DNA from: Dyadobacter sp. CECT 9275
GTDB taxonomy: Bacteria; Bacteroidota; Bacteroidia; Cytophagales; Spirosomataceae
Direction: 5' to 3'
NCBI RefSeq assembly: GCF_907164905.1
Contig: NZ_CAJRAF010000001.1
Coordinates: forward strand, 469,001-533,000
DNA: 64,000 nt
The notes beneath the pieces were generated by a model. That model saw only the letters and a program-made list of their open reading frames with translations, did no database searches and had not been told where the DNA came from. Below are positions 1 to 64,000 of this stretch, in pieces. Within the stretch, counting starts at the first letter, position 1; each line of letters starts with the position of its first letter. Both the position numbers and the translations under genes were made by a program.

Positions 1-38
1 ATTAAGTTACTTTTTCAGGTAAATTACTGGTAGCGGGT

Positions 39-413
39 CTATTCTGCTACTTGCGCCGCCCAGTAGGTGCAATAGCCGGTTGCCAGTACAGGCCCTTTGA
101 ACAGCTGGCATTTTCCGCAGGCAGGCGTATCTTTCTGCGGCAGATAGAGCTGGCAATTACTGCACTTTGAATCTGCAATAGGTGATTCCTTCACATATCC
201 GAGTTTTTCCCTGGCTTTCAGGTCGGTATCACTGATCCCTGAAAAATCATTACAGGGATCAGCTGAAGGCTTTGCCTGTTTATCATCTTGTTTTGCTTCT
301 TTTTTTGATTCTGTGCTGTTACACGCGCTGAGGAGTACTCCAGATGTGAGCAACACGGATCCCGAAAAAAAGGATTTTTTAAAAAAATTCCTCCGGTCCA
401 CTATTTGAGCCAT
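39..413 (-). CDS. High-potential iron-sulfur protein (HiPIP), Tat lipoprotein
   Basis: A small periplasmic or membrane-anchored electron carrier holding one 4Fe-4S cluster. The N-terminus has a twin-arginine stretch (RRNFFKK, residues 7-13), a hydrophobic segment and a lipobox ending LLSAC (Cys31), so it should be Tat-exported as a folded lipoprotein. After a charged linker, Cys84, Cys87, Cys102 and Cys115 follow the C-x2-C...C...C spacing of HiPIPs, with a further Cys99 and an aromatic C-terminal end. The 124 aa length fits HiPIP plus leader. It is the last gene seen of a minus-strand operon, 45 bp after the PQQ-type dehydrogenase-like lipoprotein, so it may be that enzyme's electron acceptor (inference). 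Confidence 0.85.
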   Translation of the reverse strand: MAQIVDRRNFFKKSFFSGSVLLTSGVLLSACNSTESKKEAKQDDKQAKPSADPCNDFSGISDTDLKAREKLGYVKESPIADSKCSNCQLYLPQKDTPACGKCQLFKGPVLATGYCTYWAAQVAE

Positions 414-458
414 ATTGTAAATGCTTTCGTTTAAAATTTAAAGAACGGACAGAGGTAA

Positions 459-2582
459 TCACGGTTTGAGTATATCCTCAAGAACGGCTTTGGATTCTGC
501 CGATGCGGTTGTTTTCATAGCAGTAAGCATCTTTTTGGATTCAGCCCCGAGTGCTGTTTTTTCCTTCCTTGAATTTCTTCCGTCGGCAATTCCGGAAAGT
601 ACTGCTGAAGTCCAGGTTTCAGTATCCGATCCGCCGGGTTTGGTAACGACGGACAGCAGTGCCGTTATCTCCGTATCTTTATTTCTTGCACCGGTTACAT
701 ACGCAAAATCCTGAATGAAATCTGTTTTTTCTGCATCACTTTTTGAGAAAAACGAATTACCAGCCGCCAGCGATTTAAGCAGGTCAGGAGAAGTTCCTGC
801 GTTTGAACTGAGAACCGCCATTCTGAACCAGTGGTCTTTATAATGTTGTTCCACCACTTTGGCCAAAACCGGCGCCGATTGCTTCGCCGGGAAATTACCT
901 ACGCTTAAAGCTGCCTGGAAAGCCACACGGGCGGAGGAGTCGGCTGTTCTGGCAACGATAGCCGGGAGAAGCTGCGGATACTTTTCGGCAAACATCAGGC
1001 CATATTCACGAACGCCCGCATCCTTGTCATCCACTGCTTTAGCAACCAAACCAGCGTCCAGGGCACTCAGACCTTCCAGAACGAAGAAGGCGTGCAACCT
1101 TACGCGGGGATCGGTACTTTCGGAAAACAGCGTTTTAACGGCCGGAATAATACTTTTGTCCTGCTTTTCAAGAATAAGCCGCTGGGCCTGTAACCGCCAC
1201 CACTGGCCGGGATGAGAAAGCACGCTAACGAGCTCAGCAGCCGACATTTTTGCCAAATTCGGTACGGTTTTGTCGGTAGACTTTGGATTTTTAGGGGTGA
1301 TCCGGTAGATACGTCCTTTGTCCGAACCTTTCATAAAATCCATGTCCGCCTTAAGATCGTCTGGAATGGAAACCGGCGTTTCAATATGCTGACGGTAAAA
1401 ATCGATCACATATAAAGCGCCATCCGGACCAACCGTAAAACCTGCGGGGCGGAACCAGGTATCGGTTGAGCTTAAAAACTCTTTGTCTTTTTCAGTGATA
1501 GAATCTCTCCGTGCTCTGAACGTCGGGCTGTCCGCGAGTGCTGTAAGAACGTCCCGGTGTACCAGGCTTCCGGAAACATCGCCGGTGAAAACATTACCGT
1601 AATATTTGTCTGGAAAGGTTTGCCCACCATAAAAGGTACTTCCAGAAGCACCCGTGAAATGGTCTTCGGCGTATTCCACACGGTCAAGCTTTTGTTCCTG
1701 ATATTGCTCATTCCGTCTTTTAGTCCGTTCGGCACGCCAATACGGAGCCGGTGTGGTCTGGAACATGATTACCTCTTTGTCCGTAATATCTTTTACGGCC
1801 CTGGTGGAAGGCAGGTATTCGTGACGGTGCAAGTACCGCCAGGGCATGATCATCTGCTGCATGTGCAGGCTGTTTTCGGTCACAAAACGGTGGCCAAAGT
1901 CATCAAACGTATGCCCGAACTGCCCCGGGCCCGACTCCTGTTCAAACTGGTTGCGGTCGAGCCGGAAGCGGAAATCCGCACTTTTCATATTCATAGGCTC
2001 ACCCCCAGGCTTCTTACTGAAAGTAACCGAACCATCCTGGCCATGATTGGATGCATAGATCCAGTTGTCCACGCCAAACCGCAGATTTGTGATCTGCGCC
2101 TCGGAGTTATTTTCAAAAAAACCAGTAAACAGTACTTCCTTCACATCGGCTTTTGAGTCGCCATTGGTATCTTTCATGTACCAGATATTGGGTGCAGCCG
2201 TTACCAGCAGTCCTCCTTTCCACGGCAGCATACTGGTGGCCTCCGTCACGCTGTCTGCAAAAATGGTCGCTTTGTCGATCCGCCCGTCGCCGTCAGTATC
2301 TTCCAGTACTTTGATCTTTCCCTTTCCTTTTCCGGGTTCCGGTTTGTAAGGATAATCGGGCATTTCTACGACATATATCTTTCCTTGTTCATCAAAAACC
2401 AGATCTACCGGATCCATGATGAAGGGTTCGGCGGCAAAAATTTCAATATTGAAATCGGGGTTGAGGTCGAAACTTTTCAGCGCCTCTTCCGGGGTGAGCG
2501 CGTCGGGATAGCGTTTCTGTGAACAGGAATAACTGAACAAGACCAAAACAGAAACAGAAAGTAACGTGGTGATACGATTCAT
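459..2582 (-). CDS. PQQ/sugar-dehydrogenase-like beta-propeller lipoprotein with HEAT repeats
   Basis: Predicted exported dehydrogenase-like protein of the family seen in Planctomycetes and Bacteroidota as 'membrane-bound dehydrogenase domain' proteins. The signal ends at a plausible lipobox (LFSYSC, Cys20). Residues about 35-430 form the propeller region, with two Ca-binding-like loops (DTDGDGRID and DTNGDSKAD). About 440-700 is helical and HEAT-like. Many relatives carry a C-terminal cytochrome c domain; no CxxCH motif is present here, so an external electron acceptor is needed if it is redox-active. The HiPIP encoded 45 bp downstream is a natural candidate. The substrate is unknown. It lies 9 bp after the preceding beta-propeller gene. 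Confidence 0.75.
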   Translation of the reverse strand: MNRITTLLSVSVLVLFSYSCSQKRYPDALTPEEALKSFDLNPDFNIEIFAAEPFIMDPVDLVFDEQGKIYVVEMPDYPYKPEPGKGKGKIKVLEDTDGDGRIDKATIFADSVTEATSMLPWKGGLLVTAAPNIWYMKDTNGDSKADVKEVLFTGFFENNSEAQITNLRFGVDNWIYASNHGQDGSVTFSKKPGGEPMNMKSADFRFRLDRNQFEQESGPGQFGHTFDDFGHRFVTENSLHMQQMIMPWRYLHRHEYLPSTRAVKDITDKEVIMFQTTPAPYWRAERTKRRNEQYQEQKLDRVEYAEDHFTGASGSTFYGGQTFPDKYYGNVFTGDVSGSLVHRDVLTALADSPTFRARRDSITEKDKEFLSSTDTWFRPAGFTVGPDGALYVIDFYRQHIETPVSIPDDLKADMDFMKGSDKGRIYRITPKNPKSTDKTVPNLAKMSAAELVSVLSHPGQWWRLQAQRLILEKQDKSIIPAVKTLFSESTDPRVRLHAFFVLEGLSALDAGLVAKAVDDKDAGVREYGLMFAEKYPQLLPAIVARTADSSARVAFQAALSVGNFPAKQSAPVLAKVVEQHYKDHWFRMAVLSSNAGTSPDLLKSLAAGNSFFSKSDAEKTDFIQDFAYVTGARNKDTEITALLSVVTKPGGSDTETWTSAVLSGIADGRNSRKEKTALGAESKKMLTAMKTTASAESKAVLEDILKP

Positions 2583-2591
2583 GGGTTGAAA

Positions 2592-3911
2592 TCAATTAAA
2601 AGGGTTCGATATTTTTACCAGATCCTGAATGATTTTGCCTTCATGGTTAAATCTGGCAAGGAAATAAATGTGGCCGTCGGAGCCGACCGCAATGGAATTT
2701 ACATAGGTAGGGCGTTCACCGTTTTCGTAGAAAACCGGACCGTGATCGGTATACTTATGATCCGAGAGACGAAAAGTTACCAGGTGTAAATTTTCGAGTC
2801 CTTTGGCAGCGCCTTTCGCAATCTGATCCTCGCCTTTGAGCCTTTTTCCGTTGATGTAAATGGGCCCTCCGGTGAGATAATAAATAGTATCCTGATCAGG
2901 CCCAAGCTGAAATCCCAGATAGCCATAACTGAACTGATCAAACATTCCGCTTTTTCGGGAGGGCAGGGATGTAATCCGTTCAACGATTTCTATGTTTTGT
3001 TTTCTGGGGTCAAACCTGAAAAGATACCCCGAATTGCCATGAACCCCGTAGGCAACTTCTTCCACAGGATGCCAGAATATCTTGCGCCAGTTGTAACACA
3101 TGCTTCCCGGGCGGGTGAAGTCGTATTTGCCAAAATAATCAAGGCGGAGATCCACGTCGGGGAGTTTTTCCAGGATTGCGGAGTCCGGATTGTAGGTAAA
3201 AATATCACCTTCCGCAGTGGAGAAAAAGACAGAGCCGCTTTCAGGATCTACAAAGAGCGAGCGGCACAAGGAGCGGAAATCGTCTCCGGGAGTACCTGCT
3301 TCTCCATTTCCTGAAACCCTTCCCAAGTCTTTTAATGTACGGTTGTCAACATCAAAATGAATGAAATTCCCTCTCGGCCAGGAGATACCGTACAGATGTC
3401 CCCGGTCGCGGTCCATGGTCATGGAAACCATCCCTTCCCCGTTTGGTACCAGGGCCAGATCCTCGAACGTGCCGGTTTGCAGATCATAGGACAAAAAGTG
3501 CCCGCCGGGATAAAGCTGATACCCCGCAGGAGGATTTACCGGCAGGCGGTCCATGCCATCGATCAGTTCATAAAATCCTACATGCGTTGAAAAGTAAAGT
3601 TTTCCGTTTCGTTCATAAAAACGGACGTGGCTTTTCCCCTGTGAAATGGCTTGCAGGTGCCTTTCTCCGCAGATATCTGTCAGATCGCCAAGGAATTTGG
3701 TTTGGTCCGTTGCCGGATCGTAAACATACATCTGGCCTCCGGTATCATGCTGGTCTGACGACAGTACGTAATAGATCCTGCCATCACTGGCTGCCGAAAT
3801 AGCATTGTAGGTATCGTGCGCCTTTTCAAAACCGGAATAGTAATGCCGTGCTGCCAGCATTCCTGAATCAGCCGATACTTCGGTCAGCGTTTCGTTTAAT
3901 GAATTACTCAT
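2592..3911 (-). CDS. Hypothetical beta-propeller protein
   Basis: 439 aa protein with repeated strand-turn blocks containing motifs such as DGRIYYV, GKLYFST, GSVFFST and GHIYFLA, typical of a six- or seven-bladed beta-propeller (NHL/kelch-like). I see no signal peptide, no heme motif and no recognised catalytic residues. The gene sits between an exported amidohydrolase (29 bp upstream gap) and the dehydrogenase-like lipoprotein (9 bp downstream gap), so it is part of the same operon. It could be a lyase, lactonase or binding protein. Whether it stays in the cytoplasm while its neighbours are exported, or its true start lies elsewhere, is open. Confidence 0.7.
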   Translation of the reverse strand: MSNSLNETLTEVSADSGMLAARHYYSGFEKAHDTYNAISAASDGRIYYVLSSDQHDTGGQMYVYDPATDQTKFLGDLTDICGERHLQAISQGKSHVRFYERNGKLYFSTHVGFYELIDGMDRLPVNPPAGYQLYPGGHFLSYDLQTGTFEDLALVPNGEGMVSMTMDRDRGHLYGISWPRGNFIHFDVDNRTLKDLGRVSGNGEAGTPGDDFRSLCRSLFVDPESGSVFFSTAEGDIFTYNPDSAILEKLPDVDLRLDYFGKYDFTRPGSMCYNWRKIFWHPVEEVAYGVHGNSGYLFRFDPRKQNIEIVERITSLPSRKSGMFDQFSYGYLGFQLGPDQDTIYYLTGGPIYINGKRLKGEDQIAKGAAKGLENLHLVTFRLSDHKYTDHGPVFYENGERPTYVNSIAVGSDGHIYFLARFNHEGKIIQDLVKISNPFN

Positions 3912-3940
3912 CTAAAAATTTAAAGGTTTAGGTAGTACTG

Positions 3941-4921
3941 TCAGAGGCGAAAAAGTTTTTTGGCGTTTTCGTAAAGTATCTTTCTTTCGGCCTTTTTGTC
4001 GGGGGCCAGTTTTCTGATCTCGATGAGGGTTTGCGCCCCCTGGCACTTTTCGCCGTGTCCTACGCTGTCATCGCAATCACTGCCATAGAGCAGCTTGTCC
4101 TGATGCCTCTTGATAAAATCGCGTGCGTGCTCTTCATCCCTTGTCATGGATAACAGGCCAGAGCCCGCCGACATGTCTCCGTACATATTGGGGTAGTCAC
4201 TCAGCAGCTTATCGGTGAGGCCGCCCTTTGTAACTTTTGTTTTTGGGTATAATATGCTCTGGTCTGTGTGGTTTTTATCGATATTGGCCCACCAGGTTTG
4301 CGCATGGCCTATGAAATTGACCTTGGGATATTTCTCCAGCATCTTAGGAAAACGTTCAAAATTGTAATTGAACATCTGAAACTGCCAGTGCATGAGCACA
4401 GGCACATTGTAATGTTCTGCAAGCTTGTATATTCTCTGCATTTCCTTTGAGTCGCAGTCCACACCAAACTTTAATTCGCCTATGACCGGTGCTCCCAGTT
4501 TAAGGTATTTTTCAATTTCTTTGGTGGCATCGGGCAGATCAGGAACTTCGTTGGCTCCAAAAGTAAATTCGCTGGGATAACTTTTTGCAAAATCGTAACA
4601 AACCGAATTGACGCCGCATTTTGCCTGTAAGCCGTTGGTGGTTCCCTTATGTGTGGATAATCCGAAAGAGGGCGTACCCGCAGGCAACAGAATGGTTTTG
4701 GTAATGCCCATTGCCCGCTGATGTGCCAGGAGTTGCTCCTGAGGCCGTCCTGCATAGTTGGTATGCTGGTGGATATCGATAATGGGTTCCTTGTCCTGAA
4801 AAGAACTCTCGCCGGCATGAGAGGCCAGTGCATTACCTAAAAGCAAGGTACTGGTGCCAATAATAAAATCTCGTCTGGAAATGGGTTGGGTTTTACACAT
4901 ATTCTTCTTTTCAGGAAACAA
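3941..4921 (-). CDS. Tat-exported amidohydrolase-2 family metal-dependent hydrolase
   Basis: TIM-barrel hydrolase of the amidohydrolase superfamily. The N-terminus has a twin-arginine signal (SRRDFI at about 15-20) followed by a hydrophobic stretch, so periplasmic location via Tat is likely. The first strand carries the metal motif DIHQH (His51, His53); a later YGSDCDD near the C-terminus supplies the expected aspartate, and internal LMHW and IGHAQ segments give further histidines. Length (326 aa) is normal. An alternative start is Met8 (4900). It is 3 bp from the upstream ceramidase-like gene, indicating co-translation. The substrate is unknown; lactone or decarboxylation chemistry is common in this family. 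Confidence 0.8.
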   Translation of the reverse strand: MFPEKKNMCKTQPISRRDFIIGTSTLLLGNALASHAGESSFQDKEPIIDIHQHTNYAGRPQEQLLAHQRAMGITKTILLPAGTPSFGLSTHKGTTNGLQAKCGVNSVCYDFAKSYPSEFTFGANEVPDLPDATKEIEKYLKLGAPVIGELKFGVDCDSKEMQRIYKLAEHYNVPVLMHWQFQMFNYNFERFPKMLEKYPKVNFIGHAQTWWANIDKNHTDQSILYPKTKVTKGGLTDKLLSDYPNMYGDMSAGSGLLSMTRDEEHARDFIKRHQDKLLYGSDCDDSVGHGEKCQGAQTLIEIRKLAPDKKAERKILYENAKKLFRL

Positions 4922-4924
4922 TAA

Positions 4925-6313
4925 TTATTTAATCAGTTTTGACTCCGGTTTGGGAACTCCCACCTGTTCTGCCAGTTGGGTAATACCATGCAGTATATCC
5001 TGCTCCACTTCCGAAGTCCAGGTGCCTGGCAGTCCATAAACTATGGCGGCAATCTCACCTTCGTAACCTCCTTCACGCAGAATGGTAGCCGAGGGGATGT
5101 AGGTCATCACGTCATTGGAATAGCCCATGACAAAAATTTGCTGCCCGAATATTTTTTTTAGTTCAATGGCATACTGTACGACCAGCTCTCCGCCCAGGGT
5201 CATGATGGGGAGTTCTCCCAGTTTCCACACCTGAACCGGGTAAGGATATGTTTTGTCAAACGCTTCACCTTTATTTATTTTTTCAATCATCCGCATGGCC
5301 CAGCGTTTCTGGTACCCCGCTGCTGTTTCTGAATACTTTTTAAGTTCGGCCAAAGTAGGTGCCGTAGAAAATGCAAGGTCAATTTCGGAATAGGCGGTTT
5401 TTAAAACAGGCGTCAGTTTGGGCATGTCCTCGCTCAAAATTCGTTCTACAGCCGCAGCAAGGGTTTTTCCGTACTGTTTGGCCAACGGAACAGTGTGGCG
5501 CGGAAGGGGATTCTGGTCTGCACCAGCTCCCTGAAAAAACATAGCAGTCGTACCCGGATACAGCTTTTCCAGCTCCAGTTGCGCATACCCGGGATAATCG
5601 CCAGACCAATTGTATCCGTCCAGTACAGTTGGATGACAGGCATAACCAAAGGCAATGGCCATCAGCTTACCCTGATCGTCGGTGACTTTAATCACTGGTA
5701 CCGCAAAATCATTGGGTCCCTGTAATTCAGTGAGGCGTTCCAGTATGCCTGCATCGTTATTACGGCGGTTGACCTGAAATCTGGCTACTCCGTTACGTGC
5801 ATATATTTCAGCAGGCTTTAATGCTTTGATGGCATCTCCCACCAGTTTGACAAACTGCCCGACGAGCTTGTCTCCGTACTGGTCTATTTTCACCTGGTCT
5901 TCGGCAGTGATGGGGTATATATCCGTCAATGCTTCCTTCAAAACCGGCGCTGAATGGGTGTGCGAACTGTTCAGGATGATCTGATCTTTTGATAGATTAT
6001 AACTTGCTTTAAGCTGATTCCTGATTTCATCCGACATTTTCTTGGGAAGCCCGAGCAGATCTGAGGTAACCAGCACAGACCTTTTACCATTTGCATCTTC
6101 AAATACCAGGGCCTTTGCCCAGAGCTCATGCAGTTTTCCTTCCGAAGCATGGGTGCGGCTGGCGAACCCTGCCATCCACATGTTTTGATCGGGTGTAATA
6201 ACGACCCTGGCAACACCTGCCTTCCAGCCAGCTGCTTTTCCGTTGGCCGAAACCAGGTGGCTAGCCATCAGAAGCAGTAAAAGGAGATGAACATGTACGT
6301 GATTCCGTTTCAT
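4925..6313 (-). CDS. Neutral/alkaline non-lysosomal ceramidase-like protein
   Basis: Exported hydrolase of the neutral ceramidase N-terminal-domain family. A signal peptide is clear (positively charged start, LLLLLLMA core, cleavage after VSA). The mature start (WKAGVARVVITP) and the nucleophile region NSSHTHSAP match the family, in which the Ser of an SHTHS-like motif attacks the amide. At 462 aa it is shorter than true neutral ceramidases (about 650 aa or more) and lacks their C-terminal Ig-like domain, which is common in Bacteroidota and Planctomycetes homologues of unknown substrate. Its start overlaps the stop of the DegT gene by 4 bp (ATGA), showing translational coupling. Confidence 0.8.
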   Translation of the reverse strand: MKRNHVHVHLLLLLLMASHLVSANGKAAGWKAGVARVVITPDQNMWMAGFASRTHASEGKLHELWAKALVFEDANGKRSVLVTSDLLGLPKKMSDEIRNQLKASYNLSKDQIILNSSHTHSAPVLKEALTDIYPITAEDQVKIDQYGDKLVGQFVKLVGDAIKALKPAEIYARNGVARFQVNRRNNDAGILERLTELQGPNDFAVPVIKVTDDQGKLMAIAFGYACHPTVLDGYNWSGDYPGYAQLELEKLYPGTTAMFFQGAGADQNPLPRHTVPLAKQYGKTLAAAVERILSEDMPKLTPVLKTAYSEIDLAFSTAPTLAELKKYSETAAGYQKRWAMRMIEKINKGEAFDKTYPYPVQVWKLGELPIMTLGGELVVQYAIELKKIFGQQIFVMGYSNDVMTYIPSATILREGGYEGEIAAIVYGLPGTWTSEVEQDILHGITQLAEQVGVPKPESKLIK

Positions 6314-7686
6314 TTCTGATCCAGGGTTTTAATTTTCTCTGCGTTGGTATATATCTTTTCGATGGCATTGGCTATCAGGTCCATATCATTTTTGGTTCCC
6401 AACAGCATATTTTGGGTAAACCATACCGCTTCCTTGCAAAGCAGGTCGTTTTGCGGGCATTGGTTTCTTTCGTTGTATTTTTTAATATCCAGTAATTCCT
6501 TCGGATAAATTCCCTGGTAACCTTTTGACTGAAAAGTTTCGTTCAGGAATGGCTGGGTGTTCAGGGTGTTGTACCCACTGGAACAGGGAACACCCTCCGC
6601 TGCCAGAGCTTTCAGAAAGCCGGCTCTTGTAAGGCCTTTGAATGCATCCTGTTTGTACCGGAATGGAAAAAGGTGAAACGCTGCGCGGGTTACATTGGGG
6701 TACAACTGGTAAGGCACAATACCCGGGATGTCTTTGATTTTGGATTTTAAATAAGCAGCGTTCTCGTTGCGAGTGGTGGTTTCGGCATCAAGCCTTTTTA
6801 ACTGTGCCAGTCCAATGGCCGCCTGGTATTCAGTCCATCTGAGTTTGGTACCCTGCATGGTGGCGCCCGTTCCAACCGCACCCACCGCACTTCCGTACGG
6901 GTTCCCGAAATTGGTAAAGGAAAAACAGCGGTCCAGGAAGGCATCATCGTTACTGGTGACGGCACCGCCTTCTCCAATGGGCAGGTTTTTGGAATTTTGA
7001 AAACTAAAACAACCCGCATGGCCGATTGACCCCACTCTTTTTTTATTAATTTCTGCCAAATGTGCCTGGCATGCATCTTCAATAACGATGAGGTTATGTT
7101 TTTTGGCAATGGCCATGATCTTGTCCATGTCAGCAGGCAGGCCCAGAATATGAACAGGGATAATGGCCTTGGTCCGTGGAGTAATTTTAGCTTCGATTTT
7201 AGCCGGATCCATCTGATAGGTATTGGGATCTATATCAACGAAAGCGGGCATTGCTCCATTGGTCAGTACGGCGCTTACAGTGGCAATAAAAGTATAAGGA
7301 GGCACCAGTACCTCATCGCCTGCTTCAATATTAAACTGCGAAATCGCTGTTACCAGCGCGTTGGTACCATTCACAACCGCCAGGCTTCGTTTTACGCCTA
7401 TTGCCGCTGCCCATGCTTTTTCAAATTCCGTGACGACTTCCGCTCGGGACCAGACTCCGCTGCGCAGTACCTGCAGAACCTGCTTTTCATCCGTTTCAGG
7501 ATTCCAGGTTGGCCAGGAAGGCCATTGGGCTTTGCTCCAGGACGGCGTTCCACCCAGGATTGCAGGGGTAGATGCCGTCTGAATACCTGCTGCAGCCAGC
7601 TTGCCTGAAACACCGGATGTCAGTGCTGCTCCCGCAACGGCCATTGCGTTCTGTTTTATAAATTCACGTCTCGAAAAATCAGACAT
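6310..7686 (-). CDS. Tat-signal-bearing DegT/DnrJ/EryC1/StrS-family aminotransferase
   Basis: PLP-dependent aminotransferase of the sugar-aminotransferase (DegT/AHBA synthase) family. The GTNA motif (107-110), the cofactor-binding EDACQAH (203-209) and the Schiff-base lysine K233 in SFQNSKNL followed by GEGG are all intact, so it should be active. Unusually it begins with SRREFIKQN and an alanine/glycine-rich hydrophobic segment, a good Tat signal, implying export of the folded PLP enzyme to the periplasm. It lies 39 bp after an exported alpha/beta hydrolase and overlaps the ceramidase-like gene by 4 bp. Cytosolic family members make amino sugars; a periplasmic role is not established. Confidence 0.85.
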   Translation of the reverse strand: MSDFSRREFIKQNAMAVAGAALTSGVSGKLAAAGIQTASTPAILGGTPSWSKAQWPSWPTWNPETDEKQVLQVLRSGVWSRAEVVTEFEKAWAAAIGVKRSLAVVNGTNALVTAISQFNIEAGDEVLVPPYTFIATVSAVLTNGAMPAFVDIDPNTYQMDPAKIEAKITPRTKAIIPVHILGLPADMDKIMAIAKKHNLIVIEDACQAHLAEINKKRVGSIGHAGCFSFQNSKNLPIGEGGAVTSNDDAFLDRCFSFTNFGNPYGSAVGAVGTGATMQGTKLRWTEYQAAIGLAQLKRLDAETTTRNENAAYLKSKIKDIPGIVPYQLYPNVTRAAFHLFPFRYKQDAFKGLTRAGFLKALAAEGVPCSSGYNTLNTQPFLNETFQSKGYQGIYPKELLDIKKYNERNQCPQNDLLCKEAVWFTQNMLLGTKNDMDLIANAIEKIYTNAEKIKTLDQK

Positions 7687-7725
7687 AAGTGTAAATGATT
7701 AGATGACAGGATATCAAGGGTTTGT

Positions 7726-8799
7726 TTAGTTTTTTAAAATACGATCAATGAACCGATATGCTTCCATGCGTGTCTCCGTCGGAAAATCGTGGGCTGACGC
7801 CGGATATCTTACCTGGATCATATCGGGTTTGTGCTGGTATGCCCAGGAAGCATTTGCAATGCCTTTTCTTACACCGGCGACATCGAAATTGCTGTCGTTG
7901 ACCGGAGAATTGGAAAAGAATGCCCTTGGGGCTATAACGGCTATTACCCCATCAAAATCAAATGGGATTTTTTTGCCGTCAAGGCCGTACTTATCTCTGA
8001 AAAGCGGCATATATCTTTCCTGAGCCCAGGGGCCCAGGCGGCCACCATATTTTTTGGAGGCTTCTTCACCAATGTTATAGTAGTCAAAAAGTGTCCAGCC
8101 GCAGCTGGTTACCACCACTTTCAGGCGGGGGTCAAAAGCGGCTACAAACATGGCATTGTGCCCGCCAAGGGAATGTCCGATGACGCCGATCCGGTCGGGA
8201 TCTACCTCTTTTCGTGAAGCCAGGATATCCACACACCGCATGTGGTTAAAGATCCCTTTCATCGTTGCCGACTCATAACGGTCGGTTTTAAAATTGTAAT
8301 CTTTTGCGTCTCCAAAACTGGGATAGTCCGGTGCAATGACGACATAACCGCGCTCGGCGAGTTCTTTGGCGTAACCCCGGTTTTCAACGGTGCCCTGCCC
8401 ATCTACGCTTTTCATGCCAAGAGCATTGGTTGGATGCAACGCCAGCATTGCCGGAAACTTGTGCCTATTTCCAGCAACTGGAATATATAAGTAAGCACTT
8501 ACTGGTTCGTTCTCCGCAACGTCAAAAGCAATGGTATACCGGGTATATTTATCCGTTTTGATACTGTCCGCAATCCGAAGGACCGGCACGGCCGCTTTGG
8601 GATTATACGGCAGCTTACCCATTACATCCTGCATTCCCTCAAGGACCTGCTTCCGCTTTTCCTGTAAATCTTTTTTATTCTTGACTGGCTTTAATGTGCC
8701 GTCATCAGCTGTATAGGTGAGTACTTGTGCTAACGGCTGCCCTATGATGCAGACGGTAAAAACAATGCTGAAAAATAGGGTCGGGAAGGGAATGTTCAT
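7726..8799 (-). CDS. Exported alpha/beta hydrolase (dienelactone hydrolase/acetyl xylan esterase-like)
   Basis: First gene of the 8.8-kb operon. It has a signal peptide (hydrophobic residues about 5-24, cleavage near PLAQ) and an alpha/beta hydrolase core. The nucleophile elbow is GHSLGG at about residue 205; an aspartate after APRAFFSNSPVND and a histidine in YPASAHDFP complete a plausible triad. The family includes carbohydrate esterases and dienelactone hydrolases, so deacylation of a glycan or glycoconjugate is a reasonable guess. A 20-bp perfect palindrome lies 61 bp upstream of the start codon, so this gene should be the operator-proximal gene of the operon. Confidence 0.8.
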   Translation of the reverse strand: MNIPFPTLFFSIVFTVCIIGQPLAQVLTYTADDGTLKPVKNKKDLQEKRKQVLEGMQDVMGKLPYNPKAAVPVLRIADSIKTDKYTRYTIAFDVAENEPVSAYLYIPVAGNRHKFPAMLALHPTNALGMKSVDGQGTVENRGYAKELAERGYVVIAPDYPSFGDAKDYNFKTDRYESATMKGIFNHMRCVDILASRKEVDPDRIGVIGHSLGGHNAMFVAAFDPRLKVVVTSCGWTLFDYYNIGEEASKKYGGRLGPWAQERYMPLFRDKYGLDGKKIPFDFDGVIAVIAPRAFFSNSPVNDSNFDVAGVRKGIANASWAYQHKPDMIQVRYPASAHDFPTETRMEAYRFIDRILKN

Positions 8800-8859
8800 T
8801 TTCGCTGCATTATATTGATAATCAAAATGTTGGTCGTAGAATATTCCGTTGATCTGAGG

Positions 8860-8879
8860 TTTCGGGTACGTACCCGAAA
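8860..8879. promoter_or_regulatory. Perfect 20-bp palindrome, predicted LacI-family operator
   Basis: TTTCGGGTAC followed by its exact reverse complement, centred on a CG-rich 14-mer CGGGTACGTACCCG (8863-8876). It sits 61 bp upstream of the first codon of the 8.8-kb operon. The same 17-base string recurs at 28828-28844 between a LacI-family gene and the gene it would regulate. LacI-type regulators bind such even palindromes with a central CpG. Assignment to that regulator is inference from position. Confidence 0.65.
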
Positions 8880-9267
8880 AATTTAGGATTAAAAGGGTAT
8901 AAGCTTTTTAAAATGTACATATACGTCTTTTCAGGATAACTCAGTATTGTAGAATTTTAATACCGATATGAAATAAATGAATTTTTAATTTTTGCCGGAT
9001 CCGCCTGGACCCGGCGAAATCAGATACACAAATATAAAATTTTTATTTTATGAAGATTATAATACCAACTTTTTATTTGGTAAATGTTTTTAGGAGGGGA
9101 AGGAAATTCTGCCTGCGGGTTGGATGACATCGTTTCCGCCCTTTCGGGTAAGCGGGCTGTACGTTAACCGCTTCTGAGGGGGGGGAGTTTTCAGTTTAGG
9201 CGATCAGTCTGGATAAGGGTCCCGGCACGTATTTTCCAGGAGGATGGTGATATCGTGCCGGGGTATT
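8880..9267. other. Non-coding stretch between two minus-strand operons
   Basis: No convincing gene. It holds a GC-rich hairpin at 8994-9015 (GCCGGATCC / GGACCCGGC, one mismatch, 4-nt loop) inside otherwise AT-rich sequence. Neither strand shows a T-run after the stem, so it is not a classical terminator. The rest shows nothing I can assign. Confidence 0.5.
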
Positions 9268-10659
9268 TCAGATCTTCGTTTGTGTAGTTCCGCCTTTTTC
9301 CATGGAGATGTCCACAGGGCGGTTTGTTTTCCAGGATCCTGCTGTAAAATCGGGAACATTAACAGAATTGGACCGATGTGCCACCGACCACTCACTCAAA
9401 GGTCCTATGGCGCTCCACAATGCAGCGTCGTAAACGTCCTGATCAAGCGGCAGTCCGTTTCTGAGACAGTCAATGGTGCGCCAGTCCATCAGGAAATCCA
9501 TACCTCCGTGGCCACCAACCTGTTTGGCCACTTCCCCAATTTTTTTAACAATGGGTGGGGTATATTTTTCTTCAAGCGCTTTAAATTCTTCATCCGAGAG
9601 CCATTCGTGTCCCTGTGAATAGCGGGCGGGAAGCGGATACTTCAGCGCACTGCCTTTGGTACCACTGATGAGCTGTATGCGCGAATAGGGACGGGGAGAA
9701 ATCACGTCAAACTGAAGCATGATCGTCTTGCCTTTCTTTGTCCGGATCGTGGTAGTATTCATCATACCGTTGTAGGGCTTGCCGACAAAGGATTTGAAAT
9801 CAGGATCTTTGGCGGCGAGTTCTCTGGCGGTATCTGCCATGACAAAATCATTATTAGACATGGATACCAGGTAGTCCATCTGGTCTCCTCTGTTGATATC
9901 CATGATCTGGCAAATAGGGCCAAGCCCGTGCGTTGGGTACAGGTTTCCCGTACGCTGTGAAAGCTCTTTCAGCTCCCACATCTGGTAAAACCTGTCTTTT
10001 GAAAAAACATATTCTGTTAAACTGTGGATATAAGCGCCTTCTCCGTGGGTAACTTCCCCAAAAAAACCGTTACGGGCCAGATTCAGATTTAGCAATTCGG
10101 TAAAATCATAACAGCAGTTTTCGGTCATCATACAATGTTTCCTGGTACGTTCCGACGTCTCCACCAACTGCCAGCATTCTTCTATTGTTTTGGCGGCAGG
10201 TACTTCCACACAGACATGTTTCCCATGGTTCATCGCAAATACGGCCATTGGTGTGTGTAGTGCCCATGGGGTTACAATGTACACCAGATCAATATCATTT
10301 CTGTCGCATAGCTTTTTCCAGGCATCGGGGTGGGTATCATAAAGTCCGGGGCTCTGACCCGAAACTTCGACCATTTTTTTTGCTTCATTCACTTTTTCAG
10401 GGCGCAGATCGCAGAGTGCTTTTATTTCAACCCCCTGGATTTTATTCATACGTTCCACCGCCGCCATGCCACGGTTGCCCAGGCCTATAAAACCAATCCG
10501 TACGACGTCCAGTTTGGGAGCGGCATAACCCGACATATTGAATTTCTGAACGTGATTCTTATCAGTCAACGCCTTTGTCAGTTGTAATTCCGACGGGGTA
10601 CTGAGTGCCATTCCCATCAGCCCTGCCTGTTTTAAAAATTCTCTGCGCTTACTTTCCAT
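9268..10659 (-). CDS. Gfo/Idh/MocA-fold glycosidase, GH109-like (alpha-N-acetylgalactosaminidase family)
   Basis: 463 aa NAD-dependent hydrolase or oxidoreductase. A Tat-like leader (KRREFLKQAG) precedes a Rossmann motif GFIGLGNRGM (about 56-65). The sequence CDLRPEKV, then TPWALHTPMAVFAMNHGKHV, VEVPAAKTIEE and ENCCYDF follow closely the pattern of GH109 enzymes, which cleave alpha-GalNAc through a transient NAD+-dependent oxidation. The gene is 16 bp downstream of the NodB-like gene and closes the nine-gene operon starting at 17906. A GalNAc-specific exported enzyme fits with the GH20 hexosaminidase and sulfatases nearby. A plain oxidoreductase role cannot be excluded. Confidence 0.75.
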   Translation of the reverse strand: MESKRREFLKQAGLMGMALSTPSELQLTKALTDKNHVQKFNMSGYAAPKLDVVRIGFIGLGNRGMAAVERMNKIQGVEIKALCDLRPEKVNEAKKMVEVSGQSPGLYDTHPDAWKKLCDRNDIDLVYIVTPWALHTPMAVFAMNHGKHVCVEVPAAKTIEECWQLVETSERTRKHCMMTENCCYDFTELLNLNLARNGFFGEVTHGEGAYIHSLTEYVFSKDRFYQMWELKELSQRTGNLYPTHGLGPICQIMDINRGDQMDYLVSMSNNDFVMADTARELAAKDPDFKSFVGKPYNGMMNTTTIRTKKGKTIMLQFDVISPRPYSRIQLISGTKGSALKYPLPARYSQGHEWLSDEEFKALEEKYTPPIVKKIGEVAKQVGGHGGMDFLMDWRTIDCLRNGLPLDQDVYDAALWSAIGPLSEWSVAHRSNSVNVPDFTAGSWKTNRPVDISMEKGGTTQTKI

Positions 10660-10675
10660 GTGGTTGAACCGTTTC

Positions 10676-11755
10676 TTATTCTGAAATACATGTATCTAAA
10701 AATGCCGGCTGGTATCCATTATTATGGGCCCATTTTACTGCGGTGATCAGTTTTTCGCGGTAATCGGGCTGATAATTGAAGTAGGACGAATAAAAATATT
10801 GCTCATGCACCAGCAGGTCCACATAAGGTGGACTGCTACCTTCTTCGGCATACTGATTGAGCCAGGGCTCTATTTCTTCTATTTTTTTGATATCAATCAC
10901 AATACTCGTTTTGATGAAAACCACATTTTCACTCATGTCTTTCCATACAAAACGTTTTTTGATATGCCGCCTTTCTTCTACGCTCAGGTAATAGCTTGCC
11001 GGATACAGGTCGTCATCCACATTGAAATATCCCAGTTGCCCCCGATAGCCAGCATCTCTCAACGCCCTGGAGGCCTCCCGGGTGGCTTCTCCCCAGTGTA
11101 TGGTTGTTACGCCGGTCATTACTTCTTCCCCGGCAAAACGCCTGATCTCCCCGATCACCAGGTCGCAATCCTTTTTTACCGTATCATAATCTGCGCTGAT
11201 ATAGGGCTGATCGGGAAATTCACCGCGGGCATGAAAGCTTAAAGTGAGCCAACCGGCATTGTCTTTCCACTCCTCTTTAAATTTGTCAGTAAACTGAGAC
11301 AGGTTGAAACCTTCTGTTTCGTAGAAAAGGTTCAGATGTATTTTCGTACCATAGGTATCGTTGATTTCTTTCAGCACAGCCAGATAAGGGTGCTCAAAAA
11401 GGGAGCTGTACACATCAGCTTGCTGCTGGATATCTCTCAGGAACCAGATGTTGTCGTCGATAGAAAGGCGGTATTTCCCTGCGAAATTTTTGAGACGATA
11501 CACGGTGATGCGGGTGTGCTCTCCGGTTGTGGCGTTTACGGCTTCCAGGGTATTTTCATAATCGGAAAGCTCGATTTCAGCGGAATAGTAACTATCCTCG
11601 AAGTTCGTTTGAACACCATTAATCGTAATTGAATTTCCCGCTGGGGCAGCCACTGATACTTTTGTTTTCAATGACTCCCCGGTCAGCGCGCCGTCCCGGG
11701 CATGAAGCATGTCGCCGTGTATGGGTTGAATGAAATACATTGCTTTATCGGTCAT
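10676..11755 (-). CDS. Hypothetical protein with polysaccharide-deacetylase-like barrel
   Basis: 359 aa without a signal peptide. Residues 1-105 look like a small beta-sandwich. From about 110 the sequence LSIDDNIWFLRDI starts a barrel-like region containing LSFHARGEFPD and TTIHWGEATREAS, then HEQYFY, with the DD and histidines expected of NodB-like deacetylases but without a confident full motif set. It is 95 bp after the SDR gene and 16 bp before the GH109-like gene, in the same operon. Call based on general pattern only; it may be a non-catalytic relative. Confidence 0.55.
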   Translation of the reverse strand: MTDKAMYFIQPIHGDMLHARDGALTGESLKTKVSVAAPAGNSITINGVQTNFEDSYYSAEIELSDYENTLEAVNATTGEHTRITVYRLKNFAGKYRLSIDDNIWFLRDIQQQADVYSSLFEHPYLAVLKEINDTYGTKIHLNLFYETEGFNLSQFTDKFKEEWKDNAGWLTLSFHARGEFPDQPYISADYDTVKKDCDLVIGEIRRFAGEEVMTGVTTIHWGEATREASRALRDAGYRGQLGYFNVDDDLYPASYYLSVEERRHIKKRFVWKDMSENVVFIKTSIVIDIKKIEEIEPWLNQYAEEGSSPPYVDLLVHEQYFYSSYFNYQPDYREKLITAVKWAHNNGYQPAFLDTCISE

Positions 11756-11850
11756 TTCATTTTGGGTTCATCGTGAGAAATTTCTGTCTAAAGATTGGCT
11801 TGCCCCGTTTCTGGATACAGGATCATAACCATAGCGAGAGAGCTGCACCG

Positions 11851-12594
11851 TTAATAAGTTGCTCTCCCGCCCGACAAGTCGAAGGTAAAACCAGTGGTGA
11901 AGCTGTTTTCTTTAGAAACGATATAGGTTGCAAGGTTAGCGGCTTCTTCCAGGGTACCACAGCGTTTCATCGGGATTTTGTCGGTCATGTATTTCACCTG
12001 GGCTTCGGGCATGGCAGCTACAAGCGGCGTCTGAATTACTGCCGGTGCCAGTGCATTAACGGTGATACCATTTTCTGCATATTCTTTGCCCTGTACTTTT
12101 GTCATTCCGATCACCGCCGCCTTGCTTGCCGAATAAGCCAGCATTCCGGCATTCCCTTCTTTCCCGGCAATGGAGGCAATATGCAGAATACGGCCATAAT
12201 TGTTTGCAAGCATACTGGGTAAAACAGCCTTGGAAGTGTAAAAACTCGCCATAAAGTTCAGCTCAAAAACCTTATGCAGGTTTTCGGAGCTTACCAGATG
12301 GCTGTGCGTGTTAGTGATTCCCGTAATGCCTGCGCAGTTGACCAGAATATCAATTCTGCCAAACCTTTTGAGTATCTGTTCAATCGCGCTTTCAACTAAA
12401 TCCTGCCTGGTGATATCAAGGACAATTGATTCAGACTGGTCAGGAAAATGGTCAAATTCGTTTTTTAAAGCCGTTTCGTTATAATCCAGTAACCCTACTT
12501 TGGCACCTTCATTCAGTAATTTTTTAGCAATTGCGAGGCCAAGACCGGAGGCAGCACCGGTAATGATAGCAACTTGTCCTTGAAAATCAGTCAT
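11851..12594 (-). CDS. SDR-family NAD(P)-dependent oxidoreductase
   Basis: Classical short-chain dehydrogenase of 247 aa. It has the cofactor motif TGAASGLG near residue 12, NCAG in the fourth strand, the catalytic Ser in HIASIAGKEG and the YSASK tetrad (Tyr and Lys). The C-terminus DLSGGRATY is typical of FabG-like members acting on sugars or hydroxy-acids. It lies 46 bp downstream of the DapA-family gene in the sugar-acid-like operon, so oxidation or reduction of a sugar acid or deoxy-keto acid intermediate is the likely role (inference). Confidence 0.85.
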   Translation of the reverse strand: MTDFQGQVAIITGAASGLGLAIAKKLLNEGAKVGLLDYNETALKNEFDHFPDQSESIVLDITRQDLVESAIEQILKRFGRIDILVNCAGITGITNTHSHLVSSENLHKVFELNFMASFYTSKAVLPSMLANNYGRILHIASIAGKEGNAGMLAYSASKAAVIGMTKVQGKEYAENGITVNALAPAVIQTPLVAAMPEAQVKYMTDKIPMKRCGTLEEAANLATYIVSKENSFTTGFTFDLSGGRATY

Positions 12595-12640
12595 GTTAAC
12601 GGTTTAGGTGTTTTGAGGCAGTGTACCTGCCGTATGTTTT

Positions 12641-13597
12641 TTACTTACTTGTATTCAATTCCAGTGGTGTAATCTCGTAATTTTCGTCGTGCAGCAAATT
12701 GATGATCCGCTGGTTGAGCTCCCTGATATAACTGATCGACGAAGCGTCCGGTATATAGGCGGCCTTACGTGATATACTGTTGGTGAGTATTCCACGGGCT
12801 ATCAGCAGCTCTTTTTCGGCGTAATGAAAAAGCTCCATATTTTGTAGTGAGAAGAATATCTGCGGCATCACTTTTTCAAAAAGATCAAAAGCTTTGGCAT
12901 CTTCACCGTTGCTCCGCAAGTTAAAAACTCTTTGCAGGATATCCGAAACGGCCAGCCCTGGCATTACGCCACGAATTCCTACAGGAATTAGTTCTAACAT
13001 ATATAGCCCGCCCCAGCCTTCGAAGAGCCCGACTTTGCCCTCGGTGATTTTGATGATCTCATCAAATTTGGGCGCACAAAGGGGTTCTTCCAGTTTCAGG
13101 TATTTGAAATTCGGATTTTCATCCATCAGGTTTTTAATAAAACTTACGCTAATGGATGAACCGCCCGGGTTGAAATCCTGAATCAAAACAGGGGTATTGG
13201 GAATTGACTGGAGAAATTCTGAGAGATAGGCTTTCAATGCGTTTTCGGGGAGGCTGAAAATCCGGGGAACGGCCAGTGAAACCACATCGGCACCTGCCGC
13301 AACATTGGCCTGTGCCAGCCTGATAGCTATTTTGAGAGACGGGTGATTGGACTGCGCTACAATTTTGATCCTGCCCGCTGCATGGTCAACAGCAACCTTG
13401 ACTACATGTAGTTTTTCTTCGTCAGTGAGTTTGTAAAATTCACTTGCGTAGGCGGGAAGACAAACAGCCTTGATGCCACTTGCGATGGCAAAGTCGATCA
13501 GGTCACGGAGGGCGTTGTCGTCAATGTCCTCATTTTCGGTAAAGGGGGTAGGAATAATAGGAACTACACCGTCGAATTCGTCTGCTGTATTAATCAT
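12641..13597 (-). CDS. DHDPS/N-acetylneuraminate-lyase family aldolase or dehydratase
   Basis: 318 aa TIM-barrel of the DapA superfamily. The predicted Schiff-base lysine is in YLKLEEP, in the sixth strand. The usual GTTGE substrate-carboxylate loop is replaced by AYASE, and the usual YN.P segment reads QDFNPGG, a variant known in subfamilies acting on 2-keto-3-deoxy sugar acids and not on lysine precursors. It overlaps the upstream EamA transporter gene by 4 bp. Next to an enolase-superfamily dehydratase it probably cleaves or dehydrates a 2-keto-3-deoxy acid (inference). Confidence 0.8.
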   Translation of the reverse strand: MINTADEFDGVVPIIPTPFTENEDIDDNALRDLIDFAIASGIKAVCLPAYASEFYKLTDEEKLHVVKVAVDHAAGRIKIVAQSNHPSLKIAIRLAQANVAAGADVVSLAVPRIFSLPENALKAYLSEFLQSIPNTPVLIQDFNPGGSSISVSFIKNLMDENPNFKYLKLEEPLCAPKFDEIIKITEGKVGLFEGWGGLYMLELIPVGIRGVMPGLAVSDILQRVFNLRSNGEDAKAFDLFEKVMPQIFFSLQNMELFHYAEKELLIARGILTNSISRKAAYIPDASSISYIRELNQRIINLLHDENYEITPLELNTSK

Positions 13598-14529
13598 ATT
13601 GTTTCTGAGTTTACTTTCGTCAGGTTTTTTTGTTGTGCTTTGTTATCTACAATTGTAAGTATTAAGGTGGAAGCCAATACCAGAACTCCCCCGATGATGG
13701 CTTGCGTTTTCAAGGTTTCTCCCAGTATAAATGCGGCGATTGGAAGGCCCATCAGCGTAATGAGATAGTTGGAAAGTGCTACCTGTGTGGCATCCAGGTT
13801 TTTAAGTGCTTTAAAGAACAGCAGCATGGACAGGAAATTGTGAAAGAGTGTGAGTGCTATCATTCCGATCCAGGTCTGTGTGGTATAGTCAGGTATTCTG
13901 GAGAACATTTCCGGTTCGTAATATGCCACCAAGGGTGCCAGGAAAATCACCAGAAAGAGGTAAGTGTAAAATACCATTTCCATTTCGGTAAATTTGCCGG
14001 ATATCTGCTTGCAGCCAACATTGTAGTATCCGTTACCTGCAATCGCGATTATTATCAGGATATTTCCCCAGGCATATTGAGAACTGAAATCCATTTTTTT
14101 AAGATCGTCCGTGGAGCATAATACCACACCTATGATTGCGATGGCAAAACTGATCCAGCGAGCCCGGTTCATTTTTTCTTTTAAGATCAGAAAGGCAAAA
14201 ACGGCAGTGACTACCGGAAGAGCCAGTACAAGAATGGCAGCATTGCTGGCCAGTGAATACTGCGTACCGTAGGTCATGAACACCTGTGAAGGAAAGGCAC
14301 CCAGGGCCGCCAGCTGGATAAATATCAGATAGTCTTTCAGCTTTCTATTTCCCTTTTTGAAATCCTTGATCACAAAGGGGATAAGGAAAAGAGTGGCCAG
14401 TACCATAGGAGCCCACACAGTGAAGTAGGGGCCAACCTGATCCTGCGTCAGTTTGATGCAGGTAAAGTGAAATGACCAGATCAGGTTACAAACGAAGAGG
14501 ATAACCCAGGACGTGATGGATTTGCTCAT
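13594..14529 (-). CDS. EamA/DMT-family transporter
   Basis: Ten-helix inner-membrane protein of 311 aa made of two EamA repeats: hydrophobic segments run throughout, with a conserved pattern ALPVVTAVFAFLILKEKMNRARW closing the first half and FILGETLKTQAIIGGVLVLASTLIL closing the second. It overlaps the MLE gene upstream and the DapA-family gene downstream by 4 bp each, so all three are translationally coupled. Position suggests uptake or efflux of the operon's substrate or a side product; the solute cannot be named from sequence. Confidence 0.85.
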   Translation of the reverse strand: MSKSITSWVILFVCNLIWSFHFTCIKLTQDQVGPYFTVWAPMVLATLFLIPFVIKDFKKGNRKLKDYLIFIQLAALGAFPSQVFMTYGTQYSLASNAAILVLALPVVTAVFAFLILKEKMNRARWISFAIAIIGVVLCSTDDLKKMDFSSQYAWGNILIIIAIAGNGYYNVGCKQISGKFTEMEMVFYTYLFLVIFLAPLVAYYEPEMFSRIPDYTTQTWIGMIALTLFHNFLSMLLFFKALKNLDATQVALSNYLITLMGLPIAAFILGETLKTQAIIGGVLVLASTLILTIVDNKAQQKNLTKVNSETI

Positions 14530-15659
14530 ATAGTACTTTCTAAAAACTGGTTCGTTTTGTATTTGTCAATCGCGTCATAGTCGGGTACTATGCCAAGTCC
14601 GGAGCCGGCAGGTACTATGGCCGCCCCATTTTCAAATCGGATCGGATTTTTGAGCAGGTCATCTTCCCGCACCAATTCTCCGAAAATATCGGAAGGTATG
14701 CTGCAGTTAATGCTTGCTGCGGCAATATGCAATCCCATGGCTTCGGAAATCCCAAGGTCCACCTCCGAGCCGCGCCAGCATGTTTTGCCTTCCATGTGGG
14801 CAATCTCGGCCAGGAGTACACAATTATAGGCGGAGCCGTTGAAATTATAACCATCGGCGGCATCGGCCCGCACAAATGTGATCATGTCCCGGATGTCCTG
14901 GGTGTAAGGCAGCGAAATATGCCGGTAAAGCGGGATGCCTAAATTGGATTTCAGGTATTGGAAACCTGCAACATCTCCGTGCAGGATGGGGTCTTCGAGT
15001 CCAAACATGATGCTGGTGTCCACCCCTTCCATCAATTTTAATGTGGTTTGTACATCATTCCATCGCTGGTTGGGATCCAGGATTATTTTGATTCCTTCAC
15101 CGCATTTTTTTCTGATTTCATCCGTCCATAAACGAACCGGGTCTTCATCCGAACATTTGAATTTAAAAACCTTATGTCCTTTCTGCATGGCTTCGTAAGC
15201 CTTTTGGGCAGCATCTTCGGGGGTTCTGCGACCTGTCCAGCCGTTGCAGTCCACGCGGTCACGATAGCCTCCGCCCAGCAGTTGGTATACCGGAACATTC
15301 AAAAGCTTGCCCACCACGTCCAGAACTGCACTTTCAAATGCCTCATAAATCCGCTGGTCGGTTACCGGGAGCCGTCTCCAGTTTAGTTTGAGTACATCTT
15401 TTCCTGTAAAATTCTGCATGGCGGCCCAGAGGAGTTCCCTGGATGCGCTCCGGTAGGTTTCACCTATGCCGGTCAGGCCATTTTTAAGTTTGATTTCAAT
15501 AATCCATTTGGGCTGGCTGGCAAATTGAGTCCAGCTTTCTCCTGTCATGAATTTTTTTGCAAATTCGGTATCCTTGTCCAGGACCAGGTCAGAGTTGAGG
15601 CTGCCAGGTTTGGATGGGACAATTACCTCGGTTGCGCGAATGGAATGGATAAGGGTCAT
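14526..15659 (-). CDS. Mandelate racemase/muconate lactonizing enzyme family protein (acid-sugar dehydratase-like)
   Basis: Enolase-superfamily member of 377 aa. The N-terminal capping domain is followed by the barrel with a KxK motif (KFK in GHKVFKFKCS), metal ligands in ILDPNQRW (Asp) and GLEDPI (Glu), and a C-terminal segment VDLGISEAMGLHIAAAS typical of the family. These residues are intact. Members with this set dehydrate aldonic or aldaric acids to 2-keto-3-deoxy acids, or epimerise. It directly abuts the 3-hydroxyacyl-CoA dehydrogenase-like gene (no gap) and overlaps the transporter gene by 4 bp. Confidence 0.85.
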   Translation of the reverse strand: MTLIHSIRATEVIVPSKPGSLNSDLVLDKDTEFAKKFMTGESWTQFASQPKWIIEIKLKNGLTGIGETYRSASRELLWAAMQNFTGKDVLKLNWRRLPVTDQRIYEAFESAVLDVVGKLLNVPVYQLLGGGYRDRVDCNGWTGRRTPEDAAQKAYEAMQKGHKVFKFKCSDEDPVRLWTDEIRKKCGEGIKIILDPNQRWNDVQTTLKLMEGVDTSIMFGLEDPILHGDVAGFQYLKSNLGIPLYRHISLPYTQDIRDMITFVRADAADGYNFNGSAYNCVLLAEIAHMEGKTCWRGSEVDLGISEAMGLHIAAASINCSIPSDIFGELVREDDLLKNPIRFENGAAIVPAGSGLGIVPDYDAIDKYKTNQFLESTI

Positions 15660-16616
15660 TTATGATTCAATGGATTTGGTATTGTATTTTTCTGCGAGCT
15701 TACGGATGTCATAACTAAATTCGATGAAGGACTCCTCCCATTTTGCGGCCGTTTCTTTGGTATAAGGGTAAAATCCTTTCCCATTACCGACCCCCTTTGC
15801 ACCCTCCGCCACCAGCTTCTCCATTATCTCCGGGGTGTGTGTACTATTGTCAAGCTCAGGAAAAAGATCCTTCATCACGGTTAAATATGCCGGGATACCG
15901 GTAAGATCCATGAACCGGAATGGGCCTGCAAAAGTGATCCAGTACCCGAGGTCGTTCCGTAGCGAACGGTCCACATCTTCAACGGTCGCATATCCGTTTT
16001 CCACCAGATTAAAAGCTTCCCGGAGCATGGCATACATGATCCGGTTGGTAATAAATCCGCGGATATCTTTTTTCAGCAGTGAAGGTTCTTTTCCCCAGCT
16101 TTCAGCCAGTTTTACAATAGCCTCAGCATTTTTAATGTCGGAAGACTTCCCGCAGATCACTTCCATGAAACGTGTAATGTGTGCAGGTTCAGCCCAGTGG
16201 ATCCCTAGCAGGCGTTCGGGGTGCCGAAGCCCTTCCTGCAGAATAGATACAGGAATAGCAGATGTATTGCTCCCGATGATAGCAGCAGGGGACACAACTT
16301 TTTCAAGCTCCCGATACAATTTTTGTTTCTCGTCAACACTTTCCGTAATGGTTTCGATGATTACCTCATGCCCAGCCAGCAGATCCAGCTGGTCCGTGAT
16401 GGTAATTTTTTGAATGATCACATCTGCACCTTCCTGCAAGAATCCTTCAGCTTCAAGTTCTTTCAGGAAATTCAGGATGCGTTCCCTGGCAGTACCGGCT
16501 TCTGTTATATCTTTTACGAGCGAGGTAACCTCATGTCCGGCGGCCAAAATACAGGTAGCAATGCTGCTCCCCATAAGCCCGAGGCCGACGGTACCAATTT
16601 TTATTTTGTTGATCAT
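15660..16616 (-). CDS. 3-hydroxyacyl-CoA dehydrogenase family protein (L-gulonate/carnitine dehydrogenase-like)
   Basis: 318 aa NAD-dependent dehydrogenase. The Rossmann motif VGLGLMGSSIA is near the start, followed by the family's SNTSAIPVS segment (catalytic Ser region) and GIHWAEPAHITRFMEVI, where His and Glu form the catalytic pair. The usual FNPV of fatty-acid enzymes is replaced by WAEP, as in hydroxy-acid dehydrogenases of the L-gulonate 3-dehydrogenase/carnitine dehydrogenase type. No enoyl-CoA hydratase partner is present. In this operon oxidation of a sugar acid is more likely than beta-oxidation (inference). Confidence 0.8.
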   Translation of the reverse strand: MINKIKIGTVGLGLMGSSIATCILAAGHEVTSLVKDITEAGTARERILNFLKELEAEGFLQEGADVIIQKITITDQLDLLAGHEVIIETITESVDEKQKLYRELEKVVSPAAIIGSNTSAIPVSILQEGLRHPERLLGIHWAEPAHITRFMEVICGKSSDIKNAEAIVKLAESWGKEPSLLKKDIRGFITNRIMYAMLREAFNLVENGYATVEDVDRSLRNDLGYWITFAGPFRFMDLTGIPAYLTVMKDLFPELDNSTHTPEIMEKLVAEGAKGVGNGKGFYPYTKETAAKWEESFIEFSYDIRKLAEKYNTKSIES

Positions 16617-16638
16617 GTTTCACTATTTTAAAAACCGG

Positions 16639-17025
16639 TTACACCTTCCTAATCCTTGCTATGGCATCAATCTCTACTTTGATACCATCTCCCAAAACCG
16701 ACTGAACAGTGGTGCGGGCAGGCTTTATCCCCTCAAAAAATGAAGCGTAAGTTTTATTGTATCGGTCAAAATCGTTGATGTCGCTCAGGTGTGCAGTGCA
16801 TTTAACAATGTCCTCTTTGGTGCCGCCGGCTGCTTCCACGATCTTGAGAATGTGATGCAAAGTATTGGCTGTCTCTTCCTCAATTGTCCCGCGGATGACC
16901 TCGCCGGTTGCAAGATCGAGCGAGCCCTGGCCGCTAACAAAAAGCCAGCCGTCTACCAGGATGCCAGCGGAATAAGCACCGGTATCTGCAATTTTGTCGG
17001 GGTGGTGTATTTCTGTTTTACTCAT
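16639..17025 (-). CDS. RidA/YjgF/YER057c-family protein
   Basis: 128 aa Rid-superfamily protein. Diagnostic features are LFVSGQGSLDLATGE, the HHILKIVEAAGG helix and the C-terminal PARTTVQSVLGDGIKVEIDAIA, which holds the conserved arginine that hydrolyses enamines/imines. RidA proteins detoxify 2-aminoacrylate-like intermediates or act as dedicated deaminases in catabolic operons. Here it sits between the creatininase-family gene and the dehydrogenase gene, suggesting that a nitrogen-containing sugar derivative passes through this pathway (inference). Confidence 0.9.
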   Translation of the reverse strand: MSKTEIHHPDKIADTGAYSAGILVDGWLFVSGQGSLDLATGEVIRGTIEEETANTLHHILKIVEAAGGTKEDIVKCTAHLSDINDFDRYNKTYASFFEGIKPARTTVQSVLGDGIKVEIDAIARIRKV

Positions 17026-17114
17026 GGTTCAGTGTCTTATTCAGGGTTTGGGGGCCTGTGATTTTGGTATCGTATGTTAGTATCTGTCGGGTAAAATGTT
17101 TTTCTGGTCTGCTT

Positions 17115-17906
17115 CTATTTTTTAAGGCTTTCCATCAATGGCCATTCCTTAAATGATATTAAAAACTCGGTAACCGTCCGGACTGCGGTTTCGAAAAGGT
17201 GTTTCCCTTTGTCAGGAGTGGCAAGCTGAGGTTCTCCGCTGCTGCCATTACCGGAAATAAACCTGGTGGGTTTAAACAGGGTCACACCTTTATAAGCCTC
17301 GTCATCCTCCCATGGAATGTACCCGTTACTTGCTGGCCGGGGAGCTCTTTCGGCTTTGTCCATCCACACCTTTTCCGGGAAAAGATGTAACATTAAGCTT
17401 GTTTCGTATTCGCATGCATGGCTTAGCGCCGGGCTTTCCATCGGCGGGGCACCAGCAAAAGCCTTTCCGCCTACCTCCCAGTATGTTGCGAGGGCAATGT
17501 TGGGTTTGTATTTTTCATCTACCGTTTTGCTTAATACGGCAAGAGCTTGTTTCACGGGAGTGATATTGCCGCCATGGCCATTTAGCAAAACTATTTTGCG
17601 AAAACCTCCTGACAACATAGACAGCACAATGTCGACAATAACTTTGCTATACAGTTCCGGACCGATGCTGATCGTACCGCCAAAATCCAGATGGTGATCA
17701 CTTGATCCGAATGGGAGCGTCGGGCAAAGTAAGACATCGGACGGTAAGTTTTTTTCAACCTGGGAAGCCACATTGCTGACAATATCAGTGTCTGTTGCCA
17801 CTGCCAGCTGAGGGCCATGTTGTTCAATGGCGCCCAGAGGTAACAACAGGATTTTGTCAGTTGCAAGTGCTTGGATAGACGTATAGGCCAGGTTGGAAAA
17901 CAGCAT
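17115..17906 (-). CDS. Creatininase-family amidohydrolase
   Basis: 263 aa metalloenzyme. The motif LPLGAIEQHGP followed by TDTD gives the family's Glu, His and Asp metal ligands, HLDFGGTIS and LLNGHGGN supply the next conserved elements, and HACEYETSLM carries the late glutamate. Family members hydrolyse cyclic amides (creatinine) or act on formamide groups. It is the first gene of the operon; a 16-bp perfect inverted repeat containing TTTGTAAAC lies 71-119 bp upstream of the start codon. With RidA downstream, an amide or amino-bearing substrate is likely (inference). Confidence 0.85.
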   Translation of the reverse strand: MLFSNLAYTSIQALATDKILLLPLGAIEQHGPQLAVATDTDIVSNVASQVEKNLPSDVLLCPTLPFGSSDHHLDFGGTISIGPELYSKVIVDIVLSMLSGGFRKIVLLNGHGGNITPVKQALAVLSKTVDEKYKPNIALATYWEVGGKAFAGAPPMESPALSHACEYETSLMLHLFPEKVWMDKAERAPRPASNGYIPWEDDEAYKGVTLFKPTRFISGNGSSGEPQLATPDKGKHLFETAVRTVTEFLISFKEWPLMESLKK

Positions 17907-17976
17907 AATATGAGCGTGCTTTTTCTTTATTTCTTAAAATAATAACTCTGTTTCAGATAATGATTCAAATTTATAC

Positions 17977-18025
17977 AATTTAATTTGTAAACAAAAATTA
18001 TGTAATTTAGTTTACAAATTAAATT
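17977..18025. promoter_or_regulatory. 16-bp perfect inverted repeat with TTTGTAAAC, predicted GntR operator
   Basis: AATTTAATTTGTAAAC (17977-17992) is repeated as its exact reverse complement at 18010-18025 with a 17-nt spacer. The left arm also contains TTTGTAAACAAA (17984-17995), a short palindrome TTTGT-AA-ACAAA. The same core lies upstream of the GntR gene and of SusC. Position before the creatininase gene fits an operator for FadR-type GntR regulators. It is too AT-rich for a terminator. Confidence 0.65.
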
Positions 18026-18064
18026 TAACCCTTGCTGTGGAGGAATGTGTTACGGCACTTATTG

Positions 18065-20137
18065 TTAAAAATCAGGTCGGAATAATTCCTCAAATGATCT
18101 ATCCGATACGTTTTCTGCAGGATTCTGAATCCTGTAATCATTCACTTTCAGATAAAGTTTTTGCCAAAGCGCATGTTCTACCTCGAACCTGCCTAGAATG
18201 GTATTGAGGCGGTAAGGCATGTATTCTGTTTTCCAGGCCTGGGCATAAGCGTCTTTCAATTCTCCGTTTTCGTCCATCATATCAACCAGTAAGCCATGGC
18301 AGAGATAGGTGATATCATATACGACAAAGTCATTTTTCTTCTTTTCCAGCATCGAATGATTCCAGCGTTCACAAATGGTGTGGGCCCACAAAAACCGGGT
18401 GGCTGTGTAAGCCATCAAGCGTGCAGAAACCAGGAGGGAATTAATGAAAGCCGTGTCTTTCTGATCACACTTTTCAAGTGCCGTGATGAGCTGATCCTGC
18501 GCTTCTTCGCTCATTTTTCTTGCGTTCTTAAAGTCGTCAGTATGCTCCCGGGTATTTTTAAGATAGTATGGTAAAAAGGGATTGGCCCAGCTTTCCACAA
18601 TGGTGCCACGAGGCATTCCGCCCGTGTTACGGCCCAGCGATCTGTTGAGGTAAACGTTCGATTCTTTCAGGTAATCGAATGCCTTGCTCATTTCCTGAGC
18701 TACTTTGGGGTACATTAAAGTAGCGTAGTCTTTTGCGAAAGCGTTTTTGTCCGGCACAATACCTTGCCAGGCTCCGATGCTTCCATACGCCATAAATAGC
18801 CACGAGGGGCGTACAAAGGGTTCTACCGGATCTGTCCAGACAGAATTGATAAAACCAAGACTTTTATTCCGGATACCTGCTTTCAGGCATAGTTCTATAT
18901 TGGTGTAAGTGTAATCCACATCGGGATAAATGTGGCCCCAGCCTGATACCGCTGGCTGTATCAGAAACCTTTTGTTTTCCTTGAGTACCGGGTTAAGGTA
19001 TTTGTTGATTTCCAGGGTATCGGGCTTGTATTCCCAGATGACCGGGATGATTCCTTCTGGCAGTTTCTTCATGATGTCCGGATAATAATTGTTCATATCT
19101 GTCCATGTCATGACGGTTTTGCCATATTTTTTTAACTCATTTTGTACAAAGCTCAATTGCTGAAGCCACAGTTTTTCCGAATCAATTTTGATATCACCGT
19201 CGTCTGCAATACGTTTTGTTTCCCAGGTCTCGTCAAAACCAACATGGATAAACGGACTTGGAAAAAGTGCTGTGTATTGTTTGATCCAGTTTTTCAGGAG
19301 TTCGTTGGCGGCGGATTTTTGCGGATTTAATTCGTGACCATATTTGCCGATGGCAAGATCGGCATACTTTTCCTTCCGCAGCAACTCGTGCAAATGCCCG
19401 TAGAGGTTCAGGAAAGGAATTACATCCATATGACGTTCTTTTCCGTAGGCTATGATTTCTGAGATCTGGGATTTGGTGTAGCCAGACTGGTACCCAATTG
19501 ACGGAAACCCGTCGAGTGCAATACTTACCTCATTATAGAAATAGTACTGGTTGGTTTTCCAGCGGGCGAGGAAATCGATCTGGTTTTTAATCTCCTGCAC
19601 GGTGGCCAGGCCGCCATGGGCAAAATCCATCATGATACCTCTGTAAGCCAGTTGGGGACGATCATCAATGATGACTTCCGGCAATTTGGCGCCAGCTCCG
19701 GAACCCTGGATCAATTGTCGCAATGTTTGAACAGCGTAAAAAAGGCCGGTTGAGGTTTGCGCATTGATATGAATTTTTTCAGGACTGATGGTGATACTGT
19801 AATGTTCCCTTTCGCTTTTGTTTTCGCTTTCCGCTACTTCGGGCAGGGTGCGTCCTTTTTCATGAAAGGTATAGCTTAATGTAGCTTTTGGTTGTGTGGG
19901 GCTACTTTTAACCGGTTTTCCGGTGCGTTCCGAAACCGCGTCAGTGAGTGTTTTAAGCGCAAATGAGATATCTTTTGAAGCGGAGGGTGAAGCGAAAGTG
20001 GTAAGCTCAGAAAGCTTGAAATGGCCGTTGCCATACTGGATTTGGCTGGGCTTGGGAAAGAGTACCGGCAGTGACTGGGATACAGCGGGAATTGCAAACA
20101 GACAGATAATCCAGATTCGAGATAACAAGTGTATCAT
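18065..20137 (-). CDS. Exported GH20 beta-N-acetylhexosaminidase
   Basis: 690 aa enzyme with an N-terminal signal peptide (cleavage near AVSQS). Residues about 22-150 form the GH20b accessory domain, followed by the GH20 catalytic barrel starting at AYRGIMMDFAHGG. The catalytic pair is D302-E303 in HVGFDETWETKR, corresponding to the family's GxDE motif; Glu protonates while Asp supports substrate-assisted catalysis by the 2-acetamido group. It removes terminal GlcNAc or GalNAc. The gene follows SusC and SusD after a 219-bp gap, so this is a polysaccharide-utilisation-type locus aimed at an aminosugar-containing glycan. The C-terminal 200 residues are helical and unassigned. Confidence 0.88.
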   Translation of the reverse strand: MIHLLSRIWIICLFAIPAVSQSLPVLFPKPSQIQYGNGHFKLSELTTFASPSASKDISFALKTLTDAVSERTGKPVKSSPTQPKATLSYTFHEKGRTLPEVAESENKSEREHYSITISPEKIHINAQTSTGLFYAVQTLRQLIQGSGAGAKLPEVIIDDRPQLAYRGIMMDFAHGGLATVQEIKNQIDFLARWKTNQYYFYNEVSIALDGFPSIGYQSGYTKSQISEIIAYGKERHMDVIPFLNLYGHLHELLRKEKYADLAIGKYGHELNPQKSAANELLKNWIKQYTALFPSPFIHVGFDETWETKRIADDGDIKIDSEKLWLQQLSFVQNELKKYGKTVMTWTDMNNYYPDIMKKLPEGIIPVIWEYKPDTLEINKYLNPVLKENKRFLIQPAVSGWGHIYPDVDYTYTNIELCLKAGIRNKSLGFINSVWTDPVEPFVRPSWLFMAYGSIGAWQGIVPDKNAFAKDYATLMYPKVAQEMSKAFDYLKESNVYLNRSLGRNTGGMPRGTIVESWANPFLPYYLKNTREHTDDFKNARKMSEEAQDQLITALEKCDQKDTAFINSLLVSARLMAYTATRFLWAHTICERWNHSMLEKKKNDFVVYDITYLCHGLLVDMMDENGELKDAYAQAWKTEYMPYRLNTILGRFEVEHALWQKLYLKVNDYRIQNPAENVSDRSFEELFRPDF

Positions 20138-20356
20138 TAAGTGTTTTGGGTTGAAGTGTTTGTCAGATATCAGTTTCGGCGGATTTGCCTGTGAAATGTA
20201 TGCTGAATGATGAAGCTTGTGTCGGGGCCGCTAAAAAATAAGGGCCGGTAATCACATGCGAAACCTGCACAAACTTACCTGCGGAAAACAGCAGGGCAGA
20301 TATGAGCAGGTTTCGCATGGAAAACATACTGAACGATGGAATTATTTTGGTGGCTT

Positions 20357-21943
20357 CTAATTTTTGTCCCACCAGAGCGGGGTGGCAGCGTTGTCTGCTC
20401 CGCCTAACATTTTAACAGCTTTGGTAACCTCGGCAGCGTTGGTTTGCTTTTCGGTATCCAGAAAGGGCATTCGGCGGATGAATTTGCCCTGGGGCAAGTC
20501 AGTATTTTCGCTATGTACGATCGGATACAGTTTTGGCAAACCGCTTCTCCTGACTTCCGCCCAACCTTCCATGCCGTCAGGAAAGAGTGCCAGCCATTTT
20601 TGCTGTGCTACCTGTTTGCGCTGCATATCTTCGGTTGCGCTCCACTTTACAGGGTAATCATTCACGGCCGGAGAATTCATACCATCCTTAGGTGCAATGG
20701 GCACAGCAGTATTGGCAATGTACTTCGCAACAGCAGCCTGGTCGGTTATTCCCCACTGTGCCATGGATGTTTCAATCCCTTTTTTGTAAAACTCCTCCGC
20801 AGTTCCTCCCATATTCCATCCGTTGAGGGCACCTTCTGCCCGCAGGAAATAGGCTTCGGCCGTATGCATGATATCCTGCGGAACGTTGTACGTCGTTTTC
20901 CAGTCATTGTTTACCCAGTTTACCCACCGGGTTCCCATATTGGAATTGAACAAACGGGAATTAATGTCGATAATTTTTTCCGATGTAAATAGTCCGTTCC
21001 TCACCCCTTCGTATGTTCCGGTAGCCACCGATGGCTGGAAGTAAACCGGCAAGCGGGGGTCATCATATCCTTTCAGAATGGATTCCATGGAAGCACTCAT
21101 ACGTACGTCATCCCAGCCAGCGGTTACCGCAAGTCCATTGTATTCGTTGTAGGTAGTGGTGGACTTTGGCATATAGGCGTCGTCCGCAATGTTGGTCAAA
21201 ACACCCGCAGCTACCGCGGCCTCTGCCTGTTGTTTGGCTAATGTCGGATTTACTTTTGAAATACGAAGCGCAAGTCTGAGTCTTAAAGTATTGGCAAACT
21301 TCATCCAGGCGGTTGCCGGGCTCGCGTTTTTATTGTAAACAAGGTCGTAAATTCCGAATGGCTTTTCGCTTTGGTGAGATTTCAGCACCGTAGAAGCTGC
21401 ATCCAGTTTTTTGAAAAAATCATAATAAACGGAGTCCTGGGGGGTATAGGAGATATACCTTTTACCAGAGGCAGCGTCGAAATAAGGTATCGGGCCAAAA
21501 TAATCCGTTACCCTGTGAAACGTCCATACCCACCAGATGTTAGCCAGTGCATTTTCTGCGGACTGGGTTTCAGTTCCGCTCATGATGGTTTTCAGCTGAG
21601 GCGCCGCTGAGGTATAAACCGGGTTCCAGCAAGCAGGCATCCAGTCCTGACGAATTACGTAACGGTCGGTTGGGAAGGAATGAGCAGCCTGAGACAGGAA
21701 CTGCGAATAAACCGAGGCGATGGTACCTTCCCCGACTTCAAAATTATCAGGGCTTAGGGTGGGGGTCATCAGCGCATATGCAAACAGGTATGGGTATTCG
21801 GTGCTCCCCACAGTACTGATTTTCGTACCGTCGGTATTCATGGCGGTAAAATCATCGGTACAGCCAACGAGGCCAACTGCGGCCAGTGCAAACAGGGCGA
21901 GCCCGGCGGTTGCTGTGTAAATTTTTGTTATCGTCTTAAACAT
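20357..21943 (-). CDS. SusD/RagB-family outer-membrane lipoprotein
   Basis: 528 aa surface glycan-binding lipoprotein. The signal peptide ends in VGLVGC (Cys28) and is followed by TDDF, as in the SusD-like group that begins near residue 40 with a domain holding TPR-type helices (NALANIWWVWTFHRVTDYFGPIPY is characteristic). The late segment RKQVAQQKWLALFPDGMEGWAEVRRSG is the conserved SusD C-terminal core. It lies 11 bp after SusC, the normal order, and would form the lid of the SusC pore. Confidence 0.92.
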   Translation of the reverse strand: MFKTITKIYTATAGLALFALAAVGLVGCTDDFTAMNTDGTKISTVGSTEYPYLFAYALMTPTLSPDNFEVGEGTIASVYSQFLSQAAHSFPTDRYVIRQDWMPACWNPVYTSAAPQLKTIMSGTETQSAENALANIWWVWTFHRVTDYFGPIPYFDAASGKRYISYTPQDSVYYDFFKKLDAASTVLKSHQSEKPFGIYDLVYNKNASPATAWMKFANTLRLRLALRISKVNPTLAKQQAEAAVAAGVLTNIADDAYMPKSTTTYNEYNGLAVTAGWDDVRMSASMESILKGYDDPRLPVYFQPSVATGTYEGVRNGLFTSEKIIDINSRLFNSNMGTRWVNWVNNDWKTTYNVPQDIMHTAEAYFLRAEGALNGWNMGGTAEEFYKKGIETSMAQWGITDQAAVAKYIANTAVPIAPKDGMNSPAVNDYPVKWSATEDMQRKQVAQQKWLALFPDGMEGWAEVRRSGLPKLYPIVHSENTDLPQGKFIRRMPFLDTEKQTNAAEVTKAVKMLGGADNAATPLWWDKN

Positions 21944-21954
21944 GATAGAATATT

Positions 21955-24900
21955 TTAAAATGATAGTTTCAGGTTCAGTCCAATATTCCTGCTTGAAGGA
22001 AGATTGTAATATTCGATACCCTGGTAGTTACTGTTGCCAAAGCTCACCTCGGGGTCGAAATCCATTTTGCGTTTCCCTACGCCCGGAACGTCCAGAATGG
22101 CATTACCCCGGTAGATGAAGAACAGGTTACGGGCTACAAAAGACAAACGAGCCATTTTGATAAAACCAGGCAGGTTTTTAAACTCATAGCCCAGGGTGAG
22201 TTCCCTCACTCTTACATTTGTTGCATGATACGTAAAAAATTCTCCCCACGAATAGTCTCCCTGCGCTACGGTTTGCCAGAATTTTTCGCTGTTGACTGCA
22301 ACCGTATTGGCTGCGCCTTCGGCTGTTACACCATTTACAACCCATGAGCCCGCTTCGCGGAAATTTTCGGTGCTTGCAGCAGTTCCCGCATAGGCCATTT
22401 GCGCAGCTGTTCCGGAGGTAATCACCCCGCCAAATTTGCCGTCCACCAATACTCCTAATGACCAGCTTTTGTAGGCAAATGTGTTATTGAACCCTGCTGT
22501 AAATTTCGGGTTGTAGTTTCCCAGTTTCTCGATAGCATCGGTTTTTACCGGAACACCATTTTCATTGACCACATGTTTGCCATTCAAGGTTTTCCATTTG
22601 TAGCCATAAAGATCTCCAAATGAGCCTCCCTCTTTAATTAGCGGCGTAGCGGAACGGACGCTTGTTGAAGAACCCAGGTATAGCTGGCTCACACCTTCAT
22701 ACAATTCCACTACCTTATTTTTGTTCACGGCATAGTTGAGGCCGATGTTCCAGGTGAAATTTTTGCTTGTAACAGGTTTTGCAGAAAGTACCAGTTCAAA
22801 ACCGGTGTTCTGAATATTACCCGCATTCACATTTAGGGTTGAATATCCCGAGGAAGCCGGTGAAGCAACTCTTAATAACTGATTTTTAGAGTTGGTTTTG
22901 TAATACGTGAAATCCAGGCCGAGACGGTTGTTGTAGAATCGCCATTCGGTACCTGCTTCAAAGGACTGGGTTAGTTCGGGTTTCAGGTCAGCAATGGCTT
23001 TGGTGTTGCTGCTGGCAATGTAACCTCCCAGGCCACCGCGGATATAGGTATACGTTTGCCCAAGCAGATAGGGGTCTGCGTCATTACCAACCTTGGTAAC
23101 CGATGCCCGTACTTTTCCAAGGCTGATCCAGGTGGGAAGTTTCACCATTTCGGAGATAATGGCAGACAGTCCCACAGAAGGATAGAAGTAGGAATAGGGC
23201 GAAGGAAGCGTACTAGACCAGTCATTTCTGGCAGTCAGGTCCAGGAACAGATAATCTTTGAAAGATAACTGCGCCGTTCCGTAAACGGATTGTAACTCCC
23301 GTTTGGTAGTGGCCGTTTCAACTTTTAGGGTTGTAGCATAGCTAAGGTCATATTTGTTGGGGAAACCAAGTCCGTCGGCAGCATTTACACGATGGCGCAT
23401 GCTTCTGTTTAATATAGAACCACCAATGTTATAGTTGATTTTTAGCTCAGGTGTAATGTTATTTGTACCTGTCAGGAGGATATCAGCATTTTTTTCAGAT
23501 ATAAAATCGTTACCTTCTGAATAGTATCCTCCTGGCTGCCGCGCATAGTTAACCGTATTGTTGGCATATTTCTGGCTGATAAAATCATTGTACCGGTCTG
23601 AGCTTACCCGTCCCTGGATATTGAGCCAGTCGGTTAGTTTGTACCTTAAAACCAATAAACCAGTAACCCTGCTGCGGTTTTCGTCGTGATGTGTATTGTT
23701 GATCGTCCAATAGGGATTCATATATACCGCATCCGGGCTTGTCCAGTAAGTAGGTGTTTCAACCCCCGTTGTATTTACATTTTTATAGGATTTCAGAGTT
23801 GCGGGATCAACGCTTCTCGGAATACGATAAATGTTGGCAACCACCATCCCGTCACCACCTACACCAGGTTTATTATAAATGTTCTGGATCATGTATGTAA
23901 TCTTTCCATCGGCTGTGAGTCGGTCGGTGATATCATAACTCAGCCGGGCATTGAAAGTATTACGTGACAGGGAGTTGTGCGGTACTATCCCATTAATGTA
24001 ATTGTTGGAGTAGGAAAGGTACGACTGTACTTTTTCAGATCCGCCGCTTACCCCGACCGAATTATTGGTCGACACTGCGGTGCGGAAGAAATCTTTGATA
24101 TTATCAGGATAAGCCTGAAGATTCACCGTCGATCCCGCCCAGTTGGTAACGCTCTGGCCCGCAATTTTCGGACCCCAGCTTCCGCCGGTGATCGTGGAAT
24201 AGATGCCGCCTGAACCCTGGGCATAGGAGTTCTGAAGGTTAGGTGTGGTAAATGCTTTGTCGAAGGTTACACCTGAGTTGAAATTGACATTCACCTTTCC
24301 GCTTTTTCCCTTTTTTGTTGTAATAATGATGACACCGTTTGCTGCACGGCTACCGTACAACGCAGCACCGGCTGCACCTTTTAATACGTTAATGGATTCA
24401 ATATCATCCGGGTTGATACTTGACGCACCGTCACTGCCACTATGGCCACCAGCATCGTAACGTACCTGGCCCGCTGGGCTGGAATTGTCGATTGCGACAC
24501 CATCCACCACAATCAGAGCATTATTGGAACCCTGAATAGACCGGTTTCCGCGCAGCACAATCCGGGTGGCACCACCGGGGCCGTTTGCTGAGGGCGTGAT
24601 GGTCAGGCCTGCAATTTTTCCCGAAAGGGTATTGGTAAAGTTGGCATCTCTGACTTCATTAATCTGTTCAGATCCAATTCGCTGGGTAGAATAGGTGAGT
24701 GATTTAGCGGTACGTTCTATACCGAGTGCGGTTACAACTACTTCCCGGAGCACCACATTGTCTTCGGTCATAGAGATATCTCCCAATGTCGTTTTGTTGC
24801 CAATCTCGATTTCCAGTGTTACCATACCTATATAGGATATAGTGAGCGTGTTAGTGCCTTCCGGAACGGATAGAGAAAATTTTCCTTCGGTATCGGTCAT

Positions 24901-25146
24901 TACGCCGGAGTTACTGCCTTTTGCAACCACAGATGCACCCGGAACGGCCACCCGGGCTTTGTCGACTACCCGGCCGGTAACCTGTTTTGTCTGCTGGGCA
25001 AACACCCGGCTACCAATGGGCAGAGCAGCCACGCTGCCGACCAGTTCCGCGCAAAGTAGCAGAGCTGTGAGCCGGGCAGCCAATGTGAAGCGTCTGCCGG
25101 TACTCGGCTTTGGGTTAATTTTTAATACTTTGGATTGTGTTTTCAT
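21955..25146 (-). CDS. SusC/RagA-family TonB-linked outer-membrane transporter
   Basis: 1063 aa TonB-dependent transporter. After a long signal region ending near VFAQQ come a carboxypeptidase-regulatory-like domain (about 55-130, VTGRVVDKARVAVPGASV), a TonB-box-like segment (LREVVVTALGIER), the plug with NVLKGAAGAALYGSRAANGVIIITTKKGK, and a 22-stranded barrel ending in GLNLKLSF. It imports oligosaccharides across the outer membrane with its SusD partner. No anti-sigma or extracytoplasmic sigma gene is adjacent; three TTTGTAAAC-type sites 210-390 bp upstream suggest control by the GntR regulator instead. Confidence 0.95.
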   Translation of the reverse strand: MKTQSKVLKINPKPSTGRRFTLAARLTALLLCAELVGSVAALPIGSRVFAQQTKQVTGRVVDKARVAVPGASVVAKGSNSGVMTDTEGKFSLSVPEGTNTLTISYIGMVTLEIEIGNKTTLGDISMTEDNVVLREVVVTALGIERTAKSLTYSTQRIGSEQINEVRDANFTNTLSGKIAGLTITPSANGPGGATRIVLRGNRSIQGSNNALIVVDGVAIDNSSPAGQVRYDAGGHSGSDGASSINPDDIESINVLKGAAGAALYGSRAANGVIIITTKKGKSGKVNVNFNSGVTFDKAFTTPNLQNSYAQGSGGIYSTITGGSWGPKIAGQSVTNWAGSTVNLQAYPDNIKDFFRTAVSTNNSVGVSGGSEKVQSYLSYSNNYINGIVPHNSLSRNTFNARLSYDITDRLTADGKITYMIQNIYNKPGVGGDGMVVANIYRIPRSVDPATLKSYKNVNTTGVETPTYWTSPDAVYMNPYWTINNTHHDENRSRVTGLLVLRYKLTDWLNIQGRVSSDRYNDFISQKYANNTVNYARQPGGYYSEGNDFISEKNADILLTGTNNITPELKINYNIGGSILNRSMRHRVNAADGLGFPNKYDLSYATTLKVETATTKRELQSVYGTAQLSFKDYLFLDLTARNDWSSTLPSPYSYFYPSVGLSAIISEMVKLPTWISLGKVRASVTKVGNDADPYLLGQTYTYIRGGLGGYIASSNTKAIADLKPELTQSFEAGTEWRFYNNRLGLDFTYYKTNSKNQLLRVASPASSGYSTLNVNAGNIQNTGFELVLSAKPVTSKNFTWNIGLNYAVNKNKVVELYEGVSQLYLGSSTSVRSATPLIKEGGSFGDLYGYKWKTLNGKHVVNENGVPVKTDAIEKLGNYNPKFTAGFNNTFAYKSWSLGVLVDGKFGGVITSGTAAQMAYAGTAASTENFREAGSWVVNGVTAEGAANTVAVNSEKFWQTVAQGDYSWGEFFTYHATNVRVRELTLGYEFKNLPGFIKMARLSFVARNLFFIYRGNAILDVPGVGKRKMDFDPEVSFGNSNYQGIEYYNLPSSRNIGLNLKLSF

Positions 25147-25644
25147 AGTTTTCGGTCAAGTTTCTTCAAAATCACGTCATCAGGGTTACTTAGAAATTAA
25201 AAAAGAAGTGGATTGTTTAAATGGAAATGAAATGCTTAAGTAATTGGAGTTATGCGTACAGTATATTCCCATAGGCAACAGGTTGGTTAAATAATGGATG
25301 CGAACTGTTAGTCTGTAATCAGCAGGTATCTGGTATTGCCATCCTTTGGTTGAAGGATTTATGTTTACAAAAATAATATATTTATGTTTACAAAAAAATT
25401 AAAATAATGTTTTTTGAATTTAGGCAAAAAAATATGTTTTGAGGTGTATTTGCAGGTTATGCCTAATTATATTTGTATTTGGCCGGCTGAGGGGTGTTTG
25501 CTAGGGATGTTCTGGGATAATTTGTAAACATAAACAGTATTTTAAATTGTTTATGGTAGGCAGGATGAGCGGGTCTGGTATTTGTAAGGCATCGGAAGGG
25601 CGAGGCTGTAACCAGATCAATTAGAAAGGGGGGCTTGTGAAGTG
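25147..25644. other. 498-bp non-coding region between GntR gene and SusC
   Basis: AT-rich leader and promoter region of the SusC operon. It contains the three repeated TTTGTAAAC-type sites described separately; no open frame with coding character was seen. Confidence 0.6.
25358..25536. promoter_or_regulatory. Three TTTGTAAAC-type sites upstream of SusC
   Basis: TTTATGTTTACAAAAA occurs twice in direct repeat (25358-25373 and 25381-25396, 23-bp period), and TTTGTAAACATAAACA lies at 25521-25536 in the opposite orientation. All share the core seen upstream of the GntR gene and of the creatininase gene. They sit in the gap between SusC and the GntR gene, consistent with regulation of SusC by that regulator. 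Confidence 0.6.
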
Positions 25645-26283
25645 TTAATCCATGTCTAACGACGCAGATTCTCCTCTGATCAGGTGTTTGCGTAAGGTTT
25701 CTTCGGCTAGCTTCGGATCCTTTTCTTTGAGGGCTTTCAGGATCTGACGATGTTCCTGGTCGGTCAGTTCGTAATCATCCATGTGGGTCTGGGTTTTGCC
25801 CAGCTTCTGATGGAACAGTGGGATGTTGCTCACTTGGTATAAATCGCGCAGCTTCTCGTTGTTGGCGCTGTCGATGAGTGTTTCATGGAATTTAACGTCG
25901 GCCTCACAGGCGCCGCCGAAATAACCTCCCTGTACCATATTGGTGAAATCGTCGCAGATTGCTTCGAGTTTTTGCAGGTACTGGTCGTCGATTTTTTCGA
26001 GTGCCAGCCGCAGGGCGCCCAGTTCCAGTATCTCGCGAAGTTCTCTGATTTCCCTGATGTCATCAACGGTCATCGATTTTACAAAAAAACCTCCTTTTTC
26101 GCCAAAAACAATAAGTTTTTCGCCCATGAGCCGGGTAAGCGCTTCGCGGATGGCTATTCGGCTCACCTCCATTTTCTTGGCCCAGAAATCTTCTTTCAGC
26201 CGTGTGCCGGAGCTGAGCTGGTTGGAGAGTATTTTTCTTCTTAGTTCGAGGTATACCTTATTGGCAAGCGATTCTTCTTTCAT
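25645..26283 (-). CDS. GntR-family regulator, FadR/FCD subfamily
   Basis: 212 aa repressor or activator. Residues about 8-72 form the winged helix (KVYLELRRKILSNQLSSGTRLKE...EVSRIAIREALTRLMGEKLI). Residues about 80-205 form the helical FCD ligand domain with metal-type residues in EADVKFHETLI, QEHRQIL and RKHL. FCD regulators usually bind sugar acids or other carboxylates, which fits the operon downstream. A palindromic TATTTGTAAACAAATA lies 7 bp upstream of the start codon, pointing to autoregulation; related sites precede SusC and the creatininase gene. Confidence 0.9.
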   Translation of the reverse strand: MKEESLANKVYLELRRKILSNQLSSGTRLKEDFWAKKMEVSRIAIREALTRLMGEKLIVFGEKGGFFVKSMTVDDIREIRELREILELGALRLALEKIDDQYLQKLEAICDDFTNMVQGGYFGGACEADVKFHETLIDSANNEKLRDLYQVSNIPLFHQKLGKTQTHMDDYELTDQEHRQILKALKEKDPKLAEETLRKHLIRGESASLDMD

Positions 26284-26290
26284 TGTGAAA

Positions 26291-26329
26291 TATTTGTAAA
26301 CAAATAGTTGTTCAATTTGTAAACTATTG
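26291..26329. promoter_or_regulatory. TTTGTAAAC palindrome pair at the GntR promoter
   Basis: TATTTGT-AA-ACAAATA (26291-26306) is a perfect 7+2+7 palindrome; a second AATTTGTAAAC follows at 26314-26324 within CAATTTGTAAACTATTG. Placement directly before the GntR start codon suggests an autoregulatory operator. Confidence 0.65.
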
Positions 26330-26420
26330 AAGGTAAAGTTAACAAATAATTCTTTAGAATGGTATCATGCCGTACCTGAATCCTGAGATTGTAATGAGGA
26401 GGCCATTTTATGTCGGCAAA

Positions 26421-26453
26421 GAAAAAGCCCCACCGAAGTAACCGGTAGGGCTT
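26421..26453 (-). terminator. Rho-independent terminator after the Nramp-like gene
   Basis: On the minus strand AAGCCC-x-ACCG pairs with CGGT-x-GGGCTT around a 7-nt loop and is followed by a TTTTTCTTT run. It lies 25-57 bp past the stop of the transporter gene and separates it from the GntR gene downstream. Confidence 0.8.
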
Positions 26454-26477
26454 GTGCCAGGTATTTGGACCTTATAC

Positions 26478-27710
26478 CTAGTGAAACAAAGGATTATTGA
26501 AAAACAGCTCCTTGAAATTGATGATTGCCAGTGAAAAGATAATGATCAGCCCAAGCGCACCAAAGATTTTTACAGGTGTGCTGTTTACTTTGTCGCCCAT
26601 GATATTTTTATCGTTACCAACCATGTACAGGGCGGTTCCGATAAAAGGCACGATAAAAATCGTGACACTTTGTGCGAAGACGATCAGTTCAAGTGGTAGC
26701 TTGCCAAATTTGATAGCTATGGAAGCACCTACCACCATTACAAGTGCTACGAGGTATTTTACCGACTTGGAACTGAAATTACTTCCCAGACCCAGTGCGT
26801 CGCCGAGCAAGGTGCCTCCCACAGAGGCGTTCCCGATGAGGGATGAAAATGCTGCACCGAATAATCCTACAAGGAACAGAGTGGAAGCACTTTCACCAAA
26901 AATGGGTTCAAGCGCTTTGGCCATGTCGGTGGCCGAGTTGACAGCTATGCCCTTCGGGTGCAGAATAGCCGCCGCACAGATGATTACAATGCTGCACATA
27001 CAGCCCAGCAATATAATTCCGGTAGTACTGTCGTTTTTGCTGTTTTTCAGTTCGGGCCGTACACGTATTCTTTCTTGAATAAGATAAGACTGGTACAATG
27101 CACCGACAATAGAGAAACAGGAGGCAATAAAGGCAATGATGAGGCCTTGAGAACCTTCAGGTATGGACGGGGTGGTATAACCTTTCAGGATTTGTCCGAT
27201 ATCCGGTTTTGCCCAGAAGAAGGTGGTTACAAAGGAAAAAAGTTTAACAAAGATCAGCAGGATCATCGTGCGTTCCAGTACCGAGTAGAAACTCCGGAAG
27301 AATAACAGGCTGATGCCTATTGCATTAAAAAAGATTATCCAGGGGACAGGAGAGGTATGGTACAATTCGCCGACCGCTATACCGACACCGATGGAGTTCC
27401 CTGCCTGAAAGGATGTGCTCACCAGAAATACCCCTATACCCATTGCGATGGATGCTCCCTTTCCCCATTTCTGTTTCACCGATGCCAGTAGCGACTGGTC
27501 AGTTGCAACGCCTATCCGCGTGGACATGGAGGTGAAAATTGCCATGAAAAAAATAGCGACAATAACCACCCACAGGAGTGAATAGCCATATACGGCTCCG
27601 ATCTTGGAAGTAATGGTAAGTTTACTCGGTCCGAACACAAGGGCGGCGGTGATCATGCCGGGGCCAAGGGATTTGAGCCACTTGAGCAGGTTTTGTCTGA
27701 AGGTTTCCAA
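26478..27710 (-). CDS. Nramp-family transporter lacking canonical metal-binding motifs
   Basis: 410 aa inner-membrane protein with about 11 hydrophobic segments and the overall layout of the Nramp/MntH family (GPGMITAALVFGP in helix 1; FSIVGALYQSYLIQERI in helix 6). The family's metal-binding DPGN of helix 1 reads GPSK (27-30) and the MPH of helix 6 reads LYQS (205-208), so the ligands for Mn2+/Fe2+ are absent. The substrate is therefore probably not a divalent metal. It lies 69 bp downstream of a Gfo/Idh/MocA gene under the LacI-type operator, so carriage of an organic acid or sugar-derived solute is a reasonable guess. Confidence 0.8.
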   Translation of the reverse strand: METFRQNLLKWLKSLGPGMITAALVFGPSKLTITSKIGAVYGYSLLWVVIVAIFFMAIFTSMSTRIGVATDQSLLASVKQKWGKGASIAMGIGVFLVSTSFQAGNSIGVGIAVGELYHTSPVPWIIFFNAIGISLLFFRSFYSVLERTMILLIFVKLFSFVTTFFWAKPDIGQILKGYTTPSIPEGSQGLIIAFIASCFSIVGALYQSYLIQERIRVRPELKNSKNDSTTGIILLGCMCSIVIICAAAILHPKGIAVNSATDMAKALEPIFGESASTLFLVGLFGAAFSSLIGNASVGGTLLGDALGLGSNFSSKSVKYLVALVMVVGASIAIKFGKLPLELIVFAQSVTIFIVPFIGTALYMVGNDKNIMGDKVNSTPVKIFGALGLIIIFSLAIINFKELFFNNPLFH

Positions 27711-27779
27711 AGCTTTGTGTAATCAGTTCGTGAATCTCCGAGGAGGGCTTTAAGTTTATGTCAGTGAAGTTTGAGGCAC

Positions 27780-28781
27780 TTATTTTTTTGCCTTTGCCAG
27801 TACGCTTTCCAGCGTTACCGTTTTTCCTCCCTGCCGCTTGCTTTCGTCAGCCGCTTCCATAAATGTAAATATCTCTATGGTTTCCTCGGGTGTTACAGGA
27901 ACCTCACCAGTCTTAAAATATTTGATAATGTCGGCTAAAAGTGGTTCGTAGCCTGCATAAGGGCCTAATATCTTGTTGCCCGTCTGCGTAAAGACCGTGC
28001 CGCCGTAGTCGTGTTTTCCTGTACGGGTGCCGCGGAAGGTTCCGGTGCGCCCGTCCGCCCATATTCCCACTACGATGTCCGTATTAGGGGTATTGACCCT
28101 GGTGACGGTCTTACAGCCAGTACCCATTACTGTATATAAGGCTTCAACGCCATGGATACCGTACCAGAAAAGGTCAGGGTGCGTTTTTTCCAGTACAGCG
28201 GGGCTGAAGGTATCTGCCCCCACTACTTTGGATTTATCTATTGACTCAAGTCCTTTGATGTACCGGAGCGAAGAAGCGGAGAAAATAGGTATTTTATATT
28301 TTTTTGAAGCCTCGAAAATAGCAAGGGTGTCTGCCAGAGATGCCGCCACTGGTTTGTCAATAAACATTCTTTTTCCAGCCTTGAGGACTTCCGTAGCCTG
28401 TTCCAGATGCAGCCTTCCATCATTGGTTTCCAGTAGTACAACGTCCACTTTCGACAGAAGTTCTTTGATGGAGCTGGTAATTTCCACACCCATTTTTTTG
28501 ACTTCCTCAATGTACCCGGGAATCCTTTTGGTACTTGTTTCAATATCCTTGCTTCCGTAAGGATAGGCCGCAACAACTTTGTAACCGTCAAAAACCGGGT
28601 CGGGCTGTTCTGCGTTGAGGGCTTTGGTAAATGCAATACTGTGAGAGGTGTCCAGGCCAATGATACCTACCCGCTTTCCGTCTGCATTGGAAGCGAAAAC
28701 GGGAAAAGAATTGACAAAGCCAAGTCCTGCGCCTGCCATGATGGATGATTGAACAAATTTCCTGCGGCTAAAAGTTGTCAT
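27780..28781 (-). CDS. Tat-signal Gfo/Idh/MocA-family oxidoreductase
   Basis: 333 aa NAD(P)-dependent oxidoreductase. A twin-arginine leader (FSRRKFVQSS then MAGAGLGF) precedes the Rossmann strand RVGIIGLDTSHS, in which the usual GxGxxG is degraded to GLDTSH, a variant common in exported bacterial members. DKPVA (the family's EKP-type motif) and a C-terminal alpha/beta domain follow. Its promoter region contains the LacI-type palindrome at 28828-28844, and the LacI gene lies directly upstream. The substrate is unknown; it probably oxidises a cyclitol or sugar ring. Confidence 0.82.
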   Translation of the reverse strand: MTTFSRRKFVQSSIMAGAGLGFVNSFPVFASNADGKRVGIIGLDTSHSIAFTKALNAEQPDPVFDGYKVVAAYPYGSKDIETSTKRIPGYIEEVKKMGVEITSSIKELLSKVDVVLLETNDGRLHLEQATEVLKAGKRMFIDKPVAASLADTLAIFEASKKYKIPIFSASSLRYIKGLESIDKSKVVGADTFSPAVLEKTHPDLFWYGIHGVEALYTVMGTGCKTVTRVNTPNTDIVVGIWADGRTGTFRGTRTGKHDYGGTVFTQTGNKILGPYAGYEPLLADIIKYFKTGEVPVTPEETIEIFTFMEAADESKRQGGKTVTLESVLAKAKK

Positions 28782-28827
28782 CTTGGAGAAATGTAAATGG
28801 GTTAGGAATAATCAGTAAGACCAATGA

Positions 28828-28844
28828 TTTCGGGTACGTACCCG
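28828..28844. promoter_or_regulatory. Second copy of the LacI-type palindrome
   Basis: TTTCGGGTACGTACCCG, identical over 17 bases to 8860-8876, with the 14-bp perfect palindrome CGGGTACGTACCCG at 28831-28844. It lies 47 bp upstream of the oxidoreductase start and 118 bp past the end of the LacI gene. Confidence 0.65.
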
Positions 28845-28961
28845 TAAATATACAAACAATTTAAAATAAAGAAACCTTTGCCCAAAATTGTTTGCTTAAA
28901 ATTTTGGGCAAATCTGTTTTTCAAATATTATGTTTCGATAATTGAGGAAAGTCCATCCGGA

Positions 28962-30020
28962 TTAATTTTGATAAAAGGCCTGGTTCTCCTTTGTAATAAT
29001 ATCAATCGGCATGAAATGCACTTTTTCCTGGCTGCTTCCCACCACAAGAGACTGGTATAACGTCATGATCCCGCGATAGCCCTGGTCTTCTGGTTTATGG
29101 CAGATCAGAAAATCAATGTTACCGGCGTTCAGGTGAGCAATGTTTTCGTCCAGAAAATCATAACCCACCAGCGGGATATGTGTTTTCTGACTATTGTGGA
29201 GGAAAGTTGCAACAGAGAAAACACGCGAATTGGTGACAAATATGGCCTCAAAATCCTTGTGAAGATGCAATACGTATGTCATGTGCCGTGCCACGGACAG
29301 GTAGTCGGTATCACGGATGTCAATCCGGACGATTTCATTCTTGAGATTGTGATCCTTGAAATATCCCCTGAAACCTTCTTCAATCTGTAGATAATTGTAG
29401 TTTTCAATTTCTTTGGAAATATTAACGACCAGGATTTTATTATTTGTTTTCAGGCGGTAGGTCAACAGCTTGGCACCTACATAGCCGCTTTGATACAGGT
29501 GGGGGCCAATATAGGAAAGGCTGTTCTGGCCCGGAATGTCGGAGTCAATGAAAACATACGGGATTTTGGATTTATCACAATCCTCCACAAAGCTGACCGA
29601 CTGTTCCACGAATGCAGGGGCGAGTAACACCCCGTTCACATTCTTTTCCAGCAGCGCTTTCGCCTCTGAAATGAAAGAAGCCCGGTCGTTGAGGTCAAAA
29701 AAGGAGTATTGCAGCACTACACCGTAATTTTTGATCTCAGCTTCGGCCCGCTGGATTCCTTTTAAAGGCGCTTCCCAGAAAGCGGTTTCGTTGGATACCC
29801 TCGGCAGCAAAACACCGATGGTAATAATTTTTCTGGAAGCCAGCCTGCTGGCCAGTATGTTCGGCTGGTAGTCCAGCTCCTTTATAATCTCGTTGATTTT
29901 CTTACGGGTTTTTTCCGAAACTCCTGTCCGGTTATGGATAACCCTGTCCACCGTAGCGATGGATACGTTGGCCCGTCGCGCTATTTCTTTAACTCCGTAA
30001 AGTGTATTCTCTTTGTCCAT
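28962..30020 (-). CDS. LacI-family transcriptional regulator
   Basis: 352 aa regulator. Residues about 7-55 form the LacI helix-turn-helix (YGVKEIARRANVSIATVDRVIH...GVSEKTRKKI) with the hinge helix ILASRLASRK, followed by a periplasmic-binding-protein-like sensor domain (GVLLPRVSNETAF onward). It is followed by the oxidoreductase and transporter genes on the same strand, with the shared palindrome in between. It is the only LacI-type gene in the window and so the best candidate to bind both copies, which would link this locus to the 8.8-kb operon. Confidence 0.92.
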   Translation of the reverse strand: MDKENTLYGVKEIARRANVSIATVDRVIHNRTGVSEKTRKKINEIIKELDYQPNILASRLASRKIITIGVLLPRVSNETAFWEAPLKGIQRAEAEIKNYGVVLQYSFFDLNDRASFISEAKALLEKNVNGVLLAPAFVEQSVSFVEDCDKSKIPYVFIDSDIPGQNSLSYIGPHLYQSGYVGAKLLTYRLKTNNKILVVNISKEIENYNYLQIEEGFRGYFKDHNLKNEIVRIDIRDTDYLSVARHMTYVLHLHKDFEAIFVTNSRVFSVATFLHNSQKTHIPLVGYDFLDENIAHLNAGNIDFLICHKPEDQGYRGIMTLYQSLVVGSSQEKVHFMPIDIITKENQAFYQN

Positions 30021-30583
30021 CGAGGGTTCAATTACCGGCGATTTCCGGAACGAAATAAGTAAAAATGCCGTGTGCCCGGCTCAATATCAGATCATAAAGC
30101 ACCCTGCTTTTTCCCGAAAGTAGAATATCGTCAACAAATTAGCAAAATCTGCGGGGCAAAGCCGGTTGTATTATGAAGGCTTTTGATGCAGAAATATAAT
30201 GAAAGACCAATGGATTTAACAAGAAAGTTATGGATAAAGGAGGGTGAGACGCATAAGGAAAAGGTAAGGACGGCTGATAGATCTTTTTCACGATTGCCGG
30301 TTACTATTTCTCATATCTTACCGTCCCGGTACTACTTAAAGGGATTAGTTCAGGCGTCTTATTCTACTTTTCCAGTTTACAGAGACAATATCTCCCTGTT
30401 GTGTATGGTCAATAATCGCATGTATCCTTTGGGAACCTAAATGCCAGGTGAGATGGTAGAAACGAAGGAAAATGGCCTTCTGATAAGAATCGTGTAGTTT
30501 TAATTCTAAAAATAGCGGTTGATATTCCTCATTGGTTCGCTTTTGCGATCCTTTGGTTTTAAATTTGATGTAACATTAATGCT
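30021..30583. other. 563-bp divergent non-coding region
   Basis: Lies between the LacI gene (minus) and the first sulfatase (plus). An 85-codon frame at 30183-30440 has no recognisable family or coding character, so I leave it out. The sulfatase-proximal end carries a possible Bacteroidota -7 element. Confidence 0.5.
30560..30567 (+). promoter_or_regulatory. Possible -7 element (TAAATTTG) of the sulfatase promoter
   Basis: TAAATTTG matches the Bacteroidota -7 consensus TAnnTTTG exactly and lies 17 bp before the first sulfatase start. No perfect -33 TTTG is at the usual 19-21 bp spacing (a TTCG is), so this is tentative. Confidence 0.35.
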
Positions 30584-32047
30584 ATGCCCAAAATGATGCG
30601 CTCTTCAGTCAGGAGGAAACTTCTTTTGTTTTTAACTATCGCTTTAGTATTCGGCGTTTTCTTAGCCGCCCAGCAGGAAAACGTACCGGCTAAAACACCC
30701 AATATTGTAATATTTTTTATAGATGATCTGGGTTATGGCGACCTGTCGGCTTACGGAGCACTAGGTTATAAAACACCCAATCTGGATAAAATGGCGGCTG
30801 AGGGAACCCGATTCACCAATTTCATGGCTGCTCAGGCGGTTTGCAGCGCCTCCAGGGCCGCGCTTTTGACGGGTTGTTATCCCAATCGGCTGGGGTTGTC
30901 GGGCGCCCTGGGGCCAGAATCCAAAATAGGACTCAACCCTGACGAAGAAACCATTGCCGAGGTGGTGAAGCAAAAGGGATATGCTACAGGGATTTTCGGG
31001 AAATGGCATCTGGGAAGCAAGGAGGATTTTTTGCCTCTGCAACAGGGTTTTGACGAATATTATGGCATACCTTATTCGCATGATATGTGGCCGCTGCACC
31101 CCTTCCAGGCCAGAGCCAAGTACCCGCCTTTGTACTGGATTAATGGAAACCAGCAGGACCAACCCATCAGAGATCTGGAAGATGCCAGCCAGCTGACGCC
31201 CAGGATAACCGGAAAGGCAGTGGAATTTATCAGGCGCAATAAAAACAAGCCTTTCTTTTTATACATACCCCATCCACTGCCGCATGTACCGTTGGCAGCT
31301 TCTTCAAAGTTTAAGGGAAAAAGTGAAAGAGGTATTTTCGGAGATGTGCTGATGGAACTGGACTGGTCTGTCGGGGAGATTATGAAGGAGTTAAATGCAC
31401 AGGGACTGGACAATAATACACTGGTCATTTTTACCAGTGACAACGGTCCATGGCTCAATTATGGAGATCATGCCGGCTCGTCCGGGGGCTTTCGCGAAGG
31501 CAAAGGTACATCGTTTGAAGGCGGGCAGCGGGAACCCTGTATCATGCGTTGGCCGGGGGTGGTTCCGGCAGGGAGAGTATGTAATAAGTTACTTTCCACG
31601 CTGGACATACTCCCGACTGTTGCCAAGTTAACAGGGGCCAAATTGCCTGGAAAAAAAATAGACGGGATACCCTTTGTTGACTTACTGCGAGGCGACGAAA
31701 GTAAGAATCCTCGGGAAAGCTTTTTATATTATTACCGGAAAAACAGTCTGGAGGCGGTAAGGAAACATAACTGGAAACTTGTTTTTGAACACCCGGGCCG
31801 CATGTATGAAGGGCAGCTGCCAGGGAAGAACGGCCAGCCGGGAGCAGCTCCGGAAGATCATTTATATCCTAAGGCCCTTTATAACCTTACCCGTGACCCC
31901 GGCGAGCGGTACAATGTTCTGGAACAAAATCCGGAAATAGTGGCGGAGCTGGAGCAGATAGCCGAAGCCGCCAGAGAGGATCTTGGCGATGATCTTCAGA
32001 AAAGGACCGGAAAAAATGTAAGAGAGGCCGGAAGGGTCAATGACTAA
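30584..32047 (+). CDS. Exported arylsulfatase (CSASR-type)
   Basis: 487 aa type I sulfatase with an N-terminal signal segment. PNIVIFFIDDLGYGD gives metal aspartates D47 and D48. The maturation motif CSASR (C87) followed by ALLTG gives the formylglycine site, with Ala in place of the more usual Pro. GKWHLG and FTSDNGPW supply the remaining active-site residues. All are present, so it should be active once C87 is converted by a formylglycine-generating enzyme; one is encoded at 48.7 kb. First of three sulfatase genes in a row on this strand. Confidence 0.92.
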   Translation: MPKMMRSSVRRKLLLFLTIALVFGVFLAAQQENVPAKTPNIVIFFIDDLGYGDLSAYGALGYKTPNLDKMAAEGTRFTNFMAAQAVCSASRAALLTGCYPNRLGLSGALGPESKIGLNPDEETIAEVVKQKGYATGIFGKWHLGSKEDFLPLQQGFDEYYGIPYSHDMWPLHPFQARAKYPPLYWINGNQQDQPIRDLEDASQLTPRITGKAVEFIRRNKNKPFFLYIPHPLPHVPLAASSKFKGKSERGIFGDVLMELDWSVGEIMKELNAQGLDNNTLVIFTSDNGPWLNYGDHAGSSGGFREGKGTSFEGGQREPCIMRWPGVVPAGRVCNKLLSTLDILPTVAKLTGAKLPGKKIDGIPFVDLLRGDESKNPRESFLYYYRKNSLEAVRKHNWKLVFEHPGRMYEGQLPGKNGQPGAAPEDHLYPKALYNLTRDPGERYNVLEQNPEIVAELEQIAEAAREDLGDDLQKRTGKNVREAGRVND

Positions 32048-32149
32048 AAAAGGAAGGTGCTAATTTGGATTTTTAGTTTCAGCGGGAAGACTGTGCGAGC
32101 AGTTGTTCCGTTTTATAAAAAGGAATAAACAGTAAACCGGCTCAAGAAG

Positions 32150-33616
32150 GTGAAAAATTTCAAAGGATTTTTAACAGGGAATATTTTACAGAATGCAGTA
32201 CTGGTTGTGACGATGTTAATGCCCAGTGCAGGGAAGGCTCAGAAAGCGGGAGAAAGGCCGAATATTGTGCTGATTCTTGCGGATGATCTCGGGTATGGCG
32301 ACGTTGGTTTTAATGGGCAAAAACTCATTAAAACCCCCAATATAGACAGGCTTGCCCGCGAAGGCGTTATCTTTTCACAGTTTTATGCAGGCACCAGTGT
32401 GTGTGCACCGTCACGTTCTTCGCTGTTGAGCGGCAAACATACCGGGCATACCTATATCCGTGGTAATAAAAGTGTTGAACCCGAAGGACAGGAACCCATA
32501 GCGGATTCTGTGCTCACAATTGCGGAAGTATTGAAGAAAGCAGGATACAATACCGGGGCGTTTGGTAAGTGGGGCCTGGGGCCGGTAGGTTCAGAGGGTG
32601 ATCCTGTCAAACAGGGTTTTGATCGGTTTTACGGGTACAATTGCCAGAGCCGGGCGCACCGTTATTATCCTGACCACCTTTGGGATAATCAGCAAAGGGT
32701 AGAGCTGAAAGGGAATCAGAACCTGCACAAAACGCAAGAATTTGCCCCGGATCTGATCCATGCCAAGGCGCTGGAATTTGTGGATAAACAAGCAGCCGGA
32801 CAGCCTTTTTTTCTTTTTCTTCCCTATACCCTGCCGCATGCTGAACTGGTAGTGCCTGATGACGAGCTGTTCCATCTCTATAAGGATAAGTTCGAAGAGA
32901 AACCGTATCAAGGCGCGGATTATGGCCCTCACGCCAGCAATGGCGGATATGCCTCTCAAAAGTACCCGCATGCTACCTTTGCTGCCATGGTTGCACGTTT
33001 GGACAGATATGTAGGCGAAGTACTCGACAAACTTAAGGCTAAGGGAATAGATAAAAACACGCTGGTAATTTTTACGAGCGATAACGGACCTCATCAGGAA
33101 GGAGGCGCGGATCCTGCCTTTTTTAACAGCAGCGGAGGTTTCAGGGGAATTAAAAGAGATTTATATGAAGGCGGAGTACGCGAACCATTCGTTGCCAGGT
33201 GGCCTGGTACGGTAAAACCCAATACCAAAAATGAATACATCGGAGCATTCTGGGACCTGCTTCCGACTTTCGCCGAACTGGCAGGAGTCAAAGTTGAGAA
33301 ACCTGTGGATGGTATTTCTTTTACAGCAGCGTTAACAGGTAAAGGAATCCAAAAGGCGCACGATTACCTCTACTGGGAATTTCATGAGCAGGGTGGCAAA
33401 CAGGCTGTCCGGCAGGGAAACTGGAAGGCGGTCCGGTTAAAGGCGGCAGGAAATCCGGATGGGGTGGTAGAACTCTACGATTTAGCTCAGGACCCGGCAG
33501 AAACCAAAAACATTGCGCTGCGTTTTCCTGAAAAAGCCAAGGAACTCGGGCAAATCATGAACCGGGCGCATGTCCGTTCTGTCATTTTTCCTTTCGGGAG
33601 TCTTTCTACCAATTAA
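32150..33616 (+). CDS. Exported arylsulfatase (CAPSR-type)
   Basis: 488 aa type I sulfatase starting at GTG; the next ATG would remove the signal peptide. The leader (residues 1-30, ending AGKA) is followed by PNIVLILADDLGYGD (D45, D46), the formylglycine motif CAPSR (C85) with SLLSG, GKWGLG and FTSDNGP. It follows the previous sulfatase by 102 bp. The C-terminus ends in the usual four-stranded subdomain (RQGNWKAVRL, YDLAQDPAETKNIA). It is similar to the A-type sulfatases that act on sulfated sugars in Bacteroidota; the exact linkage cannot be read from the sequence. Confidence 0.92.
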   Translation: MKNFKGFLTGNILQNAVLVVTMLMPSAGKAQKAGERPNIVLILADDLGYGDVGFNGQKLIKTPNIDRLAREGVIFSQFYAGTSVCAPSRSSLLSGKHTGHTYIRGNKSVEPEGQEPIADSVLTIAEVLKKAGYNTGAFGKWGLGPVGSEGDPVKQGFDRFYGYNCQSRAHRYYPDHLWDNQQRVELKGNQNLHKTQEFAPDLIHAKALEFVDKQAAGQPFFLFLPYTLPHAELVVPDDELFHLYKDKFEEKPYQGADYGPHASNGGYASQKYPHATFAAMVARLDRYVGEVLDKLKAKGIDKNTLVIFTSDNGPHQEGGADPAFFNSSGGFRGIKRDLYEGGVREPFVARWPGTVKPNTKNEYIGAFWDLLPTFAELAGVKVEKPVDGISFTAALTGKGIQKAHDYLYWEFHEQGGKQAVRQGNWKAVRLKAAGNPDGVVELYDLAQDPAETKNIALRFPEKAKELGQIMNRAHVRSVIFPFGSLSTN

Positions 33617-33705
33617 TGTATATCAGTTATTTATTAAGCATGGCGCTGATACTGCAGATGTATTGGGTCTAGAAGGGTGATATCCTTTGTAATTTTTATC
33701 AGGTT

Positions 33706-35259
33706 ATGTCAAAAACAATGTGCAGGGGTTTTGCTTTTTTAGTTGCTATCCTTCTCATACACTTTACAGGTACTGCCCAAAAAGCGGTAAAACGTCCCAA
33801 CATCATCGTATTTCTGGTAGACGATATGGGGTGGCAAGATACCTCGGTTCCATTCTGGACAAAAACAACCGAATTGAACAAAAGGTACCATACTCCCAAT
33901 ATGCAGCGACTGGCAAAAGAGGGGATGAAGTTCACCAATGCCTATGCTACACCGGTTTGTACACCTTCGAGAGTCAGCCTGATCACAGGAGTAAACGCAG
34001 CACATCACAGGGTTACACACTGGACCTCACCCAATCGGAATACCAATACGGATCATCCGGATACAACGCTCCATTCGGTTCAATGGAACATCAATGGTTT
34101 CAGCCCCGTGGCTGGCGTAGAGCGTACTTTTTATGCGACTCCCCTGCCATCGGTTCTGTCAAACCATGGATATTATACTGTGCTCAGCGGGAAAGCGCAT
34201 TTTGGCTCTGCCGGTACGCCGGGCGCGGTGCCCGAAAACGTGGGTTTCAGGGTGAACATTGCAGGAAGCGAGATAGGTCACCCGGCGAGTTACCTGGGTG
34301 AGAAAAATTACGATCAGCCTGTGAAGGGGAAACCTAGCCGGAATGCTGTAAAGGGACTGGAAAAATACCATGGCACCCGCACTTTCCTGACTGATGCCAT
34401 AACCACGGAAGCCTTAAAGGCACTGGAAAAACCAATAGCTGACAATCAGCCGTTTTTTCTCTATCTCGCTCATTATGCCATACACACACCGCTTAATTCA
34501 GACCAACGTTTTGTAGGTAAATACCTGAAAATGGGGTTGGATACTACGGAGGCTAAATATGCAGCGCTGGTGGAAGGGATGGACAAAAGCCTTGGAGATG
34601 TACTCAACTTCCTGGATCAGCAAAAGGTTGCGGATAATACCGTCATTGTTTTTATGTCTGACAACGGCGGGCTGAGCACTGCCCCCTTACGTGGTGGACA
34701 GGCTTACACGCACAATTTACCTTTGAAAGCCGGAAAAGGATCGGTTTATGAAGGGGGGATACGGGAGCCAATGCTGGTGCGCTGGCCAGGCGTGGTGAAA
34801 CCGAATACCGTTGCTGAACAATATGTGATTATTGAAGATTTCTTCCCTTCGGTACTTGAAATGGCCGGGATTAAAAACCCCGTGCTGGTACAGCGCCCTG
34901 ATGGAAAGAGTTTTGTACCTCTTTTAAAAAATCCTTCTTTAAAAGATCCTGCAAGGGAGCTGATATGGCATCACCCCAATCGCTGGATCACAGAGGAAGG
35001 GCCTCACATACATTGGGCCAGTGCGTTCCGAAAGGGAAACTGGAAGCTGATATATGACTACCGAAATGGGAAACTCGAACTGTACAATCTGAAAATGGAT
35101 ATAGGAGAAACCAGTGATATTGCCTCTCAAAATCCTGTACGGGTGAAGGAATTGGCTGCGCTTTTTACAAAACAGTTACGAAAATATGATGTGCAATGGC
35201 CGGTTTTTAAGTCCACAGGAAAACCGGTACCCTGGCCGGATGAAGTACTGCAGAAGTGA
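33706..35259 (+). CDS. Exported arylsulfatase (CTPSR-type)
   Basis: 517 aa type I sulfatase with signal peptide (cleavage near GTAQ). Active-site elements: PNIIVFLVDDMGWQD (D39, D40), CTPSR (C85) with SLITG, SGKAHFG, and FMSDNGG. It follows the second sulfatase by 89 bp. The N-terminal half carries a longer insert around residues 95-150 than the other two, so it belongs to a different subfamily. Its last residues are about 70 bp before a convergent gene. Met5 (33718) is an alternative start. Confidence 0.92.
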   Translation: MSKTMCRGFAFLVAILLIHFTGTAQKAVKRPNIIVFLVDDMGWQDTSVPFWTKTTELNKRYHTPNMQRLAKEGMKFTNAYATPVCTPSRVSLITGVNAAHHRVTHWTSPNRNTNTDHPDTTLHSVQWNINGFSPVAGVERTFYATPLPSVLSNHGYYTVLSGKAHFGSAGTPGAVPENVGFRVNIAGSEIGHPASYLGEKNYDQPVKGKPSRNAVKGLEKYHGTRTFLTDAITTEALKALEKPIADNQPFFLYLAHYAIHTPLNSDQRFVGKYLKMGLDTTEAKYAALVEGMDKSLGDVLNFLDQQKVADNTVIVFMSDNGGLSTAPLRGGQAYTHNLPLKAGKGSVYEGGIREPMLVRWPGVVKPNTVAEQYVIIEDFFPSVLEMAGIKNPVLVQRPDGKSFVPLLKNPSLKDPARELIWHHPNRWITEEGPHIHWASAFRKGNWKLIYDYRNGKLELYNLKMDIGETSDIASQNPVRVKELAALFTKQLRKYDVQWPVFKSTGKPVPWPDEVLQK

Positions 35260-35335
35260 CCATAGACCAAGTGCTGTTGGGAGCACTATGAGATTTTCCT
35301 GCGGGGAAACTCAACCTGTCACTTCTGATAGAGAT

Positions 35336-35800
35336 TCAGTCCTTTTGACCGGCCTTGGCTTTGCCTTTTTCTGAGAGCGCGTGTAAGCTGGAACGCGTCA
35401 TGGTTTTGATAAGATCGACTTTTTTAAATCTCAGGGCACTCCAGTCTTCATCAATGGCCACCATCCGCACGGGTTCCAGGTCAAAACTTCCCATGACAGC
35501 CCAGCCGTTATCACGGTTGAAATCAGCTTTATATTTTTTGGAGGTTCCCTTGGGATAACACATCCAGATGACGGCATCTGCCTTAAGTAACGGGCCTAGC
35601 TGGGGGATAATGGTGTCGATTTCCGTTTGCCGGGTTACGAAGACCAGGATAAAGCCGATGGACGTGATACCTTCAGCTGATCGGATGATCGTCGCTTCCG
35701 GGCGGATACACGCTATATTTTCTTCGAAGGATGCAGGGCTGTTAAGTACTACTACTTCTTTCTGGTCCTTAAGATTAAGTTTTTTAAAAACAGTATCCAT
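35336..35800 (-). CDS. DUF3052-like conserved hypothetical protein
   Basis: About 154 aa soluble protein from the preferred start (MDTVFKKLNLKDQK); the frame stays open to 35863 with 21 extra N-terminal residues that look untypical. Recognisable features are FKKLNLKDQKEVVVLNSP, MCYPKGTSKKYK and the late DEDWSALRF, a signature of the DUF3052-type family. No signal peptide or metal site is visible. It is monocistronic and convergent with the sulfatase genes. Function unknown. Confidence 0.7.
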   Translation of the reverse strand: MDTVFKKLNLKDQKEVVVLNSPASFEENIACIRPEATIIRSAEGITSIGFILVFVTRQTEIDTIIPQLGPLLKADAVIWMCYPKGTSKKYKADFNRDNGWAVMGSFDLEPVRMVAIDEDWSALRFKKVDLIKTMTRSSLHALSEKGKAKAGQKD

Positions 35801-35998
35801 ATGGTATCTTGATCTGGATGATTTATTTAAAACATACTGTTTGAAACGCTGTGTTTTTACCAAATTTTTAACCGCCCTTCCAGCCTTCGGAACAAAATTA
35901 GAAACGGAACCTCATTTTTTTAAAGGTGTAACCCGTCGATTTTAAGGGGTATTTGAGACAAAAATCTTACATTAGAACCAAAAATCCCGATCAGAATT

Positions 35999-36955
35999 AT
36001 GATTACTCTTGGATTATTGCTAACAAGACAACATCGTTTACTAAGTGTAGCAGCCATTCTGGACGTTTTTGAATCTGTGAACCGGTTTTGTGAAAAAGAA
36101 GGAAAAGCGCCTTCGTTTGACATACATGTGGTTACGCAGGTGAAGGAACACACACTTCCTGGAAACTATCGTATGGGCTCGTTACCCCGGGACAAAATGG
36201 ATATCATTTTCATCCCTGCTTTTGCCGCCGATGATATCCAGACGGCAATCCAGGAGAATACGGCCTGTATTCCCTGGCTCCGGGAACAGTACAGTCTGGG
36301 AGCGGAACTTGCCAGCTTTTGTACCGGTGCGTTTTTACTGGCCGCTACGGGCTTGTTAAATGGCAAAAGAGCAACCACCCACATAGATGCCATGATGTCT
36401 TTTTCCAATGCTTTTCCGCAGGTCAGGCTGGAAGGACATTCGGTGGTAACGGAAGACAACGGCATTTATACCAGCGGAGGTGCTACCAGCAGCTTTCATC
36501 TGATGCTCCATCTGATACAATGTTATTGCGGGAGGGATATGGCTTTGCGTATTGCCAAAATGTTTGCAATAGATATGGATAGGGTGCAGCAATCCTACTT
36601 CGGGACGTTCACACCAGCACAAACGCATGGGGACCAGCTGGTGGTAATGGCCCAAAAGAAAATAGAGGCGGGGTATACCAGGACAACAACTATTGAAGAG
36701 ATCATACAGGATTTACCTGCCAGCCGCAGAAACGTAGTACGCCGCTTTAAACATGCCACTGGGGTGACACCCATAGAATATCTGCAGAAAACCCGGATAG
36801 AGGCGGCTAAAAAGTTGCTGGAACACACAGATCAGAGCGTGATGGAAATTATGCTCAGTACCGGATATAATGACCTCAAGGCATTCCGGCAACTATTCAA
36901 AAAAACGGCGGGGATAACACCAAAGGAGTACCGGGAGAAGTTCAACAGGGTATAA
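35999..36955 (+). CDS. GlxA-type AraC-family regulator with DJ-1/PfpI-like domain
   Basis: 318 aa regulator. Residues 1-190 form a DJ-1/PfpI-like amidotransferase fold, with the elbow ASFCTGAFLLAATGLLNG carrying a Cys in the nucleophile position; residues about 215-318 form the AraC DNA-binding domain (TTIEEIIQDLPASRRNVVRRFKHATGVTPIEYLQ and the second helix-turn-helix ending TAGITPKEYR). Such proteins act as sensors coupled to transcription. Nothing in the neighbourhood pairs with it clearly; the genes upstream and downstream are unrelated. Confidence 0.9.
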   Translation: MITLGLLLTRQHRLLSVAAILDVFESVNRFCEKEGKAPSFDIHVVTQVKEHTLPGNYRMGSLPRDKMDIIFIPAFAADDIQTAIQENTACIPWLREQYSLGAELASFCTGAFLLAATGLLNGKRATTHIDAMMSFSNAFPQVRLEGHSVVTEDNGIYTSGGATSSFHLMLHLIQCYCGRDMALRIAKMFAIDMDRVQQSYFGTFTPAQTHGDQLVVMAQKKIEAGYTRTTTIEEIIQDLPASRRNVVRRFKHATGVTPIEYLQKTRIEAAKKLLEHTDQSVMEIMLSTGYNDLKAFRQLFKKTAGITPKEYREKFNRV

Positions 36956-37048
36956 TATCCGCCTGGCACAGTGCATTTTAATTGATGGGGAAAACGTCAA
37001 TATGAATCCGTAGCATGTTAAATACAGTCTTTCAAATAAATTGGTAAA

Positions 37049-37633
37049 ATGCTTTTTAAACAAAAACACCTGGAAGCTATTAAAGCGGGTAAGATTTCAC
37101 TGGCGTTCAGGAAATGGAAAAAATGTGCAGTAACAAAGGGCAGTCTGGTGAAAACCAGCGTGGGCTTGATCAAAATCGGCTCGGTTGAAGTGATAAAATC
37201 AGAGGATATTTCTGATGACGAAGCGAGGAAAGCCGGTTTTTCGGAGAAAGGAATACTTGTGCAGTTGTTGTCCAAAGAGGAGGTCGGGGTAGTTTACCGG
37301 ATCGGGGTGGAATACCATTCGGAGGATCCGCGCATAGACCTTCGTGAGAAAAATATGATACCGGAAGATGAATTTCTGGAAATACAATCAGCTCTAGATC
37401 GCCTGGATAAACACAGCAAACTTGGGAAATGGACAACAGATATGCTCATTGCCATAAAAGCTAATCCAAAATTAAAGGCCGCCGACCTGGCCGTGAAAGC
37501 CAGAAAGGAAAAGGAATGGCTTAAACTGAATGTGAGAAAACTGAAAAATCTTGGGCTTACCATAAGCCACGAGCCCGGCTATACCCTCTCGCCAAGAGGG
37601 GAGGAGTACCTTAATAGGATTACTGGTAAGTGA
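37049..37633 (+). CDS. ASCH-domain (PUA-like) protein with C-terminal winged-helix-like region
   Basis: 194 aa. Residues 1-95 look like an ASCH domain: the opening FKQKHLEAIKAGKISLAFRKWKK is the family's substrate-binding strand/helix, followed by GLIKIGSVEVIKSEDISDDEARKAGF. Residues about 110-194 are helical with a wing (LKLNVRKLKNLGLTISHEPGYTLSPRGEEYL), typical of winged-helix modules. ASCH domains bind RNA or nucleosides. Role unknown. It lies directly before the repeat array; its stop codon is about 5 bp from the first repeat. Confidence 0.65.
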   Translation: MLFKQKHLEAIKAGKISLAFRKWKKCAVTKGSLVKTSVGLIKIGSVEVIKSEDISDDEARKAGFSEKGILVQLLSKEEVGVVYRIGVEYHSEDPRIDLREKNMIPEDEFLEIQSALDRLDKHSKLGKWTTDMLIAIKANPKLKAADLAVKARKEKEWLKLNVRKLKNLGLTISHEPGYTLSPRGEEYLNRITGK

Positions 37634-37636
37634 GAA

Positions 37637-37925
37637 GTAGGCAGTTAACAGTAGGCAGTTCACAGTGGGCGGTGGCCGAGTTGGTAGCGCTGTGAACTTT
37701 GAACTAAAAGCTGTTAACTCCAGGCATGCAGTTCTTAGTTTTAAGTAGGCAGTTTACAGTGGGCGGTGGGCCGAGTTGGTAGTGCTGTGAACTTTGAACT
37801 AAAAACTGTTAACTCGGGCAGACAGTTCTTAGTTTTAAGTAGGCAGTAGGTAGTTCACAGTGGGCGGTATGCCGGGTTGATGGCGTTGTGAACTTTGAAC
37901 TAAAAACTGTTAACTCGGGTAGGCA
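37637..37925. repeat. Tandem array of about 94-bp hairpin units (three copies, last one partial)
   Basis: Anchored on CAGTGGGCGGT at 37663, 37757 and 37858, giving periods of 94 and 101 bp. Each unit has two hairpins in sequence: AGTTCACAG/CTGTGAACT around about 24 nt, and AACTAAAAACTG/CAGTTCTTAGTT around a short loop (11 of 12 paired; absent from the last unit). The core AACTGTTAACTC recurs inverted at 53291-53302. A partial inverted piece (CCGCCTACTACC...) follows in 37939-37970. It fills the 334-bp gap between the ASCH gene and the end of the large glycoside hydrolase. Confidence 0.8.
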
Positions 37926-37967
37926 TTTTTGTTTCCCGCCAACCGCCTACTACCAACCACCCACCGC

Positions 37968-40900
37968 TCACAAACTCTTAACCATCTTCCTAAATGCTCT
38001 TTTATCACCTTGCCTGATTTCCACTACGTACACGCCGGTTGGCAAAGAAGTAATATTTACATGTTGTTTCACATTTACTTCTGATTTTGTAAACGAGGTT
38101 TTCTTGTGCAGTTGTCCATTGTGCGCATCAAATATTTTGATTTCGAGATCCGCATCCGCTGGTATTCCCAGGTCCACAAGGATATAATCTGTGCTGGGGT
38201 TTGGGTAAACCGTAACGGCTTCATGGAGCAGGTTGTTTTTAACCGGAGCTGCCGGTGACGCTTTTTCGATCAAAGCGGTGTCTATGGAAGCTATCCTGGC
38301 ATTGGATGGATTGGACTGAACCACAAAAATGGGCGTCTCACTTGCGGTTACCGTCACATTGCCATTGGCTATCGGTTTTTCTTCCATGGCCATATCGTCA
38401 CTGCCTGCAGTTGGTGTGTAAATTTTTGCAATACCATTCCCGGGAAGATTCAGCGTGAAATCCGCTGTTCGGCCTACTTCATCAGGAACGGTAAGCACAA
38501 AAAGCGACTGCCCGTTGTATTCGTAACGGTCAACAATCGGGTTTTGGTTGATCGTCTCTTTATAACGGTAGTTGCCAAAAAGCTTATTTACCTGATACAG
38601 ATAGTCGGCGGCAGGTCTGCGCGACTGGTCAGAGTTCAGCAGGCCCGACGAGCCAAACATGCCGCCGCCATTGTTATCATCATACATCTGGTAAAAAAAT
38701 ACTTTTTCAATACCTTTTCTTGCTGAAAACAGAGAAGTCCTCAGGATCCAGTCCGCCTGTGTAACCAGTGCAGACTTGTTGCCAATCGGGATTGCTTTGA
38801 TGGGACTGCTTTGATGCACGTCAAAGCCGGTTTCAGTGATCCAGACAGGCATGTCGCGGCAGATTTCATGGGATACTTTCATAAAATCATCCAGTGTCTG
38901 TCCTGCATTGGTCGTTTCAATTGCCGCTCCTCTGGTAGAGCTGCCGCTTTGGGAAGATGAGGTATTGTCGGTATACAAGTGGAAATTAACCACGTCCCAG
39001 CACAAATCCACGGAACCGTCAGGGTGATATCCCCGGAACTCCTTGCACCAGTCAACCATGCCTTTGATATAATCCGGACCAGTAACCAGCCCGGCGATGA
39101 CCACCTTCATGTTAGGGTCAGCATTTTTGATCCCAATGGCAGGTCCCATGGTATTTTTATGGCCATCATAAAATGCCGAAAGGTTTGCCGCGTATTCACG
39201 GCCGGTCTGGTAGCCGCTGCGGCCTTTCCACCATTTGTCGCGCTCGTTGTCGCACTCAATATATTTGACAAGGTTCAGGCCGATTTTCACCGTATTAGGA
39301 TTATCTCCCGGCCAGCGGGGAGTGTTGTGAACGCTGAGCAAGGCTGGATCAACCGCGGTGTTACTTCCATAACGGGCTGCATACTGGAACGCGATCCTGG
39401 CCTGTTCAAGATATGACTGCGGATCAGCGAAACTTTTACCATATCTCACCGGAACGTATTCCGAATCCCTTTGGCCTTCGGGATACGTTTCCTGCATCCA
39501 GCCAGGCTGCGATTTCAGGCAGGCCAGTACTTCGATGTTTTCCTGTTTACAGCGCTCGTAGATGAGGTCATAGTGCCAGCCACCGCTGATGGTAGGGTTG
39601 AAAGAATAAACCCCTTCCTGTGATTCCAGCTTGTCCCAGTCCATATAATGTCTGAAACCCGTAAAACTTTTGGCAGCATTTGCCATAGCTTCGTCTATCT
39701 GCCAGGGCGTGGCACCATGCTCAAAATTCCATTCGTAGCCGTTCACCCCGAACATATCTCCCAGTTTCACGGATTTTGCCGGAACCGCAGTTTCCTGTTG
39801 TGCCGAGGGTGTATGTGTTCCGTAGAATTCTATTTCAGTAGGGATCACGCCTTTGATGTTCAGCACCAGGTACCGAATGTTGCCAACTGGAGTATCCAGC
39901 AAATACTTGGCATTGCCTGACAACTGGCGGTCGGGATAGGGGCCTACCCAGCCTCCGTATTCGTATCCCTTAAAAGAAGCGATCTCGATTCGCTGCCACT
40001 GGTCATTGATCACCGAGAGCGTCATGGGATGATCCGGCGACATCCCTTCGAAATCAAAAAACTTAATGGCACTAAGTGTCAGTTGTTCATCGTCCTTTAA
40101 GGGGTAGTAAGCATCATACTCATTGAGTACCTTTCCCCAGCCGGTCTGTACGTTCTCCTGCGTATTTCCATCAAAAAGCCCGCCCAACCCGCTGCTTGCA
40201 TTATTAAGCTGGTACCATCTGCCAGGATCCACAGCTACCTTGTTTCCTAGCGATTGCTCCGGAGCAGGAGAGATAAGCTGTGTTTGGCTTATCTGGTCTG
40301 CTTCGTCAAAAGTGGCTGTTGCGGCCTGGGAAGCAATTATATTGGTGGTTCCCGCTCCAACGATCGTTCCCTTCCACGAACCGGTTGAATTAGAAACCGA
40401 AACAACCGAAGGATTGGAAGAGGTAAATACTACGGAAGATTCGGTATTGGTACTGCTCGCTACCAGATCAAAAGCTGCATCACCCATGGAACGGTCCGGC
40501 AGAGTACCAAAACTGATGACGGCTTTGGTTTTTACCGGTACTCCTCCTTGTGTAATTTCAAGCCAGTTGAAATTAAAAGAACCTCTTTTCGCAAAAATCC
40601 TGATCAACTGACCGCCTGCAGGAAGCGAAGCCGTGGTACTAACGGTTGTATAATTTTGCCAGCCACCGGTCCTGGGGATGTCCACCTGGCCCAATATATT
40701 CCCGCTGCGGTCTTTGATTTCAATCACACCGTTTCCGTAACTATTTGCCACACGGAAAGAAAAGGTATGCAAACCGGCGTTGGCTACGCTCACGTTGTAG
40801 TCCATCCAGTCCTGATCATCGATATAATTTACGTTTTTTCCACCGTTTTCGTCCCCGGTATCTTCGGTGCGGACGTCACTGCTCAGATCAAAATCTTCTG

Positions 40901-42161
40901 CCTCAATCCTGGCGGGAACTGTTTTGGAAGCAACAGCTTCAAACCAGTTTAACGCAAAAACGCCTTTTTGCGCGAATAACTGGATGGTTTGCGGGCCTGC
41001 AGGTAGCTGAGCCACCAAATTAACTGTGCCCCAGCTTTGCATTCCGCCGGTACGGGGCAGAACAGTTTCACCTAATACCGTTCCGTTTTCGGATCTGATC
41101 TGAATCGTGGCGTCATCGCTGAAACCGTTGGCGATACGTAATTTAAAAGTATATAACCCCGGTGCCGCCACAGATACTTTATAACTCACGGAGCTGTTGT
41201 CGCCCATCCAGCCCACATCCAGGCCCCCTCCGGTATCCTGGGAAGTTTCAGTTTCAACGCCACTGATCTCATGATAATTCTCAGCCTCTATTTTGCCGGG
41301 AAGGGGCACAATGGTTTCCATGTCACCCGGATCCCTAAGCAAGTCAAACCAGTTAAAATTGAAAGTTCCTCTGCGGGCATAGATGCGTAATACCTGGCTT
41401 CCGGGACTCAGCGTAACCGGCGTGCTGATGGTCGTATAATTTTGCCAGCCTCCGGTTTGTGGCACATTCACCTCACCCAGTAGCTCTCCTTGTGCATTTT
41501 GTATCTCAATAATCCCATAACCATAGCTGTTGGCTACCCGGAGATTGACATTATACAAGCCCCCCTGCTGTACCAGGACATTATAATCCATCCAATCCGC
41601 ATCATCAATATACGCTACATTTTCTCCTCCGCCGGTATCTCCGGTAGGCTCTGTCCTTACATCTGAAATCCTGTCAAAGTTTTCGGCCTCTACTCTGCCA
41701 GGTACTGTTTTGGAAGCGGTTGCTGAGAACCAGTTCAGTCCAAAAACGCCCTTCTTGGCTAAAATTTTAATAGTCTGATTTCCAGCGGCCAGGTAACCTG
41801 TTGTCTTTACGGTGGTCCAGTATTGCATGCCGCCCGTTCTGGGAAGTATGGTTTCGGTCACAACGGATCCTGACGCAGACAGTACCTGTAACGTGGCGTC
41901 ATCGCTGAAACCGTTTGCTATCCTGAAATTGAAAGAATATATACCCGCTTGAGGTACATATATGTTGTATTCGGTGTAGCTGTTATCACCCATCCAGCCT
42001 ACGTCCAGCCCGCCATCCTGGTCATCACAGGTTTCGGTGGAAACACCGTTGATCTGCGTGTAATTTTCCGCCTCCAGTTTTCCGGGGAGTGGCTGGTACG
42101 ATTGCCCGAGGCAGTGCACATTATATAAAATTGTCGACAGGAATAAGTAGAGTGCTTTCAT
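37968..42161 (-). CDS. Very large secreted glycoside hydrolase with four CBM6-like modules and T9SS tail
   Basis: 1397 aa secreted enzyme. After a short signal (cleavage near CLGQ) come four CBM6-like modules at about 27-147, 154-275, 288-408 and 416-537, alternating in type A-B-A-B. Then an Ig-like segment (548-625), a discoidin-like module (640-780) and a clan GH-A barrel (about 795-1230). Candidate acid/base Glu is in CDNERDK and nucleophile Glu in WITETGFD. A C-terminal 80-residue beta domain starts VTVYPNPSTD and ends VEIRQGDKRAFRKMVKSL, the type IX secretion sorting tail. The GH family cannot be named (resembles GH39/GH5-type barrels). The gene is monocistronic. Confidence 0.88.
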   Translation of the reverse strand: MKALYLFLSTILYNVHCLGQSYQPLPGKLEAENYTQINGVSTETCDDQDGGLDVGWMGDNSYTEYNIYVPQAGIYSFNFRIANGFSDDATLQVLSASGSVVTETILPRTGGMQYWTTVKTTGYLAAGNQTIKILAKKGVFGLNWFSATASKTVPGRVEAENFDRISDVRTEPTGDTGGGENVAYIDDADWMDYNVLVQQGGLYNVNLRVANSYGYGIIEIQNAQGELLGEVNVPQTGGWQNYTTISTPVTLSPGSQVLRIYARRGTFNFNWFDLLRDPGDMETIVPLPGKIEAENYHEISGVETETSQDTGGGLDVGWMGDNSSVSYKVSVAAPGLYTFKLRIANGFSDDATIQIRSENGTVLGETVLPRTGGMQSWGTVNLVAQLPAGPQTIQLFAQKGVFALNWFEAVASKTVPARIEAEDFDLSSDVRTEDTGDENGGKNVNYIDDQDWMDYNVSVANAGLHTFSFRVANSYGNGVIEIKDRSGNILGQVDIPRTGGWQNYTTVSTTASLPAGGQLIRIFAKRGSFNFNWLEITQGGVPVKTKAVISFGTLPDRSMGDAAFDLVASSTNTESSVVFTSSNPSVVSVSNSTGSWKGTIVGAGTTNIIASQAATATFDEADQISQTQLISPAPEQSLGNKVAVDPGRWYQLNNASSGLGGLFDGNTQENVQTGWGKVLNEYDAYYPLKDDEQLTLSAIKFFDFEGMSPDHPMTLSVINDQWQRIEIASFKGYEYGGWVGPYPDRQLSGNAKYLLDTPVGNIRYLVLNIKGVIPTEIEFYGTHTPSAQQETAVPAKSVKLGDMFGVNGYEWNFEHGATPWQIDEAMANAAKSFTGFRHYMDWDKLESQEGVYSFNPTISGGWHYDLIYERCKQENIEVLACLKSQPGWMQETYPEGQRDSEYVPVRYGKSFADPQSYLEQARIAFQYAARYGSNTAVDPALLSVHNTPRWPGDNPNTVKIGLNLVKYIECDNERDKWWKGRSGYQTGREYAANLSAFYDGHKNTMGPAIGIKNADPNMKVVIAGLVTGPDYIKGMVDWCKEFRGYHPDGSVDLCWDVVNFHLYTDNTSSSQSGSSTRGAAIETTNAGQTLDDFMKVSHEICRDMPVWITETGFDVHQSSPIKAIPIGNKSALVTQADWILRTSLFSARKGIEKVFFYQMYDDNNGGGMFGSSGLLNSDQSRRPAADYLYQVNKLFGNYRYKETINQNPIVDRYEYNGQSLFVLTVPDEVGRTADFTLNLPGNGIAKIYTPTAGSDDMAMEEKPIANGNVTVTASETPIFVVQSNPSNARIASIDTALIEKASPAAPVKNNLLHEAVTVYPNPSTDYILVDLGIPADADLEIKIFDAHNGQLHKKTSFTKSEVNVKQHVNITSLPTGVYVVEIRQGDKRAFRKMVKSL

Positions 42162-42578
42162 TATAGTATGTAGTTACCTGTTTTTTGACAAATAGTATTA
42201 ATGCTACATAGATAGTAAAAAACATCAAACTTTGTAGGAAATTTTTCGACAATATTTGTATTTATTTTAGATATATTGAAAGTTACATTTTGTCCGCGGA
42301 GTGTTGTGTTATGTTACCTTCTTTATATCAGCCAATAAACAAAAGGTATCAGCATTTTTAGGAACCAGGATGGGTGAACTTTTGATGCGCGTAGCGGCTG
42401 CCTCAGTTGATTTTTTGCCCTGGCTAAGTGAAGGAAAAGCAGCAGGCTGGAAGGGAGGTATCTGTTGGGGGAAGTATGAATTGCAGGGGAATTTTATTTT
42501 GCCCGAAGTGTAATGGAAAAGCAGCGGACTAGGAATTGCCCGGCGGGAGGTACTAAATATTGGCAGCAAATGTTTGTC
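42162..42578. other. Non-coding stretch upstream of the large hydrolase
   Basis: Short frames exist on both strands (42301-42513 plus, 42309-42569 minus) but show no family or consistent codon use. It must contain the promoter of the large minus-strand gene; I see no defined element. Confidence 0.45.
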
Positions 42579-42731
42579 TCATTCTGTCTTTGATTGTTCG
42601 GACAGCGAGATTACAACATTTTCCTGGGTTCTTTTCTCCGTCTCACTCAGATTATTCTGAATGGATTCCTGTGGTTCTTCCTGGTCTGGAGAGGGATCCC
42701 AAAAAGCGGTGGCTAGTTGATAAATATCCAT
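42579..42731 (-). CDS. Possible small protein, 50 aa
   Basis: Frame beginning MDIYQLATAFWDP and ending EQSKTE, acidic and rich in Glu/Gln/Ser. The start MDIYQLATAFWD resembles openings of small conserved Bacteroidota proteins, but I cannot name a family. No ribosome-binding site or partner gene is visible. Lone minus-strand frame in an 869-bp gap. Confidence 0.35.
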   Translation of the reverse strand: MDIYQLATAFWDPSPDQEEPQESIQNNLSETEKRTQENVVISLSEQSKTE

Positions 42732-42847
42732 GTTTTTAAGACGCTATCAGTGTTTAAAAGTTACAATACCAGCATAAAAAAATTATGCCTGTTTATTTCT
42801 AGTAGTCAATCGGTTGGGTACGCTCCCATGTACCACGATTTGTAAAC

Positions 42848-43027
42848 ATGCTGAATTACCGTTATGACCGGCGTTGCTGTTTTATCAATAGAAACCAGCT
42901 TAATAGTTTTGGTTGGAACGCACCGTATATTTGGGAAGAATGGGTGGATGAGTCATGGATGCTGATATACCTGATACGACGTTTGGCACTGTTTTTTAAA
43001 CTAATACCAGTCTATAACAAAATGTAA
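42848..43027 (+). CDS. Possible small protein upstream of the SHOCT gene, 59 aa
   Basis: ATG-initiated frame of 59 codons ending TAA at 43025-43027, three bases before the ATG of the SHOCT gene. Composition is aromatic and basic (several Trp, with WMLIYLIRRLALFFKLI near the end, a possible membrane helix). The tight spacing would suit translational coupling, but an open frame this short can occur by chance. An ATTTGTAAACATG string overlaps the start codon. Confidence 0.25.
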   Translation: MLNYRYDRRCCFINRNQLNSFGWNAPYIWEEWVDESWMLIYLIRRLALFFKLIPVYNKM

Positions 43028-43030
43028 AAA

Positions 43031-43789
43031 ATGGAAAAGCTGACAAAAATGGGGCAGGATGTAATAACTGACATTGCCTCTGAATATAAATTGAAAAAAG
43101 AATCCGTGGAAACCATGCTGATCGCGCTTAAACGGGGAAATGGTACCATGGCGCAGTTTAGTATTCCTGAGCTGGGTGGAGCAGGGCAGTGGATGCGGGG
43201 CGGCATGACCATGGTGAGTGACATGTTCAACAACAGCCTGAAAGCCAAGGTGGATCAGTTATGCCTTGAACTTTCGGACAGGATCCGTTCGCTGGAATTG
43301 TTTGAAGATGACAGCGCAGGAGAAATTTCAACCGAATCTTCCGCGCATAAAACGTCAAGAGAGTGGCCTGCCGTTTTTGGAACCCCTTCTGCGAGTGGCT
43401 CCCAGAATAATTTCCGGTATGCCTATTTCCCCCATGTCAAGCGGCTGGTAATAGATGATGCAGGAAAGAGGTATATCTATGATACCAAACATCATGTCAT
43501 TTCAGGGGTTTCGCAGCAGCAGGGGGCCGGACAATCCTATGTTTTCAGCAGCCAGCTGGGGTCGGTGAATCTTGCGGAACTATCACTTATTTCCGAGCCA
43601 GACAAGCAGCCTACCCCGCAGGAAGTTTATGATATGCCAACTTCGGTGCCGGTAAAACCAGTTGCCGCCGGAGTGGAAGAGGATGCTATTTTTGAAAAGA
43701 TAAAGCGCCTTGGCGAAATGTTTGAGAAAGGGTATATCACGGAGGAAGAGTTCAAGGACAAGAAAAAGGAGCTGTTATCAAGGCTCTAG
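43031..43789 (+). CDS. SHOCT-domain protein
   Basis: 252 aa. N-terminal helix-rich region (KMGQDVITDIASEYKLKKESVETMLIALKRGNGTMAQFSIPELGGAGQWMRGGMTMV), then a beta-rich central part (HVKRLVIDDAGKRYIYDTKHHVISGVS), then a C-terminal SHOCT helix pair (FEKIKRLGEMFEKGYITEEEFKDKKKELLSRL). SHOCT is a short oligomerisation/protein-interaction module. No catalytic motif or signal peptide. It is convergent with the phytochrome gene, separated by a bidirectional terminator. Function unknown. Confidence 0.8.
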   Translation: MEKLTKMGQDVITDIASEYKLKKESVETMLIALKRGNGTMAQFSIPELGGAGQWMRGGMTMVSDMFNNSLKAKVDQLCLELSDRIRSLELFEDDSAGEISTESSAHKTSREWPAVFGTPSASGSQNNFRYAYFPHVKRLVIDDAGKRYIYDTKHHVISGVSQQQGAGQSYVFSSQLGSVNLAELSLISEPDKQPTPQEVYDMPTSVPVKPVAAGVEEDAIFEKIKRLGEMFEKGYITEEEFKDKKKELLSRL

Positions 43790-43803
43790 AAGTACCTGCT
43801 ATA

Positions 43804-43843
43804 AAAGAATCCGGCTCATTTTCTTTGAAAGGCCGGATTCTTT
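43804..43843. terminator. Bidirectional terminator between convergent SHOCT and phytochrome genes
   Basis: AAAGAATCCGGC pairs exactly with GCCGGATTCTTT across a 16-nt loop; flanking A and T tracts give a usable U-run on either strand. It lies just after the SHOCT stop and just past the phytochrome stop. Confidence 0.85.
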
Positions 43844-43844
43844 A

Positions 43845-46148
43845 TTACTTGGCAGCTGTCAGTTGTACCGGTAAAAAGATTGTAAAAACAGCGCCCTCAT
43901 TTTCCTTTGCATTGGCTATCAGGATGCCATTGTGATTTTCAACGATCTTTTTGCAGATCGCCAGTCCGATCCCCGTTCCTGGATATTTATGATGCGGATG
44001 AAGCCTTTGAAAAACCTGGAATATCCTTTCCCGGTATTCTTGGTCAAATCCGATACCATTGTCTGTAAAGCTAATCTTGTGATAATCTACATTTTTCAAA
44101 CTGCTATTTCCCGGCAGCATTTTCGGTCCAACAATTTCGTAAGTAATGCTGATCACAGGACTTACGCCGTCCTGCGCAAACTTTAATGAATTGCTGATTA
44201 GGTTAACGAATAGTTGCTGGATCTGGAACCGGATCGCCGGAATCTCAGGCAGGATGTCGTGCAGTATTTCGGCTTTTTTTTCTTCAATCGTGTCTTTCAG
44301 ATCACTGATCACACTCTGAAATACCTCGTTAAGATCTGTGGATTCAAATACCTTGGGAACGCTGCCCGTTTTAGAGTAATTTAAAATATCCTCAATCAGC
44401 AGCTGCATTTTTTCTGCGGCATATCGCATTCTTTCTACAGAATCCTTCACTTTCAGCGACAGTTCCGGGTCTTCCCGGTCAAGTACTTTGGAAGCAAATA
44501 TCTGAATTTTACGGAGTGGCTCCTTTAGGTCATGCGTGCTGATCCAGTTAATATTGGCAAGCTCTTTATTGGCCGCTTTAAGTTCTTCATTAATAATGCG
44601 GTAGCGTTCCTCCTCCAGGCGTACCTGGCGCAGATTAAGATATTTCTGAAGTGCGTACGCAAAGCTGGATGCAGCATTTAATTCCGACTTACGCCATTCA
44701 GCACTTTTATCCTTTACCACCTCTTTCCAAAGTTCAAAAGATTTCCTTGGCGACAGCCGGAAACCACCCGCGTTCATATCAATTGCCTTCTCAGGGTTTC
44801 CGGCCCAGTGAACGGTTTCAATACGCTCCTGGCGCATCCATAAGATACAGTCGCTGGAGCTTGCAGACATGGCGTGGTAAATAATCCCGGCAGCGAATTT
44901 AGTGAGTTCCCGTCCTTCCGGATAAATGGATAAGAGCTGCTCGGTATGTCCTGAACCGTTTTTATACAGATATCTTAATTGACCCAGGAAAGGCAAAAGC
45001 GTTTCTTGTGCCGGCACCAGCCCATTTGTATATAACTTCCCTTCCTGGTAAATCACCACTCCCGAGGCGTTGGCCAGTTGTAAGAGCGACGCGGAATTGT
45101 AATGGTTTTCAACAAAATTTTCGTCCTCATGAAGCAGTGAAAGAGAATCAAAAAGTGCCTTATCAACCTGTTCACTTATTTTAAATTCCTCGGCTACTTC
45201 ACGTACCTTGATCTGTGAGGTCAGAAAATTGCCCTGGAGCAAAGCAGCAAGCCTTTGATAGTGCGGTAATATTTTAGGGGAATAATGATGGCAGGCAATC
45301 AGTCCCCACAGTTTGTTATCCTGCAGCAATGAGACGGTTAAGGTGGCCCCCACGCCCATATTCTGTAGATATTCGATGTGAATAGGAGAAACGCTCCTCA
45401 GGATGGAAAGGCTCAGGTCCAGTGATTGATTGCTTTTTTCCTCGTTGCTGTCTGTTGTCAATAATGGTACCGGGGTATAATTGATATCTGCGATCATCCG
45501 AAGCGGATTGCGGATGTAAAGCTCCCTTGCCTGGGCGGGGATATCTGTGTGAGGGTATTTCTGTCCAGCGAATGATTCAAGATCAGCCCGTTTGCTTTCT
45601 GCAATTACCTCCCCGTTATACTGTTTATCAAACCTGTAGATCATCACCCTGTCGTAACCCGTAATTTCCCTGGTTTCATGTGCAATTTCCTGGCAAAGTT
45701 CTACAAGGGTATTGTTCTTCTCCATTGCACTAACGAACCGCCGGGTTTGGTCATACAGATTGGGAAGGTCGAGCGCCCCATTGGGAAAAGGTTCAAGTTC
45801 CAGCAGGAATGTCTCGCCGCTCAGATGGGCAGTTGTATTAAAGGGTATCCCGTTACGGGTAGTTACAAAAGGTTTGGGTGAATCAATATAACTGTCGGTT
45901 ATATGTGCAGAGAGTTGAGCTATCTGTACATCCTGAAAAATATCAGTAAAGTGCTGTCCAAGCAGTTGTTCAGGTTTCAGTCCTATGAAATCCGTGCTGT
46001 TGGCACTGCAATAGTCAATGAGATAATCTTGTTTTTTAATCCCAATCAAAAATCCATGCGGCTGAATGGTCCCCGGAATGTGAATGGGCTCACTTTCGCA
46101 ATTGGTCAGATTGACGATATCCCTGTTTACGATATCTTTAATATTCAT
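43845..46148 (-). CDS. bphP: Bacteriophytochrome sensor histidine kinase
   Basis: 767 aa red/far-red light sensor. The N-terminal PAS region begins with the biliverdin-binding cysteine C17 in NCESEPIHIPG and IQPHG; the GAF domain has DRVMIYRFD and the PHTDIP pocket; the PHY domain has its tongue around WAGNPEKAIDM; then HisKA with H-box WISTHDLKEPLRKIQ and a HATPase_c with N, G1 and G2 boxes (LISNSLKFAQDG, FTDNGIGF, GTGIGLAICKKIVE). The gene is 8 bp downstream of the heme oxygenase that makes its chromophore. No response regulator is adjacent, so its output partner lies elsewhere. Confidence 0.95.
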   Translation of the reverse strand: MNIKDIVNRDIVNLTNCESEPIHIPGTIQPHGFLIGIKKQDYLIDYCSANSTDFIGLKPEQLLGQHFTDIFQDVQIAQLSAHITDSYIDSPKPFVTTRNGIPFNTTAHLSGETFLLELEPFPNGALDLPNLYDQTRRFVSAMEKNNTLVELCQEIAHETREITGYDRVMIYRFDKQYNGEVIAESKRADLESFAGQKYPHTDIPAQARELYIRNPLRMIADINYTPVPLLTTDSNEEKSNQSLDLSLSILRSVSPIHIEYLQNMGVGATLTVSLLQDNKLWGLIACHHYSPKILPHYQRLAALLQGNFLTSQIKVREVAEEFKISEQVDKALFDSLSLLHEDENFVENHYNSASLLQLANASGVVIYQEGKLYTNGLVPAQETLLPFLGQLRYLYKNGSGHTEQLLSIYPEGRELTKFAAGIIYHAMSASSSDCILWMRQERIETVHWAGNPEKAIDMNAGGFRLSPRKSFELWKEVVKDKSAEWRKSELNAASSFAYALQKYLNLRQVRLEEERYRIINEELKAANKELANINWISTHDLKEPLRKIQIFASKVLDREDPELSLKVKDSVERMRYAAEKMQLLIEDILNYSKTGSVPKVFESTDLNEVFQSVISDLKDTIEEKKAEILHDILPEIPAIRFQIQQLFVNLISNSLKFAQDGVSPVISITYEIVGPKMLPGNSSLKNVDYHKISFTDNGIGFDQEYRERIFQVFQRLHPHHKYPGTGIGLAICKKIVENHNGILIANAKENEGAVFTIFLPVQLTAAK

Positions 46149-46156
46149 TTTCTAAA

Positions 46157-46768
46157 TCAATTTTCAGCTTCCTTAAGTAGTAGGTCGATAGCGGAAAAAG
46201 TGGCTGCGGCACTATCGATAATTTCCGCTTCTGAATGCGTTGTTACCGCAAATTCACATAATGCTGCAATGAACGACTTCCATCTGCTACCGGTTTCGGG
46301 CCCGTATCCTTTGAAAAAGGACGCCCCGTTTGTAGCATCCAGTGCCAGGTTTTTTTGCACATGTTTGTAAATCAACCTTCCGCCAAGTGTAGAACCTTCC
46401 ACTACATAGAGGATACCGAGTGCTTCGGCCAAGTTTTGAGGAAGAAAGGTTGCGGGACTAAGACTATGTATGGAAACAAGGGACAGGCCCGTTTGGGAGA
46501 GGTCGTCAATTATGAGGTGAGATTTTCTCCTTCTGTTGATTTCCGGGATCATGTACTGTACTTTTTCGAACACAGTTAGTTCAACCCCTTTTACAACTCT
46601 ATACATTGCCATCAGGTATCGCTGATAGGTGGCTATGGTAATCCCTGAATCCAAAATGGCTTTGGATAATGTATTTTCTTCTAATAACTTGTGTTGGAGG
46701 CTGGTTTTTAGCCGGAGATTTTGCAGGAATAATTCAGATACTTCATGCGAAATCGTCAATTCATTCAT
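46157..46768 (-). CDS. bphO: Biliverdin-forming heme oxygenase
   Basis: 203 aa helical heme oxygenase. The proximal His is H26 in LKTSLQHKLLE and the distal-helix motif is LYVVEGSTLGGRLIYKH. It opens heme to biliverdin, the chromophore required by the phytochrome encoded 8 bp downstream. This heme oxygenase-phytochrome pairing is well known in bacteria. About 335 bp of upstream sequence separates it from the divergent fourth sulfatase gene. Confidence 0.93.
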   Translation of the reverse strand: MNELTISHEVSELFLQNLRLKTSLQHKLLEENTLSKAILDSGITIATYQRYLMAMYRVVKGVELTVFEKVQYMIPEINRRRKSHLIIDDLSQTGLSLVSIHSLSPATFLPQNLAEALGILYVVEGSTLGGRLIYKHVQKNLALDATNGASFFKGYGPETGSRWKSFIAALCEFAVTTHSEAEIIDSAAATFSAIDLLLKEAEN

Positions 46769-47145
46769 AGAGCAGGTACTTAAACTTTATCTGATCTGGT
46801 TTTTTTAAAAAATTGTACCACCGAATTCGTTGCTCCTGCAAGATTGCGGCAGGGCATCTGTTCTCCCGGTTGAATGAAATTATAAATATTTCATTCAGAG
46901 ATCATACAGAACCTTCAAAATAAGACATCTTTTACTGAAAATTTCCGGAGCAGGTACCTGCAGAGTCTTATCTTTAAGGCTGTACTCCTCAGGAGTGAAT
47001 CAAAATAATATCCCTTTTGGCAGTAACATCTCATTCAAAAGTGCTTAAAGTTTGTATATGTTGACAATATTTCTTTGCTTTGTCTATATATTAAATAGAC
47101 TATTTGGTTTGCGACGTTAAAAATTTAACATCAGATATTTTTTAT
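46769..47145. other. Non-coding divergent region between bphO and sulfatase
   Basis: No gene beyond an N-terminal frame extension of the sulfatase that I reject. A short inverted repeat, GTCTAT and ATAGAC with 7-nt spacer (47082-47100), lies 45 bp before the sulfatase start and could be an operator or part of the promoter. No regulator is identifiable. Confidence 0.45.
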
Positions 47146-48717
47146 ATGATTGCTTTCTCTTTAAAGAAAATCCGCCTCTCTTTTATTTTGGTTGTCCTGA
47201 TGGCCCTGTTATCGCAGCACGTGCTGGCCGATGGAGAAAAAAAGTTTCCCGCAAAACCGAACATAATTTTTATTTTTTCCGATGATCATGCTTATCAGGC
47301 TATCAGTGCTTACGGCGGCAAACTGATGCAGACACCCAACATTGACCGGATTGCAAAAGAAGGCGCTTTGTTTGCCAATGCCCTCGTAACCAACTCGATA
47401 TGTGGCCCAAGCCGCGCTACGCTGTTGACAGGAAAGTACAGCCACATGAACGGCTATAAAAGGAATGACAGGACCAAATTTGATACAGGCCAGGTGCTGT
47501 TATCCAAGGCAATGCAGCAAAATGGCTATCAGACCGCCTGGATCGGTAAAATGCATCTGAACAGCCTCCCTATTGGCTTTGACTACTGGAATGTACTTCC
47601 CGGGCAGGGGCACTACTATAACCCTGATTTCATAAGCCAGCCCAGTGATACCACCCGGTATACCGGTTATGTATCGGACCTGATCACCCGTTTTTCAATA
47701 AACTGGCTTGACAAAAGGGATAACTCAAAGCCTTTTTTCCTGATCGTAGGGCATAAAGCTACGCACCGCGAATGGCTCCCAGACTTGCAGGACCTTGGCG
47801 CTTTTGATGCGAAGGACTTTCCGTTACCAGCCACATTCTATGATGATTACAAAGGCAGAAGTGCGGCTCTGACGCAGGATATGACGATCGACAAAACCAT
47901 GCGGCTTACCGAGGATCTTAAGGTCAATGTGAATTATGAAAAAAATCCTATCTACAAAAGATTTACCCCGGAGCAAAAGAAGGTTTTTAAAGCTTATTAT
48001 GATAAGATATCTCAGGATTTTGAGGCCAGAAAACTTTCGGGAAAGGCACTGATAGAATGGAAATACCAGCGCTACCTCAAAGATTATTTGTCTGTGGCGA
48101 AATCGCTGGACCGCAACATAGGTACCTTGCTCGATTATCTTGATAAAAGCGGGCTGGCAAAGAATACGGTCGTTATCTATGCTTCCGACCAAGGATTTTA
48201 CCTGGGTGAACATGGTTGGTTCGACAAACGGTTTATCTACGAAGAGTCACTTAAAACGCCCTTTGTTATTCGTTATCCCGGTGTGATTAAGCCAGGAACA
48301 AAAGTAAACGAACTGATGTCGAATATCGACTGGGCACCTACCGTGATAGACATTGCGGGGGGCAAGGTACCCGCCGTGATGCAGGGTACATCTTTCCTTC
48401 CCCTTGTGGCAGGATCCAAAACGGCCAGAACGCCCTGGCGAAAAGAAGCGTATTATCACTATTATGAATTCCCAGAACCGCACAGCGTTCATCCTCACTT
48501 TGGAATCCGGACGGGCCGGTATAAGCTGGCATATTTTTACCAGGGAGCCGATTCATGGGAGCTGTACGACCTTGAAAAGGATCCATCCGAGCTAAAAAAT
48601 ATATATGGTACAAAGGGGACGGAGAAATTAACGGCTGATCTGAAGGTGAATCTGAAAAACCTCATGACCGCCTACAAGGATACAGAGGCATTAAAAATAC
48701 TGGAGTCAATAAAATAG
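47146..48717 (+). CDS. Exported sulfatase (CGPSR-type)
   Basis: 523 aa type I sulfatase. The start at the internal ATG (47146) is preferred because it gives a normal signal peptide; the frame also runs back to a TTG at 47104. Active-site elements: PNIIFIFSDDHAYQ metal motif, CGPSR (C86 from this start) with ATLLTG, GKMHLNS, YASDQGFYLGEHGW and FDKRFIYEESLKTPF, the last typical of a choline-sulfatase/heparan-type subgroup. The lipoprotein formylglycine-generating enzyme follows 18 bp downstream, so enzyme and maturase are co-transcribed. Confidence 0.92.
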   Translation: MIAFSLKKIRLSFILVVLMALLSQHVLADGEKKFPAKPNIIFIFSDDHAYQAISAYGGKLMQTPNIDRIAKEGALFANALVTNSICGPSRATLLTGKYSHMNGYKRNDRTKFDTGQVLLSKAMQQNGYQTAWIGKMHLNSLPIGFDYWNVLPGQGHYYNPDFISQPSDTTRYTGYVSDLITRFSINWLDKRDNSKPFFLIVGHKATHREWLPDLQDLGAFDAKDFPLPATFYDDYKGRSAALTQDMTIDKTMRLTEDLKVNVNYEKNPIYKRFTPEQKKVFKAYYDKISQDFEARKLSGKALIEWKYQRYLKDYLSVAKSLDRNIGTLLDYLDKSGLAKNTVVIYASDQGFYLGEHGWFDKRFIYEESLKTPFVIRYPGVIKPGTKVNELMSNIDWAPTVIDIAGGKVPAVMQGTSFLPLVAGSKTARTPWRKEAYYHYYEFPEPHSVHPHFGIRTGRYKLAYFYQGADSWELYDLEKDPSELKNIYGTKGTEKLTADLKVNLKNLMTAYKDTEALKILESIK

Positions 48718-48735
48718 TTAACAGGACATAGTAAA

Positions 48736-49833
48736 GTGGTAAATTTTCAATTGAAAGGAAGGTTTTTGTATGTAATGATGCTGATTGGAGTGGGTTATGT
48801 ACAGCTAAGCTGCCAGGGTAAACAAACGGCGGAGGAGAAAAGGAAGGCAGACAGCCTTGCACATTGCATAGCAGACGGTATCCCTTCCAGGGCAGCGGCC
48901 ATATCAGGTGTTTCAAATATAGCAGCGGGGAAAACGGATACCTCCAACATGGTATGGATAGCAGGGGGCTCCTTTTTAATGGGCTCCGACGAATTTCCTG
49001 ACTCCAGGCCGCTCCACCAGGTCTCTGTGGATGGTTTCTGGATGGATAAAACGGAGGTAACCAACGCAGAATTCGCCAGATTTGTGAAGGCTACCCACTA
49101 CAAAACCGTAGCGGAACGCCCCTTGAATCCGGCCGATTATCCGGGAGTCCCCGCAGACAAGCTGGTTCCCGGGTCAGCGGTTTTTACGCCAACCAGCGGT
49201 CCGGTTTCCCTGGAAAATCCGCTACAGTGGTGGAGTTATGTGGCTGGTGCGAACTGGGCTCATCCTGAGGGGCCGGGCAGCTCAGCCAAAGGGCGCGAAA
49301 ACCTGCCGGTAGTACATGTCTCTTATGAAGATGCAGCTGCCTATGCCAGGTGGGCTGGCAAACGGCTGCCTTCGGAAGCCGAATGGGAATTTGCTGCACA
49401 GGGAGGAAAGGGCAACCATACCTATTACTGGGGCGATCAGCTGAAGCCGGGTAATAAATGGGTTGCCAATATATATCAGGGTAACTTTCCTGACAACAAT
49501 ACAAAAGAAGATGGTTATCTTGCCGCTGCACCAGTAAAAACCTTTCCCGCCAATCCCTATGGCTTGTACGATATGGATGGCAACGTATGGGAATGGTGTG
49601 AAGACTTGTATCGTCCCGATTACTATAAAAACAGTGCGCGCAGTAATCCCAAGGGGCCCGAGGATAGTTATGATCCTGATGAGCCAGGTGCTGTAAAAAG
49701 GGTGCAGCGGGGAGGATCCTTCCTCTGCAGCGACCAGTACTGTATTCGTTACAAGGCAGGAAGCAGAGGAAAGGGAGAGGTAACCAGCGGAAGTAATAAC
49801 CTGGGTTTCCGCTGTGTTGCATCTGCCAAATGA
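48736..49833 (+). CDS. Lipoprotein formylglycine-generating enzyme (sulfatase maturase)
   Basis: 365 aa SUMF1/FGE-type protein that converts the sulfatase Cys to formylglycine with O2. GTG start; the N-terminal hydrophobic segment ends in the lipobox QLSC (C26), so the enzyme is exported and anchored. The FGE fold spans about 72-365: VWIAGGSFLMGSD, KRLPSEAEWEFAA, DMDGNVWEWCEDLY. The catalytic pair is C331 and C336, in RGGSFLCSDQYCIRYK, with the same five-residue spacing as the active cysteines of characterised FGEs. It follows sulfatase 4 by 18 bp. Confidence 0.9.
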   Translation: MVNFQLKGRFLYVMMLIGVGYVQLSCQGKQTAEEKRKADSLAHCIADGIPSRAAAISGVSNIAAGKTDTSNMVWIAGGSFLMGSDEFPDSRPLHQVSVDGFWMDKTEVTNAEFARFVKATHYKTVAERPLNPADYPGVPADKLVPGSAVFTPTSGPVSLENPLQWWSYVAGANWAHPEGPGSSAKGRENLPVVHVSYEDAAAYARWAGKRLPSEAEWEFAAQGGKGNHTYYWGDQLKPGNKWVANIYQGNFPDNNTKEDGYLAAAPVKTFPANPYGLYDMDGNVWEWCEDLYRPDYYKNSARSNPKGPEDSYDPDEPGAVKRVQRGGSFLCSDQYCIRYKAGSRGKGEVTSGSNNLGFRCVASAK

Positions 49834-49861
49834 AGCTACTTGAAACCGGAGTTTTTGAAGT

Positions 49862-50413
49862 ATGAGTTATCCATTTTTAACGATTCCCGGACTTGCCAGC
49901 TCCGGTCCGCAACATTGGCAGAGTATTTGGGAGCAGCAGTATCCGCAGTATTTTGGTCGTATAGAACAGGATAATTGGGACTGGCCGGTTAAAACAGAGT
50001 GGGTTGGCAGGTTACAGGAGGAAATTTCCCGCCTTAACGGCCCGGCCTATCTGGTAGCCCATAGTATGGGTTGTATGACGGTGGCACACTGGGCGCAGGA
50101 ATATTCTTCCGGGTACATCAAAGGAGCTTTGCTGGTAGCACCTGCTGATGTGGAGTTGTCCAAAAGGCTCAATTTTGTAGTCGGCTTTAAACCGGTTCCG
50201 ATCACCAAGCTACCATTCAGAAGCTTGGTGGTGGCGAGTACCAATGATATGTACGCATCGATTGAGCGCTCCAGGAAATTTGCAGATGACTGGGGAAGTG
50301 AGTTTGTAAATCTGGGAAGGAAAGGGCATATCAACGCAGTATCGGGCCTTGGGGATTGGCAGGAAGGAAAAACGATTCTCCAGGATTTCAGTGGAATTAA
50401 TTTTGCATTTTGA
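49862..50413 (+). CDS. RBBP9/YdeN-type serine hydrolase
   Basis: 183 aa small alpha/beta hydrolase. Starts MSYPFLTIPGLASSGPQHWQ, typical of the RBBP9/YdeN family; nucleophile S68 in VAHSMGCM; Asp after ASTNDMY and His in GRKGHINA complete the triad. Cytoplasmic (no signal). 28 bp after the FGE gene. Substrate unknown. Confidence 0.88.
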   Translation: MSYPFLTIPGLASSGPQHWQSIWEQQYPQYFGRIEQDNWDWPVKTEWVGRLQEEISRLNGPAYLVAHSMGCMTVAHWAQEYSSGYIKGALLVAPADVELSKRLNFVVGFKPVPITKLPFRSLVVASTNDMYASIERSRKFADDWGSEFVNLGRKGHINAVSGLGDWQEGKTILQDFSGINFAF

Positions 50414-50533
50414 GATATTCGGGCTCAGGGATTCTGGAAGTACCGGTTCTGAGCCATATTGAACAATTTTACATTTAGAAATCTGTTTAACATATTACAA
50501 TCCAATACTACACTTTTAACTGGTTTTACAATT

Positions 50534-51142
50534 ATGAAGAAATTATTTGTATTCGCGCTGGCTGGTTTATTGTTTCATTCAGCTGTTATAGCGGGCGGAG
50601 ATGTTCCGAAAGCGGCTGATAAAACCGTACAGGTTGATACCAAGAGCAGTTCGGTTGTCTGGAATGCTAAAAAGGTAACCGGAACGCACGCAGGAACGGT
50701 ACCCATTTCGAGTGGTTCTCTGATCGTCAATAAAACGAAACTGAAAGGGGGGACTTTTGTAATGGACTTGAAATCCCTGACGGTAACGGACCTTAAGGAT
50801 GCAGATTCCAATGGAAAGTTAACCAATCATTTGAAGAGCGATGACTTCTTCTCTGTTGAAAAACATCCGCAGGCAAAGTTGGTGGTGACCTCCGTTACTC
50901 CCACCGGTGGAGATACTTATGATGTAACAGGAGACCTGACCATCAAGGGAATTACGAACCAGGTGAAATTCCCTGCAACGGTGAAGGCCGCCGGGAAGAA
51001 ATTAACCGCTGATGCGAAAATTACCATCGACCGCACCAAGTACGATATCAAGTTCAGATCTACCAATTTCTTCGAAAATCTTGGCGATAAGGCTATCAGC
51101 AATGATTTTGTGCTGGATGTAAATCTGGTTGCCAACCTGTAA
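50534..51142 (+). CDS. YceI-family periplasmic protein
   Basis: 202 aa lipid-binding-type beta-barrel protein. Start chosen at 50534, since MKKLFVFALAGLLFHSAVIAGG is a clean signal peptide; the frame also reads from a TTG at 50459. YceI features: SSVVWNAKKVTGTHAG, KGGTFVMDLKSLTVTDL, LKSDDFFSVEKHPQAKLV, and TIDRTKYDIKFRSTNFFENLGDKAI. The fold binds isoprenoid lipids in characterised members. A terminator follows at 51162. Confidence 0.9.
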   Translation: MKKLFVFALAGLLFHSAVIAGGDVPKAADKTVQVDTKSSSVVWNAKKVTGTHAGTVPISSGSLIVNKTKLKGGTFVMDLKSLTVTDLKDADSNGKLTNHLKSDDFFSVEKHPQAKLVVTSVTPTGGDTYDVTGDLTIKGITNQVKFPATVKAAGKKLTADAKITIDRTKYDIKFRSTNFFENLGDKAISNDFVLDVNLVANL

Positions 51143-51161
51143 AGAACATCATGACGTAATG

Positions 51162-51196
51162 AAGTCCGGGTCGTGCATAGGGCCCGGACTTTTTTC
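51162..51196 (+). terminator. Rho-independent terminator after the YceI gene
   Basis: AAGTCCGGG pairs exactly with CCCGGACTT around a 12-nt loop, with a TTTTTT run after the stem. It ends the 47.1-51.1 kb unit. Confidence 0.85.
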
Positions 51197-51579
51197 ATAT
51201 CTGATGGGTATGACCGGTAAATGTAATGAGGCCCTGGTTTTTTTAAATACCGGCCCGCTATTTGGCAATTCCTCCTTTTTTGAGTCGGATGATTAATGTC
51301 TTAGTTTTACTAATTTATTGTAGGTCAAATCATTAAAGCCATTATATTGCCCCCTGATACTTTAAAAACACTTGCTACAGGGTATTTTTCTTTGCGGATA
51401 ACATTAAAATTACACGCCTTTTTTCTTTTATAAATCTGAACAGGCAGGTTAGTACAGGATAGTCTGGTGAAGTATTTTAGGAATTTTTGGATATTATTTT
51501 CAGCTTTTTTAAGAGTATGGTATTCAGAAATATCCTTTGTTAGAGCTAAATAAGTTTCACCTGGATCCTAAACCAATAA
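51197..51579. other. Non-coding region before the DUF1080 gene
   Basis: 383 bp, AT-rich, no open frame of coding character. It is the likely promoter region of the 51.6-kb cluster; no clear -7/-33 pair or operator was found. Confidence 0.45.
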
Positions 51580-52356
51580 ATGTTTTTAAAGATGAATTTC
51601 AGATTTATGAAAGCCGGGGTTTTGCTGGCATTTGGGTTAATTGTTTCAAGCCAGATATCCTGTGTTGCCCAGAAAAAGGGGAAAGATGGTTTTGTGAAGA
51701 TTTTTGATGGAAAATCGCTGAAAGGCTGGGAGGGGGATACCAAATACTGGCGTGCAGAAGAAGGTAGCCTGGTAGGTGAAATTACACCGGAAACTGTACT
51801 TAAAACCAATTCCTTCATTGTCTGGCAGGGCGGAGAACCGGGAGATTTTGAATTAAAAGGAGAGTTTAAGATTACCGAAAAGGGAAATTCTGGTATAAAC
51901 TATCGCAGTGATAAACTGACCGATATACCGAATGCTTTGCGCGGTTACCAGGCGGATATTGACGGTGCTAATAACTATACCGGACAGAATTACGAGGAAA
52001 GGAAAAGGACTACACTGGCCTATCGCGGGGAAATAGTTACAGTAAATGATCCGACTGACAAATCCAAAGAAGCGTTCGGGGCCAATCTGAAAAATAACGC
52101 CTGGCTGGGCAGAACAGTGACTGGTTCGCTGGGAACCTCCGCCGAGTTGAAAGCAAAAATCAAAAGCGGAGACTGGAATGAGTTTCATCTCGTTATTAAA
52201 GGGAACCGCCTGCAGCATTACATCAACGGAGTTCTGATGAGCGATGTCACCGACAATGATTCTGTGAACAGTAAGGCAAAGGGCTTTTTAGGATTTCAGG
52301 TCCATGTGGGCCCGCCGATGAAAGTACAGTACCGAAATATTCGGATTAAACAATAA
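51580..52356 (+). CDS. DUF1080 (3-keto-disaccharide hydrolase-like) exported protein
   Basis: 258 aa jelly-roll protein, exported by a signal ending in a lipobox-like SSQISC. The motif FVKIFDGKSLKGWEGD followed by W and GNSGINYRSD is diagnostic of DUF1080. Members of this fold are described as 3-keto-glycoside-cleaving enzymes (elimination next to a 3-keto group). Here it opens a cluster that also contains a Gfo/Idh/MocA dehydrogenase and several TIM-barrel isomerases, matching that pathway. Start at 51580 or at Met5 (51592); both keep the signal. Confidence 0.85.
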   Translation: MFLKMNFRFMKAGVLLAFGLIVSSQISCVAQKKGKDGFVKIFDGKSLKGWEGDTKYWRAEEGSLVGEITPETVLKTNSFIVWQGGEPGDFELKGEFKITEKGNSGINYRSDKLTDIPNALRGYQADIDGANNYTGQNYEERKRTTLAYRGEIVTVNDPTDKSKEAFGANLKNNAWLGRTVTGSLGTSAELKAKIKSGDWNEFHLVIKGNRLQHYINGVLMSDVTDNDSVNSKAKGFLGFQVHVGPPMKVQYRNIRIKQ

Positions 52357-52376
52357 TTTTCTGATTTTTAAATAAG

Positions 52377-52401
52377 AGCTACTGATTACAAGTCAGTAGC
52401 T
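52377..52401. other. Short intercistronic hairpin
   Basis: AGCTACTGA and TCAGTAGCT form a 9-bp perfect stem with a 7-nt loop, followed by AATTTCTTTT, 15 bp before the next start codon. Could be a weak terminator or a processing site. Confidence 0.4.
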
Positions 52402-52415
52402 AATTTCTTTTAAAA

Positions 52416-53276
52416 ATGAATAAAATAGGATTCAATGTACTTGCCTGGACAGCTGCTGTATCTGACGATGTTTTTCCGATTATAGACAGGCTCAAGGGTA
52501 TCGGATATGATGGGGTGGAGTTTTATCTTGGCTCCCCGGATGCAGCCGCCTACCGGCGTATGGGAAACTATACCCAAGAGCTTGGCCTGGAAACAACTGC
52601 AGTAATTACCGTCGGAAAGGAGGATAATCCGGTAAGCGAATCGGCAGAAATCCGGGCAAAAGCCGTTGACAAAATCAAATGGGCGGTGGATCGTGCGCAT
52701 GACCTGAACGCAAAAATTATCTGTGGTCCTTTTCATTCTGCTCACACCATTTTTGTTAACCGCCCGGCTACCGACAGCGAATATGCGTTGGCGGGAGAAG
52801 TACTGCATGTAGCCGGAGAATATGCAGCTCAGGCAGGTGTGGTTTTCGCTCTGGAGGCCTTGAACCGCTTTGAATGTTATCTGTGCAATACCACTGTTCA
52901 GCTTAAAAAACTGGTGGAAGCTGCAGGTCACCCGAATGTTCGGGCTATGTTTGATACACATCATGCCAATATTGAAGAAAAGAACTACCTGTCTGCAATA
53001 GAAACCATTTCACCGTATCTGGCTCATGTGCATATCAGTGAAAATGACAGAGGCACGCCGGGTGACGGACAGGTGTTGTGGGATGACGCATTTTCGGCCC
53101 TTGCCAAAGTAAACTATCGGGGATGGCTTACCATAGAGGCATTTTCGCGGAATGACCCTGACTTTGCGAATGCGATCGGTGTTTGGCGCGAATTCTCAGA
53201 TCCATGGGATATAGCTGAAAAGGGATACCGGTTTATCAGGGAAATGAGTGAGAAACATGGATTGGTTAAGAGTTAA
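52416..53276 (+). CDS. Ketose 3-epimerase-type sugar isomerase (TIM barrel)
   Basis: 286 aa barrel of the sugar phosphate isomerase/epimerase superfamily. Segments FALEALNRFECYLCNT, MFDTHHANIEE, HVHISENDRGTPG and WLTIEAF match the D-tagatose/D-allulose 3-epimerase pattern, with metal ligands E147, D180, H206 and E241. These act on free ketoses or keto-sugars, and related barrel enzymes hydrate 3-keto-glucal intermediates. It lies 59 bp after the DUF1080 gene. Confidence 0.85.
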   Translation: MNKIGFNVLAWTAAVSDDVFPIIDRLKGIGYDGVEFYLGSPDAAAYRRMGNYTQELGLETTAVITVGKEDNPVSESAEIRAKAVDKIKWAVDRAHDLNAKIICGPFHSAHTIFVNRPATDSEYALAGEVLHVAGEYAAQAGVVFALEALNRFECYLCNTTVQLKKLVEAAGHPNVRAMFDTHHANIEEKNYLSAIETISPYLAHVHISENDRGTPGDGQVLWDDAFSALAKVNYRGWLTIEAFSRNDPDFANAIGVWREFSDPWDIAEKGYRFIREMSEKHGLVKS

Positions 53277-53308
53277 GAGTTAAAAATTAAGAGTTAACAG
53301 TTAAAAGT
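53265..53308. repeat. GAGTTAA-type short tandem repeat overlapping a stop codon
   Basis: About six imperfect copies of a GTTAAGA/GTTAAAA heptamer; the first copy includes the stop codon of the epimerase gene. It contains GAGTTAACAGTT (53291-53302), the exact reverse complement of AACTGTTAACTC in the 37.6-kb array. Confidence 0.6.
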
Positions 53309-53333
53309 GATGGTAATGGGTTGACCTTTACCA

Positions 53334-54182
53334 ATGAAACCTAATCACAAGCAAATGTCAGAAAAGCTCCCATTTCGTTTTGGCTCTGAGGTGTATACCT
53401 GGTTTATGAGTAATAATGGTGAAACGCATAAAGGCCGCTTGGGCCATATGATCGAAATCATCGCAAAGGCCGGCTTTACAGGTATCCAGCCTATTTTTAC
53501 CTGGATGGGCGATCTGGTTAATCCTGATCTCCTTGAAGCGAAATTGAAGGAACAGGGTATCGGGCTTGCGGCACTCGCACTGGCTCTTGACTGGAACGAA
53601 ACGGAGGAAACGGAAAGAGAGCGTGAAGTGGCGGACCATGCAATAAGCGTTCTTCAGAGATTTCCGGGAGCGGTTCTTAACACGGTTCAGATTCCTTCCG
53701 GGCGTCATGATCTTGCGGAACGACAAAAGCGACTTGTGAGGATTGTCAATGCAGTTTCCAAAAGAGCGGCTGACAAAGGAGTGGCCTGCAGTTACCATCC
53801 CAACTCTCCTCATTCTTCCATCATCCGTACCGAGGAAGATTACCGCATTGTGCTCGAATCGTTGGATAGCACGGTTACGGGTTGGACACCTGACGTGGGG
53901 CATATCATCAACGGGGGGATGGATCCTCTTTCCAAAATGAAGGAATATCAGTCGCTGATCAATCATGTACATTATAAAGACTGGGACGGAAATCCTGAAT
54001 TCACGCTGATGGGCAAAGGGAAAGTAGATCTTTTGGGGGTAACGCAATGGCTGAAGGATATCAACTATTCCGGTTGGATCATCTGTGAAGATGAAGGAGA
54101 AGAAGCACTGGAAGATCCTGATTTCGTTACGCTTCACGACGGCAGATGGATCCAACAAGATCTGATTCCGGCATTAAAATAA
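53334..54182 (+). CDS. Sugar phosphate isomerase/epimerase family TIM-barrel protein
   Basis: 282 aa Xylose-isomerase-like barrel. Opening FRFGSEVYTWFMSNNGETHKGRL and late VGHIINGGMDP, HVHYKDWDG and WIICEDEGEE are the family's metal-ligand and catalytic segments. The short start at Met8 (53355) is an alternative. Second of three such barrels in this cluster. It probably works on a keto-sugar intermediate; exact reaction unknown. Confidence 0.83.
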   Translation: MKPNHKQMSEKLPFRFGSEVYTWFMSNNGETHKGRLGHMIEIIAKAGFTGIQPIFTWMGDLVNPDLLEAKLKEQGIGLAALALALDWNETEETEREREVADHAISVLQRFPGAVLNTVQIPSGRHDLAERQKRLVRIVNAVSKRAADKGVACSYHPNSPHSSIIRTEEDYRIVLESLDSTVTGWTPDVGHIINGGMDPLSKMKEYQSLINHVHYKDWDGNPEFTLMGKGKVDLLGVTQWLKDINYSGWIICEDEGEEALEDPDFVTLHDGRWIQQDLIPALK

Positions 54183-54260
54183 TGACCCGGGCATCCTGTA
54201 TCAGAATGGTGTCCGTTAATTCCAAAGCCAAGAGAATCTCCAAAGTTATCAGTTGTAAAG

Positions 54261-55079
54261 ATGCCTGTTATAAAAACCAACGGAATACAATTTCATTATG
54301 AAGAGCGGGTTTCGGGGAATGCACCGGACGACATACCCTTGCTCCTGATCATGGGAATAACTGCTCCGGGTACTGTCTGGAATGTCCATGTGGCCGACTG
54401 GCAGCATCATTTCCGCTGTATTGTTGGGGACAACCGCGGTGTTGGCTTTACTGATAAACCGGCAGGCCCTTATTCCACCGAGCAAATGGCAGATGACTAT
54501 GCCGGTTTGCTGGATGCCATCCATGTAGAAAAGGTGCGGGTAGTGGGATGTTCAATGGGCAGCACCATTGCCCAGCAGTTGGCCATCCGCCACCCCGAGA
54601 AGGTACAGTCGCTTGTGTTGATGTGCCCCTGGGCAAGATGTGACAATTACGCAAAAGGATTGTTTCAGCATATTATGAACGCCAAAGCACGGTTCAGGCC
54701 GGAGGAATTTAGTTTATACATACAGCTGCTGATTTTTTCGAAGTCGTCCTGGGATAATAGTGAAAAACATAACGAGCTGGAAAACGGCAGGAGACAAGAT
54801 GCATTTGGTGCATTTCCACAGCCACTTCATGGGCTCGAAGGCCAGGCTGCCGCTTGTATCACCCACAATGCACTGGACGACCTTGGGAAGATTGATAAAC
54901 CCACGCTGGTCATCGGAGGGCGCGAGGATATTTTTACTCCCGCCTGGATGGCCGAAGAGGTGGCAAATGGTATACCCGGAGCCGAAATATTCCTTTATCC
55001 GAAACTCGGTCATGCGTTTCATTTTGAAGATACGGATGATTTTAATCCAAGGGTAAGGAATTGGTTATTAGCTCACTAG
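54261..55079 (+). CDS. Alpha/beta hydrolase
   Basis: 272 aa hydrolase with the nucleophile elbow GCSMGST (Ser about 98), Asp in GREDIFTPAWM and His in KLGHAFHFE. Cytoplasmic, no signal. It resembles 3-oxoadipate enol-lactonase and esterase-like members of the family, so lactone or ester cleavage is plausible. It is 78 bp after the isomerase gene. Confidence 0.85.
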   Translation: MPVIKTNGIQFHYEERVSGNAPDDIPLLLIMGITAPGTVWNVHVADWQHHFRCIVGDNRGVGFTDKPAGPYSTEQMADDYAGLLDAIHVEKVRVVGCSMGSTIAQQLAIRHPEKVQSLVLMCPWARCDNYAKGLFQHIMNAKARFRPEEFSLYIQLLIFSKSSWDNSEKHNELENGRRQDAFGAFPQPLHGLEGQAAACITHNALDDLGKIDKPTLVIGGREDIFTPAWMAEEVANGIPGAEIFLYPKLGHAFHFEDTDDFNPRVRNWLLAH

Positions 55080-55192
55080 GCTTTTTTTACAAGCCAAACG
55101 GAATAAAAACGGAATAAAAACGGATGCCGAACGCCCTTTTTTGAGTAGGACAATATTTTTATTTAATACAAAATAACGAAGAGTTCCGCCGG

Positions 55193-56209
55193 ATGGATCA
55201 GAACTGGAAAGATAAAATATCAAATCATCATCAACTGGGTGGAATCGAAACTTCGGTTATCGACAATGGGGCCGCACGGGGAACACGGATTGCCTGGATT
55301 AACACCGGTGCAGGGCTTAGGTTTAAAGTTGTGATTGATCGGGCAATGGATATTGCTGACGCTTTCTATAATCAACACAGCCTGGCCTGGCTTAGTCACG
55401 TTGGGATCACTTCGCCGCAGCCATTTTCAGATAAGGGGATCGACTGGCTCAGGACTTTTGGAGGAGGATTGCTTACCACCTGCGGATTGAGTCATGTGGG
55501 TGGCCCCGAGGCCGACGGTTACGGAGAACGGGGGCTGCATGGGCTGATCAGCAACATACCGGCGGAAATTGAATCCATCGTTCAGCCGGACCCTAAAGCC
55601 GGAAAAATGAAAATGAGTATAACCGGTATAATCCGTGAAACCAGGCCCTTTGGACCAAGTCTGGAACTCCGGCGTACCATTTCTGCAACCTTGGGCGAGG
55701 CGGCCATACAGATTCATGATGAGGTGACCAACAGAGCCAATACCCCGGCACCTCATATGCTGTTGTATCATTTCAATTTTGGATATCCTTTGGTAGACGA
55801 GGGGACTGATATCCTTTGGGAAGGTAAATGGTATCCCCGAAACGGAGAAGAGAATGCCAGGATATTCAGGGAAGGTAATTCATTTAAAAAGTGTCCTGCG
55901 CCGTTGGAATCACATTCAGGGTCAGGTGAAGAAGTAGTATTAATTGATACCGAGGCAGACGCCGCAGGAGACAGTATATGCGGATTAAAAAATACCAGAC
56001 TGGGCCTTGAAATGGAGATGAGGTATAAAAAGGAGCAGTTACCCTGGCTTGCTAACTGGCAACACTGGGGCAAAGACGAGTATGTAACAGGTATTGAGCC
56101 AAGTACGCATCCGCTTTCGGGGCAGGCAAAGGCAAGAGAGGACGGGACACTCCTGTTCATTCAGCCTGGTGAAAGCAAAGAATATCATGTAACGTTACGA
56201 ATGAAGTAA
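55193..56209 (+). CDS. DUF4432/aldose 1-epimerase-like protein
   Basis: 338 aa beta-sandwich of the galactose-mutarotase superfamily (DUF4432). Features: RGTRIAWINTGAGLRFKVVIDRAMDIADAFY, THVG-type histidine in CGLSHVGGP, and YHFNFGYPLVDEG with a Glu-containing late segment TGIEPSTHPLSGQ. Possibly accelerates anomer exchange or binds a keto-sugar. It belongs to the same plus-strand unit as its neighbours (113 bp gap upstream, 47 bp downstream). Confidence 0.83.
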   Translation: MDQNWKDKISNHHQLGGIETSVIDNGAARGTRIAWINTGAGLRFKVVIDRAMDIADAFYNQHSLAWLSHVGITSPQPFSDKGIDWLRTFGGGLLTTCGLSHVGGPEADGYGERGLHGLISNIPAEIESIVQPDPKAGKMKMSITGIIRETRPFGPSLELRRTISATLGEAAIQIHDEVTNRANTPAPHMLLYHFNFGYPLVDEGTDILWEGKWYPRNGEENARIFREGNSFKKCPAPLESHSGSGEEVVLIDTEADAAGDSICGLKNTRLGLEMEMRYKKEQLPWLANWQHWGKDEYVTGIEPSTHPLSGQAKAREDGTLLFIQPGESKEYHVTLRMK

Positions 56210-56256
56210 ACAATTAGAAACAAGTATTACGAAATCTAATATTAATCAAAAACCAG

Positions 56257-57471
56257 ATGGGAATATCAAGTATTGCACAAAAGGCATTAGAACAGGGAAA
56301 AGGTATATTAAGATTGGCTCCTACCTGGGTGCCGCGTTCATTTTGTGTGCCAGGCAGAAGAATTAAACTTCATCCGGATGATTACTATGTGCTGGGTGGG
56401 GCGCGGGGCGGAATTGACGAGCGCTGGCTGTCATCCACTACACCTGCCAAGAACGGCCCATTGACAGGAGAAAACGAGGGACTTAGTGCGATTGTTTATA
56501 ATGACGGGAGCGGGGATCAGCAGATACTTTTGAAAGATGCGGTTGAAGAACTGAAAGGTGAATTAATCGGTGACCGTCTCTGGGACGAGTACAAAAGCTG
56601 GCCGATGTATTCCAAGTTTTTTGACAACATGGGGCCACTTCCTCACCACATTCACCATAATGACGAGCACGCAGCTTTAATAGGACAGAATGGCAAGCCT
56701 GAGGCTTACTATTTTCCGCCTCAATTGAACAACCATGGCGGTGATTTTCCTTATACCTTCTTTGGAATCACTCCCGGAACAACGAAAGAGCAGATTAAGG
56801 AATGCCTGATGAATTTCAATAAAGGGGATAATAAAATTACAAATTATTCTTCGGCATTCCGTCTGGAGCCTGGCACTGGCTGGGATGTTCCGCCAGGAAT
56901 GTTGCATGCTCCGGGTAGCCTGTGCACCTATGAGCCGCAAAAAGCCTCTGATGTATTTGCGATGTATCAGTCGCTTGTAAACGAGGCCATTGTTCCTGAA
57001 GAATTGCTTTGGAACGGAACTCCCGAGGATCGCAAAGGTGACTACGACCAGTTGATGGAAGTAATTGACTGGGAGTTGAATACAAATCCTAACATGCTTG
57101 AAACCCGTTTTATGCGTCCGAAACCTGTTAAGGATATAGCAGAAATGGAAGCTGAGGGATACATCGAGAACTGGGTTTGCTACCTCAACGAAGCATTCAG
57201 TGCAAAAGAACTTACTGTACTGCCCGGGCAAACTGTGACGATCAGAGACGCAGCGGCTTATGGAATCATCGTGATGCAGGGACATGGCAAGTTTGGGGTA
57301 TGGGATATTGAAACACCTGCCCTGATCCGTTACGGACAGTTGACTAACGATGAGTTCTTTGTAAGTGAAAAGGCGGCGAAAGAGGGTGTGGTGATCAGCA
57401 ATCCTTCTGCCAACGATCCTATCGTAATATTGAAACATTTTGGTCCGCTTAATCCGGACCTGGTACTATAG
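56257..57471 (+). CDS. Phosphomannose-isomerase-like cupin protein
   Basis: 404 aa cupin. Metal motif PHHIHHNDEHAAL (about 132-144), further GWDVPPGMLHAPGSL supply the His/Glu set of PMI-type cupins, but the sequence lacks phosphate-binding residues I would expect of a mannose-6-phosphate isomerase, and catalytic arginine placement is unclear. Isomerisation of a free aldose/ketose is possible. It lies between the DUF4432 gene and a TIM-barrel gene. Function not established. Confidence 0.7.
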   Translation: MGISSIAQKALEQGKGILRLAPTWVPRSFCVPGRRIKLHPDDYYVLGGARGGIDERWLSSTTPAKNGPLTGENEGLSAIVYNDGSGDQQILLKDAVEELKGELIGDRLWDEYKSWPMYSKFFDNMGPLPHHIHHNDEHAALIGQNGKPEAYYFPPQLNNHGGDFPYTFFGITPGTTKEQIKECLMNFNKGDNKITNYSSAFRLEPGTGWDVPPGMLHAPGSLCTYEPQKASDVFAMYQSLVNEAIVPEELLWNGTPEDRKGDYDQLMEVIDWELNTNPNMLETRFMRPKPVKDIAEMEAEGYIENWVCYLNEAFSAKELTVLPGQTVTIRDAAAYGIIVMQGHGKFGVWDIETPALIRYGQLTNDEFFVSEKAAKEGVVISNPSANDPIVILKHFGPLNPDLVL

Positions 57472-57485
57472 GCAATCGGCTTTCA

Positions 57486-57520
57486 ATGGCCAGCTTTCTG
57501 CTTTTAGGATTGCTGGCCAT
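57486..57520. other. Intercistronic inverted repeat
   Basis: ATGGCCAGC and GCTGGCCAT, 9-bp perfect stem with 17-nt loop, no T-run on either side. Sits just after the cupin gene stop; may protect or process the transcript. Confidence 0.45.
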
Positions 57521-57624
57521 CGGTAGACTTGTAGGACAAACAATTATATCTTAAGTATCCAGTTGTTTTTTAATAATCAAACAAAGCTGATAGCCAGCAG
57601 CTAACAGCCAAAAGCTACTAAACC

Positions 57625-58662
57625 ATGCCAGAAAATAATTATCCAAAACTCCACAATGCCACATGGCCTGGTATTGTTGGTAAAGGGTCCGATTCGGAGC
57701 CCATTATTCCTTTCGACACGTTGCTTGAAAAAACGGCTGCCGCTGAGGTGGACGGGGTAAAGTTTGACGGTGTTGATATCGGTCTATTCGATGAGCACCT
57801 TGGTGAGTATTTAAACAGTGAAGATGGTGCAAGCCGCCTTGCTGATAAAGTGAGCGGCTACAATCTGGAAATCGGAAGTCTTGTTGCAAATGTATGGGCA
57901 GGTTCGGCGCTTGGCAGCAAAGAGTCGCGCGATGTGTTTGTAGAGCAGGTTCGTAAAGCATGTGTTTTCGGGCAGAAACTTCGCGAAGCCGGTGTCCGCC
58001 ATGGTGGAGTAGTTCGTATTGATTCCGCGGTTTCACCGGAAGTATGGTCTGCCGATCCCACTGCGAATACCAAACAAATAGCAGAGACATTCCGGATCGC
58101 CTGTGACGTAGCCGCCGACTTTGGAGAAAAACTGGCTGCCGAGGGCGAAATTTGCTGGGGCGGAATGCATAGCTGGAAAGCGATGCTGGATACGCTGGAG
58201 GCAGTGGATCGCCCGAATATGGGTTTCCAGGCAGATATGTCCCATACTTTTTTATACCTACTTGGCTATAATAGACCGGAAGACCGGATTTTACCAGCCG
58301 ATTTTCAATGGAGCGACAGAGCTGCTTTGGAGGAGGGACTTAAAACTATGACTGCAAAATTACGTCCATGGACCTTCGATTTCCACGTTGCCCAAAATGA
58401 TGGCACTGTTCACGGAACAGGTTCGCATGATAAAACAGGTCGTCACTGTCTGGCCACCGATCCGAACGGAAAACTGGATATCACTCATGATGCGGGCTAC
58501 TGGTTGCGCGATGAAAACGGAGTGCTGACCAAGGCTTTTCGCCACATCTGCTGGGACGGATGTATGTTCCCGAATTCGGTAATGGGCAATCAGCAAACCT
58601 GGAACGACATTCTTGCTGCGCTTGTAAAAGTACGTAAGGCGCATGGCTGGTATCAGGCATAA
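57625..58662 (+). CDS. Sugar phosphate isomerase/epimerase family TIM-barrel protein
   Basis: 345 aa barrel. [21 protein letters not shown] opens it, then [41 protein letters not shown] and [15 protein letters not shown] supply Asp/His/Glu ligands at the usual places. It is longer than the two other barrels of the cluster. Third such enzyme here, suggesting successive rearrangement steps on one keto-sugar. Translationally spaced 153 bp after the cupin gene. Confidence 0.83.
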
Positions 58663-58752
58663 CAAAACGAAGTTTTAAAAAAGGTTATTGATCAAAAGGC
58701 TAAATGCAGAAAGTGGTTTGCCACCTGCTGAAAGCCAATAGCTTTAAAAAAT

Positions 58753-59916
58753 ATGTCAACTAAAAAAGAGATAAGGATTGCGCTTATCGGTACCGGGCTT
58801 ATGGGCCGTACGCATTCTAATGGATACAATCGGATTGCTAACTTTTTTCCGGAACTCGAATATACACCCGTATTGAAGGTGGCTTGCTCGCGTAATGCGG
58901 AAAAGGCAAAAGCCTTTGCAGAGCAGTGGGGGTACGAGTCATTTGAAACCGACTGGAAAAAAGTAATCGCAAGAGATGACGTTGATGCCATCGATATTTG
59001 TACAGCCAATGATACCCATGCTGAAATTGCAATTGCTGCTGCGGCAGCCGGGAAAATGATCCTGTGCGAAAAACCGCTTGCCAGAACTCTGGCAGAGGCC
59101 CAGACTATGGTGGATGCCGTTGAAAAGGCGGGAGTGAAAAATACGGTCTGGTATAACTATCGCCGGGTTCCTGCTGTAACATTGGCAAAGCAAATCGTGG
59201 ATTCAGGGAAGCTCGGAAAAATTTTCCATTACCGCGCCAACTTCCTTCAGGACTGGACGATTAATCCGGATGTTCCGCAGGGAGGAACCGCAACCTGGCG
59301 TCTGGATGTAGATGCGGCCGGATCGGGCGTAACGGGCGATTTGCTTGCACACTGTATCGACACCGCCATGTGGATCAATGGAGGTATTAAAGACGTTTCT
59401 GCAGTAACAGAAACATTCATCAAAGAGCGTGTTCATGCTGAAAGCGGTAAGGTGCAGAAGGTAGGAATAGATGACGCGGCTATCTTCCACTGCCATTTTG
59501 AAAACGGTTCACTGGGTCTTTTTGAGTCAACACGTTATGCGCGTGGGCACAAGGCGCTTTATACTTTTGAAATAAACGGAGAACATGCTTCCATACGCTG
59601 GGATCTGCATGATCTGAACCGTCTGGAGTATTTTGATCATTCCGACGATTCCATCGTTCGTGGCTGGCGTTCGATCCTGGTGACTGACGGTGACCAGCCT
59701 TATATGAAAAGGTGGTGGATTCCTGGCACCAGTATAGGTTATGAGCATTCTTTCATTCACCAGGCGGCTGATTTCTTTGAAAGTCTGCAGACTGGAAAGG
59801 ATTGCAGCCCTACCTTTAAAGATGCGCTGGAAACCCAGAAAGTCTGTGAAGCAGTACTTGATTCGGCCAATTCGAAAAGCTGGAAAGATACCGGCGTTGA
59901 ATGGGCGGGGTCCTGA
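58753..59916 (+). CDS. Gfo/Idh/MocA-family dehydrogenase (cytoplasmic)
   Basis: 387 aa NAD(P)-dependent oxidoreductase. Rossmann motif [15 protein letters not shown], then the signature CEKPLA and NYRRVPAV, all intact; the second domain covers about 130-387. No signal peptide. Such enzymes oxidise C-3 of sugars or reduce 3-keto sugars. It closes the DUF1080-isomerase block and is followed by the transposase. Confidence 0.9.
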
Positions 59917-59929
59917 TTATAATCTAAAA

Positions 59930-60030
59930 CCCAGGGCGATGCCCTGGGCGGAGGTACTTAGCCCTTACAGGGCGACAATGTAACCGCCCTGTAAGGGCAT
60001 AATACTTTTCCCCAGGGCAGCGCCCTGGGG
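59930..60030. repeat. REP-like cluster of hairpins upstream of the transposase
   Basis: Symmetric arrangement: CCCAGGGC-gat-GCCCTGGG (59930-59948), then GCCCTTACAGGGCG (59961-59974) with its exact inverse CGCCCTGTAAGGGC (59985-59998), then CCCCAGGGC-agc-GCCCTGGGG (60010-60030). It lies directly before the Y1 transposase gene and is typical of REP elements recognised by RAYT proteins. Confidence 0.85.
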
Positions 60031-60061
60031 AATTCATCTGCACACACCAACCCATTCAGAT

Positions 60062-60514
60062 ATGTCACAATCCTTGTCAAAGGTCTGCACACACATTGTA
60101 TTCAGTACCAAATACCGTCAGCCCCTGATCGACGAAAAGATCGAAAATGAATTATGGAGTTACATGGCTGCCGTATGTAAAGAATGGGGATGCCTGCCCA
60201 TTAAAATCGGAGGATATTTGGATCATATCCATATTCTCTGCGTGTTATCCAGAAAAATTACGATCATGAAACTTCTGGAAGAGGTTAAGCGAAGTTCATC
60301 AAAATGGATCAAAAGCAAAGGGATAAAGTACCAGGAATTTTACTGGCAGAACGGATACGGCATATTCTCTGTAAATCCTTACCAGCTGGAAGTAGTAGTG
60401 CAATATATAGCCAATCAGAAAGAACATCATCAGAAGAAGACCTTTCAGGCAGAGTACCGGGGCTTTTTAAAAAGATATAATGTAGAATACGACGAACGGT
60501 TCGTCTGGGACTAA
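60062..60514 (+). mobile_element. IS200-like / REP-associated tyrosine transposase (RAYT)
   Basis: 150 aa Y1 transposase of the HUH type. The His-hydrophobe-His motif is in DHIHIL and the catalytic tyrosine in VVQYIANQKEHH. It has no accompanying TnpB and no terminal repeats of a complete IS; instead three REP-like hairpins lie upstream. Such genes are usually single-copy domesticated RAYTs. It interrupts a plus-strand unit between the Gfo/Idh/MocA gene and the ABC importer. Confidence 0.9.
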
Positions 60515-60577
60515 CTATTTACACCAAAGCAATACCTTCCACGTCACAGGCCCGGTCCCGTGTATCTCATAATCTGC

Positions 60578-62071
60578 ATGCCCGACTATATACTTCAGAT
60601 AACTCACCTCTCAAAATCTTTCTCAGGTACCAAGGCACTGGATGACGTCAGACTTGATCTGAAAAGAGGAGAAGTACATGCGCTGATGGGCGAAAACGGA
60701 GCAGGTAAATCCACTTTCATGAAAATACTGATCGGAATGCTCAAACCCGATTCCGGAAGTATTATTCTTGATGGAGAAGAACTTAAAAACAACAATGTAA
60801 ATGATATTCTGAAAAAGGGAATATCCATGATCCACCAGGAACTGCTGGCCGTTCCCGAGCTTACCGTCGCCCAGAATATTTTTTTAGGAAGGGAAAAACA
60901 AATGCCAGGAAGCATCTTTGGATGGCTTCATGACGGAGTCATGAATGCCCGCGCCGGCGAACTGCTGCGGAATCTGGAGCTTGATATTTCGCCTTCGGCC
61001 AAAATGAAGTATCTGAGTGTAGCCGAAACGCAGATGGTGGAAATCGCAAAAGCCGTATCAAACAAGGCCAAGGTGATCATTATGGACGAGCCCACCTCGG
61101 CCATATCAGACAAAGAAGTGGCCAGTCTCTTTAGAATAATAGCGGATCTTAAGAGGAAAGGGGTATCTGTAATTTACATCTCACACAAAATGGATGAAAT
61201 TTTCCGGATCGCAGATACGGTAACCATTTTAAGGGACGGGAAATATGTCACCAGCAAGCCAGCCTCGGAACTCAGTCATCACACCCTGATCGCTATGATG
61301 GTGGGACGGGAGATTACCCAGCTTTTCCCGGAGACTCCCACCGATACGGGTAAAGAAGTACTATCTGTAAGAGAACTTTCAAAAAGAAATCATTTTCAAA
61401 ATATCAGTTTCCAGGTTCAGGCGGGTGAAATACTGGGAATAGCAGGTTTGATGGGCGCAGGAAGGACCGAAATTGCACGCGTAATTTATGGGCTCGACCG
61501 TCCCGACAGCGGAAGTATATACCTGCAAGGTGAGCCCGTCACAATAAAGTCCCCCGCACATGCCATTTTAAAAGGGATCGGCTACGTAAGCGAAGATAGG
61601 AAGGTGCTTGGGTTTGTACCGGCGATGTCTGTCAAAGATAATATTACGTTATCCAGTCTTAAGAAGCATAAAAAGGGCCTGTTCATCAATACAAAAAGTG
61701 AGGCTGCACTGTCGGAAAGTATGGTTTCAGATCTTAGAATAAAGACTGAAGGTATTAACAAGAAGGTAAAAGATCTGAGCGGAGGTAACCAGCAAAAGGT
61801 TGTAATAGCTAAAGTGTTACAATGTGATCCACAGTTGATTATTCTTGATGAACCAACACGCGGCGTGGATATAGGTGCTAAATTTGAGATATATAAACTG
61901 ATCAATAGTCTTAAAAGGGAAGGGAAAGCCATTATTATGATATCTTCCGAACTACCGGAAATTTTAGGGATGAGTGACAGAATCCTGGTTCTTTCCAAAG
62001 GGAAGCAAACAGCCCTGCTCGCAAGGGAAGAGGCATCCGAAGAGTTAATTATGCAACACGCGGTTCAGTAG
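60578..62071 (+). CDS. Sugar ABC importer ATP-binding protein, RbsA-type (two nucleotide-binding domains)
   Basis: 497 aa from the ATG at 60578 (an upstream GTG at 60560 is less likely). Domain 1 (about 1-240) has Walker A GENGAGKST, LSVAETQMVEIAKA and the Walker B IIMDEPTSA. Domain 2 (about 250-497) has a degenerate Walker A GLMGAGRTE and a good signature LSGGNQQKVVIAK and Walker B IILDEPTRGVD. This asymmetric pair is typical of RbsA/MglA/XylG. It energises the RbsC-type permease encoded 74 bp downstream. Confidence 0.93.
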   Translation: MPDYILQITHLSKSFSGTKALDDVRLDLKRGEVHALMGENGAGKSTFMKILIGMLKPDSGSIILDGEELKNNNVNDILKKGISMIHQELLAVPELTVAQNIFLGREKQMPGSIFGWLHDGVMNARAGELLRNLELDISPSAKMKYLSVAETQMVEIAKAVSNKAKVIIMDEPTSAISDKEVASLFRIIADLKRKGVSVIYISHKMDEIFRIADTVTILRDGKYVTSKPASELSHHTLIAMMVGREITQLFPETPTDTGKEVLSVRELSKRNHFQNISFQVQAGEILGIAGLMGAGRTEIARVIYGLDRPDSGSIYLQGEPVTIKSPAHAILKGIGYVSEDRKVLGFVPAMSVKDNITLSSLKKHKKGLFINTKSEAALSESMVSDLRIKTEGINKKVKDLSGGNQQKVVIAKVLQCDPQLIILDEPTRGVDIGAKFEIYKLINSLKREGKAIIMISSELPEILGMSDRILVLSKGKQTALLAREEASEELIMQHAVQ

Positions 62072-62145
62072 CTGCATACCAGTTATCCGTTTCCGTAGAA
62101 TTGAATTCACCATTACAAAATATTCCGGATACAGTGGAAACAAAC

Positions 62146-63081
62146 ATGGTTAAAAGGTTCAGTAAATCAGGGCAATACGGGATTTTTCTTGCGTTCGTGA
62201 TTCTCTGTGTGGTACTTGCTTTCAGTACGCCAAGATTTTTTACGGTACCTAATCTGATGATCATCGGTACGCAGGTTTCCATCAATGCCTTGCTTGCTTT
62301 TGGGGTAACTTTTGTGATTATCACCGGGGGTATAGACCTTTCTCTGGGCTCCATGGTGGCCGTAACCGGGGTGGTAGCTGCAATGTTTGCCCATCCGGAC
62401 GATTACCCTGTGATCGTTCCCATTCTTGTTGGATTAGCGGCAGGGACAGCTACCGGGGCCTTTAACGGGATTGTTATCACCAAAAGTAAAGTGCCCCCGT
62501 TTATTGTCACACTCGGCACCATGACCATCGGCCGGGGACTAGCCCTGATCTTGAGTAAAGGGAGGCCTATCTCAAACCTGTCCGATTCATTTAATTTTAT
62601 AGGCGGCGGGAATGTCGCTGGGATTCCCTTCCCGATCATCATTTTAATCCTTGCCTTTCTGATTTGTTCCGTCATACTTAACAAAACTATTTTGGGACGG
62701 TATATGTATGCCGTGGGCGGTAATGAACAGGCAGCGAGAGCTTCCGGGATTAACATCAGTGCGGTAAAAATCTGGGTTTATACCCTTAGCGGACTGTTAT
62801 CCGCAATGGCGGGCATATTGCTCACTTCCCGGATTACCACCGGACAGCCCAATGCGGGTGCGGGATTCGAACTGGATGCCATTGCAGCCGCCATTATCGG
62901 AGGAACAAGTACTTCGGGAGGTACAGGAACCATGGCCGGAACCCTGATTGGCGCCCTTCTCATTGGAGTAATCAGTAACAGTCTGGATCTGCTGAATGTA
63001 ACTTCCTATTATCAGCAGGTAATAATGGGAGTGATCATCATTGCTGCGGTAGTCCTGGATGGTTTTGGAAAGAAAAACTAA
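62146..63081 (+). CDS. Sugar ABC importer permease, RbsC-type
   Basis: 311 aa permease from the ATG at 62146 (frame open to a TTG at 62101). Hydrophobic throughout, with the family segments GVTFVIITGGIDLSLGSMVAV, VTLGTMTIGRGLALIL and GFELDAIAAAIIGGTSTSGGTGTM. Fits a monosaccharide importer of the ribose/xylose/galactose type. No substrate-binding protein gene follows or precedes within the window. Confidence 0.92.
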   Translation: MVKRFSKSGQYGIFLAFVILCVVLAFSTPRFFTVPNLMIIGTQVSINALLAFGVTFVIITGGIDLSLGSMVAVTGVVAAMFAHPDDYPVIVPILVGLAAGTATGAFNGIVITKSKVPPFIVTLGTMTIGRGLALILSKGRPISNLSDSFNFIGGGNVAGIPFPIIILILAFLICSVILNKTILGRYMYAVGGNEQAARASGINISAVKIWVYTLSGLLSAMAGILLTSRITTGQPNAGAGFELDAIAAAIIGGTSTSGGTGTMAGTLIGALLIGVISNSLDLLNVTSYYQQVIMGVIIIAAVVLDGFGKKN

Positions 63082-63289
63082 ATACTTTTAGTGAAAAACA
63101 AGGATAGTTCTATACCTCTAATCACTGGGTTTTAAGATGTTGTTTACAGGTGTTGTAGTATTACTTCGTTATTTCGTATAAATAAAACGCTCTCATGGTT
63201 TTCCAGTATAAAAGGCTTGTTTTCGTTTAATTTCTTTCAGATATTCGATACCGGATTCGCACCTCAGAGTATCTAAAATCGACAAATGA

Positions 63290-63517
63290 ATGGGAAATGA
63301 ACCGAAGCCTGAGAACGAAGCAAGGGTGCAGATACAGGCTTCATTGGATGGTTTAAATGTTTTGGCACATGATGTAAAAAATTACTACGCACGGCTTATC
63401 AGGCAAAATAATGAAGTACCTTATATGATTGAACAGCTGAGCAGAGATATTCATAATCTGGAACAGCACGTTGGCCGTTTTGAACAAAATGTAAGTTTGT
63501 TAAGTAAGAACGGTTGA
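63290..63517 (+). CDS. Small hypothetical coiled-coil-like protein
   Basis: 75 aa, almost wholly helical, with regular hydrophobic spacing (IQASLDGLNVLAHDVKNYYARLI, IEQLSRDIHNLEQHVGRFEQNV). No known family. Monocistronic-looking, 209 bp after the permease and 71 bp before the thiN-like gene. Function unknown. Confidence 0.6.
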   Translation: MGNEPKPENEARVQIQASLDGLNVLAHDVKNYYARLIRQNNEVPYMIEQLSRDIHNLEQHVGRFEQNVSLLSKNG

Positions 63518-63588
63518 TAAAATTCTTCATTTCCATGAGTTCTTTTGTCTGCGGCGGGTACTTAAAATATTAGTACGAATTCTATCTC

Positions 63589-64000
63589 ATGTCTTCACAC
63601 CATATCGTAAAGGAAAAACAGGAGCCAGCTCTCATTATTGCCAACGGAGAATCCTGCAGTGAAGAACTATTGGGCCAGTTGCTGGAATGGAGCCCGTTCA
63701 TAGTGGTGCTGGACCACGCTATCTATCGTGTTCTGGAACTGGGGATCAAAATTGATGTCTGGATGGGCGATTTTGATCATAACCATGATTTTGATCAGAT
63801 CCGCCAGAGCCAGTATCCGTTGGAAATCATATCTACACCTGACCAGGACAAGACGGATCTCGAAAAAGCAATCGATTTTTTAATCATGCGAGGATTCCCT
63901 GCTGCCAATATCATTTGGGCTACGGGAAGGAGGGCAGACCATTCCATCAGTAATATTACCAATCTGGTCCGATATAAGCATACGATCCGGCTGGTGATGC
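63589..64000 (+). CDS. thiN: Thiamine pyrophosphokinase (5' part; truncated at the window end)
   Basis: Open frame of at least 137 codons starting ATG at 63589 and running off the edge. Motifs ALIIANGESC (start), VVLDHAIYR, the D-rich VWMGDFDHNHD, and DQDKTDLEKAI followed by TGRRADHSISNI are those of thiamine pyrophosphokinase, which makes thiamine diphosphate from thiamine and ATP. The aspartates of DFDH and DQDKTD bind Mg-ATP in characterised members. Only the N-terminal domain is seen. Confidence 0.85.
   Translation, partial: MSSHHIVKEKQEPALIIANGESCSEELLGQLLEWSPFIVVLDHAIYRVLELGIKIDVWMGDFDHNHDFDQIRQSQYPLEIISTPDQDKTDLEKAIDFLIMRGFPAANIIWATGRRADHSISNITNLVRYKHTIRLVM

Follow-up and report, generated by a model that had tools for sequence, protein, structure and literature searches.

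Two gene clusters lying far apart in Dyadobacter sp. CECT 9275 share one DNA switch, very probably because one sugar-sensing repressor controls both. The operator motif CGGGTACGTACCCG stands 63 and 49 bp ahead of two minus-strand operons in the window, the 64,000-nucleotide stretch of DNA analyzed here. With a probability of about 0.9, the LacI-family protein encoded at 28962-30020 has this palindrome as its operator, and common control of both operons by repression, with a sugar-like inducer, is predicted.

As an earlier note on this DNA had reported, the 17-mer TTTCGGGTACGTACCCG occurs at 8860-8876 and 28828-28844, the first copy being part of the perfect 20-bp palindrome TTTCGGGTACGTACCCGAAA. 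Operator 1 (8860-8879, no strand assigned) has its 14-bp core at 8863-8876, 63 bp 5' of the start codon of a hydrolase gene. Operator 2 (28828-28847, no strand assigned) has its core at 28831-28844, 49 bp 5' of the start codon of a Gfo/Idh gene. The cores are 19,968 bp apart, and both gaps, measured from the 14-bp core, agree with the 45-65 bp given before. The lacI gene lies directly upstream of the second site on the minus strand, also as described. With up to three mismatches to the 17-mer, dinucleotide shuffles of the window gave an expectation of 0.08 matches against four strand-matches observed, all at operators 1 and 2, which bears out the view that such a match is very unlikely by chance. 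No copy at up to three mismatches was found in the catabolic cluster at 9268-26283, none at the trio of sulfatase genes neighboring lacI, and no such palindrome ahead of the window's lacI, hence no autoregulatory copy.

A search of the whole 7.2-Mb genome for further copies found five exact operators and none of the reversed control. Each exact copy precedes a gene start, with core-to-start-codon gaps of 49, 59, 63, 69 and 139 bp. Many intragenic copies were not seen; four of the five lie in no ORF of at least 60 aa and one overlaps a mechanical antisense ORF of 77 aa. Outside the window the three sites stand before an epimerase/DHDPS-like pair, a CE15 glucuronoyl-esterase-like gene (best solved match 8trx) and a glucose/sorbosone-dehydrogenase-cytochrome gene. 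Two more sites have one mismatch. One is 81 bp 5' of an M14 carboxypeptidase gene, yet inside a 141-aa mechanical ORF, and the other is within a TonB-receptor (SusC-like) gene. At up to two mismatches the operator does not rise above background, with 22 matches genome-wide per strand where the control gives 18.

Operon 1, on the minus strand, starts with a probably exported alpha/beta hydrolase (357 aa, 7726-8799). It continues with a DegT/DnrJ/EryC1/StrS aminotransferase (458 aa, 6310-7686) that has a twin-arginine-like N-terminus and resembles scyllo-inosose-type and sugar aminotransferases (best solved match 7b0d), a neutral/alkaline ceramidase-like protein (462 aa, 4925-6313) and an amidohydrolase (Amidohydro_2, 326 aa, 3941-4921). 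Next comes a 439-aa protein (2592-3911) that matches no family at E 0.001; it is predicted to form a generic beta-propeller (mean pLDDT 78.6), the model having no informative structural match among the matches listed. The last listed gene encodes a PVC-type heme-binding-domain protein (DUF7133, 707 aa, 459-2582). Operon 2, also on the minus strand, contains a Gfo/Idh/MocA-family oxidoreductase (333 aa, 27780-28781), with a twin-arginine-like N-terminus and weak sequence matches only among solved structures, and an Nramp-like transporter (410 aa, 26478-27710). Between the operons, the catabolic cluster on the minus strand runs from a GH109-like gene to SusC/SusD and a GntR/FCD regulator and is not counted in the proposed regulon. 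Three plus-strand sulfatase genes (30584-35259) lie upstream of lacI. In relatives G027, G034, G018 and G029 operators separate the orthologues of these sulfatases from a divergent SusC-like gene; none is so placed here.

The tie between site and regulator holds across the genus. A LacI orthologue (E up to 1e-95) is found in 48 of 48 Dyadobacter genomes and the exact operator in 43, with 65 copies summed and none of the reversed control in the 48. Typically the site lies between the LacI orthologue and the Gfo/Idh gene, whose orthologue stands after the operator in relatives too. In the fetched loci Gfo/Idh comes after 57 distinct LacI genes, and 56 of these have the operator in the gap with at most one arm mismatch. 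The fetched loci contain 96 distinct exact sites, 87 of them outside genomes without a LacI match; most of these 87 (73) lie between genes, no more than 250 bp from a gene start, the others being at ORF edges (12) or deep in ORFs (2). In the five genomes without a LacI match all nine fetched occurrences are deep inside long ORFs. In other genera, 10 of 16 first-type LacIs have the site by LacI, and for six (L104, L108-L111, L113) the 450 bp downstream contain no exact operator; at L108-L110 the operator is about 12 kb from LacI, before or near Gfo/Idh. At L240, which comes from a different family, no site was found at up to two mismatches.

The single regulon proposed in the earlier note is strongly supported by this association in the genus and other genera, and also by gene order. 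The gene right after the LacI-linked Gfo/Idh is DegT in 20 of the 48 genus genomes and another operon-1 gene in four, so that a gene of the other operon follows directly in 24; it is Nramp in three (the window included), CE15-like in one and none of the query genes in 20. At L112 of G064, from another genus, one operator is ahead of Gfo/Idh and one ahead of DegT. Because a gene of the other operon comes directly next in half of the genus genomes, the two window operons resemble pieces of a single cluster beside LacI. They are probably fragments of a LacI-operator-Gfo/Idh-DegT-ceramidase-like cluster that, judging from gene order, is still joined in many relatives.

The 352-aa LacI protein has an N-terminal LacI HTH (PF00356, E 4.8e-18) and a C-terminal sugar-binding domain (PF13407, Peripla_BP_4, E 3e-35), and its best solved chain, 3gbv, is itself a putative LacI-family regulator. 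Identity with RbsR or CcpA was rejected, the NCBIfam equivalog scores being 85.6 against a cut-off of 382 and 85.5 against 442.35. The recognition helix reads VSIATVDRV, with Ile21. In the hinge helix, NILASRLA, L60 is invariant in 12 aligned rows and by our alignment corresponds to the leucine that inserts at the central CG (PMC2978694, excerpt). The operator is an even palindrome with central CG, as in most LacI-family regulators (1173 of 1303 in the excerpt of PMC4052901). The same excerpt gives 30-140 bp upstream of genes as typical for such sites, and all six genomic gaps (49-139 bp, including the 81 bp of the one-mismatch site) are inside that range.

A probable -7 element precedes each window operator on the minus strand, TAAATTTT at 8878-8885, one base upstream of the operator-1 core, and TATATTTA at 28845-28852, abutting operator 2. 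TAnnTTT(A/G) immediately precedes the operator at 42 of the 49 LacI-adjacent sites of the first type and at all 22 of the second. It resembles the published Bacteroidetes -7 consensus TAHHTTTG (PMC6847099 and PMC7366714, excerpts), the last base being mostly A among the sites listed, and is a candidate element of a sigma-ABfr promoter. Seven of the 49 first-type sites have no such element, and in our reading none is clear before the CE15 and M14 sites. The operator core would usually start directly after the -7 element, at about -4 to +10, and a repressor bound there would therefore block RNA polymerase. We infer from sequence that a LacI dimer occupies the two window operators as well as three or more other exact sites in the genome, with the one-mismatch site ahead of the M14 carboxypeptidase gene as a possible sixth target, and that a sugar-like inducer in the periplasmic-binding-protein-like domain would release it. 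A substrate shared by both operons is plausible; the working guess, at low confidence, is a fragment of a plant or algal glycan that bears uronic esters or sulfate.

A second LacI paralogue is present in 27 of the 48 genus genomes, mostly ahead of Nramp-epimerase-DHDPS-like genes; in relatives having it, the Nramp orthologue is the first gene of its run. Its operator, CGGGCACGTGCCCG, differs by a symmetric change, TACGTA to CACGTG, which alters a single base pair in each half-site. With type assigned by the downstream gene, residue 21 is Ile in 57 of 57 first-type and Thr in 25 of 25 second-type LacIs, a count that omits 23 distinct LacIs with neither of the two genes after them (15 Ile, 4 Leu, 3 Arg, 1 Thr) and proteins without a readable helix, such as the second copy of G043. 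Residue 21, in the recognition helix, is the only fixed difference within residues 1-65; the hinge helix is alike in both types and four further positions outside the DNA-binding domain differ consistently. One LacI protein comparison covers proteins of at least 300 aa. The paralogue is absent from the window's genome, where the orthologues of its targets have first-type operators and no LacI match lies beside the epimerase locus (L016). Among the more distant LacI-C paralogues, one comparison showed a near-palindrome after the gene in the window's genome (L116) only, and another showed a similar one in G017.

Chance, or a repeat without regulatory function, is next to negligible as the origin of the window sites. 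Short palindromes do recur in large genomes, the genome at two mismatches is at background, and genomes without a LacI match carry copies inside genes. The shuffle expectation, the 65 real against zero control copies, the mostly intergenic placement where LacI is present and the abutment to promoters contradict it strongly. GntR-family regulators bind palindromes as well, and the GntR/FCD protein (25645-26283), encoded between the two sites and with an orthologue just before a site in G014 (L134), is the best window candidate for a different binder to which LacI would be merely a neighbor. It is nevertheless a very improbable one and was rejected: its orthologue (E up to 1e-50) occurs in 20 of 48 genus genomes against 43 with the exact site and 48 with LacI, the site stays by LacI in other genera, and the operator base covaries with a residue of the LacI recognition helix. 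As for the mode of action, LacI could be an activator or dual regulator at both operons. That is unlikely, since the core overlaps the expected start region right after the -7 element, a position suited to repression, and most members of the LacI family bind DNA in the ligand-free state (PMC4052901, excerpt).

The paralogue's operator may owe its change to residues other than 21, or to other causes, Ile21/Thr21 being a clade marker that hitchhiked; this is somewhat unlikely. The Thr21 proteins form one clade (100/100), so the residue and the operator may have changed together just once, and the four positions outside the DNA-binding domain also differ. By our alignment residue 21 is AA-15, the first of two specificity positions in the published recognition code, which in PurR numbering ties residues 15 and 16 chiefly to positions 5 and 4 of the bases, whereas the base varying here is position 3 from the center; the Dyadobacter LacIs are TVDR, outside the TVSR group analyzed there (PMC2978694, excerpt). 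Against hitchhiking stands the fact that the one fixed difference in residues 1-65 falls in the recognition helix while the hinge helix is alike. The window's lineage may be older than the LacI duplication or may have lost the second copy. In bootstrap trees (400 of 1000 examined, several end branches long) the second-type clade groups with an eight-row first-type set in 307 of 400 and with a 33-row first-type group in none. In the proposed course, lacI duplicated in part of the genus and the Thr21 copy came to sit with an altered operator and a subset of the target genes. It is an even-odds proposal that the single substitution Ile21 to Thr, along with a symmetric change of one base in each half-site, divided a LacI regulon into two insulated ones inside the genus; the window's genome would then have kept or regained the undivided state.

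The system is otherwise like the LacI-family sugar regulons of PMC4052901 in its LacI HTH and sugar-binding domain, its even palindrome with central CG, its sites 30-140 bp before genes and its targets near the regulator gene. It differs in that no autoregulatory copy was found in the window; autoregulation, common in the family without being obligatory, is given in the excerpt for 72% of the regulators studied, and its absence speaks against the main reading. In the loci checked no first-type palindrome is present within 600 bp before lacI, save a one-mismatch copy at L115. The word "Bacteroidetes" was counted zero times in that survey. RbsR/PurR, AglR/ThuR and GntR/IdnR are described there as duplications followed by operator and/or target-set change, as proposed here, but the Dyadobacter pair has one fixed difference in residues 1-65, and the genes of the second copy are behind a first-type operator in G008, G042 and G071 (another genus). 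By description, KdgR, UxaR, UxmR and UxuR of Bacteroides thetaiotaomicron (PMC3878776, excerpt) are a parallel from the phylum, being LacI-family proteins that control uronate pathways. "LacI" does not occur in the excerpt of a paper on the Dyadobacter fermentans CE15 enzymes (PMC11096219). Neither 14-mer was found in the literature searched, and no title on this regulator was among the matches listed for Dyadobacter LacI regulons.

A probable regulator and operator are thus provided for poorly annotated Dyadobacter genes, including Gfo/Idh, DegT, ceramidase-like, beta-propeller, epimerase, DHDPS-like and CE15-like genes, which gives a handle on a common substrate. The regulon is of a known kind, and nature would here offer an exceptionally clean test of how repressor and operator diverge. 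An earlier computational study (PMC1464816) reportedly addressed the divergence of a duplicated repressor and its operator from mutation data. Because sister species have a duplicate repressor with a slightly altered switch, the split of one control circuit into two may be studied directly; the window's genome keeps or has regained the one-regulator state, so both the start and the end states would be available in living species. The proposed specificity switch requires a change of one residue and of one base pair in each half-site. Such a natural two-state system bears on the long-standing question of how control is preserved while a duplicated repressor and its operators move apart.

The regulon that the earlier note proposed, with one palindromic operator shared by two distant operons beside a LacI gene, is very probably real, judged from sequence comparison. 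Both copies of its 17-mer are where it had placed them, the first within a perfect 20-bp palindrome (operator 1, 8860-8879) and the second in operator 2 (28828-28847). They lie ahead of the two operons, with their cores 63 and 49 bp from the start codons. The gene for the 352-aa LacI (28962-30020, minus strand) is upstream of operator 2. The genome containing the window (7.2 Mb, 4 contigs) was searched for further copies, as had been suggested, and holds five exact sites. The three beyond the window are each ahead of a gene: one is 69 bp from an NAD-epimerase/DHDPS-like pair, one 59 bp from the gene for a CE15-like double esterase of 780 aa, and one 139 bp from a gene for a glucose/sorbosone dehydrogenase with cytochrome c. 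One one-mismatch site lies 81 bp ahead of an M14 carboxypeptidase gene, within a 141-aa mechanical ORF; the other is within a TonB-receptor gene, a reminder of background. With up to two mismatches the pattern gives 22 matches versus 18 for the reversed control, and the weaker sites were therefore left unused.

The exact operator is found in 43 of 48 genus genomes and the reversed control in none, and LacI is present in all 48 (E up to 1e-95). In each of the five genomes that lack exact copies, a site with one mismatch lies between LacI and Gfo/Idh: CGGGCACGTACCCG (on one strand) in G001, G005 and G041, CGGGTGCGTACCCG in G032 and CGGGGACGTACCCG in G035. The rival candidate for binding the sites, the GntR/FCD protein (25645-26283), is found in 20 of the 48. 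In a family sample the exact site occurs in 57 of 200 genomes and control copies in 2. Five of the 57 (G063, G086, G107, G113, G123) have no match in the LacI search at E up to 1e-30, a query that matches 38 of 150 family genomes at E up to 1e-60; all nine occurrences fetched from these five are within long ORFs. Among 87 distinct sites at the other fetched loci, a non-random sample mostly picked for LacI or the site and read with mechanical ORFs, 73 lie between genes and no more than 250 bp from a gene start, 12 are at ORF edges and 2 are deep.

The gene after the LacI-linked Gfo/Idh varies across the 48 genus genomes. It is DegT in 20, Nramp in three (the window, G008 and G042), ceramidase-like in two, and amidohydrolase, PVC-heme protein or CE15-like in one each; in 20 no query gene follows directly. 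A longer run, LacI-operator-Gfo/Idh-DegT-ceramidase-like-439aa, is seen at loci L079, L081-L083, L092, L172 and L174-L176, the LacI match at L175 beginning only at residue 111. Such runs unite the first gene of window operon 2 with the core of operon 1, and G064, from another genus, has one operator ahead of Gfo/Idh and a second ahead of DegT (L112). Thus the window layout is best understood as a dispersed version of a single cluster. A module of LacI (66%), exact operator and Gfo/Idh (72%) in another family of the order (L238, G265) was perhaps acquired by horizontal transfer.

The cluster of about 17 kb between the operons (9268-26283) comprises GH109-like, SDR, DHDPS, EamA, mandelate-racemase-like, 3-hydroxyacyl-CoA-dehydrogenase-like, creatininase, GH20, SusD, SusC-like and GntR/FCD genes, and apparently is an independent catabolic unit. 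Three sulfatases (30584-35259) adjoin lacI. In G027, G034, G018 and G029, paired operators separate sulfatase orthologues from a divergent SusC-like gene; the window has no such sites. A protein of 1397 aa encoded at 37968-42161 carries four CBM6 stretches and a Por secretion tail.

A second LacI, 60-69% identical to the window protein, is present in 27 of 48 genus genomes (one copy truncated). At the loci read it stands ahead of Nramp-epimerase-DHDPS-like genes, after which the dehydrogenase and a SusC-like gene come next at several loci, and CGGGCACGTGCCCG or a one-mismatch form sits between it and the Nramp run; in G016 the two are on separate contigs. Exact copies of this second-type operator are present in 26 of the 48 genomes, and the control has none. 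Paralogue and operator occur together in 25, the paralogue alone in 2, the operator alone in 1 and neither in 20 (Fisher p 2.7e-10, kinship uncorrected). The paralogue-only genomes, G013 and G025, each have a one-mismatch second-type site, and in G017 the operator is near a different LacI. In 18 genomes a second-type operator lies well away from the second LacI; at L179, L181, L183, L184 and L186 it is ahead of another Gfo/Idh-like gene (three Pfam-checked), with SusC-like nearby in four. At L086, L087 and L174 (G001, G005, G041), all with the second paralogue, the first-type operator is a hybrid that pairs a first-type half-site with a second-type one. In G043 (L175, L220) both LacI copies look interrupted or truncated and both operators are intact.

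Genome search of the window's strain found neither a second paralogue nor an exact copy of the second-type operator. There Nramp follows Gfo/Idh under operator 2, and the epimerase/DHDPS pair and the dehydrogenase have first-type operators. G008 (L136) and G042 (L129), both without the second paralogue, have a single run LacI-operator-Gfo/Idh-Nramp-epimerase-DHDPS, as does G071 from another genus (L101). Where the paralogue is absent and the gene set is elsewhere, a degenerate or hybrid site was read ahead of Nramp in G029 and G020, and none was seen in G047 and G014. The window's genome also has a further LacI paralogue (G000:C2:1615724-1616782; L116:11725-12783; 47% identity, helix VSLGTVDRV). 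The near-palindrome TTTCGTGCACGTGCACAATT, about 25 bp past its stop codon, resembles the second-type operator.

LacIs were classed by downstream gene alone, 57 as Gfo/Idh-type and 25 as Nramp-type, leaving out 23 with neither gene next (residue 21: 15 Ile, 4 Leu, 3 Arg, 1 Thr). All 57 Gfo/Idh-type proteins have Ile21, and the varying operator positions are T and A in 52, hybrid T/G in 3 and T/C in 1, with no operator found for one. All 25 Nramp-type proteins have Thr21 and a C/G operator. Position 21 is the sole fixed difference in residues 1-65 and one of five in the whole protein (21, 241, 268, 309, 328). The first-type state is probably ancestral, since Ile21 is found in 16 of 16 first-type LacIs from other genera (defined there by helix), 10 of them followed within 450 bp by an exact first-type operator. 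The second-type LacIs form a clade with 100/100 support; since a single clade may reflect a single evolutionary event, the link between residue and base is a strong correlation and not proof. Residue 15 in the LacI recognition-code numbering is presumably residue 17 of E. coli LacI. By our own alignment residue 21 here would be that residue 15, which the published code couples for the most part to base positions 5 and 4; these proteins are outside the group analysed there (PMC2978694).

The consensus ahead of LacI-adjacent sites is TAtATTTA for 49 first-type and TAccTTTA for 22 second-type sites, and TAnnTTT(A/G) lies immediately next to the operator in 42/49 and 22/22. The -7 element published for Bacteroidetes is TAHHTTTG and spans -12 to -5 (PMC6847099). 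In the window, TATATTTA touches operator 2 and TAAATTTT is one base farther off at operator 1. Because the operator abuts a -7-like element, the 14-bp core would lie at about -4 to +10, where bound LacI would block initiation. The regulon is an undescribed example of an ordinary type, and it leads to a cleaner-than-usual natural example of repressor-operator divergence.
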